NCBI GenBank assembly: GCA_017550745.1 | Contig: JAFZOG010000018.1 | Coordinates: 1-36,126, forward strand | Direction of reading: 5' to 3' | Source of the DNA: Clostridia bacterium | GTDB lineage: Bacteria > Bacillota > Clostridia > Christensenellales > Aristaeellaceae | DNA length: 36,126 nucleotides | Shown: positions 1 to 36,126 of the stretch, one piece after another | Layout: the number at the start of each line of letters is the position of its first letter | Numbering within the stretch: the stretch's first letter is position 1 | Notes under the pieces: model-generated | Seen by the model: the letters and a program-made list of their open reading frames with translations, nothing else | Told to the model about the DNA's origin: nothing | Database searches by the model: none | Made by a program: the position numbers and the translations under genes

Positions 1-1
1 A

Positions 2-169
2 TTCAGTTACTTTATCAAGGAAGAACTGGAAGAAAGCATTGAAGAAATCTTCAAGGCGGTCCTGGCGTACATCGTAGAAAAGGATCATGTGGATATGCAG
101 CATGTGTATATCGACGGATCGAAGTTTGAAGCGAACGCCAACAAATACACCTGGGTGTGGGAAAAGCAT
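2..169 (+). mobile_element. Transposase fragment, IS1182-like (truncated at both ends)
   Basis: The frame that is open from base 2 encodes an internal piece of a DDE transposase. The stretch YIDGSKFEANANKYTWVW (about 110-160) matches the conserved 'DG(T/S)K.EANANKYT' segment of IS1182/IS5-like transposases, in which the Asp is the first catalytic acid. The gene enters from beyond the left edge and transposase-like sequence stops near 160-170. From there a different frame encodes the end of an ABC permease. The frame continues open to 295, but its residues after about 169 no longer look like transposase. Both ends of the element are missing, so this is a dead remnant or an assembly join. Family assignment rests on one conserved motif. 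Confidence 0.7.
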
Positions 170-290
170 TGTATGGCTGGGACTTGGCACGGTGCTTTTG
201 TCCGTGATCGTTGCGGCCCTTTCCAGCGTGATCGCGGCTTATCGCTTAAGCCGTGTCGATCCCGGATCTGCCCTGCGGGAGGGAAACTGA
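168..290 (+). pseudogene. C-terminal end of FtsX/MacB-like ABC permease, 5' truncated
   Basis: Reading in the frame that ends with TGA at 288-290, the translation has a hydrophobic helix (WLGLGTVLLSVIVAAL) followed by AAYRLSRVDPGSALREGN. This is the typical last transmembrane helix and the 'R.DP..ALR' tail of FtsX-domain permeases of MacB/LolE-type exporters. Everything upstream is replaced by transposase sequence at about 160-170, so the gene is broken. The stop codon lies one base before the ATG of the ABC ATPase at 292, the normal arrangement of a permease-ATPase pair. The intact ATPase has therefore probably lost its partner here, unless the junction is an assembly artefact. Confidence 0.65.
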
Positions 291-291
291 A

Positions 292-1017
292 ATGACCGTC
301 AAAGCCGAAAACATCTCCAAACGGTTTTTCCGTAAAACGGGCAGCGCCAATTATTTCTACGCCGTCCATCCCCTGAGCTTAGAAATCAGGAGCGGCGAGG
401 TAGCCTTGCTCATGGGCCGCAGCGGAAGCGGGAAAACCACGCTGCTGAATATGCTCGCCGGGCTGCTGCCCCCAACGGAAGGAAAGGTATGGATGGACGG
501 TACCGACCTCTACAGCCTGGACGACAAAGCCCTTTCCCGCCTGCGTAGCGAAAAAATCGGCGTGGTCCCCCAGGGCCGAAGCGCCATCGACACCCTGACG
601 GTCATGGAAAACATTCTGCTCCCCGCGAAGCTGTACGGAAAACCGCTCCCCGCTGAATCCGCCCGGCAATGGATGGACGATCTGGGCATCGCGCATTTAG
701 CCGACGCCCGGCCCGGGTCGCTGTCCGGCGGCGAGCTTCGCCGCATGGCCATCGCCCGCGCCATGGTCCAGGGGAGCGGTATCCTGCTGGCGGACGAGCC
801 TACCGGCGACTTGGATGACGAAAACACGGCCCTGGTTCTCTCCGTATTTCGCGCCGCCGCCCATGCGGGCAAAGCCGTGCTGCTGGTGACCCATGAAAAA
901 GACGCTTTGGATTATGCTGATCAGGTGTATCAGATGAGCGCATGGTTGCCCGGTGCCTCCGCTGCACCGCAGGGCATTTGCGGCGCAAACAGGGAGGATG
1001 GAGCCAGGCCCGGCTGA
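292..1017 (+). CDS. ABC transporter ATPase, MacB/LolD-like
   Basis: A 241-residue ATP-binding subunit that would power an FtsX-type permease exporting peptides, lipoproteins or antimicrobials. The sequence has Walker A GRSGSGKTT at residues 42-50, a Q-loop (VVPQ), the signature LSGGELRRMAIARA, Walker B with ILLADEPTGDLD, and the switch His in VTHEKDAL. The DEPTGDLD form is characteristic of the MacB/LolD/FtsE group. I start it at ATG 292, one base after the permease stop, with GGAGGG at 278-283 as ribosome site. An in-frame upstream ATG at 253 lies inside the permease coding sequence. The last 25 or so residues, after the usual end of the fold, are Ala/Gly/Pro-rich and look like read-through into degraded sequence. 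Its permease partner is truncated upstream. Confidence 0.85.
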   Translation: MTVKAENISKRFFRKTGSANYFYAVHPLSLEIRSGEVALLMGRSGSGKTTLLNMLAGLLPPTEGKVWMDGTDLYSLDDKALSRLRSEKIGVVPQGRSAIDTLTVMENILLPAKLYGKPLPAESARQWMDDLGIAHLADARPGSLSGGELRRMAIARAMVQGSGILLADEPTGDLDDENTALVLSVFRAAAHAGKAVLLVTHEKDALDYADQVYQMSAWLPGASAAPQGICGANREDGARPG

Positions 1018-1148
1018 CGAAAAGCCCCGGCGGTTTTCATGCGAAGGACGTTTATCAGGCCGGTACTGCCGCCGGGGGATGGGCGTGCTGCCTGCTTTTT
1101 GCGGCGTCCTGCCTCCCGCCGATCTTGATCTGCCCGCCTTCACGAACG
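1018..1148 (+). other. Possible degraded lipoprotein leader
   Basis: Between the ABC ATPase and the terminator there is no intact gene. An ATG at 1039 opens MRRTFIRPVLPPG and soon stops at about 1126. Another frame across the same stretch reads WACCLLFAASCLPP, which resembles a lipoprotein signal peptide ending in a lipobox (FAASC). One frameshift would join the two. This may be the remnant of a small exported protein once co-transcribed with the ABC system. The evidence is weak and rests on hydrophobic pattern only. Confidence 0.2.
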
Positions 1149-1188
1149 AAAACCGCCCCGGCCTTTTACAGCGCAGGGCGGTTTTTTT
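1149..1188. terminator. Bidirectional rho-independent terminator
   Basis: AAAACCGCCC (1149-1158) pairs with GGGCGGTTTT (1176-1185), and seven to eight T follow on the plus strand. On the minus strand the same stem is followed by TTTTCGTTCG. It sits between the convergent ABC ATPase (plus) and MATE gene (minus) and can end transcripts from both. Confidence 0.85.
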
Positions 1189-1194
1189 CTGATG

Positions 1195-2553
1195 TCATCG
1201 CACCTCAGGGGCATTTCTTCGCCGCCACCTGATCAGGAAATACGCCACTTCTATCGCACAGCACGTGACCCAGCCTACCGGATACCCAAAGCCTACCAGG
1301 AAAGGCGTATTGGCCACAAACCGCGTTACTACAAACAGGTACAGCTGGCGAATTGCCACGAAAGAAAGCAGCATGATGATCATGGGCCCCCGGGAATCGC
1401 CCCGGCCGCGCAGCGCTCCCGCCAGCACGTGGTTCACACAGTTGAACAAAAGAAAGAACGTGTTGGCCTGAAGAAATAAAACGCCAAATGCTATGACTGA
1501 TTCATCCTGCGTAAAAAGACGAACGGCCGGTTTCGCCCAGATGACCAGCCCCAAAGCAATCACAGCGGTCACGCCCACGGACATGAGAATCGCGGTGACC
1601 GTGCCCTTGTTTGCCCGATGTATTTTCTTCGCGCCGATGTTCTGGCTGACGAATGTTGTGGCGGCCATAGCCATACTGCTCATGGGCAGCATGATGAATT
1701 GATCCAGCTTATTGTAGCAGCCCCAGCCCGCCATGCAGCTGGAACCGAAGAAATTGATGTAGGATTGCACGAATACATTGGAAAACGCCGTGATCACAGA
1801 CTGGATTCCCGCGGGCAGCCCCACCTTGAATATCTCCCGCAGCACGCCGCCGTCGATTCTCAAATCCTTCCATGTCAGCTGATAAATATCCTTCGAGCGG
1901 GTGAGCAGCAGCGTGGTGAGCACCGCGGAAATAAACTGCGCCAGGATGGTGGCCCAGGCCACGCCCGCGATTCCCATATGAAAGCCCAGAACAAAAAGCA
2001 GATCCAGGGCGATATTCAGCAGGCTGGTCAGGATCAGGAAAAGCAGCGGCCTTGTCGTATCGCCCACAGACCGAAGGATGCCGCTGCCCATGTTGTAAAC
2101 AAGCAGGCCGGATATCCCCAGAAAATAGATGGTCAGGTACGTGGTGGCGTCATCCAGCACATCCTCCGGGGTGGACATCACCGTCAGCATGGGTTTTACC
2201 GCGATGCTTCCCACAACGGTAAAGATGAGGCAGAACAGAAAGGTCATGGCCATGGTGGTTTCAATGGCATTGTGCAGCCTGTCATAGTCCCGCGCGCCGA
2301 AGTGCCGGGCGATGAGCACCCCGGCGCCGACGGAAAACCCATTAAAGAAAAAGACCAGCATGTTGATAATCATGGTGGTGGAATTCACCGCGGCTAAAGC
2401 TTCTTTGCCAACGTACTGCCCCACCACAACAGAATCTACCGTGTTGTACAGCATCTGAAAAATGTTGCCAGCCATCAGGGGCAGGGCAAACAGGATCATC
2501 TGCCTGATGATGGAGCCTTCCGTCATATCGCGCAGCGCGCCTATTTTTTTCAT
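1195..2553 (-). CDS. MATE family multidrug/metabolite exporter
   Basis: A 452-residue inner-membrane antiporter of the multi-antimicrobial extrusion (MATE) family, the usual family length. MATE proteins use Na+ or H+ gradients to export cationic compounds; the substrate here is unknown. The N-terminus has the family pattern LFALPLMAGNIFQMLYNTVDSVVVGQYVG and then ALAAVN, typical of the NorM/DinF-like Firmicute branch that begins 'MTEGSI.RQMILFALPL'. About twelve hydrophobic segments are spread along the protein as two repeats. The ATG at 2553 is preceded by AGCAGGGTG. The gene lies 154 bp downstream of the EAL gene on the same strand, with weak terminator hairpins in the gap, so it may be partly co-transcribed or have its own promoter, which I could not identify. 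Confidence 0.93.
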   Translation of the reverse strand: MKKIGALRDMTEGSIIRQMILFALPLMAGNIFQMLYNTVDSVVVGQYVGKEALAAVNSTTMIINMLVFFFNGFSVGAGVLIARHFGARDYDRLHNAIETTMAMTFLFCLIFTVVGSIAVKPMLTVMSTPEDVLDDATTYLTIYFLGISGLLVYNMGSGILRSVGDTTRPLLFLILTSLLNIALDLLFVLGFHMGIAGVAWATILAQFISAVLTTLLLTRSKDIYQLTWKDLRIDGGVLREIFKVGLPAGIQSVITAFSNVFVQSYINFFGSSCMAGWGCYNKLDQFIMLPMSSMAMAATTFVSQNIGAKKIHRANKGTVTAILMSVGVTAVIALGLVIWAKPAVRLFTQDESVIAFGVLFLQANTFFLLFNCVNHVLAGALRGRGDSRGPMIIMLLSFVAIRQLYLFVVTRFVANTPFLVGFGYPVGWVTCCAIEVAYFLIRWRRRNAPEVR

Positions 2554-2652
2554 GGGAAGTAATCACCCTGCTTTCTAAGCCGTTGCTTGATGCGTCCCTT
2601 GACTGGGCATGGGAACAGGAAAACTGTCAGCAGGGCGATGGTTCCCGCTGCT

Positions 2653-2678
2653 GAAAAGAGCCGGCGGAGCTGCCGCCG
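2653..2678 (-). terminator. Weak terminator hairpin after the EAL gene
   Basis: On the minus strand CGGCGG-CAGCT-CCGCCG (2678-2662) forms a 6-bp GC stem and is followed by GCTCTTTT. A second imperfect hairpin follows at about 2628-2653 (CAGCAGCGGG with CCCTGCTG). The T-runs are short, so termination before the MATE gene is probably partial. Confidence 0.4.
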
Positions 2679-2707
2679 ATCAATCAGCGCGGCACACGGT
2701 ACAGGCA

Positions 2708-4381
2708 TCATTTTCTGTAATAGGGCTGTTTGAGCCTTTGCTCGAACGCTTCAATGGGCAGCGCCTTGTCGTAATAGAAGCCTTGGGCGATGTGGCAGCC
2801 GTTTTCCCGGAGGGTCGCAAGCTGATCCGGCGTTTCCACGCCCTCGGCCACGCACAGCATGTCGATCTCATGGGCCAGGGCGACTACGTGGCGGAACATC
2901 TGGCTGCCGCGGCCCCGGTTGGCCTGGGAGGGCAGAAGCGTCCGGTCCAGCTTGAGCACGTTCCAGGGGATTTCCTTGATCAGGTTCAGGGAGGAGTAGC
3001 CTACCCCGAAATCGTCCACCGAGGTGGAAATTCCCGCCTGATGGAGCTGGCTGACCAGCCGCTTGAGGGCGGTGAATTCCACGTCGGTTGTGGTCTCGGT
3101 GAGCTCGATGTCGATCAGGGCGTGGGGGATGCCGTTCCGGTCTATGACCTCCACAATGTGCTCAAAAAGCCCGGGGTCGATCATGTGCCGCCGGGAGAAG
3201 TTCACCGACACCGGCACCACCCGCAGCTTCCGCTCCAGCCAGCGTTTCAAATCCTGGCAGACGCGATCCAGCATGTAGAAGTCCAGCTCGCAGATTTCAA
3301 TGCCCTGCTCCAGCACGGGGATGAATTCCATGGGCATGACGATCCGGCCGCCCTGACGCCAGCGGCACAGGGCCTCCGCCCCGATGATTTCTCCGGAATC
3401 CACCTGGACCTTGGGCTGGTAGTAGGTCAGCAAATCTCCGGCTGCCAGCGCGTTCTGAAAGGCGTGCTTGATCCGGATGACTTTCTCTTTCTCCAAATCA
3501 AACTGCTCGGAATAATAGATGATGTCCTCGCCCCGATTGGCTTTGGCCACCTGGTAGGCGGTGGTGATGGGGTTCATGATGTCGCCCGGCGTTCTGTATT
3601 GGAAGCCTTGGGGCACGATGAAAATGCCGGCCACGGCTGAAACGGTCACTTCCTTTGGCTCCGGGCAGTCAACGGCGATGGACTCGCCCCGCAGACAGTC
3701 CAGGAGCTGCGGCATGGATGCCTGCCTGCACAGGGCCACGAAATTATCCCCGCCCAGGCGATAGACGGAGCCGTTTTCACCCAGCGCCTGCTCCATGCGC
3801 CGGACATAGGCCCGCATCACAGCGCTGCCTCCGGGACGGCCGAACTGATGGTTGATGAGAGAAAAATGCTTGAGGTTAAAGTGGATGGCCGCCATGCCGC
3901 TGAGCAGGCCGGCCTTCGCAAGGCGGTCGAACTCCCTGAATAAATACTGGAGATTCCTAAAGCCGTCGCTGTCATAGCAGGTCATGCGCTTGATGATTTT
4001 CTTCAGCCGGTCCTGGCTCATGAAGGTGAGGATCATTTGCAGGATGAGCTCCACCCGTTCCCGTTCTTGGTCGGTAAAGGGCGCGGCTTCCTTTGTCTGA
4101 TACGCGGTCACTGTCACGACCGTGTTGGCGGCTGTCACCAGCCGTTTGACGAGCACCGGAGCGCCCGCCTCGCCGCTGTCGTAGCAGACGAAGACCTCGC
4201 CGTCCTTCTCCGCCTCCTTTTGCTCGTTATCATAAAAGCAGGTCACGCCTTTGCACACCCGAAAAAGCTTGCACAGCTCCGTCAGCGCGGAAAAGACCTG
4301 CTTCAGATCGATTTCGGGCAGGCGGGTGATGGCATGGACAAACTGTTCCAGCCAGTAGTAATAGCTTTGATCTGTTGTCAT
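2708..4381 (-). CDS. c-di-GMP phosphodiesterase with degenerate GGDEF and intact EAL domain
   Basis: A 557-residue cytoplasmic protein that most likely hydrolyses cyclic di-GMP to pGpG. Residues 1-125 look like a GAF-type sensory region and have no membrane segment. Residues 130-290 form a GGDEF-like domain whose signature is GGDNF (210-214), so the catalytic Glu is replaced by Asn and no RxxD inhibitory site precedes it. A regulatory GTP-binding role is more likely than cyclase activity. Residues 300-550 form an EAL domain with all the expected metal and catalytic residues: E336 of EAL, N394, E426/E429 (ELTE), D456-D457 (DDFG), K477 and E513 (AEGVE). It lies 49 bp downstream of the GGDEF gene in the same operon, suggesting paired synthesis and breakdown of the messenger. 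GGAAGG upstream supports the ATG at 4381. Confidence 0.92.
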   Translation of the reverse strand: MTTDQSYYYWLEQFVHAITRLPEIDLKQVFSALTELCKLFRVCKGVTCFYDNEQKEAEKDGEVFVCYDSGEAGAPVLVKRLVTAANTVVTVTAYQTKEAAPFTDQERERVELILQMILTFMSQDRLKKIIKRMTCYDSDGFRNLQYLFREFDRLAKAGLLSGMAAIHFNLKHFSLINHQFGRPGGSAVMRAYVRRMEQALGENGSVYRLGGDNFVALCRQASMPQLLDCLRGESIAVDCPEPKEVTVSAVAGIFIVPQGFQYRTPGDIMNPITTAYQVAKANRGEDIIYYSEQFDLEKEKVIRIKHAFQNALAAGDLLTYYQPKVQVDSGEIIGAEALCRWRQGGRIVMPMEFIPVLEQGIEICELDFYMLDRVCQDLKRWLERKLRVVPVSVNFSRRHMIDPGLFEHIVEVIDRNGIPHALIDIELTETTTDVEFTALKRLVSQLHQAGISTSVDDFGVGYSSLNLIKEIPWNVLKLDRTLLPSQANRGRGSQMFRHVVALAHEIDMLCVAEGVETPDQLATLRENGCHIAQGFYYDKALPIEAFEQRLKQPYYRK

Positions 4382-4430
4382 GGGATCAGATCCTTCCGTT
4401 GAGGTTCAGGGCTTCCTTTCTTTGATGCGT

Positions 4431-5984
4431 TCATGCCTGTTCAGCCGTTTTTCTGCGGCGGTCCGCGCCCGGCATGCGATAATAGTTGTTCTTTTCCCGG
4501 TACATCATCTGATCCGCAATGACTTCCAATTCGTGAAAATCAGCATCGGGATGCTGGCTGTGTGAAGCATAGCCCACCGACAGCGACATGCTATCCACGT
4601 GGGGCCCGTGCCACGCGGCGGCCAATTGATTGATCTGCGCCGCGATATCCGCCGGGGCAGGGGTATCCGCAATCCCCAGAAATTCATCGCCGCCGGTTCG
4701 ATAAACCTTTCCGATGGGACCGATGGCCGCGGAGAGGCATTGCGCCGCGGCAATCAGCAGTTCGTCACCCGCCGCATGGCCCATGGTATCATTGACCTTC
4801 TTGAGCCCATTCACATCCACGGAGAAAATAACGAAATCCTGGTGGATCTTTTTTTCTTTGTACAGCTCGATATCCGCGTCATAGCATCTTCTGTTAAAGA
4901 GGCCCGTAAGCTCGTCCGTCATGGAGATGCGGATCAGCTGCTCTTCCTTCTGTTTCTGCTTGTCGATGCTTTGGACGGTATAGATCACGCTCTTTGGCGT
5001 GCTGTCCGCGCGTCTTTCAACGACGATATACTGGGCCCGGAACCAGCCCGATTCCGCGGTGCGAAACTCCCTGTCGATGCTTTTCTGGCCGTGAAGCGCT
5101 GCCGCCGCGGTCTCAAGATCCGCAAAAGCCTGAAACGCATTTCGATGTTCTTCCGAAACGGACTGCATCAGTTTTATATTCATATTGGACTGATGGCCGA
5201 TTTGCTGGGAAATATGCTGCTCCCCTGCTTCCGCGCTGCGGATCAGCGTCTCCATCCTTTGATCCAGATCGATCAGGCTGGCGTATTCATAAATCTCCGA
5301 CATAGACTTCAGGATGGCCATCTGCTCGTTCAGCTGCCGCTTGTTTTCGCTGAGGATCCGGTACTTTTCGATCAGCTCGCGGTAGTGGGAGATGGAGAGC
5401 TTGCACAGGCTGTAACCGGCTACGACCATGATGAACGTCTCGATGGTATAGCTGCCCATTTTTATCGAAAAGTATTGAATCGCGCTGTTGATATTCTGCC
5501 ACAGATTCGCGTAATACGGCGCCACGAGCCACAGCGACACGCTCATGACGATGTAATTGATCACTACCGCGATTGAAAAAATATTAAAGTCACAGAAGAG
5601 AAGGCTTAAGAGCGGCACGGAAAACCAGGTGATATGGATTTCGATATGCGCGCTGTTCATCATGAGCAGCAGGCTGTCCAGGGCCAGAAACGCAATGACG
5701 GCGGCAAGGACGGCATTGCCCTCGCGCCTGATCAAAGCATAATGAATGCAGCAGAGCAGCAGGAAAAGAAGGGTCAGGAGAATGCACATGGTATAAGATA
5801 TACCTTGAAAAATGCCCAGGCGAACGGCCAGCATCAGCAGCGGCCCGGTGATGATGGAGATCCTGAGGTATCTGTTCAGCAGGAGATTGACGTTTTTCTG
5901 GTTTTCCGCCAAAAACGTCTGGTAATCCAATATATCCGCCTGAAAGAACGTCTTCTTGGTCCGGCGCTTTCCGTTCGTGCTCAT
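4431..5984 (-). CDS. Membrane-bound diguanylate cyclase (GGDEF)
   Basis: A 517-residue membrane protein expected to make cyclic di-GMP from two GTP. Residues 38-200 hold about six hydrophobic helices, an integral-membrane sensor region of unknown ligand. A helical linker and a PAS-like segment (about 265-345, ending in YTVQSIDKQKQKEEQL) follow. The C-terminal GGDEF domain (about 350-510) starts with the usual MTDELTGLFNRR, has the Mg-binding Asp in FSVDVNGLKKVND (D390) and an intact GGDEF at 431-435. The position of the RxxD product-inhibition site reads GPIG, so allosteric feedback is probably absent. It is the first gene of a minus-strand operon with the EAL phosphodiesterase. A promoter is visible about 215 bp upstream, and GAGG lies 12 bases before the ATG. 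Confidence 0.93.
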   Translation of the reverse strand: MSTNGKRRTKKTFFQADILDYQTFLAENQKNVNLLLNRYLRISIITGPLLMLAVRLGIFQGISYTMCILLTLLFLLLCCIHYALIRREGNAVLAAVIAFLALDSLLLMMNSAHIEIHITWFSVPLLSLLFCDFNIFSIAVVINYIVMSVSLWLVAPYYANLWQNINSAIQYFSIKMGSYTIETFIMVVAGYSLCKLSISHYRELIEKYRILSENKRQLNEQMAILKSMSEIYEYASLIDLDQRMETLIRSAEAGEQHISQQIGHQSNMNIKLMQSVSEEHRNAFQAFADLETAAAALHGQKSIDREFRTAESGWFRAQYIVVERRADSTPKSVIYTVQSIDKQKQKEEQLIRISMTDELTGLFNRRCYDADIELYKEKKIHQDFVIFSVDVNGLKKVNDTMGHAAGDELLIAAAQCLSAAIGPIGKVYRTGGDEFLGIADTPAPADIAAQINQLAAAWHGPHVDSMSLSVGYASHSQHPDADFHELEVIADQMMYREKNNYYRMPGADRRRKTAEQA

Positions 5985-6200
5985 CTGTGTTTTTTTCCTC
6001 CGTTCTGAACCCTTGCGCCATCATCTCCGCGGCAAGGGGAGCGTCCTATGGAATCTGATGAAAGCAGCCTATGCGCAAACTCTGCCACGGATCGTTCCAT
6101 CCGTTTATCCGCCGTATTCATCCCGTTATTTTCGGAAAACACGTTGTATAAAAGAAAAAGGGTTTCCGCGGTTTAACGAAAAACACCTTTGCTTTTTTCC
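5985..6200 (-). other. Long leader of the GGDEF operon
   Basis: Roughly 210 bases lie between the predicted transcription start and the GGDEF start codon. I looked for a c-di-GMP riboswitch and saw none of its conserved elements. The stretch holds no convincing gene and only weak local pairing. Confidence 0.35.
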
Positions 6201-6229
6201 ATTTTATACCGACAGCCCGAATTTGTCAA
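6201..6229 (-). promoter_or_regulatory. Sigma-A promoter of the GGDEF-EAL operon
   Basis: On the minus strand TTGACA (6229-6224), a 17-base spacer and TAAAAT (6206-6201). TATAAA overlaps the -10 two bases upstream with a 15-base spacer. It points toward the cyclase gene. Confidence 0.65.
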
Positions 6230-6294
6230 TTCATGAACGCGCAGAAATTTATACGTGGTAACGATTCAGGTATCGAGAAAAGTTGCAAGGGGTT

Positions 6295-6418
6295 ACGCTG
6301 GGCGCTCCGCGCGCCCAGATCCGCAGCCTCAAAGGTCGCAATCTCCGTAGGAGTTGCGACCTTTGAGGCTGCGGATCAAAGGCCCCTGGTTCGGGTCTGG
6401 GGCGAACAGCCCCAGCGT
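6295..6418. repeat. Compound palindromic intergenic element (REP/MITE-like)
   Basis: Three hairpins lie back to back. The first has an 8-bp stem (6298-6305 with 6311-6318). The central one has a perfect 24-bp stem (6318-6341 with 6354-6377), extended by CTCC/GGAG around a GTA loop. The third has a 7-bp stem (6397-6403 with 6409-6415). ACGCTGGG (6295-6302) also pairs with CCCAGCGT (6411-6418), so the whole can fold as a closed multi-arm structure. No T-run follows on either strand and no protein is encoded. It resembles a dispersed palindromic repeat or small MITE, but no second copy is in this window. It lies 69 bp beyond the end of the 13-gene operon and could also block 3' exonucleases on that mRNA. 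Confidence 0.6.
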
Positions 6419-6486
6419 TCCTTTGTCTGACTGCTATGGCGATTTCAGATTTCCGAAAACCCATGGAAAAGCGTCGGCCCTTGGCT

Positions 6487-7887
6487 TTATCCCGCCACCT
6501 TGCCGGGATTCAGGATGCCGTTGGGGTCGAAAGCCGCCTTGATGCCGCGCATGAGGGCGATTTGCTTTTCGCCTACGCTCTCCCTCAGGAACGCCTTCTT
6601 GGCGTGGCCGATGCCGTGCTCGCCGCTGACCTCGCCGTTCAAGGCCCGGGCCTCGGCGTAGAGCTTTTCCATCACGGAAGCCACTGTTTTCTTCCATTCC
6701 GCTTCCGGCAGGTCGTCCCGGCAGACGTAGATGTGCAGGTTGCCGTCCCCGGCATGGCCGAAGGAGCGGATGCGCACCCCGGCTTCCCTGCCGATTTCAA
6801 CGGTTTTATGCACGAATTCCGGGATCACGTCCCGGGGCACCACCACGTCGCATTCGTCCATGGTGGTGGTGGAGCCCTTAATGGCCTCCAGGAACGCGCC
6901 CCGGGCGTTCCAGATGCTTTCCTTGCGCTCGTCGGTGTCGGCCAGCAATACGTCTTTGGCCCCCAGAGACAGGGCCAGATCGGTCAAGGTGTCGATGGCG
7001 GGCTGCAAAGCGTCGCTGCTGGGCCCGTCCAAACGCACCAGCAGATAGGCGTTGGCGCTGGTATCGGGGAACTGCTTGCCGAGGTACGTTTCCGCGCAGG
7101 AAATCACCTCCCGCTCCATGAATTCCACGGCGGTGGGGTCGCACCCGCAGGAAAGCACCCGGGGCACCGCGCCGATGCAGGCGTCCAGATCGTCAAAGGG
7201 CATGAGCAGGGAAAGGTTCACCTTGGGCTCCGGCACCAGCTTCACCGTCAGCTTGGTCAAAAAGCCCAGGGTGCCTTCACTGCCGATCATGAGGTCGATC
7301 AGGCTGTAGCCGGAGGAGGTTTTCACCGTTTTGCCGCCCAGCTCGATCACGCTGCCGTCCGCCAGCACCACTTCCATGCCCAGCACGTAATCCCGCGTGA
7401 CGCCGTAGCGCACGGCCCGCATGCCGCCCGCGTTGGTCATGGCGTTGCCGCCCATGGTGGCGGTCTTTTCACCGGGATCGGGGGGATAAAAGAGGCCCGT
7501 GCCTTCCAATGCTTTGGGGAATTCCATCAGCAGCACGCCGGGCTCCACCGTGGCGGTCATGTTCCGGGTGTCCACTTCCAGCACCTTTTTCATTTTCTCC
7601 GTGGACAGCACCACGCCGCCGTGGATGGCCACGCACCCGCCGCACAGGCCCGTGCCCGCGCCCCGGGGTGTGACGGCGATATGACGCTCGTTGCAGTATG
7701 TAAGCACCCGGCTCACGTCTTCGGTACTTAGCGCCTGCAGAACGGCCTCGGGCATGAAGTGGCCGTACTCCGTCATTTCGTCGTGGTCGTAGTCCGTGGA
7801 AATATCCTCTCCGGAGAACACCCGGCCCGGAAGCAGTTCACGGAAATACATGAGGTCTTTTTCCGTCACGTGATTGAACGTATTCAT
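6487..7887 (-). CDS. FAD-linked 2-hydroxyacid dehydrogenase, GlcD/LctD-like
   Basis: A 466-residue flavoprotein of the GlcD/D-lactate dehydrogenase family, which oxidises a 2-hydroxyacid to the 2-oxoacid and passes electrons to an Etf. The FAD_binding_4 domain (about 40-180) contains TPRGAGTGLCGG and the later DPGEKTATMGGNAMTNAGG. The FAD-oxidase C-terminal domain carries the metal/substrate histidines in FGHAGDGNLHI, then SGEHGIGHAKK and DPNGILNPGK at the end. Its ATG overlaps the EtfA1 stop by four bases (ATGA, 7887-7884). The order EtfB1, EtfA1 with ferredoxin domain, dehydrogenase is that of lctB-lctC-lctD, the electron-confurcating lactate dehydrogenase of Acetobacterium woodii. The operon context of sugar enzymes means the true substrate could be another hydroxyacid. 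Confidence 0.9.
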   Translation of the reverse strand: MNTFNHVTEKDLMYFRELLPGRVFSGEDISTDYDHDEMTEYGHFMPEAVLQALSTEDVSRVLTYCNERHIAVTPRGAGTGLCGGCVAIHGGVVLSTEKMKKVLEVDTRNMTATVEPGVLLMEFPKALEGTGLFYPPDPGEKTATMGGNAMTNAGGMRAVRYGVTRDYVLGMEVVLADGSVIELGGKTVKTSSGYSLIDLMIGSEGTLGFLTKLTVKLVPEPKVNLSLLMPFDDLDACIGAVPRVLSCGCDPTAVEFMEREVISCAETYLGKQFPDTSANAYLLVRLDGPSSDALQPAIDTLTDLALSLGAKDVLLADTDERKESIWNARGAFLEAIKGSTTTMDECDVVVPRDVIPEFVHKTVEIGREAGVRIRSFGHAGDGNLHIYVCRDDLPEAEWKKTVASVMEKLYAEARALNGEVSGEHGIGHAKKAFLRESVGEKQIALMRGIKAAFDPNGILNPGKVAG

Positions 7888-9071
7888 GCCTGTGCCTCCT
7901 TCAATTGCCGGATCAGCGCCGGAACGATCTCGTACAGGTCGCCCACGATGGCTACGTGGGCCACGTCGAAGATGGGCGCGTTTTTATCGGTGTTGATGGC
8001 TACGATGTGGTCGCTGCCGTTCATGCAGGCGGTGAACTGGATGGCCCCGCTGACCCCGCAGGTGATGATGAGCCGGGGCCGCACCGTGCGGCCGGATAAG
8101 CCGATCTGCCGGTCGTTGGTGTTCCAGCCCTTTTCCACCAGGGGACGGGTGGTGGCCCAGTCGCCGCCCAGGAGGCGGGCCAGCTCCCTGATCATGTCCA
8201 GGTCGCTTTCCTTTTGCAGGCCGCGTCCGCCCACCACCAGGATTTCCGCGTCGGAAATGCTCTTTTTCGGCGGAATGGGCTCAACGCTTACGCAGGAAAC
8301 CCGGCTTTCCAATACCCCCTTGGGGATCTTCCGGATCAGGATGTCCCCGGACGCTTCCTCTGCCCGCTCCGGCGGGGTCATCACCTTGTAGCGCACGGTG
8401 GCGAACTGGGGCCGGGTGTTGGTGGTGATGATCTGGGCCATGATGTTGCCGCCGAAGGCCGGGCGGATCTGCACCAGGTCGGTGTTTTCCCGCAGCTCCA
8501 GCTTCGTGCAGTCGGCGGTGAGGCCGGTATGGAACCGGGTGGAAAGCCTCGGCGCCAGGGAACGGCCCAGGGAGGTGGCTCCCACCAGCACCACGGAGGG
8601 ATGGGCGTATTTGATATAATCCTCCACGCAGGCGGCGTAGGCGTCCGCCCGGAAGTAGGACAGGGCCGGGTCGTCATACACCGCGATTTCGCTGACGCCA
8701 TAGTGCTTCAGCTCCTCCGCAAAGGCGCTGACGCCGCTGCCCACCAGCACGGTCTTGACCTTGTAATTCACGTTTTTCGCCAGCTCCCGGGCCTTGCCGA
8801 CCAGCTCCAGGCACACGGGATGCAGGCGGCCCCCGCTGACCTCGGCGAACACCAGGATATCGTTCCACTTGGATTTATCCACGGAGTCCACTTTGGTTTC
8901 CAGCTTCAAAATGGCCTTTTCCGGGCAGTTCTTCACGCAGATGCCGCACACCTTGCAGGCGGCGTTGAGGTCGGGCCTGCCGTCCTTCATGTCGATGGCC
9001 CCGAAGGGGCAGTTGCTCGCGCAGAGGCCGCAGCCGGTGCACTTGCGTTCCAGGATTGCAATCTTTGCCAT
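7884..9071 (-). CDS. Electron-transfer flavoprotein alpha subunit with N-terminal 2[4Fe-4S] ferredoxin domain (LctC-like)
   Basis: A 395-residue EtfA1. Residues 1-60 form a bacterial ferredoxin with two cluster motifs, CTGCGLCASNCP and CKVCGICVKNCP. The EtfA domains follow; the C-terminal FAD-binding part reads TTRPLVEKGW, QIGLSGRTVRPRL, GVSGAIQF and AINTDKNAPIFD. A ferredoxin-fused EtfA is characteristic of the bifurcating/confurcating Etfs LctC and CarE. With EtfB1 and the GlcD-like protein it should couple hydroxyacid oxidation to NAD+ reduction using reduced ferredoxin, or the reverse. AAAGGAGG overlaps the EtfB1 stop and supports the ATG at 9071. It is translationally coupled to the downstream dehydrogenase. 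Confidence 0.93.
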   Translation of the reverse strand: MAKIAILERKCTGCGLCASNCPFGAIDMKDGRPDLNAACKVCGICVKNCPEKAILKLETKVDSVDKSKWNDILVFAEVSGGRLHPVCLELVGKARELAKNVNYKVKTVLVGSGVSAFAEELKHYGVSEIAVYDDPALSYFRADAYAACVEDYIKYAHPSVVLVGATSLGRSLAPRLSTRFHTGLTADCTKLELRENTDLVQIRPAFGGNIMAQIITTNTRPQFATVRYKVMTPPERAEEASGDILIRKIPKGVLESRVSCVSVEPIPPKKSISDAEILVVGGRGLQKESDLDMIRELARLLGGDWATTRPLVEKGWNTNDRQIGLSGRTVRPRLIITCGVSGAIQFTACMNGSDHIVAINTDKNAPIFDVAHVAIVGDLYEIVPALIRQLKEAQA

Positions 9072-9086
9072 GTCCGCGATCCTCCT

Positions 9087-9866
9087 TTACACGAATTTCC
9101 ACTTTTTCAGCTGGTCGTGCAGCTTGTCCGCAAGGCCCTCCCCCTCCCACATTTCGTGGGCGGTGTCGTTGTCCGGCGGGAAGATGCGCTCCACCTGGGT
9201 GGGGCTGCCGGACAGGCCGTAATGGCTTTCGTCCGTATCCAGGAAGGAATCCAGGCCCTGGATGCGGATTTCCCTGTCCTTGATTTCCCGGGCGATTTTC
9301 AGGGAAGGAAGCCGGGGCATGAAGATGTCCTGCTCCACCGTCACCAGGCAGGGGAAGGGCATATGCACCGTTTCGATCACGTCCTGCAATTGCTGGCGGG
9401 CGTTCACGCCGTCCCCCTCCACGGCCAGTTCCGTCACCCAGGCGGCGTGGGGAATGCCCATATGCTCGGCGATGGCGGGGCCCACCTGGGCGGTGTCCCC
9501 GTCGGTGGTCTGCTTGCCGCAGAGGATCAGGTCAAAGTCTCCCACGCTCTGGATGGCCTGGGAAAGGGTGTAGCTGGTGGCCAGCACGTCCGCCCCGCCC
9601 AGCCGCCGGTCTGAAAACACATAGCCCTCGTCCGCGCCCATCATATACGCTTCCCTGATGATGGCCTGGGCCTGGGGCGGGCCCATGGTGCCCACCGTCA
9701 CTTTGCCCCCGTGCTTTTCCTTTAAGCGCAGGGCCGTTTCCAGGGCGTAAAGATCGTAGGGGTTCATTTTGCTCATGACCCCGCCGCGCTTCAGCACCCC
9801 CGTTTTTTCATCCACCTGCACCTTGTTGGTGGCAGGCACCTGCTTGATGCACACAAAGATGTTCAT
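9087..9866 (-). CDS. Electron-transfer flavoprotein beta subunit (LctB-like, EtfB1)
   Basis: A 259-residue EtfB that pairs with the ferredoxin-fused EtfA1. It begins MNIFVCIKQVP, the family start. It contains MNPYDLYALETALRLKEK, VTVGTMGPPQA, REAYMMGADEGYVFSD and DGDTAQVGP; this form is that of bifurcating EtfBs such as LctB and CarD. I place the start at ATG 9866, preceded by GGAAAGG. The frame is open further upstream to 10070 but that extension overlaps the previous gene and shows no family similarity. The gene lies 29 bp after the FAD oxidoreductase stop and 15 bp before EtfA1. Confidence 0.92.
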   Translation of the reverse strand: MNIFVCIKQVPATNKVQVDEKTGVLKRGGVMSKMNPYDLYALETALRLKEKHGGKVTVGTMGPPQAQAIIREAYMMGADEGYVFSDRRLGGADVLATSYTLSQAIQSVGDFDLILCGKQTTDGDTAQVGPAIAEHMGIPHAAWVTELAVEGDGVNARQQLQDVIETVHMPFPCLVTVEQDIFMPRLPSLKIAREIKDREIRIQGLDSFLDTDESHYGLSGSPTQVERIFPPDNDTAHEMWEGEGLADKLHDQLKKWKFV

Positions 9867-9895
9867 GCTGCGCCCATTCCTTTCCGAAAAGTATC

Positions 9896-11137
9896 TCATC
9901 GCACAATAGGCGGTATTGCGTCCCTTAGGTGAAGCAGCGCATGATCCCGGATCAGCGCCGTCTGCAGCTCGCTGATGTCCCACTGTCCATGCAGGGCCTG
10001 GAGGGCGGCGGCGGTTCCTGCCGCCTGACCCGTGACCGCGCAGCAGGGAATCACCCGCGTGATATCCCACATGCTTTCCGTTACGGATACGCAGCGCCCA
10101 GCCACGTATAAATGCTCCACTTCCCCGCAGTACAAAATCCCGGCGGGGATTTCAAATACCGGGCCACGCTTGCGCCAATCTCCCGTCATGCCCACGCTCT
10201 GGGAAAAATATGTTCCTTCCTCCGCTTCGTCCAGCGTATAGGCGCCTTGCAGCCGCCGGGTCATGCGAAGCTGGGGAATGGCTGGCAGAAGCACCGGTTC
10301 ATACGCGGGATCGCGCTTTTTTTCTTTCCGGTATCTTTGCAGCGTGACGGCGTGGGCGGCTTGCATCATGCGGCTGGTTTCCACGGCGTCTAAGCCGGAA
10401 TAAACGGTATTCTTGCCGGGGTCCGCCTCTAATTCTTTCTGAACGCTGGATGCCATGTCTTCCGATACGTCTAAACAGCCGACCATCCTCAAGCGCCGTC
10501 CGCCGGCGGTTTCGGCGTAATGCCAGGCCGCCAGCTTGTTGCCGCTTTCGCAGCAAACGGTAGGCGCGCCCGAAAGCTGGCACAGATCGGCGTCCCCCGT
10601 GCAGTCCACCACCGCGTCGGCGAAAACGCAGGAGCGCCCGCTTTTATCCTGCAAAATCACGCCCTGAATCCGATTGCCGTCCATCACTACGTCGGAAATC
10701 AGGGCGCCGTAGCGGATCTCTACCCCCGCTTTCAAAAGAAGCTGTTCCAATTCCAGGGCGTACAGGCAGGGGTTGTACTGCGTTTGCCACCGGATTTCCT
10801 TCCTTTTTTCCGGCGTTCCGTCGGGCTCCACCCAGGGAGCGGGATAGGGCAGATGGCTTTTTTCCATGCCGTGCTTGAGGGACAGGCGGATCAGTTCTTC
10901 CCCGATGCCGCCCACCACCTGATGGCCCTGCCCATCGCAGACGGGAAGGAAAATCGTGATGAGGCCCAGGGTGGCCAGCCCGCCCAACAGCCATTCCCGT
11001 TCGATCAGCAAGGTTTTCGCGCCCGTGCGGGCGGCGGCAAGAGCGGCGCTGACGCCTGCGATCCCGCCGCCCGCCACCAGCACCTGCGTCCGGTCCGCAA
11101 CGGGCGTTTTTCTTTCTTTTTCAAGGACGTATTCCAT
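9896..11137 (-). CDS. FAD-dependent oxidoreductase (FAD_oxidored family)
   Basis: A 413-residue soluble flavoprotein. It has a dinucleotide-binding start QVLVAGGGIAGVSAALAAARTG (GxGxxG at about 23-28) and the Glu of IERE. The following LLGGLATLG and the C-terminal HLYVAGRCVSVTESMWDITRV...TGQAAGTAAA are characteristic of the FAD_oxidored group (PF12831), often found in carbohydrate catabolic clusters and mostly of unknown substrate. I start it at ATG 11137, five bases after the IolB stop; the longer open frame overlaps IolB out of frame and is not credible. It probably oxidises a sugar or sugar-acid intermediate of the pathway, but the reaction cannot be read from sequence. Confidence 0.85.
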   Translation of the reverse strand: MEYVLEKERKTPVADRTQVLVAGGGIAGVSAALAAARTGAKTLLIEREWLLGGLATLGLITIFLPVCDGQGHQVVGGIGEELIRLSLKHGMEKSHLPYPAPWVEPDGTPEKRKEIRWQTQYNPCLYALELEQLLLKAGVEIRYGALISDVVMDGNRIQGVILQDKSGRSCVFADAVVDCTGDADLCQLSGAPTVCCESGNKLAAWHYAETAGGRRLRMVGCLDVSEDMASSVQKELEADPGKNTVYSGLDAVETSRMMQAAHAVTLQRYRKEKKRDPAYEPVLLPAIPQLRMTRRLQGAYTLDEAEEGTYFSQSVGMTGDWRKRGPVFEIPAGILYCGEVEHLYVAGRCVSVTESMWDITRVIPCCAVTGQAAGTAAALQALHGQWDISELQTALIRDHALLHLRDAIPPIVR

Positions 11138-11142
11138 ACGGG

Positions 11143-11958
11143 TCAGCTTTTCTTGATCAGGTTTTCCACGGCAGAAACCCAGGCGTGCTCCGGATCGTTG
11201 GTGCGGCAGAAGCCCTGATGATCCCCCGCCATGAGCCACAGGAAATAGGTGTTGTAGCCCGGGGCGGACACCGTGGTATGGTAGCCGCAGGGAAATTCCA
11301 CCAGCTCGTCGTTCTTGACGCGGTACGCTTCGTCGATGGAGCCGTCGGCCGTGTACAGGCACTGCACGCCGAAGCCCTGCTGCGGGTCGAAGAGGAAGTA
11401 GTAGATTTCCTCCGCCACGCATTCCGCCGGCATATTGTCCACGTCGTGCTTGTGGGGCGGGAAACCGGCCCAGTTGCCGGGGGTCACGTAGGCTTCGCCG
11501 ATGGTGAGCTTTTTGGCGTGGGTGGCGCCGTCCACGATGAAGGAGGTGTCCCGCTCCCAGGGTTTAACGCCAAGCCTGGCGATGCGCACGTCGGCTTGAT
11601 GAATGGCCTGGGGCTCCGTGTCCTGATTGATGGGGGTCATGCACACCGCGATCTTTACCTTAAATTCGCTTGCAATTTCCACCTTGGTGTTCCGGCCCGC
11701 GTAGAAGCATTCCGCCTTGGGGTTGGCAAATACGTTGGTGCGCACGCCCAGCTTGCCGTAATCTTTGCCGTTGGCTGTAAAGCAGGCGGAGCCGCCCAGC
11801 AGCACGAAGGCGACCTCCCGATCCTTGGTATCAAAGGTATAAGCGCCGTCATATCCCAGCTCGATGATGCCGAATTCCAGGTTGTTCAGGCTGCATTTGC
11901 CGATCTCGCACAGCGGGGTATAGCCCTCCCTGGGCGTATAGGTCTTTTTGTAATTCAT
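11143..11958 (-). CDS. iolB: 5-deoxy-glucuronate isomerase-like cupin (IolB family)
   Basis: A 271-residue double-cupin of the KduI/IolB family. IolB converts 5-deoxy-D-glucuronate to 5-dehydro-2-deoxy-D-gluconate in myo-inositol breakdown. The sequence has the metal-site pattern GFPPHKHD (two His), followed by EEIYYFLFDPQQGFGVQCLY and the late His in CGYHTTVSAPGYNTYFLWLMAG, all typical of IolB. The last segment, ending DPEHAWV, also matches the family. Its ATG overlaps the EtfA2 stop by four bases (ATGA at 11958-11955), so start and co-translation are well supported. No IolD or IolE is present in the window, so the isomerised compound may come from a different route or be a related uronate. 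Confidence 0.88.
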   Translation of the reverse strand: MNYKKTYTPREGYTPLCEIGKCSLNNLEFGIIELGYDGAYTFDTKDREVAFVLLGGSACFTANGKDYGKLGVRTNVFANPKAECFYAGRNTKVEIASEFKVKIAVCMTPINQDTEPQAIHQADVRIARLGVKPWERDTSFIVDGATHAKKLTIGEAYVTPGNWAGFPPHKHDVDNMPAECVAEEIYYFLFDPQQGFGVQCLYTADGSIDEAYRVKNDELVEFPCGYHTTVSAPGYNTYFLWLMAGDHQGFCRTNDPEHAWVSAVENLIKKS

Positions 11959-12896
11959 TGTATCCCCTTCCTTTCTTTGATAAATCGAATCATATATGCT
12001 GCGGTTTCCCGCCAAGGCGCAACGATGCCATAGTCCGCCGCCCGGAATATCGGCGCGTTCCGGTCGGTATTGACGGCCACGGCGTATTGGGCGCCCCGCA
12101 TGCCCGCCAGGTGCTGGATCATGCCGCTGATCCCAAAGGCCAGATACAGCGTGGGCCGCACCGTGACCCCCGTTTGCCCGATCTGATGGGCGTAGGGGAT
12201 CCATCCCGCGTCCACCGCGCTGCGGGTGGCCCCCACCGCGCCGCCGAGGAGCCTGGCCAGTTCAAAAAGCAGCGTAAACCCTTCCTTGCCCCCCACGCCT
12301 TTTCCGCCCGCCACGATCACCTTCGCCTGCTGCAGCGGGCACGGGTTATCTGTAGGAACCACGTCCATCAGCTGCATGAGCGTTTCCGGGAAAGCGCATG
12401 AGGCAATTTGCGCCTGGGCGTTTGCCGGGCGTATGTCCGCGCCGGGCAGGGGGAACACCCCGGGCCGGACGCTGGCCATCTGGGGCCTTCTTTCCGGGCA
12501 AAGGATGCTGGCCATCAGGCCCCCGCCATAAGCGGGGCGGGTCTGTAAAAGCAGGCCGTTTTCCGTCATGGACAAATCGGTGCAGTCCGCCGTCAGGCCC
12601 GTATGCAGCTTAGCCGCCGCCCAGGCGGACAAAAACCGGCCCCGCACCGTGGCGGGAAACAGAACGATATCGGGGGCCTGCTGCCCAAGCGCTTCCGCGA
12701 TGCGGCTGCCCTGGGCGCAGTCGTCCTCCGTTTCTCCCAGGAAAAGGGCCGTGTCCGCGCCGCAGCGGAAATACTTTTCCGGGTCCCGGTCCTCGTGCAG
12801 CGCCGTGATCCGCGCCTCCGGGGCCATGCACCGGGCCTTGTAAAGCAGCTCCTGCCCGGCGGGATGATTCCCTTCGCAAAATACGGTGATGGTCAT
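11955..12896 (-). CDS. Electron-transfer flavoprotein alpha subunit without ferredoxin domain (EtfA2)
   Basis: A 313-residue EtfA2 that would carry FAD and exchange electrons with a partner dehydrogenase. It lacks the ferredoxin domain of EtfA1. The FAD-binding C-terminal domain is complete: ATRSAVDAGW, HQIGQTGVTVRPTLY, GISGMIQHLAGM and AVNTDRNAPIF. The start is ATG 12896, which overlaps the EtfB2 stop as ATGA; an in-frame ATG at 12914 would overlap more and is less likely. Its N-terminal domain is short and divergent. Likely electron donors are the AGPS-like FAD dehydrogenase and Fe-S protein encoded earlier in the operon. Confidence 0.9.
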   Translation of the reverse strand: MTITVFCEGNHPAGQELLYKARCMAPEARITALHEDRDPEKYFRCGADTALFLGETEDDCAQGSRIAEALGQQAPDIVLFPATVRGRFLSAWAAAKLHTGLTADCTDLSMTENGLLLQTRPAYGGGLMASILCPERRPQMASVRPGVFPLPGADIRPANAQAQIASCAFPETLMQLMDVVPTDNPCPLQQAKVIVAGGKGVGGKEGFTLLFELARLLGGAVGATRSAVDAGWIPYAHQIGQTGVTVRPTLYLAFGISGMIQHLAGMRGAQYAVAVNTDRNAPIFRAADYGIVAPWRETAAYMIRFIKERKGIQ

Positions 12897-13663
12897 GAAA
12901 ACACCTCCGGGCACTTTGCCGCCAGGGCGTTCATGATTTCCTCCACCGAGCCCTTATGGCAGGGCCTGACTCCCGTTTCCTCCGCGCTGACGCGGACGAC
13001 CCGGGTGGGCGACGCCTTGATCCCGCATGCCATAGCGGAAAGCCCAAGATCATCCGGCGTCATCACCCGAACCTGGGCAGTCCTCGCTTTTCGTAATCCC
13101 AACAGATGGGGCAGCCGCAGCCGATAGCTCCATTCGCAGAAGGTGACCAAGGCGGGATAGGCGCATTGCCAGACTTTCACTTCCGTCTCGGTGAGCTGCC
13201 AGGCCGTCAGCTGTTCCCCCGCCTCCGCCCGCGTGAGGTTGACAGCGCAGGGGATGCCCAGCAGCGAGGCTGTCATGGGTCCCACCTGCCCCGTTTCCCC
13301 GTCCGCCGCCCTGCGCCCGCAGGCGATCAGGTCAAAGCCGCCCAGTGTTTCGATTGCTTTTGCCAGGCATTGGGCCGTGACCAGGGTATCCGCCCCGGCG
13401 AATCGGGGGTCGCTGAGCAGCACGGCTTCATCCGCGCCCCGGGAAAGGGCTTCCCGCAGGGTGCTTTCCGCGCGTTTCGGGCCCATGGACAGCACCGTGA
13501 CCCTGCCGCCCCGTTGATCCCGCACCCGCAGCGCCCATTCCAGGGCCGATTCGTCCGCCGGGTTCATCACCTGGGCCACGAAATCCCTCTCCAGGGTAAA
13601 ATCCGCCCGGAGCTTCACTTCCAGGGTGTCGGGCACCTGTTTTAAGCAAACCAGTATGTTCAT
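12893..13663 (-). CDS. Electron-transfer flavoprotein beta subunit (EtfB2)
   Basis: A 256-residue EtfB paralogous to EtfB1. Family landmarks are MNILVCLKQVPDT, MNPADESALEWALRVRD, VTVLSMGPKRAE, LREALSRGADEAVLLSD and DGETGQVGP. It pairs with EtfA2, to which it is joined by an ATGA overlap; its own start overlaps the FGGY kinase stop in the same way (13663-13660). The chain of overlaps FGGY-EtfB2-EtfA2-IolB implies stoichiometric, coupled translation. The two EtfB proteins differ clearly in sequence, so this is not a recent duplication. Confidence 0.92.
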   Translation of the reverse strand: MNILVCLKQVPDTLEVKLRADFTLERDFVAQVMNPADESALEWALRVRDQRGGRVTVLSMGPKRAESTLREALSRGADEAVLLSDPRFAGADTLVTAQCLAKAIETLGGFDLIACGRRAADGETGQVGPMTASLLGIPCAVNLTRAEAGEQLTAWQLTETEVKVWQCAYPALVTFCEWSYRLRLPHLLGLRKARTAQVRVMTPDDLGLSAMACGIKASPTRVVRVSAEETGVRPCHKGSVEEIMNALAAKCPEVFS

Positions 13664-15126
13664 AGCCGGTGATACACAGGCGCCAGCGCGGCCTGGATGT
13701 CCTTATAGATGGAAAAGCGCTCCTGATAGAAGGCGGCCCCTTCCGGGTCGGGCTCCGTGACTCCCGTGACCCGGACGCACTTATACACCGCGTCCTGATG
13801 CCCGTCAAAAATGCCCGCTGCCACCCCGGCCAGCATGGCGCTGCCCAGGGAGCTGTCCACGTTTTCCACGGTGCCCAGGGGGATATTGAGCATATCCGCC
13901 AAAATCTGCCGCCACAGGGGGGCTTTCGCGCCGCCGCCGATGGCCGCCGCTTCCTTGGGCGCGATGCCCAGTTCTTTCAATGTTTCAAAGCAGTCTTTCA
14001 TGGAGTAGGCCACGCCCTCCAACACCGCCCGGTTGAAATGGGCCTTGGTGTGGAAGCCCGCAGCGCCGGTAAAGCTGGCCCGCAGCCTGTCGTCCAGATA
14101 AGGGGTGATTTCGCCCTGGAGATAGGGGTGGAAGAAAAGCCCTTCGCAGCCCCTTTGTATATTCGCCGCCGCCTGGCTCATTTCCTCGTAATTGCCCCCA
14201 AAAGTGTCCCGATACCAGCGGTTGCAGGCAGCGCACGATTTGGTGGCCGTGCCGGGGTACCACAGGCCGTCCGCCACATGGCGGTAGGTCACCAGCCGGG
14301 GATCCACCACCGGGTGATCGGTGATGGGGCAGATGCGGCCCGCCGTGGCCAGCTTCACCGTGGCCTGGCCCACGGAAACCGCCCCGGAGGCGTACACCTC
14401 CATCACCGTGTCCGTAGCCCCGGCGATGACGACGGTTTTTTCTGTCAGGCCGGTATCCTGTTGGGCTTTCTTTGTCAGGGGCGACATCCTTTGGGTGGGC
14501 TCCACGATGGGGGGCATAATGTTTTTGTCGATGCCCGCCAGGCCGCACAAGCGTTCCGACCATGCGCAAAGCCGCGCGTCCAGCAAAAGAAAGCCCATGG
14601 CCTCGATGGAATCCGTGGCGTAATCGCCGGTGAGCAGGAAACGGATGTAATCCTTCACCGCCATGATCTTCTTGGTTTTTTTGATCACTTCCGGCTCGTG
14701 CTTTTTCAGCCACATGAGCTGGGGCAGGGTCCACAGGCTGGATACGCTGTTGTAGCATTCCCGGATCAGCGCTTCCCCCATTTCCCGCTTGAGCCATGCC
14801 GCTTCCTCGCCCGCCCGGCTGTCCGTCCAGTAAATGGCCCGGCGCAGAGGTTTGTCATGTTCGTCCAGCAGCACGGCGGTATGGGTGGCGGCGTCCAGCG
14901 CCAGGGCGGCGATATCGCCCGGGTCGATGGCGGTTTCCTTCAGGATGGCGCGGATATTGTCCACCAGCGCGTGATAGCTGTCCTGAATGTCCTGCTCCGC
15001 CCAGCCGTTCTGCGGGTAATAGGTGGGATATTCCCGGCTGGCGGCGGCATAGACCCTGCCGTCCTCTCCCAGCAGGGTGGCCTTGGAGGAGCTGCCTCCG
15101 AAATCCACGCCAAGCAAATATTTCAT
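13660..15126 (-). CDS. FGGY carbohydrate kinase (xylulokinase-like)
   Basis: A 488-residue sugar kinase of the FGGY family, the usual length. It phosphorylates a ketose, polyol or related substrate with ATP. The N-terminus has LLGVDFGGSSSKATL (phosphate loop 1), then NGWAEQDIQDSY and DAATHTAVLLDE. The C-terminal half has the ATP-site pattern AAIGGGAKAPLWRQILADML followed by SSLGSAMLAGVAAG. It resembles xylulokinase most, but FGGY specificity cannot be read safely. The ATG at 15126 has GGGAG upstream; a longer open frame to 15429 overlaps the preceding gene and is rejected. An intercistronic hairpin separates it from the Fe-S protein gene. It is one of two sugar kinases in the operon. Confidence 0.88.
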   Translation of the reverse strand: MKYLLGVDFGGSSSKATLLGEDGRVYAAASREYPTYYPQNGWAEQDIQDSYHALVDNIRAILKETAIDPGDIAALALDAATHTAVLLDEHDKPLRRAIYWTDSRAGEEAAWLKREMGEALIRECYNSVSSLWTLPQLMWLKKHEPEVIKKTKKIMAVKDYIRFLLTGDYATDSIEAMGFLLLDARLCAWSERLCGLAGIDKNIMPPIVEPTQRMSPLTKKAQQDTGLTEKTVVIAGATDTVMEVYASGAVSVGQATVKLATAGRICPITDHPVVDPRLVTYRHVADGLWYPGTATKSCAACNRWYRDTFGGNYEEMSQAAANIQRGCEGLFFHPYLQGEITPYLDDRLRASFTGAAGFHTKAHFNRAVLEGVAYSMKDCFETLKELGIAPKEAAAIGGGAKAPLWRQILADMLNIPLGTVENVDSSLGSAMLAGVAAGIFDGHQDAVYKCVRVTGVTEPDPEGAAFYQERFSIYKDIQAALAPVYHRL

Positions 15127-15165
15127 CTTCCGTCTCCCGCCTTTTCCATGGAATATACCGGAAAC

Positions 15166-15190
15166 GGCGCAGGGCAGCCGGCCCTGCGCC
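15166..15190 (-). promoter_or_regulatory. Intercistronic hairpin
   Basis: A perfect 10-bp stem, GGCGCAGGGC (15166-15175) with GCCCTGCGCC (15181-15190), around a 5-base loop. There is no T-run in the direction of transcription. It lies in the only sizeable gap (77 bp) within the 13-gene operon, between the Fe-S protein and FGGY kinase genes. A role as RNA-stability or processing element is more likely than termination. Confidence 0.55.
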
Positions 15191-15203
15191 AAATAAGATA
15201 TTC

Positions 15204-16286
15204 TCAGAGATGATCTTTGAGCAGCACGAACAGATCGGTGTATTGATACCCTTCCGGCACGGCGGCCCTCAGCCCTTCCGTACTCTGGGGGCAGGCGGCG
15301 GTCAAGCGCTTTGCGTCGGTGCGCTTTACGTCGTTCCAGCGGTTTTCGGCCACGCGCCTGGCGATGTCCGGCATGAACTGCCGCGCCACCGCGCTGCCGC
15401 AGCACTTGGCCAGGCGGCGGTTCTGCCACATTTCATGGATTTCGAAGCCCATGGCCTTGAGGATATTCCGGGCCGGTTCGTGCTCGTCCAGGTCCCGGGC
15501 CAGGCGGCTGCCGTCATGATAGGTGATCACGCCGCCGTCCTTTTGGGGCTTGAGGCGGCCTTCCCGGATCAGCCCGTCCACAAAGGCCGCGGCCGTCACG
15601 ATTTCGGGCAGGCCGATGCCCCAATCCTTGTATTCGTGGAGCATCAGGGCGGCGTCGTAGCTGTCCAGCACGATCACCCGCTTGGCGCCGCTGCCGCGGA
15701 TGGCTTCCCCGGCTTTCGCGGCCTGGGCGCGCACGTCCTCCACAAAGCCCATGAGATCCCCTAAGGCGGAACCGGAAGCGGGCTCATCTTTCAGCGCTGC
15801 GAAGGACACCCCCGCTTTTTTCATGATAACGAACAGCGCCTGGGCCGTTTCGGGCACGCTGTACCGGGCGCATTCTCCCAGCCACACCAGGGTTTCTCCC
15901 GTTTCGGGAAGGCCGTCAAAGCAGACCTTGGGTTCCCTGGCGCCGTAGATGTTCCCCGTTTCCAGCACCCGATCAATCACCTTTTGCACTTCAGGCGGCA
16001 CGATGTCCAGCACGTTGGCCTGGGTGCGCGCCTCGCGGATGAACACCAGGGGATCAAAGCCGGTGGCGCAGTCGTTGGTGCAGGCTCCGCAGAGCATGCA
16101 TTCATACATGGTCTTTCCGCAGTCCTTTTCCATGGGCATGCCCCGCTCGATCATGCTCACCTGCAGGCCCTTGGCCCGGGGGGTGTTGGTTTCCTTGCCC
16201 GTCACCAGCTGTACGGGGCACAGATGACGGCACATCCAGCAGAAGCGGCATGCGTCCGCGTTTTTCTTCGCTTTTTCGCTGAACAT
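15204..16286 (-). CDS. Iron-sulfur protein, GlpC/HdrD-like with degenerate CCG region
   Basis: A 360-residue protein with an N-terminal ferredoxin domain bearing two [4Fe-4S] motifs: CRFCWMCRHLCP and CMLCGACTNDC. The rest resembles the cysteine-rich (CCG) region of GlpC, LutA and HdrB/D-type subunits, but its motifs are eroded. The usual 'DPCHLGR' reads HDGSRLAR, the second CCG motif reads AKCCGSAVAR, and the last CPxC reads ACPQS. It therefore probably transfers electrons between the neighbouring FAD dehydrogenase and EtfAB2 and may lack the non-cubane cluster. AAAGGAG before ATG 16286 and the 19-bp gap after the FAD dehydrogenase support co-expression. Confidence 0.87.
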   Translation of the reverse strand: MFSEKAKKNADACRFCWMCRHLCPVQLVTGKETNTPRAKGLQVSMIERGMPMEKDCGKTMYECMLCGACTNDCATGFDPLVFIREARTQANVLDIVPPEVQKVIDRVLETGNIYGAREPKVCFDGLPETGETLVWLGECARYSVPETAQALFVIMKKAGVSFAALKDEPASGSALGDLMGFVEDVRAQAAKAGEAIRGSGAKRVIVLDSYDAALMLHEYKDWGIGLPEIVTAAAFVDGLIREGRLKPQKDGGVITYHDGSRLARDLDEHEPARNILKAMGFEIHEMWQNRRLAKCCGSAVARQFMPDIARRVAENRWNDVKRTDAKRLTAACPQSTEGLRAAVPEGYQYTDLFVLLKDHL

Positions 16287-16305
16287 TTTCTTTCTCTCCT
16301 TTCCG

Positions 16306-17736
16306 TCACAGACCCAGCTTGTAGGGGTTCAGCAGGCCGTTGGGGTCCAGCGCCTTTTTCAGCCCCTCCGTCACCTGCATGGCGGGGCCGTACTGCTCCT
16401 TCATCAGGCGGGAGAGCTTGAGGCCGATGCCGTGGTGGTCGTTGATCACGCCGCCGTTTTCCATGGCCGCCCGGACGCCCACGTTCCAGATCCGGTTATG
16501 CAGCCGGATGGCTTCCTCCGGGTCCTGGGGCACGTCCTTGGGGTCCACGATGAACCGGGTATAGTTCATGCAGCCCCATTCGTACCAATGGCTGGAATGG
16601 GAAATATAGCGCACGAAGGGGAAATTGTCGTTGATGGCCTTCTTCATGGCCCAGTAAATCTTTTCGATGTTGGCGTAGGTGGCCACGGTGTCCATGGTGC
16701 CGAACATCTGGGGAATATCCATGATGTGGCCGGGGTAGAAGAAGGTGATGCGGTTTTCATACCACTTTTCGCCGTATTCGCTGCCCAGGTCCTGGCCGCC
16801 CCACTTCTTGGCGATTTCCAGGATGATTTCCATTTCGATGTCCACGATGCGCTGGATGCCTTCCACGGCCAGGTTCATGAAGCAGCCTTTCTTTTCAAAG
16901 CCCAGGATCTTTTTGATGATGGACACCGTTTCCGCTTCGTCGAAGAACCGCAGGATGGAGGGCTTCACCTTCTGCATGATGTCCCGCCCCGCCATATAGC
17001 CGGAGTGCATGTCGGGAAAGAGGAACGCGCGGAACTGGCGGCTTTCCGGCTGCTCAAAGAGCTTGAAGGTGGCTTTGGTGATCACCCCCAGGGTGCCCTC
17101 GGAGCCGATGAAAATCTGGTTCAGGTCCGGCCCCGCCGCGTGCTTGGGCACCGGCAGGGTGTTGATGATATCGCCGTTGGGCAGCACCACTTCCATGGAG
17201 ATGCACATATCGTCGATCTTGCCGTACTTGGTGCTCATGATGCCGATGCCCCGGTGGCCCAGCGCGCCGCCGATGGTGCCGCAGGTGAGGCAGGAGGGGA
17301 TATGCATGCAGGAATAGCCCTTTTCGTTGGCGTACCATTCCAGCTGCTGGAAGATCATGCCCGCTTCGGCGGTGATGGTGCGGCTCACCTCGTCGATCTC
17401 GATCAGACGGCTCATGCGCTTCATATCCATCATGATGCCCCCGGCCATGGGCAGCGCGCCGCCCTGGGAGCCGCTGCCGCCGCCCCAGATGTGTACGGGG
17501 ATTTTATAATAATTGGCGATTTTGAGCACCTTGCTCACTTCTTCGCTGCCGCCCGGCCGCACGATCCAGTCCGGCATGGGGGGCACCTGGCCCCGGTCCG
17601 CCCACATGCGGCCCACCCAGAAATAATCCACCCCATATGTCATCCGGTCGCTGACGGAAACGGATACGTTTTCCACGCCCACCGCGTCCTCCAGCTCCGT
17701 TTGGATCATATCGCCCATAAATGCCTTGCGTTCCAT
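16306..17736 (-). CDS. FAD-binding dehydrogenase, AGPS/GlcD superfamily
   Basis: A 476-residue flavoprotein. The FAD_binding_4 domain (about 45-190) reads PDWIVRPGGSEEVSKVLKIA, IWGGGSGSQGG and SCLTCGTIGGALGHRGIG. The C-terminal domain has FVRYISHSSHWYEWGC in place of the HxGDGNxH of GlcD-type enzymes, then DHHGIGLKLSRLM and DPNGLLNPYKLGL. The SHxxHxYxxG form and HHG motif resemble alkylglycerone-phosphate synthase and related oxidases more than lactate dehydrogenase. I start it at ATG 17736, with GGGAGG ten bases upstream; the in-frame ATG at 17754 lies at the edge of that ribosome site. Adjacent Fe-S and Etf genes suggest it oxidises a pathway alcohol or hydroxyacid and feeds EtfAB2. Confidence 0.88.
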   Translation of the reverse strand: MERKAFMGDMIQTELEDAVGVENVSVSVSDRMTYGVDYFWVGRMWADRGQVPPMPDWIVRPGGSEEVSKVLKIANYYKIPVHIWGGGSGSQGGALPMAGGIMMDMKRMSRLIEIDEVSRTITAEAGMIFQQLEWYANEKGYSCMHIPSCLTCGTIGGALGHRGIGIMSTKYGKIDDMCISMEVVLPNGDIINTLPVPKHAAGPDLNQIFIGSEGTLGVITKATFKLFEQPESRQFRAFLFPDMHSGYMAGRDIMQKVKPSILRFFDEAETVSIIKKILGFEKKGCFMNLAVEGIQRIVDIEMEIILEIAKKWGGQDLGSEYGEKWYENRITFFYPGHIMDIPQMFGTMDTVATYANIEKIYWAMKKAINDNFPFVRYISHSSHWYEWGCMNYTRFIVDPKDVPQDPEEAIRLHNRIWNVGVRAAMENGGVINDHHGIGLKLSRLMKEQYGPAMQVTEGLKKALDPNGLLNPYKLGL

Positions 17737-17741
17737 CGCTG

Positions 17742-18692
17742 TTATTCCTCCCATACTTTGTGTTCAAGCGTTATTCCGCGGCTTCGCAGGAAAGCGCGGC
17801 ATTCTTCGTCGTCCGCCATGGCCTGGCGCGCGCCTAGGCGGGTGCATTTGATGGCCGCCGCCGCGCTGGCGTACTGGCAGGCTTCGCCGTTGGCATAGCC
17901 CCGTATCTTGCCCGCGGCAAAGGCGCCGTGGAAGGTGTCGCCGCAGCCGTTGGTATCTACCGCATGCACCGGATAGCTTTCATATCGGCGCATGCCCTTT
18001 TCATCCAGCAGGATGCCGCCCCGGACGCCCTGGGTCACCACCAGGACCTCGGGCCGGTACGCATCATACAGCTTTTCCGCGGCTTTCTCGGCGGTATCCT
18101 CCCCGGTGATTTTCAGCGCGAATTCCTCGGAGGGGATCAGATAATCCGCAAAGGGCAAAAGCCTCTCGACCCCCGGGTACGTGCCGCCCGCGTCGTAGCT
18201 GACCTTGACGCCCATCTTTCTGCATTCCCTGGCCGCGTATACCGCGGCGTCCAGCATATGCCCGTCCACGTGCAGCACCCGGGCATGGGCCAGCATGTCC
18301 CTGTCCAGCTCTTCCGGGGCGGGGGGCTCCACGGTGCCCCTGTTCCAAATGCAGGTGCGGCTGGAGGCGGCCTGATTTAAAAGCACCACGGAATGGAAGC
18401 TGACGCCGCCGGGAACCACGCGCACCGCGCTGGTATCCACCTGCCAGCGCCTGAAATCCTCCATCATGAACGCGCCGAAGGGGTCGCCGCCGATGGTGCC
18501 CATATAGGCAGCGGGGATGCCCAGCCTGCTGGCGGCCACCAGGGCCGTGGCGCAGGGGCCGCCCCCCTGTACCTTGGTTTCAATGCCCTGCTGCTTGGTG
18601 TCCTCCGCGGGGAAATGATCCACCACCATCAGCGTATCATAAACCGTGGAGCCGATGCCCACCATCAGGGGCCACGTTTTGAAATCACGCAT
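17742..18692 (-). CDS. PfkB family carbohydrate kinase
   Basis: A 316-residue kinase of the ribokinase/PfkB family. It begins with the strand of VGIGSTVYDT and has the sugar-binding VQGGGPCATALVAASRLG (about 41-58). The ATP/anion-hole signature DTNGCGDTFHGAFAAG (246-261) holds the catalytic base D252. The end, AAIKCTRLGAR, is like that of the sulfofructose-kinase/IolC-related branch. The next upstream gene is a class II aldolase, which suggests it makes a ketose or keto-acid 1- or 6-phosphate for aldol cleavage. In the inositol pathway IolC does this to 5-dehydro-2-deoxygluconate, and IolB is in the same operon. The start ATG 18692 overlaps the aldolase stop by eight bases. Substrate is not provable from sequence. 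Confidence 0.88.
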   Translation of the reverse strand: MRDFKTWPLMVGIGSTVYDTLMVVDHFPAEDTKQQGIETKVQGGGPCATALVAASRLGIPAAYMGTIGGDPFGAFMMEDFRRWQVDTSAVRVVPGGVSFHSVVLLNQAASSRTCIWNRGTVEPPAPEELDRDMLAHARVLHVDGHMLDAAVYAARECRKMGVKVSYDAGGTYPGVERLLPFADYLIPSEEFALKITGEDTAEKAAEKLYDAYRPEVLVVTQGVRGGILLDEKGMRRYESYPVHAVDTNGCGDTFHGAFAAGKIRGYANGEACQYASAAAAIKCTRLGARQAMADDEECRAFLRSRGITLEHKVWEE

Positions 18693-19518
18693 TGCTGTTC
18701 TCCGCCCGCAGGAGCCTGATTTTTTCACGGCCGAAGGCCGCTACGGCGTTTATGGGCTCCTTCATGAACAGATCCACGGCGAAGATTTCCCGGCTGACGG
18801 CGAACACGCCGTCCAGGAACGAATAGCACACATCGGTGCCGAAATTGATTTTCCGGATGCCGGCGCCGATGGCCCGGGTGATCTGATCGTCGGGCACGCC
18901 GCTGCCGCCGTGGAGCACCAGCGCCGTCTGGGGGAGCGCCTCATGGATTTCCCGGATGCGGTCCACGGCGATGACGGGGGCCTGCTTATAATGGCCGTGG
19001 GCCGTGCCCACCATGATGGCCAGGGCGTCCACCCCGGTGCGCCGGACGAATTCCACCGCCTCGTCCACCCGGGTGTAGTCCGTGGGCACGCCGTCCTTGG
19101 CGGAACCGATGTGCCCCAGTTCGCCCTCCACCTGCACCCCTACGGCGTGGGCGAAATCCACCACGTCCTTGAGGATTTTTACGTTTTCTTCAAAGGGCTC
19201 GGTGCTGGCGTCCCGCATGACGCCGGTGCAGCCCCAGCGCAGGGCCTTGGCCACCACCTGCCGGTCCGCGCCGTGATCCAGGTGCAGGGCAATCTTGACC
19301 TTCGATTTTTGGGCCGCCGCCACCAGGGCGGGCATCATGAACTCCGCCTCAAAATTGGAAAACAGGCGGCTGTACATTTGCAGGATCACGCAGGAATTGG
19401 CTTCCTCGGCGGCGCGGATGATGCCAAGGGCCGTTTCTGCGTTGTACACGTTGAACGCCGGGACGGCGCATTGCTTTTCTTCCGCGATGTCCAATACGGT
19501 TTTCAGGCTGACGAGCAC
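18685..19518 (-). CDS. Class II (zinc) aldolase, FbaA/GatY/IolJ family
   Basis: A 277-residue metal-dependent aldolase that splits a ketose-phosphate-type compound into dihydroxyacetone phosphate and an aldehyde. Family residues are in place: the catalytic/metal pair in HLDHG (D81, H82), E133 in EGELGHIG, the zinc histidines in VGTAHGHYK (H174/H176) and LHGGSGV (H203), and INFGTD for phosphate binding. Members include fructose- and tagatose-bisphosphate aldolases and IolJ, which cleaves 2-deoxy-5-keto-gluconate-6-phosphate. The start is GTG 19518 with GGGAGGG eight bases upstream; no better ATG fits. Position between a sugar isomerase and a PfkB kinase gives the classical isomerise-phosphorylate-cleave set. 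Confidence 0.92.
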   Translation of the reverse strand: MLVSLKTVLDIAEEKQCAVPAFNVYNAETALGIIRAAEEANSCVILQMYSRLFSNFEAEFMMPALVAAAQKSKVKIALHLDHGADRQVVAKALRWGCTGVMRDASTEPFEENVKILKDVVDFAHAVGVQVEGELGHIGSAKDGVPTDYTRVDEAVEFVRRTGVDALAIMVGTAHGHYKQAPVIAVDRIREIHEALPQTALVLHGGSGVPDDQITRAIGAGIRKINFGTDVCYSFLDGVFAVSREIFAVDLFMKEPINAVAAFGREKIRLLRAENSNA

Positions 19519-19539
19519 GGCTTATCCCTCCCTTTTTGC

Positions 19540-20931
19540 TTACTTTACGCTGTCCAGTTTCAGGTTGGGCACGAATCGGGTAAATTCGCGGATCACGTCC
19601 GCCAAATCCCCCTCCACCTCGCACATGTGGTGGATGTAGGGGCCTTCCACCAGCTTCCGTTCCCAAGCGGGCAGGTCGTCAAACTGCGCCCACAGGTAGG
19701 TGCCGAAGGTGTAGGGGCCGTCCGCGGAGGTACAGGTGCCGGCTAAAATGCTGTAATCGCCATTGTCCTGGTCGAAGCGGGCGATGGTATATTTGCCGTC
19801 CTTCACCTGGAACCACTGGCGCATGTTCACGTTCTTGCAGGGGCTGCCTTCCTTTTTGAGGCTGTACGCGAAGGGGCCGCAGTGCCACAGCAATTCCGTG
19901 TTCCTGTCCTCCGGATGGCGCACGGTAAATTCACCCAGGAAGGGAATCTTCTCGCCCAGGGCCGCGCAGGACAGCAGGGCCATGGTGATGGCGGCGTGCA
20001 TGTCGCTTTCGCAGGAAATGATATAGCCCATATCGGCCAATACGCTGTACGCCGTGCAGGGCATGGCGCCCACGGCCAGCTGCATGGCCGTCCAGCACTC
20101 GGCGGACACGGCCTGGACCCGGTATGTTTCAAACACCCACTGATACAGCAGCACAAAGGCGTACACCTTTTTCAGCAGCGGCGGGGTGATATCGTCCATT
20201 TCGTAGCGGGACAAAAGCAGCCTGGCCCCCGCCTCCAGCTCGGCGTCCTTCTCCTTCAATATTTTATTGTACTGGTCCACGACCACCGCCAGGTTCACCG
20301 GCACGATCTGCAGGCCGAACTTCTCCATCAATTCGCCTTCGTTGAAGATCACGGAGCAGAAGGGCTTGGGCCGCATGCCCACCTGGGCGATGCGCATGCC
20401 GGTGAAATTTTTCACCATGCAGCTCACCCGGACGAACCGGTCCAGCCCCTTGGCGAAGATTTCGCTGTCCACCCGGCAGGTTTCGATGAAGCTGAAGGGG
20501 ATATGCAGCCGCTGGAACTGCCTGCTCACGCCGAAGATGCCGCACTGGCTGTCGGTAAAGCGGGAGCCGTCCGGCAGGAATTCATCGTCCTGCATGGCCC
20601 AGATGCAGGCGGGCTTGCCCACGCCCCTTGCCACCTGGGCGGCGATTTCCTCGTTGCCGAAATTGGCGTTGATGATCAGCACCGCGTCCACCTTTTCCGC
20701 CTTGAACCGCTCGATCACCCTGTCCGCGTCCTCGTCGCAGTACATCACGTCCACCGGATTGATGCCCTTTAAGTCCGCAAAGGACACGTGCTCGGAGGCA
20801 AAATGCTCCTCAATGTACTTGACGGCAGCGCGGCCCCGCTCCTCCGCTTTTTCCCAATTAAAAATCCCGGGCCGGGCGCTCACGTCCCGCCGCATGGGGG
20901 CCAATCCGATTTTGACCTTGTAATTCAGCAT
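19540..20931 (-). CDS. L-fucose/L-arabinose isomerase family protein
   Basis: A 463-residue protein of the FucI/AraA isomerase superfamily, which interconverts aldoses and ketoses with a Mn2+ ion. The central part has the family pattern AVSAECWTAMQLAVGAMPC, then GYIISCESDMHAAITMALLS. The acids of AEC/CES-D and a late His (IHHMCEVEG) are probable metal ligands. The N-terminal region (ADRVIERFKAEKVDAVLIINANFGNEE) matches the Rossmann-like domain of these enzymes. At 463 residues it is shorter than E. coli FucI (about 590), like many uncharacterised FucI-like proteins in Firmicutes. It is the first gene of the 13-gene operon and probably acts early in the pathway; the sugar is unknown. Confidence 0.85.
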   Translation of the reverse strand: MLNYKVKIGLAPMRRDVSARPGIFNWEKAEERGRAAVKYIEEHFASEHVSFADLKGINPVDVMYCDEDADRVIERFKAEKVDAVLIINANFGNEEIAAQVARGVGKPACIWAMQDDEFLPDGSRFTDSQCGIFGVSRQFQRLHIPFSFIETCRVDSEIFAKGLDRFVRVSCMVKNFTGMRIAQVGMRPKPFCSVIFNEGELMEKFGLQIVPVNLAVVVDQYNKILKEKDAELEAGARLLLSRYEMDDITPPLLKKVYAFVLLYQWVFETYRVQAVSAECWTAMQLAVGAMPCTAYSVLADMGYIISCESDMHAAITMALLSCAALGEKIPFLGEFTVRHPEDRNTELLWHCGPFAYSLKKEGSPCKNVNMRQWFQVKDGKYTIARFDQDNGDYSILAGTCTSADGPYTFGTYLWAQFDDLPAWERKLVEGPYIHHMCEVEGDLADVIREFTRFVPNLKLDSVK

Positions 20932-20984
20932 ATCAACCCGCCTTCTTTCTTCCGTTCTTGATTCAGGAGGATCATTCTGGAACT

Positions 20985-21013
20985 ATTGTAATCCACGGAT
21001 CGGAGAAAGGAAA
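20985..21013 (-). promoter_or_regulatory. Probable promoter of the 13-gene operon
   Basis: On the minus strand a fair -10, TACAAT (20990-20985), follows a poor -35, TTTCCT (21013-21008), with a 17-base spacer. A weak -35 beside an upstream palindrome fits an activator-dependent promoter. Transcription would start near 20978, about 47 bases before the isomerase ATG. Confidence 0.4.
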
Positions 21014-21045
21014 TATCTTATATTCATGATTTTATATAAGGATAT
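21013..21045. promoter_or_regulatory. AT-rich inverted repeat, candidate operator
   Basis: ATATCTTATAT (21013-21023) and ATATAAGGATAT (21034-21045) are inverted copies with one extra base in the right arm. The repeat lies between the two divergent promoters, directly upstream of each. The surrounding DNA is far more AT-rich than the rest of the window. A binding site for a shared activator, for example the YesN-type regulator encoded at 24740-26260, is a reasonable inference. Confidence 0.45.
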
Positions 21046-21061
21046 TGCGTATTTTGATATA

Positions 21062-21090
21062 TTGTCCAAATTTACGGCGGAGGGTATAAT
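21062..21090 (+). promoter_or_regulatory. Sigma-A promoter of the Gfo/Idh-ThuA operon
   Basis: TTGTCC (21062-21067), a 17-base spacer and a consensus TATAAT (21085-21090). It points at the GTG start at 21142, leaving a leader of roughly 45 bases that includes AAGGAGGG at 21128-21135. Confidence 0.8.
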
Positions 21091-21141
21091 GGAACCAAAA
21101 GGGCATCTTTCCTGGCGCCGCGTACATAAGGAGGGATTTTC

Positions 21142-22239
21142 GTGAAAAAATACCGCGCTGCCGTGATCGGGCTCGGCTTTATCGGCCCGCTGCATTTGGA
21201 CGCGCTGATGCGCGTGCCCCAGGCGGAAATCGCCGCCGTCTGCGACGCGGACCCTGCCGCCCTGCGGCTTCACGCCGAACGGCTGGGGGTGCCCGCCGTG
21301 GCGGACTGGCACGCGGTCATCGACGATCCTTCCATCGATGTGATCCATAACTGCCTGCCCCCCGGGCTGCACGACGCGGTGAACCGCGCCGCGCTGCTTC
21401 AGGGCAAGCACCTCTACTGCGAAAAGCCCCTGTCCCTCACCGCCGCTTCCGCCCGGCAGATGGCGGAGCTGGCGGAAAAGCAGGGCGTCAGGGCGGCGCT
21501 GAACCATCAGTACCGCATGAACGCCGCCGTGCGGGAAATGCGCGCCCAGGTGCAAAAGGGCATGGCGGGGCGCGTGCTGGCCGTCACCGGCTGCTATTTG
21601 CAGGAATCCGCCGTCCGGGCAAGCGACTGGTCCTCCCGGATGGAAAATACAGGCATCTCCCGCACCCTCAGCGATATCGGCACCCACTGGGCGGACACGG
21701 CCTGCTGCGTGCTGGGGCAGCCCATCGCCCGGGTATTTGCCGACCTGCATATCCACCACCCCGTCCGTACGGACAGCGAAGGAAAAGCCCACAGGATGGA
21801 TACGGAGGACACGGGCTTCATCCTGATGCGGTTCGAGGACGGCACGCCCGGCCAGGTGACCGTGAGCAAAGCCGCCAGCGGCCACAAAAACGACCTGCGG
21901 CTTTCCGTCTGGGGAGACAGCTATTCCCTGGCCTGGGAGCAGGAGCAGCCGGACCGCCTGCGCCGGGGCATCCAGGGGGTGGGCTTTGAAACCGTCTACA
22001 TGAACCCCAAAACCTGCCAGGCGGAAACGCGGCCCTTCATCACCGCCCCCATGGGCCACGTGATGGGCTGGCCGGATGCCCTGCGCAACGCCGTGCAGGC
22101 CTTTTATGATTCCCTGGCCGATCCAAAGGCCCCGTCCCCCTGCGCCACGCTGCGGGACGGTTTTGCCCACATGGCCTTCGTGGAGGCCTGCGTTCAAAGT
22201 TCCCGGGAAAACCGATGGGTGGAGGTGGAAGCATGGTAA
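21142..22239 (+). CDS. Gfo/Idh/MocA family NAD(P)-dependent oxidoreductase
   Basis: A 365-residue dehydrogenase of the glucose-fructose oxidoreductase/inositol dehydrogenase family. The Rossmann start reads AVIGLGFIGPLHLDAL (GxGxxG). The family EKP motif is in LYCEKPLS and the catalytic D/H pair is in SDIGTHWAD. Members oxidise sugars, cyclitols or glycosides at one carbon, often C3, or reduce the ketone. The start is GTG 21142, with AAGGAGGG seven bases upstream. The downstream ThuA-like gene overlaps its stop. With an IolB gene in the divergent operon, an inositol-dehydrogenase-like role is possible; the ThuA partner instead suggests 3-keto-sugar chemistry. Confidence 0.9.
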   Translation: MKKYRAAVIGLGFIGPLHLDALMRVPQAEIAAVCDADPAALRLHAERLGVPAVADWHAVIDDPSIDVIHNCLPPGLHDAVNRAALLQGKHLYCEKPLSLTAASARQMAELAEKQGVRAALNHQYRMNAAVREMRAQVQKGMAGRVLAVTGCYLQESAVRASDWSSRMENTGISRTLSDIGTHWADTACCVLGQPIARVFADLHIHHPVRTDSEGKAHRMDTEDTGFILMRFEDGTPGQVTVSKAASGHKNDLRLSVWGDSYSLAWEQEQPDRLRRGIQGVGFETVYMNPKTCQAETRPFITAPMGHVMGWPDALRNAVQAFYDSLADPKAPSPCATLRDGFAHMAFVEACVQSSRENRWVEVEAW

Positions 22240-22964
22240 ACGTGCTGGTCTGGTATGAAAACCGCCCGCTGCCGGAAGCGGCGGAAAAAGAAAAAAACGT
22301 TTATCCCCAAGGGATTCACGGGGCTTTGGCTGAATTGTTCGGGGCCGAAACCGATCTGAACGTCCGCGCCGCCGTGATGCAGGATCCCCGGCAGGGGCTC
22401 AGCGACGAAAGCCTCGCTTGGGCCGACGTGCTGGTGTATTTCAGCCATAAGCATTGGCGGGAAATCGCCGAGGACCGGGTGGACGCCATGCACAAGCGCG
22501 TCCTGGAGGGCATGGGCCTGGTGCTGCTGCATTCCGCCCACGCCAGCCGCATCTTCGCCCGCCTCATGGGCACCCGCACCCAAAGCCTCAGGTGGCGGGA
22601 AAACGACGAATGGCAGCGGGTCTGGACCGTCATGCCCGGCCATCCCATCGCCCGGGGATTGGAAAAAGAATACTTTGTCATCCCCCAGGACGAAACCTAT
22701 GGGGAATACTTTGAAATCCCCCAGCCCGACGACCTGGTTTTCCTCACCACCGCCCAGGGCGGGGAGGTGCTGCGCAGCGGCTGCTGCTGGTACAGGGGGC
22801 AGGGACGGGTTTTCTATTTTGCGTCCGGCCACGAAACCTATCCGGTCTATTACCAGAAAGAAGTGCGCACCGTGCTGCTTAACGCAGTGCGCTGGGCCGC
22901 CGCGGGCAGCCGTACAGGCTGGCCCGTCTGGGCGCGCGAAACAGAGCCGCCGCAGCAGGTATGA
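22233..22964 (+). CDS. ThuA-like domain protein
   Basis: A 243-residue protein of the ThuA (trehalose utilisation) family, a glutamine-amidotransferase-like fold. The N-terminal segment reads VNVLVWYENRP and is followed by YPQGIHGALAELF. A central LVLLHSAHASRIFARLMGT and the end GRVFYFASGHETYPVYY are typical of the family. ThuA proteins, together with Gfo/Idh partners such as ThuB, act on 3-keto-disaccharides in rhizobia; the chemistry of most members is unknown. The ATG at 22233 overlaps the preceding stop (ATGGTAA), with GGAGG seven bases upstream. The two genes form a two-gene plus-strand operon. Confidence 0.85.
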   Translation: MVNVLVWYENRPLPEAAEKEKNVYPQGIHGALAELFGAETDLNVRAAVMQDPRQGLSDESLAWADVLVYFSHKHWREIAEDRVDAMHKRVLEGMGLVLLHSAHASRIFARLMGTRTQSLRWRENDEWQRVWTVMPGHPIARGLEKEYFVIPQDETYGEYFEIPQPDDLVFLTTAQGGEVLRSGCCWYRGQGRVFYFASGHETYPVYYQKEVRTVLLNAVRWAAAGSRTGWPVWARETEPPQQV

Positions 22965-22971
22965 GGGCCCT

Positions 22972-22989
22972 GCTTTTAAAGCGAAAAGC
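22972..22989. terminator. Weak terminator between convergent genes
   Basis: GCTTTT (22972-22977) pairs with AAAAGC (22984-22989) in the 27-bp gap between the ThuA-like gene (plus) and the histidine kinase (minus). The stem is short and AT-rich, so efficiency is doubtful. Confidence 0.3.
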
Positions 22990-22991
22990 CT

Positions 22992-24743
22992 TTAACTGTT
23001 TATATCCTTTTCACTGTATGCCAGCGGCAGGGTGATGGTGACCGTGGTGCCGCTTTCGGGAATGCTGACGATATCAAAATCCGCCCGCGGGCCGTAAATC
23101 AGAATGAGGCGGTCCCGCACGTTGCGGATGCCGATGCCGCTAACGGCCTTCTTTTTCCCCTCCGCTTCCTCTTCCTTCCATTCGCCGCAGAGCACCCGCC
23201 GCAGCGTTTCCGGGTTCATGCCCGCCCCGTTGTCGGTCACGGTGACGCGCAGCCGCCCGTCTTCCGTCTGCTCCGCCCGGATGGCCACCACGGCTTCCTC
23301 CGCCCGCACGCCGTGCACCAGGGCGTTTTCCAAAAGGGGCTGCAAAATCATGGTGGGGATCAGCGCCTGCCGCGCTTCCGGCGCGCAGGAAAAGGGGGTT
23401 TCCAGCACGCTGCCGTAGATATGGCGGAAAATATAGGCGTATTCCCGCAGGCTGTTGAATTCCCGCTCCACGGGGATAAACCGCTTTTCCATGTTGTAGG
23501 TGTTCTGCCGGAAGAAAGAGGAAATGTGGGTGACCACCTCGCAGATTTCCTCCTGCCCGCTCAGCTTGGCCATGGCGTTGACCACCTCCATGGCGTTATA
23601 GATAAAATGCGGGTTGATCTGGGACTGCAGGGAACGGTACTTGTACTCCAGGGCGTCGTATTCCGCCCTGTTTTTTTGCTTTTCCTCCTGCACCACCCGG
23701 TCCATCAGTTCCTGATTGCTTTGCAGCATGGTGTTGAAATGCGCCGCCATCTGCCCGATTTCATCGCCGCTGGTGACCGGGGCGCGGGTGCCCAGCTTTC
23801 CGGCGGCCGCGTCGTCCATGGCGCCCACCAGGGTGCTGATCTGCCTGGTCATGCCCCGGGTGGCGAAAAACACGGCGGCGGAGCCCAGCGCCACGCCCAG
23901 CAGGCCGATGAGCAGGCCGGTGCGCACAACGTCCCGGCTCATTTCATACAGCACGCTGTCCGGCAGGATGCCTACCGCCTGCCATTCCCGCGTCTGCCGC
24001 TGGGCGATCAGGCTGTGGCCCACGGTCTGCCCGTCCCGGACCCGGACCTCCCGGGCGAAGGCTTCCGTTTCCGGCGCGGCGCTGCCGCTGAGCGCCACCA
24101 GTTCCTCCCCGCGGAAAAAGGCCACCGTGCACAGGCGGCTGAGCCAGTCGCTGCCCAAGGTGACGATTTCCGGGTTCCGGATGCGGGCCAGGGCCTTTCC
24201 CACAAAGCGGAAGGGCTCCTGATGGTATACGTCCCGGATCAGATACACCTGCCCGTCCTCCGTCCGCACCCATACCGGCGCGCCATACGTCTTTTCCCCA
24301 TAGGTTTCCAGCAGGGCGGAGGCCGTATTCACAAAGGAAGGGTCCGCCAGCGTATTGGAAAAGGACTGGCCGTTCTTTGCCCGGATATAAACGCTGTCAT
24401 AGCCGCTGTTGGCGGTGATGGACATGCTCAGCGCTTCGGCGATTTCCCGGGTGCGCTGCAGGGTCACATGCGCGTTTTCACTGTCCTGGGCATACAGGAA
24501 ATCAGGGATGCGGCGCGTGGCCATCTGGGTGAAAAACTGCCGGGCGATGGCGGAGGTCTCGCTTTCAAAATTGAGGAGCGACTGCTCTGTCATCAGATCC
24601 AGATGGGAGCGCACGTTTTTTTCCGTGTTCCGGTAGGAAAGCACGGTGAGCGCCAGGGTGATCACCACCGTGACGCACAGGATGCTCACCCCGAAAACCA
24701 GCAGCAGCTTCACCCGGTAACTGCGATCCCGCAGGGCTTTCAC
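22992..24743 (-). CDS. Sensor histidine kinase, YesM-like
   Basis: A 583-residue membrane sensor kinase. One transmembrane helix lies at residues about 12-36, then an extracellular sensing region (about 40-270, Cache-like), a second helix (about 275-295) and a HAMP linker (about 297-350). A His_kinase domain follows, with the phospho-acceptor in SQINPHFIYN (H379). The HATPase region has LQPLLENALVHG and DNGAGMN. This layout is the YesM/LytS-type that partners AraC-type response regulators in control of carbohydrate genes. I start it at GTG 24743, which overlaps the regulator stop as GTGA and has GGAAGG upstream; an in-frame ATG at 24785 would overlap the regulator by 46 bases. It probably senses the sugar or its binding protein. 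Confidence 0.92.
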   Translation of the reverse strand: MKALRDRSYRVKLLLVFGVSILCVTVVITLALTVLSYRNTEKNVRSHLDLMTEQSLLNFESETSAIARQFFTQMATRRIPDFLYAQDSENAHVTLQRTREIAEALSMSITANSGYDSVYIRAKNGQSFSNTLADPSFVNTASALLETYGEKTYGAPVWVRTEDGQVYLIRDVYHQEPFRFVGKALARIRNPEIVTLGSDWLSRLCTVAFFRGEELVALSGSAAPETEAFAREVRVRDGQTVGHSLIAQRQTREWQAVGILPDSVLYEMSRDVVRTGLLIGLLGVALGSAAVFFATRGMTRQISTLVGAMDDAAAGKLGTRAPVTSGDEIGQMAAHFNTMLQSNQELMDRVVQEEKQKNRAEYDALEYKYRSLQSQINPHFIYNAMEVVNAMAKLSGQEEICEVVTHISSFFRQNTYNMEKRFIPVEREFNSLREYAYIFRHIYGSVLETPFSCAPEARQALIPTMILQPLLENALVHGVRAEEAVVAIRAEQTEDGRLRVTVTDNGAGMNPETLRRVLCGEWKEEEAEGKKKAVSGIGIRNVRDRLILIYGPRADFDIVSIPESGTTVTITLPLAYSEKDINS

Positions 24744-26260
24744 GTGCTCACCTTCCTGTTCCTGTATTCCGTGGGCGTCATGCACTGCACCCGCTTGAAG
24801 GCGTTATAAAACGAAATATAATTGCTGTAGCCCACCGCGTAGGCCACTTCCTCCACCAAAATCCGGGGATCGGCCAGCATGGTGCAGGCCACGGCCATTT
24901 TGGCGTTGAGCACATGCTCGTGGAAGGTGATGCCCGTTTCCTTGCGGATCAGGGCGGACAGGTAATTGCCGCTGACGAACATTTTTTCCGCCACGGTATT
25001 GAGCTGCAAGCCTTCCGCTGCGTGGAGCTTGATATACTGAATGGTGTTCCGGGTAAGCAAAGAATACTGCTGCTCCTTGGCGCTGCTGCGCAGGGCGGCG
25101 CAGATTTTCAGCAGGCAGGCTTCCACTTCCTCCGGGCTGGTGACAAACCAGCTTTCATACAGGGCGGCGTCGGTCTGCAGATCGGAGGGGGCGCCGAATT
25201 TCTTGCGCAGCTCCAGGGAATACATGGCGATCATGGCCCGCAGCTGGCTGTATTGATGGCCGCTGAGCTCCACCAGTTCCCCGGCGGCCTGCCGGGCGGA
25301 TTCCTCGCTGAGCTCCGCCTTTTCTATCAGGGCGGCGATGCGCTGGTTGAAATTCATCACCCGGGGGCTGGGGGCGGCGCGGGATTCCTCCGCTTCAAAG
25401 AAGACCACGGCGGCCTGGTCCTCCTGCATCAAAGCCGCTTCCCACATGGCCTGCCGCGCCTGCTGGTACACCTGCCGGATGGCGTGGAGGGACGTGTTCT
25501 GATCGCTGACGCCGATATTCACCGGCACCAACATCTCCCGGCCCACGGCTTGAGCAAGCTCAGCGGCCTCCGCCCGCCAGTTTTCATCCGCCTGATCCCG
25601 CATCACAAAGGCCACCATGGCGTCGTACAGCAGGCAGGTGACGGCCCGGGCCTGGTGGGAGGCGATGATGCGGTCCAGGTGGTTCAGGGAGCTTTGGCTG
25701 AAGGTTTCATCGGCGTTTTCCTGGATGGTCATGATGTAATACGCGCCGAACCGCAGATGGAGGTCTTCCAGCATCGTGCGTACGCCCTGGCCCTTCTGGG
25801 AGGGATTGGTGAGCAGCGACATGAGCTGGGCCTGGCGGGTGAAGGTATCCGCCCGCGCAACGCTTTCCAGGGCGGCCTTGCGGCGGCGCATCTCCTCCGT
25901 GGCCTGGCGCACGGACTGGATGACCTCATCGTTCTTGATCGGCTTCAGCAGATAATCGAACACCGCCAGCTTGATGGCCCGGCTGGCGTACTGAAACTGG
26001 TCGTAGCCCGTGATGATGATGACCTTGCAATCCGGTATATCCTGCCGCACGGCCTCCAGCATATCGATGCCGCTGCACTGGGGCATGCGGATATCCGTAA
26101 GCAGGATGTCCGGGCGGGTTTCCAGAAGGAGGCGCTTGCCCGCTTCCCCGTCCCGCGCCGTGCCCACGATCTCGCAATCCAGCGCCGCCCAGTCGATCGT
26201 TTCCATTAAGGAACGGATGGTCAGGGGATTGTCCTCCACGATGACGACATGATACTGCAT
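24740..26260 (-). CDS. AraC-type response regulator, YesN-like
   Basis: A 506-residue transcription regulator. The receiver domain (1-120) has acidic residues E9/D10, phospho-acceptor D56 in LLTDIRMP and Lys in LLKPIK. A long central region of about 270 residues follows, typical of YesN proteins. The C-terminal AraC domain has two helix-turn-helix motifs, ending with EEVAYAVGYSNYISFYNAFKRVQCMTPTEYR. Phosphorylation by the YesM-like kinase should let it activate sugar uptake and catabolic promoters here, plausibly those at 29552-29580 and 20985-21013. The ATG at 26260 has GAGGG seven bases upstream; a TTG two codons earlier is the alternative. A consensus promoter lies just upstream. Confidence 0.93.
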   Translation of the reverse strand: MQYHVVIVEDNPLTIRSLMETIDWAALDCEIVGTARDGEAGKRLLLETRPDILLTDIRMPQCSGIDMLEAVRQDIPDCKVIIITGYDQFQYASRAIKLAVFDYLLKPIKNDEVIQSVRQATEEMRRRKAALESVARADTFTRQAQLMSLLTNPSQKGQGVRTMLEDLHLRFGAYYIMTIQENADETFSQSSLNHLDRIIASHQARAVTCLLYDAMVAFVMRDQADENWRAEAAELAQAVGREMLVPVNIGVSDQNTSLHAIRQVYQQARQAMWEAALMQEDQAAVVFFEAEESRAAPSPRVMNFNQRIAALIEKAELSEESARQAAGELVELSGHQYSQLRAMIAMYSLELRKKFGAPSDLQTDAALYESWFVTSPEEVEACLLKICAALRSSAKEQQYSLLTRNTIQYIKLHAAEGLQLNTVAEKMFVSGNYLSALIRKETGITFHEHVLNAKMAVACTMLADPRILVEEVAYAVGYSNYISFYNAFKRVQCMTPTEYRNRKVST

Positions 26261-26295
26261 CCACAACCCTCGCTGTTCTGTTTTTCTCTGCCTGC

Positions 26296-26324
26296 ATTAT
26301 ATCAAAAAAGCGGACTGTTGACAA
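26296..26324 (-). promoter_or_regulatory. Sigma-A promoter of the regulator-kinase operon
   Basis: On the minus strand TTGTCA (26324-26319), a 17-base spacer and consensus TATAAT (26301-26296), about 30-35 bases before the regulator ATG. The -35 lies in the loop of the terminator that ends the transporter operon. Confidence 0.8.
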
Positions 26325-26334
26325 TCCGCCTTTT
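26304..26334 (-). terminator. Terminator of the sugar transporter operon, overlapping a promoter
   Basis: On the minus strand GGCGGA (26330-26325), a 10-base loop and TCCGCT (26314-26309) form a stem with A-run before and TTTTTT after. It follows the second permease stop by about 15-20 bases. It also reads AAAAAAGCGGA...TCCGCCTTTT on the plus strand. Confidence 0.7.
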
Positions 26335-26348
26335 ATTGTATTGCCCCG

Positions 26349-27224
26349 TCAGCCTTTGACGGCGCCGGACATGATGCCCGAAACGATGAAGCGCTGGGTG
26401 CACAGATACAGGATCAGCACCGGCAGCATGGCCAGCATGAAGAACGCGAAGGCCAAGTTCAACTCGCTCATGTTTTCCCCGAAGTAGATGATCTGGGCCA
26501 GGGGCAGGGTGCGGCTGTTGTCCTCCCGCAGCAGCACCACGGCGGTGGAATAATCGTTCCACACGTACAGGGTGTTCAGCACCCCCTGGGTGACGTTGAT
26601 GGGCATCATCAGGGGGAACACGATGCGCCAGAAGGTGCCGAACTTGGTGCAGCCGTCGATGCTGGCGGCCTGCTCCAGCTCCCGGGGGATGCTTTTCACA
26701 AAGCCCGTGATAGCCAGCACGCTGATGGATACCTGCAGGCCGGAACGGGCCAGGATGAAGCCCAGGTTGGTGCTCACCAGGCCCAGGTTGTAGATGTTCA
26801 TATACAGGGGCAGCATGATGCACTGGAAGGGCACCAGCACGCCGCTGATGAACACGGAATACATGATTTTGTAGAACGGGCCGTTGTTCCTTGCCAGGAT
26901 ATAGGACGCCATGGAGGTGGAAAACAGCAGCAGCAGCACGGTGGGAATGGTGGTGAGCAGGCTGTTTTTGAAGCCGATCCCCACGTATTTGTTTTCCCGG
27001 ATCACCCGCACGTAATTGTCCAGGGTGGGGGATTTGGGCCAGGCCAGCCGGTTCAGGCTGATATCCGAATGGGTTTTGACGGAGTAAAGGAAGCTGATAT
27101 AGAAGGGAATGAGCACGATGGCGACGAAAATCACCAGCACCGCGATGCGCAGGATATTCAGCGTCCTTTTCTTTTTGGCTGACGCGCTCATGGAACGGCG
27201 GGGTTTGGCCAGGGCTGTCATCAC
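26349..27224 (-). CDS. Carbohydrate ABC permease, MalG-like
   Basis: A 291-residue inner-membrane permease with six predicted helices. The EAA loop that contacts the ATPase reads EQAASIDGCTKFGTFWRIVFPLMMP. The start (LIPFYISFLYSVKTHSDISL) and end (CTQRFIVSGIMSGAVKG) are typical of the MalG/UgpE family in carbohydrate importers. The start is GTG 27224 or ATG 27221; AGGAGG stands seven and ten bases before them, and GTG overlaps the preceding permease stop as GTGA. No ATP-binding gene is in this cluster, so an MsmX-like ATPase encoded elsewhere is probably shared. Confidence 0.93.
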   Translation of the reverse strand: MMTALAKPRRSMSASAKKKRTLNILRIAVLVIFVAIVLIPFYISFLYSVKTHSDISLNRLAWPKSPTLDNYVRVIRENKYVGIGFKNSLLTTIPTVLLLLFSTSMASYILARNNGPFYKIMYSVFISGVLVPFQCIMLPLYMNIYNLGLVSTNLGFILARSGLQVSISVLAITGFVKSIPRELEQAASIDGCTKFGTFWRIVFPLMMPINVTQGVLNTLYVWNDYSTAVVLLREDNSRTLPLAQIIYFGENMSELNLAFAFFMLAMLPVLILYLCTQRFIVSGIMSGAVKG

Positions 27225-28114
27225 AGCTCAACCTCCTTTTTCCGCAGGATGGTGGTGATCACATTGGTGAGGAGCACCAGCACGAGGGTGAGGATGATGG
27301 CGGCCGCCTGGCCGATGCCGGCCCGGGAATTGCCGAAAATATATTCATACACGAACACGGCTGTGGTTTTGGCCGCTTTCATGGTGATCACCATTTGAGA
27401 ATAGTCGAAGCACCGCAGGCCCCAGGCCAGGATCAGCGTCACGTTGGAGGTGATGGCGGGCATCAGCATGGGCAGGGTGATCTTGCGGAACTGGGTCCAC
27501 CAGTTGGCGCCCTCCACGTTGGCCGCTTCGTAATATTCCAGCGGGATGGATTGGAGCCCGGCAATATAAATCAGCATGCAGTAGCCCATATCCCGCCATA
27601 TGGCGATGGCGGAAAGCCCGGCGATCACCTGGGAGGAAACGCCCAAGGGGCTGGGCTGGCCGGTAAGGGGCATCAAAACATCCGTATACACATAGCTCCA
27701 CACTTTGGTGGACGCCACCAGCGAAACGGTAAAGGGCATGAACAGGAGGGTGCGGATCACGTTGTTCAGCTTGCCCGAGCGCCAGATCATCAGCGCCAGG
27801 GCCAGGCCCAGGATGTTGGCGCCCAGGATGTACAGGATGGTGAAATGGGCCGTATTGAGAAAGGTCTGCTGGAAGCTGTTGTTGTTGATCAGCTTGATAT
27901 AGTTATCGAACCCTACATAATTCCAGGCTTTGGCGAAGATCGCCTTTTTATCGGTAAACGAAATGGGAATGCTTTGAATGAACGGGATCAGTTCCACAAA
28001 CGCGAAGAGGGCAAAGGCCGGCAGCATAAACAGGATATTCCCGCCATGCTCGCGCACGGAATATACCGTCAGCCGCCGCTTCTTTTTTTTGGATTGTCCG
28101 ATGGTCGTGCTCAT
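27221..28114 (-). CDS. Carbohydrate ABC permease, MalF-like
   Basis: A 297-residue permease of the MalF/UgpA family. It has a lysine-rich cytoplasmic start, a first helix at NILFMLPAFALFAFVELIPFIQSI, six helices in all and an EAA loop YEAANVEGANWWTQFRKITLPMLMP. I choose ATG 28114 because AGGAG lies nine bases upstream; the ATG at 28123 sits directly against that site. It couples by overlap to the MalG-like permease. Its operon position after the binding protein gives the usual order binding protein, MalF, MalG. The transported sugar is not evident from sequence. Confidence 0.92.
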   Translation of the reverse strand: MSTTIGQSKKKKRRLTVYSVREHGGNILFMLPAFALFAFVELIPFIQSIPISFTDKKAIFAKAWNYVGFDNYIKLINNNSFQQTFLNTAHFTILYILGANILGLALALMIWRSGKLNNVIRTLLFMPFTVSLVASTKVWSYVYTDVLMPLTGQPSPLGVSSQVIAGLSAIAIWRDMGYCMLIYIAGLQSIPLEYYEAANVEGANWWTQFRKITLPMLMPAITSNVTLILAWGLRCFDYSQMVITMKAAKTTAVFVYEYIFGNSRAGIGQAAAIILTLVLVLLTNVITTILRKKEVEL

Positions 28115-28151
28115 GCCGGTCATCTCCTGCCTTGGCTGTGAAGAATGGAGC

Positions 28152-28185
28152 GCGGGCCGCCCGCTGTTGCCTGCGAGCGGCCCGC
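28152..28185 (-). promoter_or_regulatory. Intercistronic hairpin after the binding-protein gene
   Basis: GCGGGCCGC (28152-28160) and GCGGCCCGC (28177-28185) form a perfect 9-bp stem between the binding-protein stop and the permease start. No T-run follows. Such hairpins typically stabilise the upstream message, giving excess binding protein over permease. Confidence 0.6.
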
Positions 28186-28217
28186 AAGGATTCAGTCATT
28201 CAGCGCTTTCAATCGCG

Positions 28218-29483
28218 TCAGTTCAGGGCGCGCACGTCGGCAAAGGCGCTGTCCAGGTTCTCCAGGGCCTGGGTCACGGTCATGCCGCCGCCGGTGATGC
28301 AGCTCTCCACGAAGGAGGTCAGCTCGCCGCGCAGGGCGGTGGTGTAAGCGGAGGTGAAGGGCTTGGTGAAGTTGCCGTAGTGGGCGATGTCGCCGGACTT
28401 CTTGATTTCGGCCAGGGTCTTCACCATGGGCAGCAGGTTATCGGAAACTACGCCGGTGTTCAGGGGCATCTGGGAGATCTCGGACCAGGCGACGCCCTGG
28501 CTGAGCCAGTATTCCATGAAGTCCAGCGCCACGTCCGCGTGGTCCGCCTGGGGATTGACCATGAAGCTCTGGTCCACCTGCACGTTCAGCTTGGCGGAGC
28601 CTGCGTCGTCGATGGGCACCAGGAAGTAGCCGATTTCAAACTGGGGATTCTTGTTCAGCATGGAGCCGATGTTCCAGGAGCCGTCATACCGCATGGCGGC
28701 GCCGCCGGAGCAGAAGACTTCCAGGGCCATATCCTGGGTGTTGGACATGGCGTCGGCGCGGGCATGGGTCAGGCGGGCGGCGATGTTTTCCAGGGCTTCG
28801 GCGGCATAGGGCACATCCACCCACTTGGTGGTGCCGTCCATCAGGCGCTCGAAGATGTCGGTGTCGCCGGCGGCGATGGCGCGGGTCCAGAAGGTGTTGC
28901 GCCATTCGATGTCGCCGTACACGGCGTCATTGAAGGAATGCACATAGGGATCGATGCCCAGTTCGGCCAGCTTATCCTGCAGGGCATTCAGCTCGGTCAG
29001 GGTCTTGGGCACTTCCAGGCTGTTGTCGGCGAAGATCTGGGTGTTGTAGAAAATGCCCCAGGTCTTAAAGTCGATGGGGAAGCCGTAGATCTTGCCGTTG
29101 GCGGATACGTCGCCCAGGTCGCCGGCGGGCAGGCCCATGGCCTTGATGGTCTCGTTGTCCGTCAGGTCCATGACGAAGCCTTCCTCCACCAGGTCGGGAT
29201 ACAGGCCGGGGTTGCCCATGATGACGTTGGGCTTTTCACCGGAGGACAGGGCCGTGGACAGCTGGGGGAAGTAGTCGGTGCCCTGGTTGTAGTACACGTT
29301 GTTGAACTTTACATTGGGATGCAGCGCGGTATAGGCGTCTTCAATGGCTTTCAGGCCGGCCTGCTTGGCGTCCTGCGCCATGTAATGGAATACCGTGATC
29401 GTGATGTCGTCCTCCGCCATGGCAAAGCTGCATACGGACAGCAACATCGCCATCGCCATCAACAGGGCCAGAAACTTTTTCAT
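28218..29483 (-). CDS. Extracellular sugar-binding protein of ABC importer
   Basis: A 421-residue solute-binding protein of the SBP_bac_1 (MalE/UgpB-like) family. A Sec signal peptide (MKKFLALLMAMAMLLSVCSFAMA) precedes the mature EDDITITVFHY. The Cys in LSVC is not a good lipobox because Val is at -1, so cleavage at AMA is more likely, although lipidation cannot be excluded. Family features include the early FNNVYYNQGTDYFPQL, the GFPIDFKTWGIFYNTQIF hinge segment and CSGGAAMRYDGSW. Strong AAGGAGG before the ATG suggests high expression. It delivers the inducing sugar to the two permeases downstream; its position beside the YesMN pair and catabolic operon suggests all serve one substrate. Confidence 0.93.
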   Translation of the reverse strand: MKKFLALLMAMAMLLSVCSFAMAEDDITITVFHYMAQDAKQAGLKAIEDAYTALHPNVKFNNVYYNQGTDYFPQLSTALSSGEKPNVIMGNPGLYPDLVEEGFVMDLTDNETIKAMGLPAGDLGDVSANGKIYGFPIDFKTWGIFYNTQIFADNSLEVPKTLTELNALQDKLAELGIDPYVHSFNDAVYGDIEWRNTFWTRAIAAGDTDIFERLMDGTTKWVDVPYAAEALENIAARLTHARADAMSNTQDMALEVFCSGGAAMRYDGSWNIGSMLNKNPQFEIGYFLVPIDDAGSAKLNVQVDQSFMVNPQADHADVALDFMEYWLSQGVAWSEISQMPLNTGVVSDNLLPMVKTLAEIKKSGDIAHYGNFTKPFTSAYTTALRGELTSFVESCITGGGMTVTQALENLDSAFADVRALN

Positions 29484-29515
29484 AGGTATGCCTCCTTCTC
29501 AGTGGTTCAGATTCC

Positions 29516-29538
29516 GGAGCCTCGTTCTCCCGGGCTCC
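29516..29538 (-). promoter_or_regulatory. Hairpin at the 5' end of the binding-protein mRNA
   Basis: GGAGCC (29516-29521) and GGCTCC (29533-29538) can pair. The hairpin begins only a few bases after the expected transcription start of the minus-strand message, so it could protect the 5' end from RNases. Confidence 0.35.
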
Positions 29539-29551
29539 TTTTGATGGTATT

Positions 29552-29580
29552 ATTATAACGTGACCGCGCGCAAGAAGGAA
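29552..29580 (-). promoter_or_regulatory. Promoter of the sugar transporter operon
   Basis: On the minus strand a consensus -10, TATAAT (29557-29552), with a weak -35, TTCCTT (29580-29575), at 17 bases. The combination resembles the weak -35 proposed for the 13-gene operon and suggests activator dependence. Confidence 0.5.
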
Positions 29581-29594
29581 TATACCGTTTTCAT
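29580..29594 (-). promoter_or_regulatory. Possible CcpA (cre) site
   Basis: On the minus strand ATGAAAACGGTATAT fits the cre consensus WTGNAANCGNWNNCW with one mismatch. It lies directly upstream of the transporter promoter's -35. Carbon catabolite control of a sugar importer would be expected, but one mismatch makes this tentative. Confidence 0.3.
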
Positions 29595-29740
29595 CAATTC
29601 CTTATTCTTTTTTAATATCCGGTCGATTTTCCGCCGTTCCGGACACATCCTGGGCGGCCCCTCAAAACAGCGGCCTGGCAGTTTTTAGATAGGGAAATCG
29701 TAGCCTTCAGCAATTACAAATCACAACATGAAAAACCATC
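29595..29740. other. Intergenic stretch between divergent transporters
   Basis: Together with its flanking promoters this fills the 347-bp gap between the two binding-protein genes. I see no open gene and no strong hairpin in it. It is AT-rich near 29600-29620. Confidence 0.4.
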
Positions 29741-29769
29741 TTGCAATCACGGACAAAGTATGGTATGAT
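29741..29769 (+). promoter_or_regulatory. Sigma-A promoter of the second transporter operon
   Basis: TTGCAA (29741-29746), 17-base spacer, TATGAT (29764-29769). It is 60 bases before the ATG at 29831, with GGAGGG as ribosome site. Confidence 0.75.
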
Positions 29770-29771
29770 TT

Positions 29772-29788
29772 AGCCGACAAGATCGGCT
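29772..29788 (+). promoter_or_regulatory. Inverted repeat at the transcription start, candidate operator
   Basis: AGCCGA (29772-29777) and TCGGCT (29783-29788) are perfect inverted copies placed where transcription should start. A further GCCGAC follows at 29792-29797. This placement suits a repressor; the regulator is unknown. Confidence 0.4.
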
Positions 29789-29830
29789 TTGGCCGACAGA
29801 ACGAAAAAATGAAAATGGAGGGTATTTGTA

Positions 29831-30910
29831 ATGAAGAAAGTTCTTGCATTGCTTCTGGCGCTGATGATGATGGGCGGCCTGATGGGCGGCGCCCTGGCTG
29901 TGAACGAGGATGTGGAAGGCGAGCTGGTCATCTATTCTTCCATGTATCCCTTCGTTATCGACATGATGGACGAAGCGATCAAGGCTGAGTTCCCCAACCT
30001 GGTGCCCGGCAACGACGGCAGCTTCTTCTTCTACGGCGGCACCAGCTCGCTGATCACCAAGATCTACGGCGAAATGGAAACCGGTACCCTGGGCTGCGAT
30101 ATGATGCTGGTGGCTGAACCCGCCTTCTCCCTGGAGCTCAAGGACGCGGGCTACCTGCAGCCCATCGAGATCGATAATCCCGGCGAACTGCTGCGCTTCC
30201 CTTATGACGAAGAGGGCTACTGGTATCCCGTGCGCGTGTGCAACATGGTGCTGGCTTACAACCCTGAAATGGAAGCGGACTGGAACGCCAAGGGCGTGAA
30301 CATCCCCAAGACCTTCAAGGACTTCGCCTTTGATACCGCGCTGAAGGGCTATATCTCCATGGGCAACCCCCTGTCCAGCGGCACCACCTACGCCGCCGTG
30401 GCGTCCCTGATCCAGGATAACCACTACGGCCAGGACTACCTCAAGGGCCTGGCTGCCAACGAAGTGATGATCGAGTCCGGCTCCACCGCCATTGCCAAGC
30501 TGCAGAGCGGCGAGTGCGCGGCCATCATGATCCTGGAAGAATCCATCCTGAAGGTGCTCAAGGAAGAAGCCGATAAGGGCACGCCCATCACGAACCTCAA
30601 GTGCATCTATCCCGAGGACGGCGTGGTGCTGATCCCCTCCACCGTGATGACCGTGGCCGAAGACCACAGCAAGAACGTGAACATCGAAGCCTGCGAAGCC
30701 GTGGAAAAGTGGCTGCTGAGCGAAGACGCGCAGAAGCTGATCCTCCAGGGCTACATGCACTCCGTGTTCGCCGGCATGAAGGAAATCCCCTATGAGTCCG
30801 TGGACACCGAAGGCCTGATCGAAAAGGATCTGGGCGTGGATTGGGAGAACGCCTTCCGCAACCGCGAAGCCATCAACACCGCCTGGACCGAGATCGTGAC
30901 CACCAAGTAA
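29831..30910 (+). CDS. Periplasmic-type binding protein, Fe(III)/AfuA/phosphonate family
   Basis: A 359-residue solute-binding protein with a Sec signal peptide (MKKVLALLLALMMMGGLMGGALA). The mature part begins ELVIYSSMYPFVIDMMDEAIKAEFPNL, the usual opening of the SBP_bac_6/SBP_bac_11 family, whose members bind Fe3+, sugar phosphates (AfuA), thiamine or 2-aminoethylphosphonate. The later PVRVCNMVLAYNPE and GTTYAAVASL segments also fit. I cannot see the tyrosine pair of true Fe3+-binders with confidence, so the ligand stays open. A strong promoter and GGAGGG lie upstream. A fused permease and an FbpC-like ATPase follow, completing an importer. Confidence 0.87.
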   Translation: MKKVLALLLALMMMGGLMGGALAVNEDVEGELVIYSSMYPFVIDMMDEAIKAEFPNLVPGNDGSFFFYGGTSSLITKIYGEMETGTLGCDMMLVAEPAFSLELKDAGYLQPIEIDNPGELLRFPYDEEGYWYPVRVCNMVLAYNPEMEADWNAKGVNIPKTFKDFAFDTALKGYISMGNPLSSGTTYAAVASLIQDNHYGQDYLKGLAANEVMIESGSTAIAKLQSGECAAIMILEESILKVLKEEADKGTPITNLKCIYPEDGVVLIPSTVMTVAEDHSKNVNIEACEAVEKWLLSEDAQKLILQGYMHSVFAGMKEIPYESVDTEGLIEKDLGVDWENAFRNREAINTAWTEIVTTK

Positions 30911-30934
30911 CCTTTTTCTGACGGATCGCTTCCG

Positions 30935-30963
30935 CGGGGGGAGCCGCAAGACGGCTTCCCCCG
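30935..30963 (+). terminator. Intercistronic hairpin/partial terminator
   Basis: A 12-bp stem (30935-30946 with 30952-30963, one G-T pair) and a 5-base loop, followed by only TTT. It separates the binding-protein gene from the permease and would allow partial read-through and stabilise the upstream message, as in many binding-protein operons. Confidence 0.6.
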
Positions 30964-31011
30964 TTTGGGTATTCATATCCTGTGATTTTCAACGCAAAGA
31001 GGTGCATGCGG

Positions 31012-33504
31012 ATGAAAAACGCGACTGCGGCGCAAAAGGAACTGCCGAGGCAAAACCACGCGCCCCTTTTGACCAAGCTGGGCCTGGCGCTCTTTTTCGT
31101 GCTGGGCATTGCCATCATCGTGCTTGGCATTTCCGGGCAGCGGGCCTACGATACCTCGGGGTTCAGCGCCGAATCGGCCTACAGCGCTGTTTACAGCCTG
31201 CATAAAGACGTGGCTTCCGTTTGGGAAAAGCAGCTTAAGCCCCAGCTTTCCGCCCTTCCGGAGGATAAGCGGACGCTGGTGGACGAAGCGGCCCGGGCCC
31301 TGCTGGACGCTGCCTGGGAAAGCCAGAGCGCCGGGGGCGCGGCAGAGGTGGAAACCATCCTGTCCGGCGGGGCGGAGAAGGAACGGCTGACCTATCAGCT
31401 GCTTTACGCCACCTACCTGGTCAATGGGCCCAAGGTGAGCACGGCGCAGAAAAAGGAAATCGCCGCGCTGTCCGAAGCTGACCTGGCCGCGTTCCGGGAG
31501 GCGGTGCTAAGCGGCGTCATCGATGAAACCGCCGCGCTGCCTGGCGCCGCGGCAAAGGCTGCCGAGCTGCAGGGGCAGGAACGCCAGGCCCTGCTGATGC
31601 AGATGTACTTCACCAGCGCCGGCTCCGCCGAATCCACCGAATCGGTGAACACCCTGAAAAAGGGCGTGCGCGACAAGGCGAAGCAGCTGGACGCTTTCCG
31701 CATGATCGCCAAAGGGGAGGTCAGCTGGCTTTGGCAGCTGATCGTCAGCAACAGCCGCACCGCCGTGCTGGTGGGCATCATCATCGCCCTGGACGCGCTG
31801 CTGATGACCCTGCTCATGATGTGGGAGAAGAGCTGGATCGTGGATGTCAAGTGGATCATCATTCTTTTGATCGTGGACTTCCTGCTCCTGTTCCAGCTCA
31901 TGCCGCTGGTGTACATGGTCATCAAGGCGTTTTTCCCGGACGGGAGCTTCTCCACGGAAACCTTTGAGCGCCTCTATACCTATCAGCTGAATCTGGACGC
32001 GCTGATCAATACGCTCATCGCCGCCAGCAGCACCATGGTGCTGGGCACGCTGCTGGCCTTCCCGCTGGCCTGGCTGGTGGGCCGAACGAACCTGTACGGC
32101 AAGAAATTCTTCCGGGCCCTGTTCGTGCTTACCTACATGGTGCCGCCCTATGTGGGCGCCATGGCCTGGCTGCGGCTGCTGAATCCCAACGTGGGCACCA
32201 TCAACCAGTGGCTGCGGGTGCTGTTCCGCCTGAGCGACGCCCCGGGGCCGCTGAACGTGTACACCCTGCCGGGCGTGATCTGGGTGCTGGTCAGCTTCTA
32301 TTATCCGTATGCTTTTATCACCATCAGCCGCGCCATGGAGAAGATGGACCCCTCCTTGGAGGAGGCCAGCCGCATCAGCGGCGGTTCACCGCTGAAAACA
32401 CTGTTCACCATCACCCTGCCCATGATGATGCCCTCCCTGATCGCCGGGGCCCTGCTGGTGTTCGTCGGCGCGGCCAGCGCTTACGGCATTCCCTCCATCA
32501 TCGGCAGCCCGGGCCGCGTGCATACGGTCACCACCCGCATCGTGGAGTACGTTTCCCTGGGCCAGCAGGCCCTGAACGACGCGACGGGCATGGCGGTGTT
32601 CCTGATGGTTTTGGCGCTGATCATCCTGTTTATCTCCGACGTTGTGCTGGCGAAGCGGCAGTATATCACCGTATCCGGCAAGTCCGTGCGGCCCGCCATT
32701 GTGGACCTGCGCTCCTGGCGCGTCCCGCTGACGGTGATCGTGAGCGTCTTTGCCGTCATCATGATCTTCATCCCCTTCGCTACGATCTTTGCCACGTCCT
32801 TTAAGATCGACATCGGCAAGGGCATGTTTGAAACGAACAATTTCACCTGGACCAACTGGACGACGGTGTTCGGGCGCACGGAAACCATCAACTGCCTGAA
32901 AAACTCTCTGGTCTTTGCTGCCGTCACCGCCACCGTGGGCATCGCCATCGCCTGCACCATGAGCTACCTCCTGCAGCGCACGCGGGTAAAGGGCCGGAAG
33001 ATTCCGGATTTCCTGATCACCCTGGGCTCCGGCACGCCCTCCGTGGTCATTGCCCTGGGCCTCATCATGACCATGAAGGGCAACTTCGGCATCAACATTT
33101 ACAACACCGCTTATATTATGATCATCGCGTACCTGATCAAATATATGATGATGGGCATGCGCACGGTGGTGTCCGCCATGAGCCAGATCCACGCTTCCCT
33201 GGAGGAATGCAGCCAGATCGCCGGGGCAAGCTGGCTGCGCACCATGTTCAAAATCACCGGTCCCCTGATTTTCCCCAGCATCGCGGCGGGCTGGTTCCTG
33301 ATCTTCATTCCCAGCTTCTACGAGCTGTCCATGACCACCTTGCTCTATTCCAGCACCACCAAGACCATCGGCTTCCAGCTCTATGAATACTGGACGTTCA
33401 CCAGCCAGCCCATGAGCTGCGCCATGGCCTTCGGCATCCTGCTGATCGTCGTGTTCCTGAACTTTGTCCTGAACCGCCTCACCAAAGGCGAATTCTCCAT
33501 TTGA
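31012..33504 (+). CDS. Fused ABC permease with two BPD_transp_1 domains and an extra N-terminal extracellular domain
   Basis: An 830-residue permease carrying two complete transport domains in one chain, as in FbpB/AfuB and PhnU-type systems. EAA loops are at EEASRISGGSPLKTLFTITLPMMMP (first half) and EECSQIAGASWLRTMFKITGPLIFP (second half). Unusually, a first helix at about residues 22-42 is followed by about 190 mostly helical, Ala/Glu/Lys-rich residues before the next helix near 240. Typical FbpB-like permeases are about 500-560 residues and lack this. The extra part probably lies outside the cell. I start at ATG 31012, eight bases after GAGGT; ATG 31006 is too close to that site. ATPase and HD genes follow. 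Confidence 0.9.
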   Translation: MKNATAAQKELPRQNHAPLLTKLGLALFFVLGIAIIVLGISGQRAYDTSGFSAESAYSAVYSLHKDVASVWEKQLKPQLSALPEDKRTLVDEAARALLDAAWESQSAGGAAEVETILSGGAEKERLTYQLLYATYLVNGPKVSTAQKKEIAALSEADLAAFREAVLSGVIDETAALPGAAAKAAELQGQERQALLMQMYFTSAGSAESTESVNTLKKGVRDKAKQLDAFRMIAKGEVSWLWQLIVSNSRTAVLVGIIIALDALLMTLLMMWEKSWIVDVKWIIILLIVDFLLLFQLMPLVYMVIKAFFPDGSFSTETFERLYTYQLNLDALINTLIAASSTMVLGTLLAFPLAWLVGRTNLYGKKFFRALFVLTYMVPPYVGAMAWLRLLNPNVGTINQWLRVLFRLSDAPGPLNVYTLPGVIWVLVSFYYPYAFITISRAMEKMDPSLEEASRISGGSPLKTLFTITLPMMMPSLIAGALLVFVGAASAYGIPSIIGSPGRVHTVTTRIVEYVSLGQQALNDATGMAVFLMVLALIILFISDVVLAKRQYITVSGKSVRPAIVDLRSWRVPLTVIVSVFAVIMIFIPFATIFATSFKIDIGKGMFETNNFTWTNWTTVFGRTETINCLKNSLVFAAVTATVGIAIACTMSYLLQRTRVKGRKIPDFLITLGSGTPSVVIALGLIMTMKGNFGINIYNTAYIMIIAYLIKYMMMGMRTVVSAMSQIHASLEECSQIAGASWLRTMFKITGPLIFPSIAAGWFLIFIPSFYELSMTTLLYSSTTKTIGFQLYEYWTFTSQPMSCAMAFGILLIVVFLNFVLNRLTKGEFSI

Positions 33505-33520
33505 TAAGGGGTGTTGACAG

Positions 33521-34594
33521 ATGGCAACCGTAACCATTAAAAACGTCACCAAAGCCTTTGGCGATAATGTGGTGCTCAAGGAATTCAACGAAACATTCCG
33601 GGAAGGAGAATTCGTCACCCTGCTGGGGCCCTCCGGCTGCGGCAAAACCACCATGCTGCGCATCATCGCGGGGTTTGAAAAGCCCACCTCCGGCGAGCTG
33701 TACATCGACGACCAGCTGGTGTCCGGCGGGAAAACCTTCGTGCCCCCGGAAAAGCGCAGCATCGGCATGGTGTTCCAGAGCTATGCTGTGTGGCCGCATA
33801 TGAACGTGTATGACAATGTGGCTTACCCGCTGAGCATCAAGAAGGTTTCCAAGAGTGAAATCAGGGATCGGGTGGAAAAGGTGCTGGAGATCGTACACCT
33901 GAGCCAGTACGCCCAGCGCTTCCCCAACCAGCTTTCCGGCGGCCAGCAGCAGCGCGTGGCCCTGGCCCGGGCTTTGGTGGCGGCCCCGAAGCTGCTGCTG
34001 CTGGACGAGCCGCTTTCCAATCTGGACGCCAAGCTGCGCGAGTCCATGCGCTTTGAAATCAAGGATATCCAAAAAAAGCTGGGCATCACCGTGGTGTACG
34101 TCACCCACGACCAGACCGAGGCCATGGCCATGAGCGACAGGATCTTCCTCATCAACCGGGGTGTGGTGCAGCAAAGCGGCACGCCGGAGGAAATCTACAA
34201 CCAGCCCGCCAACCAGTTCGTGGCCGACTTCCTGGGCAAGGTGGATTTCTTCAAGGGCGAGGCGGCCAACGGGCGCATCGTGTTCCCCGGCATGAACGGC
34301 CAGTCCATTGCCTACGACGGGCCGCGCACGGGCAAGGTGGAGGTGGCCATCCGGCCGGAGAGCTTTTACTTTGCCCCTGACGGCGCGCTGGAAGGCACGC
34401 TGGAAGCCCAGTATTACCTGGGCGACGTGGACGATTGCCGCGTCCGGGTGGGGGAGACCGTGGTGCGCGTCATTGCCAACGGCTATGAATACAAGGGCTT
34501 GAAGGAAGGCCAGACAGTCCGGATGAACATACGGGGCTTCATGGTCTTTGAGGACAACGGCCTGCTGGAGCAGATGCTCAAGATCCAGACCTGA
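33521..34594 (+). CDS. ABC importer ATPase, FbpC/PotA-like
   Basis: A 357-residue ATPase that energises the fused permease. Walker A GPSGCGKTT is at residues 36-44. The Q-loop reads VFQSYAVWPHMNV, the signature LSGGQQQRVALARAL, Walker B LLLLDEPLSNLDAKLR, and the switch region VTHDQTEAMAMSD. A TOBE-type domain occupies the last 110 residues (EVAIRPESFYF...). The length and TOBE domain fit FbpC/PotA/AfuC-type importers. It begins 16 bp after the permease stop and has AAGGGG upstream. All three transporter parts are therefore in order on one transcript. Confidence 0.94.
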   Translation: MATVTIKNVTKAFGDNVVLKEFNETFREGEFVTLLGPSGCGKTTMLRIIAGFEKPTSGELYIDDQLVSGGKTFVPPEKRSIGMVFQSYAVWPHMNVYDNVAYPLSIKKVSKSEIRDRVEKVLEIVHLSQYAQRFPNQLSGGQQQRVALARALVAAPKLLLLDEPLSNLDAKLRESMRFEIKDIQKKLGITVVYVTHDQTEAMAMSDRIFLINRGVVQQSGTPEEIYNQPANQFVADFLGKVDFFKGEAANGRIVFPGMNGQSIAYDGPRTGKVEVAIRPESFYFAPDGALEGTLEAQYYLGDVDDCRVRVGETVVRVIANGYEYKGLKEGQTVRMNIRGFMVFEDNGLLEQMLKIQT

Positions 34595-34640
34595 CAGGGA
34601 TGGTTTGGGATGCTTAAGCAGCGGCCCGGGGGAGACGGTC

Positions 34641-35135
34641 ATGCAGGAAAGATTGCAAAAACTATATCTCAAAATGATGGACTTTGACCGGGGACAGCCC
34701 GACCTGATTCAGCACTTCACGAAAGTCCACGCCTATGCCAAACTGATCGCGGAGTTGGAGGGGATCGACCCCCACGTCCGGGAGGTGCTGGAAGCCGCCG
34801 CGCTGGTGCACGACATCGGCATCCCGGCCTGCGATGAAAAGTATGGCTCCCATCCCGGCCCTTTGCAGGAAAAGGAAGGCCCGCCGTTAGCGCGGGCCTT
34901 GCTGTCGGAGCTTGGCTTTGCTCCGGAGGAGATAGAACGGGTATGCACGCTGGTGGGCCAGCATCACACCCTGTCGCCCGTTGACGGCATTGACCACCAG
35001 ATCCTCCTGGAAGCGGATCTCCTGGTGAACTGCTTTTCCCACGGCAATTCCCGCGAAAGCCTGGAGCATACGCTGGAGAACGTCATCGCCACCAAAGCGG
35101 GCAGGGAAATCTTCACGGTGATGTTCGGGCTGTGA
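34641..35135 (+). CDS. HD-domain phosphohydrolase-like protein
   Basis: A 164-residue HD-domain protein. Metal-binding candidates are in FTKVHAYAKL (His), AALVHDIGIP (the HD pair), the later GQHH and LLEADLLVN (Asp). HD proteins of this size often cleave phosphate esters of nucleotides or small molecules; the substrate is not evident. It is the last gene of the operon, 46 bp after the ATPase, so it may act on the imported compound, for example a phosphorylated one, as AfuABC-type importers can carry sugar phosphates. The start ATG 34641 follows GGGGGAG; a longer open frame from 34548 overlaps the ATPase and is rejected. Confidence 0.82.
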   Translation: MQERLQKLYLKMMDFDRGQPDLIQHFTKVHAYAKLIAELEGIDPHVREVLEAAALVHDIGIPACDEKYGSHPGPLQEKEGPPLARALLSELGFAPEEIERVCTLVGQHHTLSPVDGIDHQILLEADLLVNCFSHGNSRESLEHTLENVIATKAGREIFTVMFGL

Positions 35136-35162
35136 TGGGCGTCACGGCGCACTCAGCCCGAA
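35124..35162. terminator. Inverted repeat across two convergent stop codons
   Basis: TTCGGGCTG (35124-35132) and CAGCCCGAA (35154-35162) form a perfect 9-bp stem. The left arm lies in the last codons of the HD gene and the right arm in the last codons of the P-loop gene. It is symmetric for both strands, but no long T-run follows, so termination would rely on the stem. Confidence 0.4.
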
Positions 35163-35780
35163 AGCCTGCTCTGCCAGGGCCAGCGTTTGTTCGATGCTCC
35201 TGCCCTCATCCCGCAGGATCACATTGAAGCCGGCATGCAGGAAGCGGTCATACCGCGCTTGGGAATTGATCCGCATCAGGCCCCGGCGGTAGTTGTCCAT
35301 CGCCCGCTCCGGGTCTTTTTCTTCCATGATCAGGCGGTAGAGGAACTGCTTCTCCCTGTCCGGGCGCTCAAAAAACCGGCTGACGGAAACCTGCGGATCG
35401 GCCAGCATGATCAGCACGTGGCCGTGGGGGGCAATGGCGCCCAGGGTTTCCAGGGAAATATTGGTGTCCACGAAAACCGGCTTTCCCCGGCGGCATACAT
35501 CCGGCAGGATTTGCAGCTCCAGGGTTTCGCACTCCAGGGAAACGCCGTCGATCCAGGCTTCGTAGGCTTCGGGCGTTCTGCGGATGAAGTCGTGCCAGTC
35601 CTCCAGGTCGCGGGTGTATGTGAGGCAGGGAAACGCTTCCTTGTCCAGGCCGGGCAGCAGCGCGTCGTGATAGTTTTCTTCGCAGGCAATGCCGTGGTGC
35701 TTTTCAGCAAGCAGCCTGACCATCGTAGACTTTCCGGCATACGCCGTGCCCGTGATGAAATACGCGTTTTCAAATACCAT
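35142..35780 (-). CDS. P-loop NTPase, nucleoside/small-molecule kinase-like
   Basis: A 212-residue ATP-binding protein of the AAA/adenylate-kinase-like fold. The Walker A is ITGTAYAGKST (residues 9-19). A helical lid with arginines (RFFERPDREKQ, about 137-147) suggests a small-molecule kinase. The middle includes KPVFVDTNIS, a Walker B-like strand. It ends six bases from the convergent HD gene. The start ATG 35780 has GGAG seven bases upstream; ATG 35786 abuts that site. A sigma-A promoter lies 30 bases upstream. I do not recognise the substrate. Similar short P-loop proteins are often annotated as hypothetical AAA-domain or nucleoside kinases. Confidence 0.78.
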   Translation of the reverse strand: MVFENAYFITGTAYAGKSTMVRLLAEKHHGIACEENYHDALLPGLDKEAFPCLTYTRDLEDWHDFIRRTPEAYEAWIDGVSLECETLELQILPDVCRRGKPVFVDTNISLETLGAIAPHGHVLIMLADPQVSVSRFFERPDREKQFLYRLIMEEKDPERAMDNYRRGLMRINSQARYDRFLHAGFNVILRDEGRSIEQTLALAEQAFGLSAP

Positions 35781-35809
35781 GTTCATTCTCCTTCGTGTCC
35801 TTCGCTTTC

Positions 35810-35839
35810 ATTATACGCCCATCCCGGATGCGCCGTCAA
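35810..35839 (-). promoter_or_regulatory. Sigma-A promoter of the P-loop gene
   Basis: On the minus strand TTGACG (35839-35834), an 18-base spacer and consensus TATAAT (35815-35810), about 30 bases before the start codon. Confidence 0.75.
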
Positions 35840-35908
35840 TGCGGCGGCCTGAAATGATTGTTCCGCCAGCTTCATCAAGGCTGGGTGGAGCAATCAATCA
35901 GACAGCAG

Positions 35909-35957
35909 GAAAAAGAAGCCAGGATGCCTTTTTCGGGACATCATGGCTTCCTTTTTT
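35909..35957. terminator. Terminator-like hairpin
   Basis: GAAGCCA (35915-35921) pairs with TGGCTTC (35944-35950), and GATG with CATC just inside. A-run precedes and CTTTTTT follows, so it could work in either direction. The gene it serves is probably beyond the right edge, since the P-loop gene is transcribed away from it. Confidence 0.65.
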
Positions 35958-36007
35958 GGCTCTTCACGAATTGATAGGGAAATGTTCCATCAAACCACAA
36001 CCCTACG

Positions 36008-36126
36008 ATGTCATCCCGAGCGAAGCCGAGCCAGAGGCGAGGCATAGCCGAGGGATCTGTCAGTGAATCGTTAAGCCAACCTACAGATCTTTCGACTCCG
36101 TTCCGCTCTCGCTCCACTCCGCTCAA
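36008..36126. repeat. Dispersed-repeat-like palindromic sequence at the right edge
   Basis: The stretch from GATGTCATCCCGAGCGAAGC to the end has the look of intergenic repeats common in gut Firmicutes: 'TCATCCCGAGCGAAG...GGGATCT' followed by inverted 'AGATCTTTCGACTCCG...CTCCGCTCA'. GATCTGT (36054-36060) and ACAGATC (36083-36089) are inverted copies. Open frames across it look random and were not called. The repeat is cut by the window end. Confidence 0.5.

Follow-up and report, generated by a model that had tools for sequence, protein, structure and literature searches.

A run of 13 genes in the 36,126-nucleotide stretch of DNA analysed here (the window) is modular, and two of its modules, A and B, form a real gene set that recurs across gut and rumen Clostridia, its members staying close to one another but in varying order. 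Module B comprises a sugar isomerase (ISO), a PfkB kinase and an aldolase (FBA), and module A comprises the flavoprotein GlcD1, the electron-transfer protein CCG, EtfAB1, an FGGY kinase and an IolB-like isomerase. Module C (EtfB2-EtfA2-GlcD2) is a lineage-specific add-on and, together with the one extra gene, FADox, is rare. That A and B make up one pathway is, in our judgement, very probable. The overall model, in which A and B would cleave a sugar with salvage by module A and module C would oxidise a hydroxyacid, is held more tentatively, at slightly under even likelihood.

Layout and borders of the gene run

The 13 genes are all encoded on the minus strand, from position 20931 down to 6487, and family profile searches agreed with the families first assigned to each of them. 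Gene starts were checked against ribosome-binding-like sequence, and several listed open reading frames were shortened. In transcription order, the intergenic gaps were 21, -8, 5, 19, 77, -4, -4 and -4 bp, followed by the gap between IolB and FADox, where the start is uncertain, and then by 29, 15 and -4 bp. The description of 13 co-directional genes joined by ATGA-type overlaps or gaps below 80 bp, made in a sequence-only reading of this DNA, was borne out by four 4-bp ATGA-type overlaps with an ATG start (before EtfB1, EtfA1, IolB and GlcD2) and by a largest gap of 77 bp among genes with a placeable start. Promoter-like matches (5 versus a mean of 4.6, sd 1.9) and terminator-like matches (23 versus a mean of 17.0, sd 5.3) were at the level of shuffled sequence, and the case for co-transcription is therefore made from spacing and strand.

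Upstream, 210 bp separate the run from a divergent plus-strand pair encoding a GFO/IDH/MocA sugar or glycoside dehydrogenase, possibly of the same regulon (21142..22239), and a ThuA-domain protein (22215..22964; PF06283, 107.8 bits). The dehydrogenase scored 141.1 bits with the levoglucosan dehydrogenase model, against a cut-off of 650, and its best PDB match was a probable oxidoreductase (120.6 bits), followed by sugar and scyllo-inositol dehydrogenases. Its assignment as a GH188-type sulfoquinovosidase was rejected, as 8qc3 and 8qc2, which we take to be GH188 entries, matched at 41.0 and 40.3 bits versus 120.6 for the best entry. Further minus-strand genes encode a two-component system, the probable regulator (22992..26266; histidine kinase at 22992-24785, AraC-type response regulator at 24740-26266), and a sugar ABC importer with two permeases and a solute-binding protein, the probable uptake system (26349..29483). 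Response regulator and histidine kinase genes also lie upstream of ISO in loci L061 and L068, and homologues of the importer adjoin ISO clusters in L062, L068 and L069. Downstream, about 500 bp follow GlcD2 before a GGDEF gene.

Recurrence of modules A and B

A search of genome contigs with GlcD1 returned 436 loci with a relative, the best 80 of which were examined; where genes in these loci are labelled RpiR, TRAP, malic enzyme or aminotransferase, the label comes from reading by eye and not from a family search. The test set beforehand was whether the genes stay together in other Clostridia, and those of modules A and B do: GlcD1, CCG, FGGY, IolB, FBA and PfkB stood in one run in 42 of these best 80 of 436 loci, 27 of which also carried ISO. 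The six core genes came in five arrangements (20, 11, 9, 1 and 1 of the 42 loci), and CCG was present in 75 of the best 80. Isolate 1xD8-48 (L071) carries the full core set; at the locus of Hungatella hathewayi WAL-18680 (L068), no FGGY gene falls within the available sequence. Among the 36 runs ending inside the available sequence, CCG was found in 36, EtfA1 in 31, IolB and FGGY in 30 each, FBA and PfkB in 28 each, EtfB1 in 27 and ISO in 16, ISO thus missing from 20. A reciprocal search with ISO gave 23 loci at 45-59% identity, several of which sit on truncated contigs, with FBA and PfkB in 16 each and GlcD1 nearby in 14. The proposal that all 13 genes form one pathway did not survive these comparisons, since GlcD2 and EtfA2 each occurred in five and FADox in six of the best 80 of 436 loci, and GlcD1 was missing from the flanking sequence examined at 9 of the 23 ISO loci. 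No description of this gene set was found in open-licence literature, in agreement with the earlier statement that no described pathway with the full set was known to its author.

Modules A and B might instead be two adjacent pathways for two sugars of one glycan, with B acting on one aldose and A, accompanied in some loci by NagA/NagB-like genes, on another polyol, sugar acid or amino sugar. Module A stood without B in the flanking sequence of nine loci (L074, L075, L077, L079, L080, L082-L084 and L088), B also occurs without A nearby, and in Alphaproteobacteria, Enterococcus gilvus and E. coli (ygcU/ygcE) an FAD-oxidoreductase gene neighbours an FGGY gene in the absence of B. Where A without B lies beside TRAP transporters, as labelled by eye, it may have an acid substrate of its own. 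About a dozen of the 80 loci carried NagA and/or NagB-like genes (NagA cluster in 12 loci, NagB cluster in 11), as might be expected if the substrate were an amino sugar, or if PfkB and FBA received a ketose 6-phosphate. However, in the commonest order (ISO-GlcD1-CCG-FBA-PfkB-IolB-FGGY-EtfB-EtfA, nine loci), the genes of the two modules are intermixed, and we regard separate pathways as rather unlikely.

Candidate route of sugar cleavage

ISO (19540..20931) forms its own clade in the L-fucose/L-arabinose isomerase-like superfamily, with no Pfam family match and no PDB match up to an E value of 1. It is 33-35% identical to Listeria and Monoglobus isomerases annotated as L-fucose/L-arabinose isomerase family, which belong to isomerase-transketolase-FGGY clusters that presumably act on apiose. 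Unlike the window run, these clusters have a split transketolase in place of PfkB and an aldolase; a split transketolase was found beside ISO in none of the 23 ISO loci (45-59% identity) and was absent among the window open reading frames scanned, and the window genome has a separate split-transketolase cluster (G000:C155). Apiosidase and apiose roles are also known for DUF4038/DUF5060 clusters.

The PfkB-family ketose kinase (17742..18692, with a likely start at 18692; PF00294) had E. coli sulfofructose kinase as its best PDB match by profile (194.2 bits), followed by ribokinase (140.5) and ketohexokinase (131.6). Sulfofructose kinase and ketohexokinase are ketose 1-kinases, and because the profile is nearest to the former and near the latter, the window enzyme is predicted to phosphorylate C1. 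FBA (18685..19518) is placed among the class II ketose-phosphate aldolases by its family match (PF01116, 279.7 bits) and its conserved metal/catalytic residues, H79-L-D-H-G83, E133, H174 and H203, which were invariant in 16 of 16 sequences. The position that we equate with Arg331 of FbaA, presumably the Arg binding the C6 phosphate, was Lys in 11 of the 16 and Glu, Glu, Asn, His and Thr in the other five, so that a C6 phosphate is probably not required.

In the pathway we propose, a sugar would be imported by the ABC system; in the window, the divergent dehydrogenase/ThuA pair may free it from a glycoside. ISO would convert the aldose to a ketose, the PfkB kinase would phosphorylate it at C1, and FBA would split the ketose 1-phosphate, giving DHAP together with an aldehyde that carries no phosphate and may be glyceraldehyde. 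C1-phosphorylation with aldol cleavage is, from these family comparisons, probable. Glyceraldehyde as the released aldehyde is a tentative identification, held at less than even likelihood. Five sister clusters (four loci and one in genome G029) carry ISO, FBA, PfkB (only 31-33% identical to the window kinase), DUF4867 and an aldehyde dehydrogenase, and the four with a long enough contig add glycerate-2-kinase-like, enolase-like, AKR and MDH2/ComC-like dehydrogenase genes; an Eda-family aldolase scored over its cut-off in L180, the one locus tested. This set is similar to the lower part of the non-phosphorylative Entner-Doudoroff pathway, hinting that B yields DHAP and glyceraldehyde from an unphosphorylated aldohexose. 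A GlcD1 orthologue (65-67% identical) lies elsewhere in three of the five genomes (G399, G426 and G649; in G649 it belongs to another ISO locus built like that of the window, L202), G029 has a weak match, and only G584 has none at 1e-20. Given these orthologues, the sister-cluster genes do not simply replace module A, and the finding lowers both the likelihood of glyceraldehyde and our overall confidence.

The same enzyme families occur in sulfoglycolysis, and a sulfo-EMP-like operon would isomerise, phosphorylate and cleave sulfoquinovose to DHAP and sulfolactaldehyde, with the flavoproteins oxidising sulfolactate or releasing sulfite. The window shares its isomerase family with these pathways, its PfkB kinase family with sulfo-EMP and its class II aldolase family with sulfo-EMP2, and the sulfoquinovose isomerase SftI is the sole NCBIfam match of ISO. 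DUF4867, named SqvB in sulfo clusters (PMC9594981), is present in 25 of the best 80 of 436 GlcD1 loci. For a dehydrogenase of the G029 sister cluster, the highest-scoring model is that of L-sulfolactate dehydrogenase (236.9 bits, against a cut-off of 500). Sulfoquinovose, a strong candidate at first given the SftI match, the YihV-like kinase and DUF4867, was nevertheless downgraded. ISO reached 122.7 bits with SftI against an equivalog cut-off of 700, and a window-genome paralogue from another sugar cluster reached 120.6. DUF4867 may not mark sulfosugars alone, since in the window genome it is also flanked by a true xylulokinase (543.4 bits) and an isomerase with weak SftI similarity (55.1 bits). 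Searching 34 genomes with E. coli YihQ, without a positive control, gave identities of at most 33% and no match at 1e-30 in 24; the YihQ family model was over its cut-off in none of the 34, the E. coli control also falling under it. In the kinase, all 16 of 16 sequences have Asn or His at the position equivalent to YihV Arg138, which we take to be the sulfonate-binding Arg. The aldehyde dehydrogenases of all five sister clusters lack, by motif position, both the Arg/Arg and the His/Asn pairs proposed for sulfolactaldehyde dehydrogenases (PMC10599462). The window run also adds FGGY, IolB and Etf-linked flavoproteins to the known pathways. We consider a sulfosugar operon very improbable.

An inositol-type or uronate pathway, in which IolB, PfkB and FBA would act like IolB-IolC-IolJ on a uronate-like aldehyde to give DHAP and a carboxylated C3 aldehyde, is also improbable, if somewhat less so. 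The IolB-like isomerase (11143..11958; PF04962, 220.6 bits) narrowly exceeded the IolB equivalog cut-off (TIGR04378, 206.8 versus 205 bits), and its counterpart in L112 also passed it (230.7). IolB, FBA and PfkB tend to occur in company (in 30, 28 and 28 of the 36 uncut runs), with a kinase and aldolase logic like that of the myo-inositol iol pathway. The best PDB match of the FBA profile is YdjI (251.9 bits, ahead of a ketose-bisphosphate aldolase at 250.3), which we take to prefer substrates with a carboxylate end. In contrast, PfkB scored 92.2 bits with the IolC model (cut-off 300), and IolD exceeded its cut-off in just 3 of the 34 ISO-carrying genomes tested (3 of 14 controls). The window genome, G000, was not among the three, which leaves it with no known source of 5-deoxyglucuronate. 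Inositol breakdown was downgraded on this result, and the cyclitol origin considered in the sequence-only reading is likewise disfavoured. Such a pathway would also leave ISO, FGGY and the flavoproteins unaccounted for, an aldose isomerase and flavoproteins being additions to the iol set.

Electron-transfer modules and their meaning

GlcD1 (16306..17736), an FAD_binding_4/FAD-oxidase_C flavoprotein, has alkyl-DHAP synthase (ADPS) as its closest match (156.8 bits, versus 120.6 for LctD). It is followed by CCG, with Fer4 and cysteine-rich CCG domains (15204..16286; PF02754, PF13183), the FGGY carbohydrate kinase (13660..15126, start from the ribosome-binding-like check), EtfB1 (12893..13663; PF01012) and EtfA1 (11955..12896; PF00766, PF01012). 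The FGGY kinase is xylulokinase-like (TIGR01312, 365.5 bits, cut-off 380.25) rather than glycerol kinase-like (146.6 bits), and a triose substrate is therefore not favoured. In our model, module A would channel the second fragment (or else a linked sugar acid or polyol) back into central metabolism. Isomerisation would fall to the IolB-like enzyme and phosphorylation to the FGGY kinase, and GlcD1 with CCG would oxidise a hydroxyl group and pass electrons to EtfAB1; our confidence in the order of these steps is low. A more specific proposal, which we put forward as speculative, is that module A is a novel redox sugar-salvage unit. The ADPS-like flavoenzyme, CCG and the electron-transferring flavoprotein would act on a small keto-sugar or its phosphate, alongside the FGGY kinase and a relative of IolB that has taken on the role of triose-level or sugar-acid isomerase. 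Anaerobes would thereby draw off reducing power from a sugar split that is otherwise redox-neutral, with the unit recurring in Clostridia and two Spirochaete MAGs (L087 complete, L079 without IolB) and reduced in Proteobacteria, including the E. coli ygc cluster. Action of module A on glycerol phosphate, suggested by the ADPS-like enzyme, the GlpC-like CCG and, in some loci, GldA and an antiterminator, is only an idea.

The remaining genes are FADox, a lineage-specific PF12831 FAD-dependent oxidoreductase (9896..11130, start uncertain), and module C, namely EtfB2 in the LctB position (9087..9866; PF01012), the LctC-like EtfA2 (7884..9071) and the LctD-like flavoprotein GlcD2 (6487..7887). Module C follows the LctB-C-D gene order of Acetobacterium woodii LctBCD (7qh2), and LctC and LctD are by a wide margin the nearest solved relatives of EtfA2 (7qh2_A, 404.4 bits versus 311.9 for the next entry) and GlcD2 (7qh2_C, 572 versus 272.7). 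EtfA2, unlike EtfA1, has an N-terminal ferredoxin-like domain, with Fer4 matches within its first 60 residues and ETF domains behind. As a lineage-specific LctBCD copy, module C would use NAD and ferredoxin to oxidise a 2-hydroxyacid, either lactate or glycerate. The flavin-based electron confurcation proposed earlier is hence plausible by homology for EtfAB2/GlcD2, and finds no such support for EtfAB1/GlcD1. A GlcD2 search of the assembly found GlcD2 as its sole LctD-like gene. Unlike LctBCD, module C sits inside a sugar operon, and no racemase gene was found in the window genome in a search without a positive control. With no LarA in the window or found in the assembly by that search, and with module C rare, lactate as the sole logic of the run is weakened. 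LarA comes after the module C genes in L057, L058 and L061.

The gene set of modules A and B ties sugar cleavage directly to Etf-based electron handling. Many of the 42 loci with the core set, among the best 80 of 436 GlcD1 loci, come from rumen and hindgut genomes, where a sugar from the diet or the host may be broken down by a route beyond current models. The E. coli ygc cluster shares an ADPS-like flavoprotein (GlcD1 is 32% identical to YgcU), an FGGY kinase (22%) and an EtfAB pair (28-30%) with module A, whereas its annotated stretch has no CCG protein, IolB, isomerase or aldolase. Solving the A and B pathway would offer a lead on ygcQR, ygcU and ygcE, which are still annotated as 'putative'.

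Layout of the 13-gene run

Open reading frame and family checks recovered all 13 minus-strand genes (6487-20931) described in the sequence-only reading. They comprise three blocks and one extra gene, FADox (a PF12831 flavoprotein). Block A contains GlcD1 (an ADPS-like flavoprotein), CCG (an Fe-S/CCG protein), the carbohydrate kinase FGGY, the electron-transferring flavoprotein pair EtfB1 and EtfA1, and the IolB-like isomerase IolB; block B contains a sugar isomerase (ISO), a class II aldolase (FBA) and the ketose kinase PfkB; and block C contains a second pair, EtfB2 and EtfA2, with the LctD-like flavoprotein GlcD2. With starts picked by ribosome-binding-like sequence before gaps were measured, the intergenic gaps were 21, -8, 5, 19, 77, -4, -4, -4, an unresolved value at FADox, 29, 15 and -4 bp, with four ATGA-type overlaps. 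Since promoter and terminator scans of the window gave matches at shuffle level, we infer an operon from gene layout. The window is one entire contig of a 3.75-Mb, 186-contig assembly. At 1195-5984, downstream of the operon, the window encodes a MATE exporter and two GGDEF proteins, the first of which also has an EAL domain. A distinct ABC importer, encoded on the plus strand and followed by an HD-domain protein (29831-34594), resembles putative 2-aminoethylphosphonate transporters (PhnS2/U2/T2-like), with scores below cut-offs.

Conservation around GlcD1 and ISO

An ISO search of 60 related genomes, including the window's own, found close orthologues in G002 (81%), G021 (78%) and G029 (63%). 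G021 keeps 12 of the 13 genes (FADox is missing) in changed order and adds an aldose epimerase, DUF4867 and LarA. The G002 contig carries aldose epimerase and LarA; it stops within EtfA1, and EtfAB2 and GlcD2 are not on it.

A search of genome contigs with seven GlcD1 queries found 436 stretches with a relative, and the best 80 were all examined. Among these best 80 of 436 loci, where many contigs are short and EtfAB1 and EtfAB2 cross-match, we counted CCG in 75, FGGY in 58, IolB in 55, EtfA1 in 52 and EtfB1 in 48; FBA in 59, PfkB in 55 and ISO in 41; DUF4867 in 25, aldose epimerase in 14, LarA in 11 and Gfo in 7; and EtfB2 in 9, FADox in 6, and GlcD2 and EtfA2 in 5 each. The 36 uncut runs among them, which end before the edges of available DNA, held CCG (36), EtfA1 (31), IolB and FGGY (30 each), EtfB1 (27), FBA and PfkB (28 each) and ISO (16). 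All six core genes (GlcD1, CCG, FGGY, IolB, FBA and PfkB) shared a single run in 42 of the best 80, 27 of which also had ISO, in five arrangements (20, 11, 9, 1 and 1 loci). The proposal of one pathway for all 13 genes fits nine of them and is not supported for the other four; these conservation data are limited by incomplete MAGs and by the restriction to the best 80 loci. Hosts include Hungatella hathewayi, bacterium 1xD8-48, Eisenbergiella and two Spirochaete MAGs; a Synergistaceae contig has GlcD1 and CCG alone. GlcD1 was found at 1e-60 in 10 of 297 genomes evenly sampled from the order, the window's own counted. NagA and divergent NagB-like genes interrupt the cluster at L062, L085, L106, L110, L112 and L113, with two NagB paralogues each at L062 and L112; at L080 (12583-14053) the FGGY match is split in two, perhaps by a frameshift or assembly error.

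ISO matched at 1e-70 in 47 of 391 genomes of the class, including the window's own. In 23 strong loci (identity 45-59%, 22 genomes, own excluded), GlcD1 accompanied ISO in 14, versus none of the next seven by E-value, and FBA and PfkB were each present in 16, versus one. Three other strong loci (L186, L200, L201) pair ISO with NagA/NagB-like genes. A second cluster type (L180, L182, L183, the partial L181, and L024 of G029) combines an MDH2/ComC-like dehydrogenase, AKR, glycerate-2-kinase-like and enolase-like proteins, aldehyde dehydrogenase, PfkB, ISO, FBA and DUF4867. An Eda-family aldolase scored above cut-off in L180, and similar reading frames were seen by eye in L182 and L183. These genes do not simply replace block A, as three of the five genomes (G399, G426, G649) keep GlcD1 orthologues (65-67%) elsewhere, that of G649 adjoining a second ISO; G584 had no GlcD1 match at 1e-20 and G029 a weak one.

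Inositol and sulfoquinovose as disfavored substrates

Inositol breakdown was rejected, with IolD above cut-off in just 3 of 34 genomes. Sulfoquinovose breakdown was rejected too, despite being favored by the G029 second-type MDH2-like enzyme, whose best model is L-sulfolactate dehydrogenase, below cut-off. Against it, ISO scored 122.7 bits on the sulfoquinovose isomerase model (cut-off 700), similar to a paralogue (120.6 bits) from an isomerase-transketolase-FGGY cluster of the same assembly; YihQ relatives reached at most 33% identity in a protein search without positive control; the aldehyde dehydrogenase sulfonate residue pairs are missing in all five second-type clusters; and DUF4867 adjoins a true xylulokinase elsewhere in the assembly. 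At that locus (L211, contig C72, 1042-4821), DUF4867 lies directly between the xylulokinase and an isomerase with weak SftI similarity, so sulfosugar clusters may not be its only setting. At L036 (contig C155, 4712-11000), the ISO paralogue (70% to Monoglobus) neighbors a split transketolase, an FGGY kinase and a DUF5060 protein; this cluster may serve apiose breakdown.

Predicted roles of the blocks

All functions given here are predicted from homology. Among solved proteins compared with EtfA2 and GlcD2 of block C, the best matches were LctC (404.4 bits) and LctD (572 bits; runner-up 272.7) of Acetobacterium, respectively. A ferredoxin domain is present in EtfA2 but not EtfA1. GlcD1 is closest to alkyl-dihydroxyacetonephosphate synthase (156.8 bits; LctD, 120.6), and an assembly-wide GlcD2 search returned only GlcD2 and GlcD1. 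Flavin-based electron confurcation, previously proposed for the run, is plausible only for its last three genes (EtfB2, EtfA2, GlcD2).

Block A occurs without B in stretches examined, adjoining TRAP-like importers, LarA and MDH2-like genes. LarA relatives are described as racemizing lactate and glycerate or epimerizing gluconate (PMC11770544, PMC7583248). An FAD enzyme and FGGY kinase also occur without B in Mesorhizobium (45% and 41%), Labrenzia (31% and 39%), E. gilvus (30% and 23%) and E. coli ygc (32% and 22%). On the Mesorhizobium plasmid (L145, 10504-14585), a xylulokinase and the FAD oxidoreductase, which is 45% identical to GlcD1, form a trio with a third gene; the hypothetical product of this gene, in the CCG position, had no NCBIfam match. 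At minimum, block A is predicted to perform flavin oxidation of a hydroxyl group, isomerization and phosphorylation, not necessarily in that order.

For block B, the PfkB profile is closest to sulfofructose kinase (194.2 bits; ketohexokinase, 131.6), and the FBA profile to YdjI and ketose-bisphosphate aldolases. All 16 FBA sequences compared share the same residues at the catalytic and metal positions, while the position corresponding to the C6-phosphate Arg of FbaA varies among them. Neighboring genes in other genomes tentatively suggest that block B might convert an unphosphorylated ketohexose to DHAP and glyceraldehyde, although we consider this somewhat doubtful. From glyceraldehyde, the aldehyde dehydrogenase, glycerate kinase and enolase of second-type clusters could then lead to PEP.
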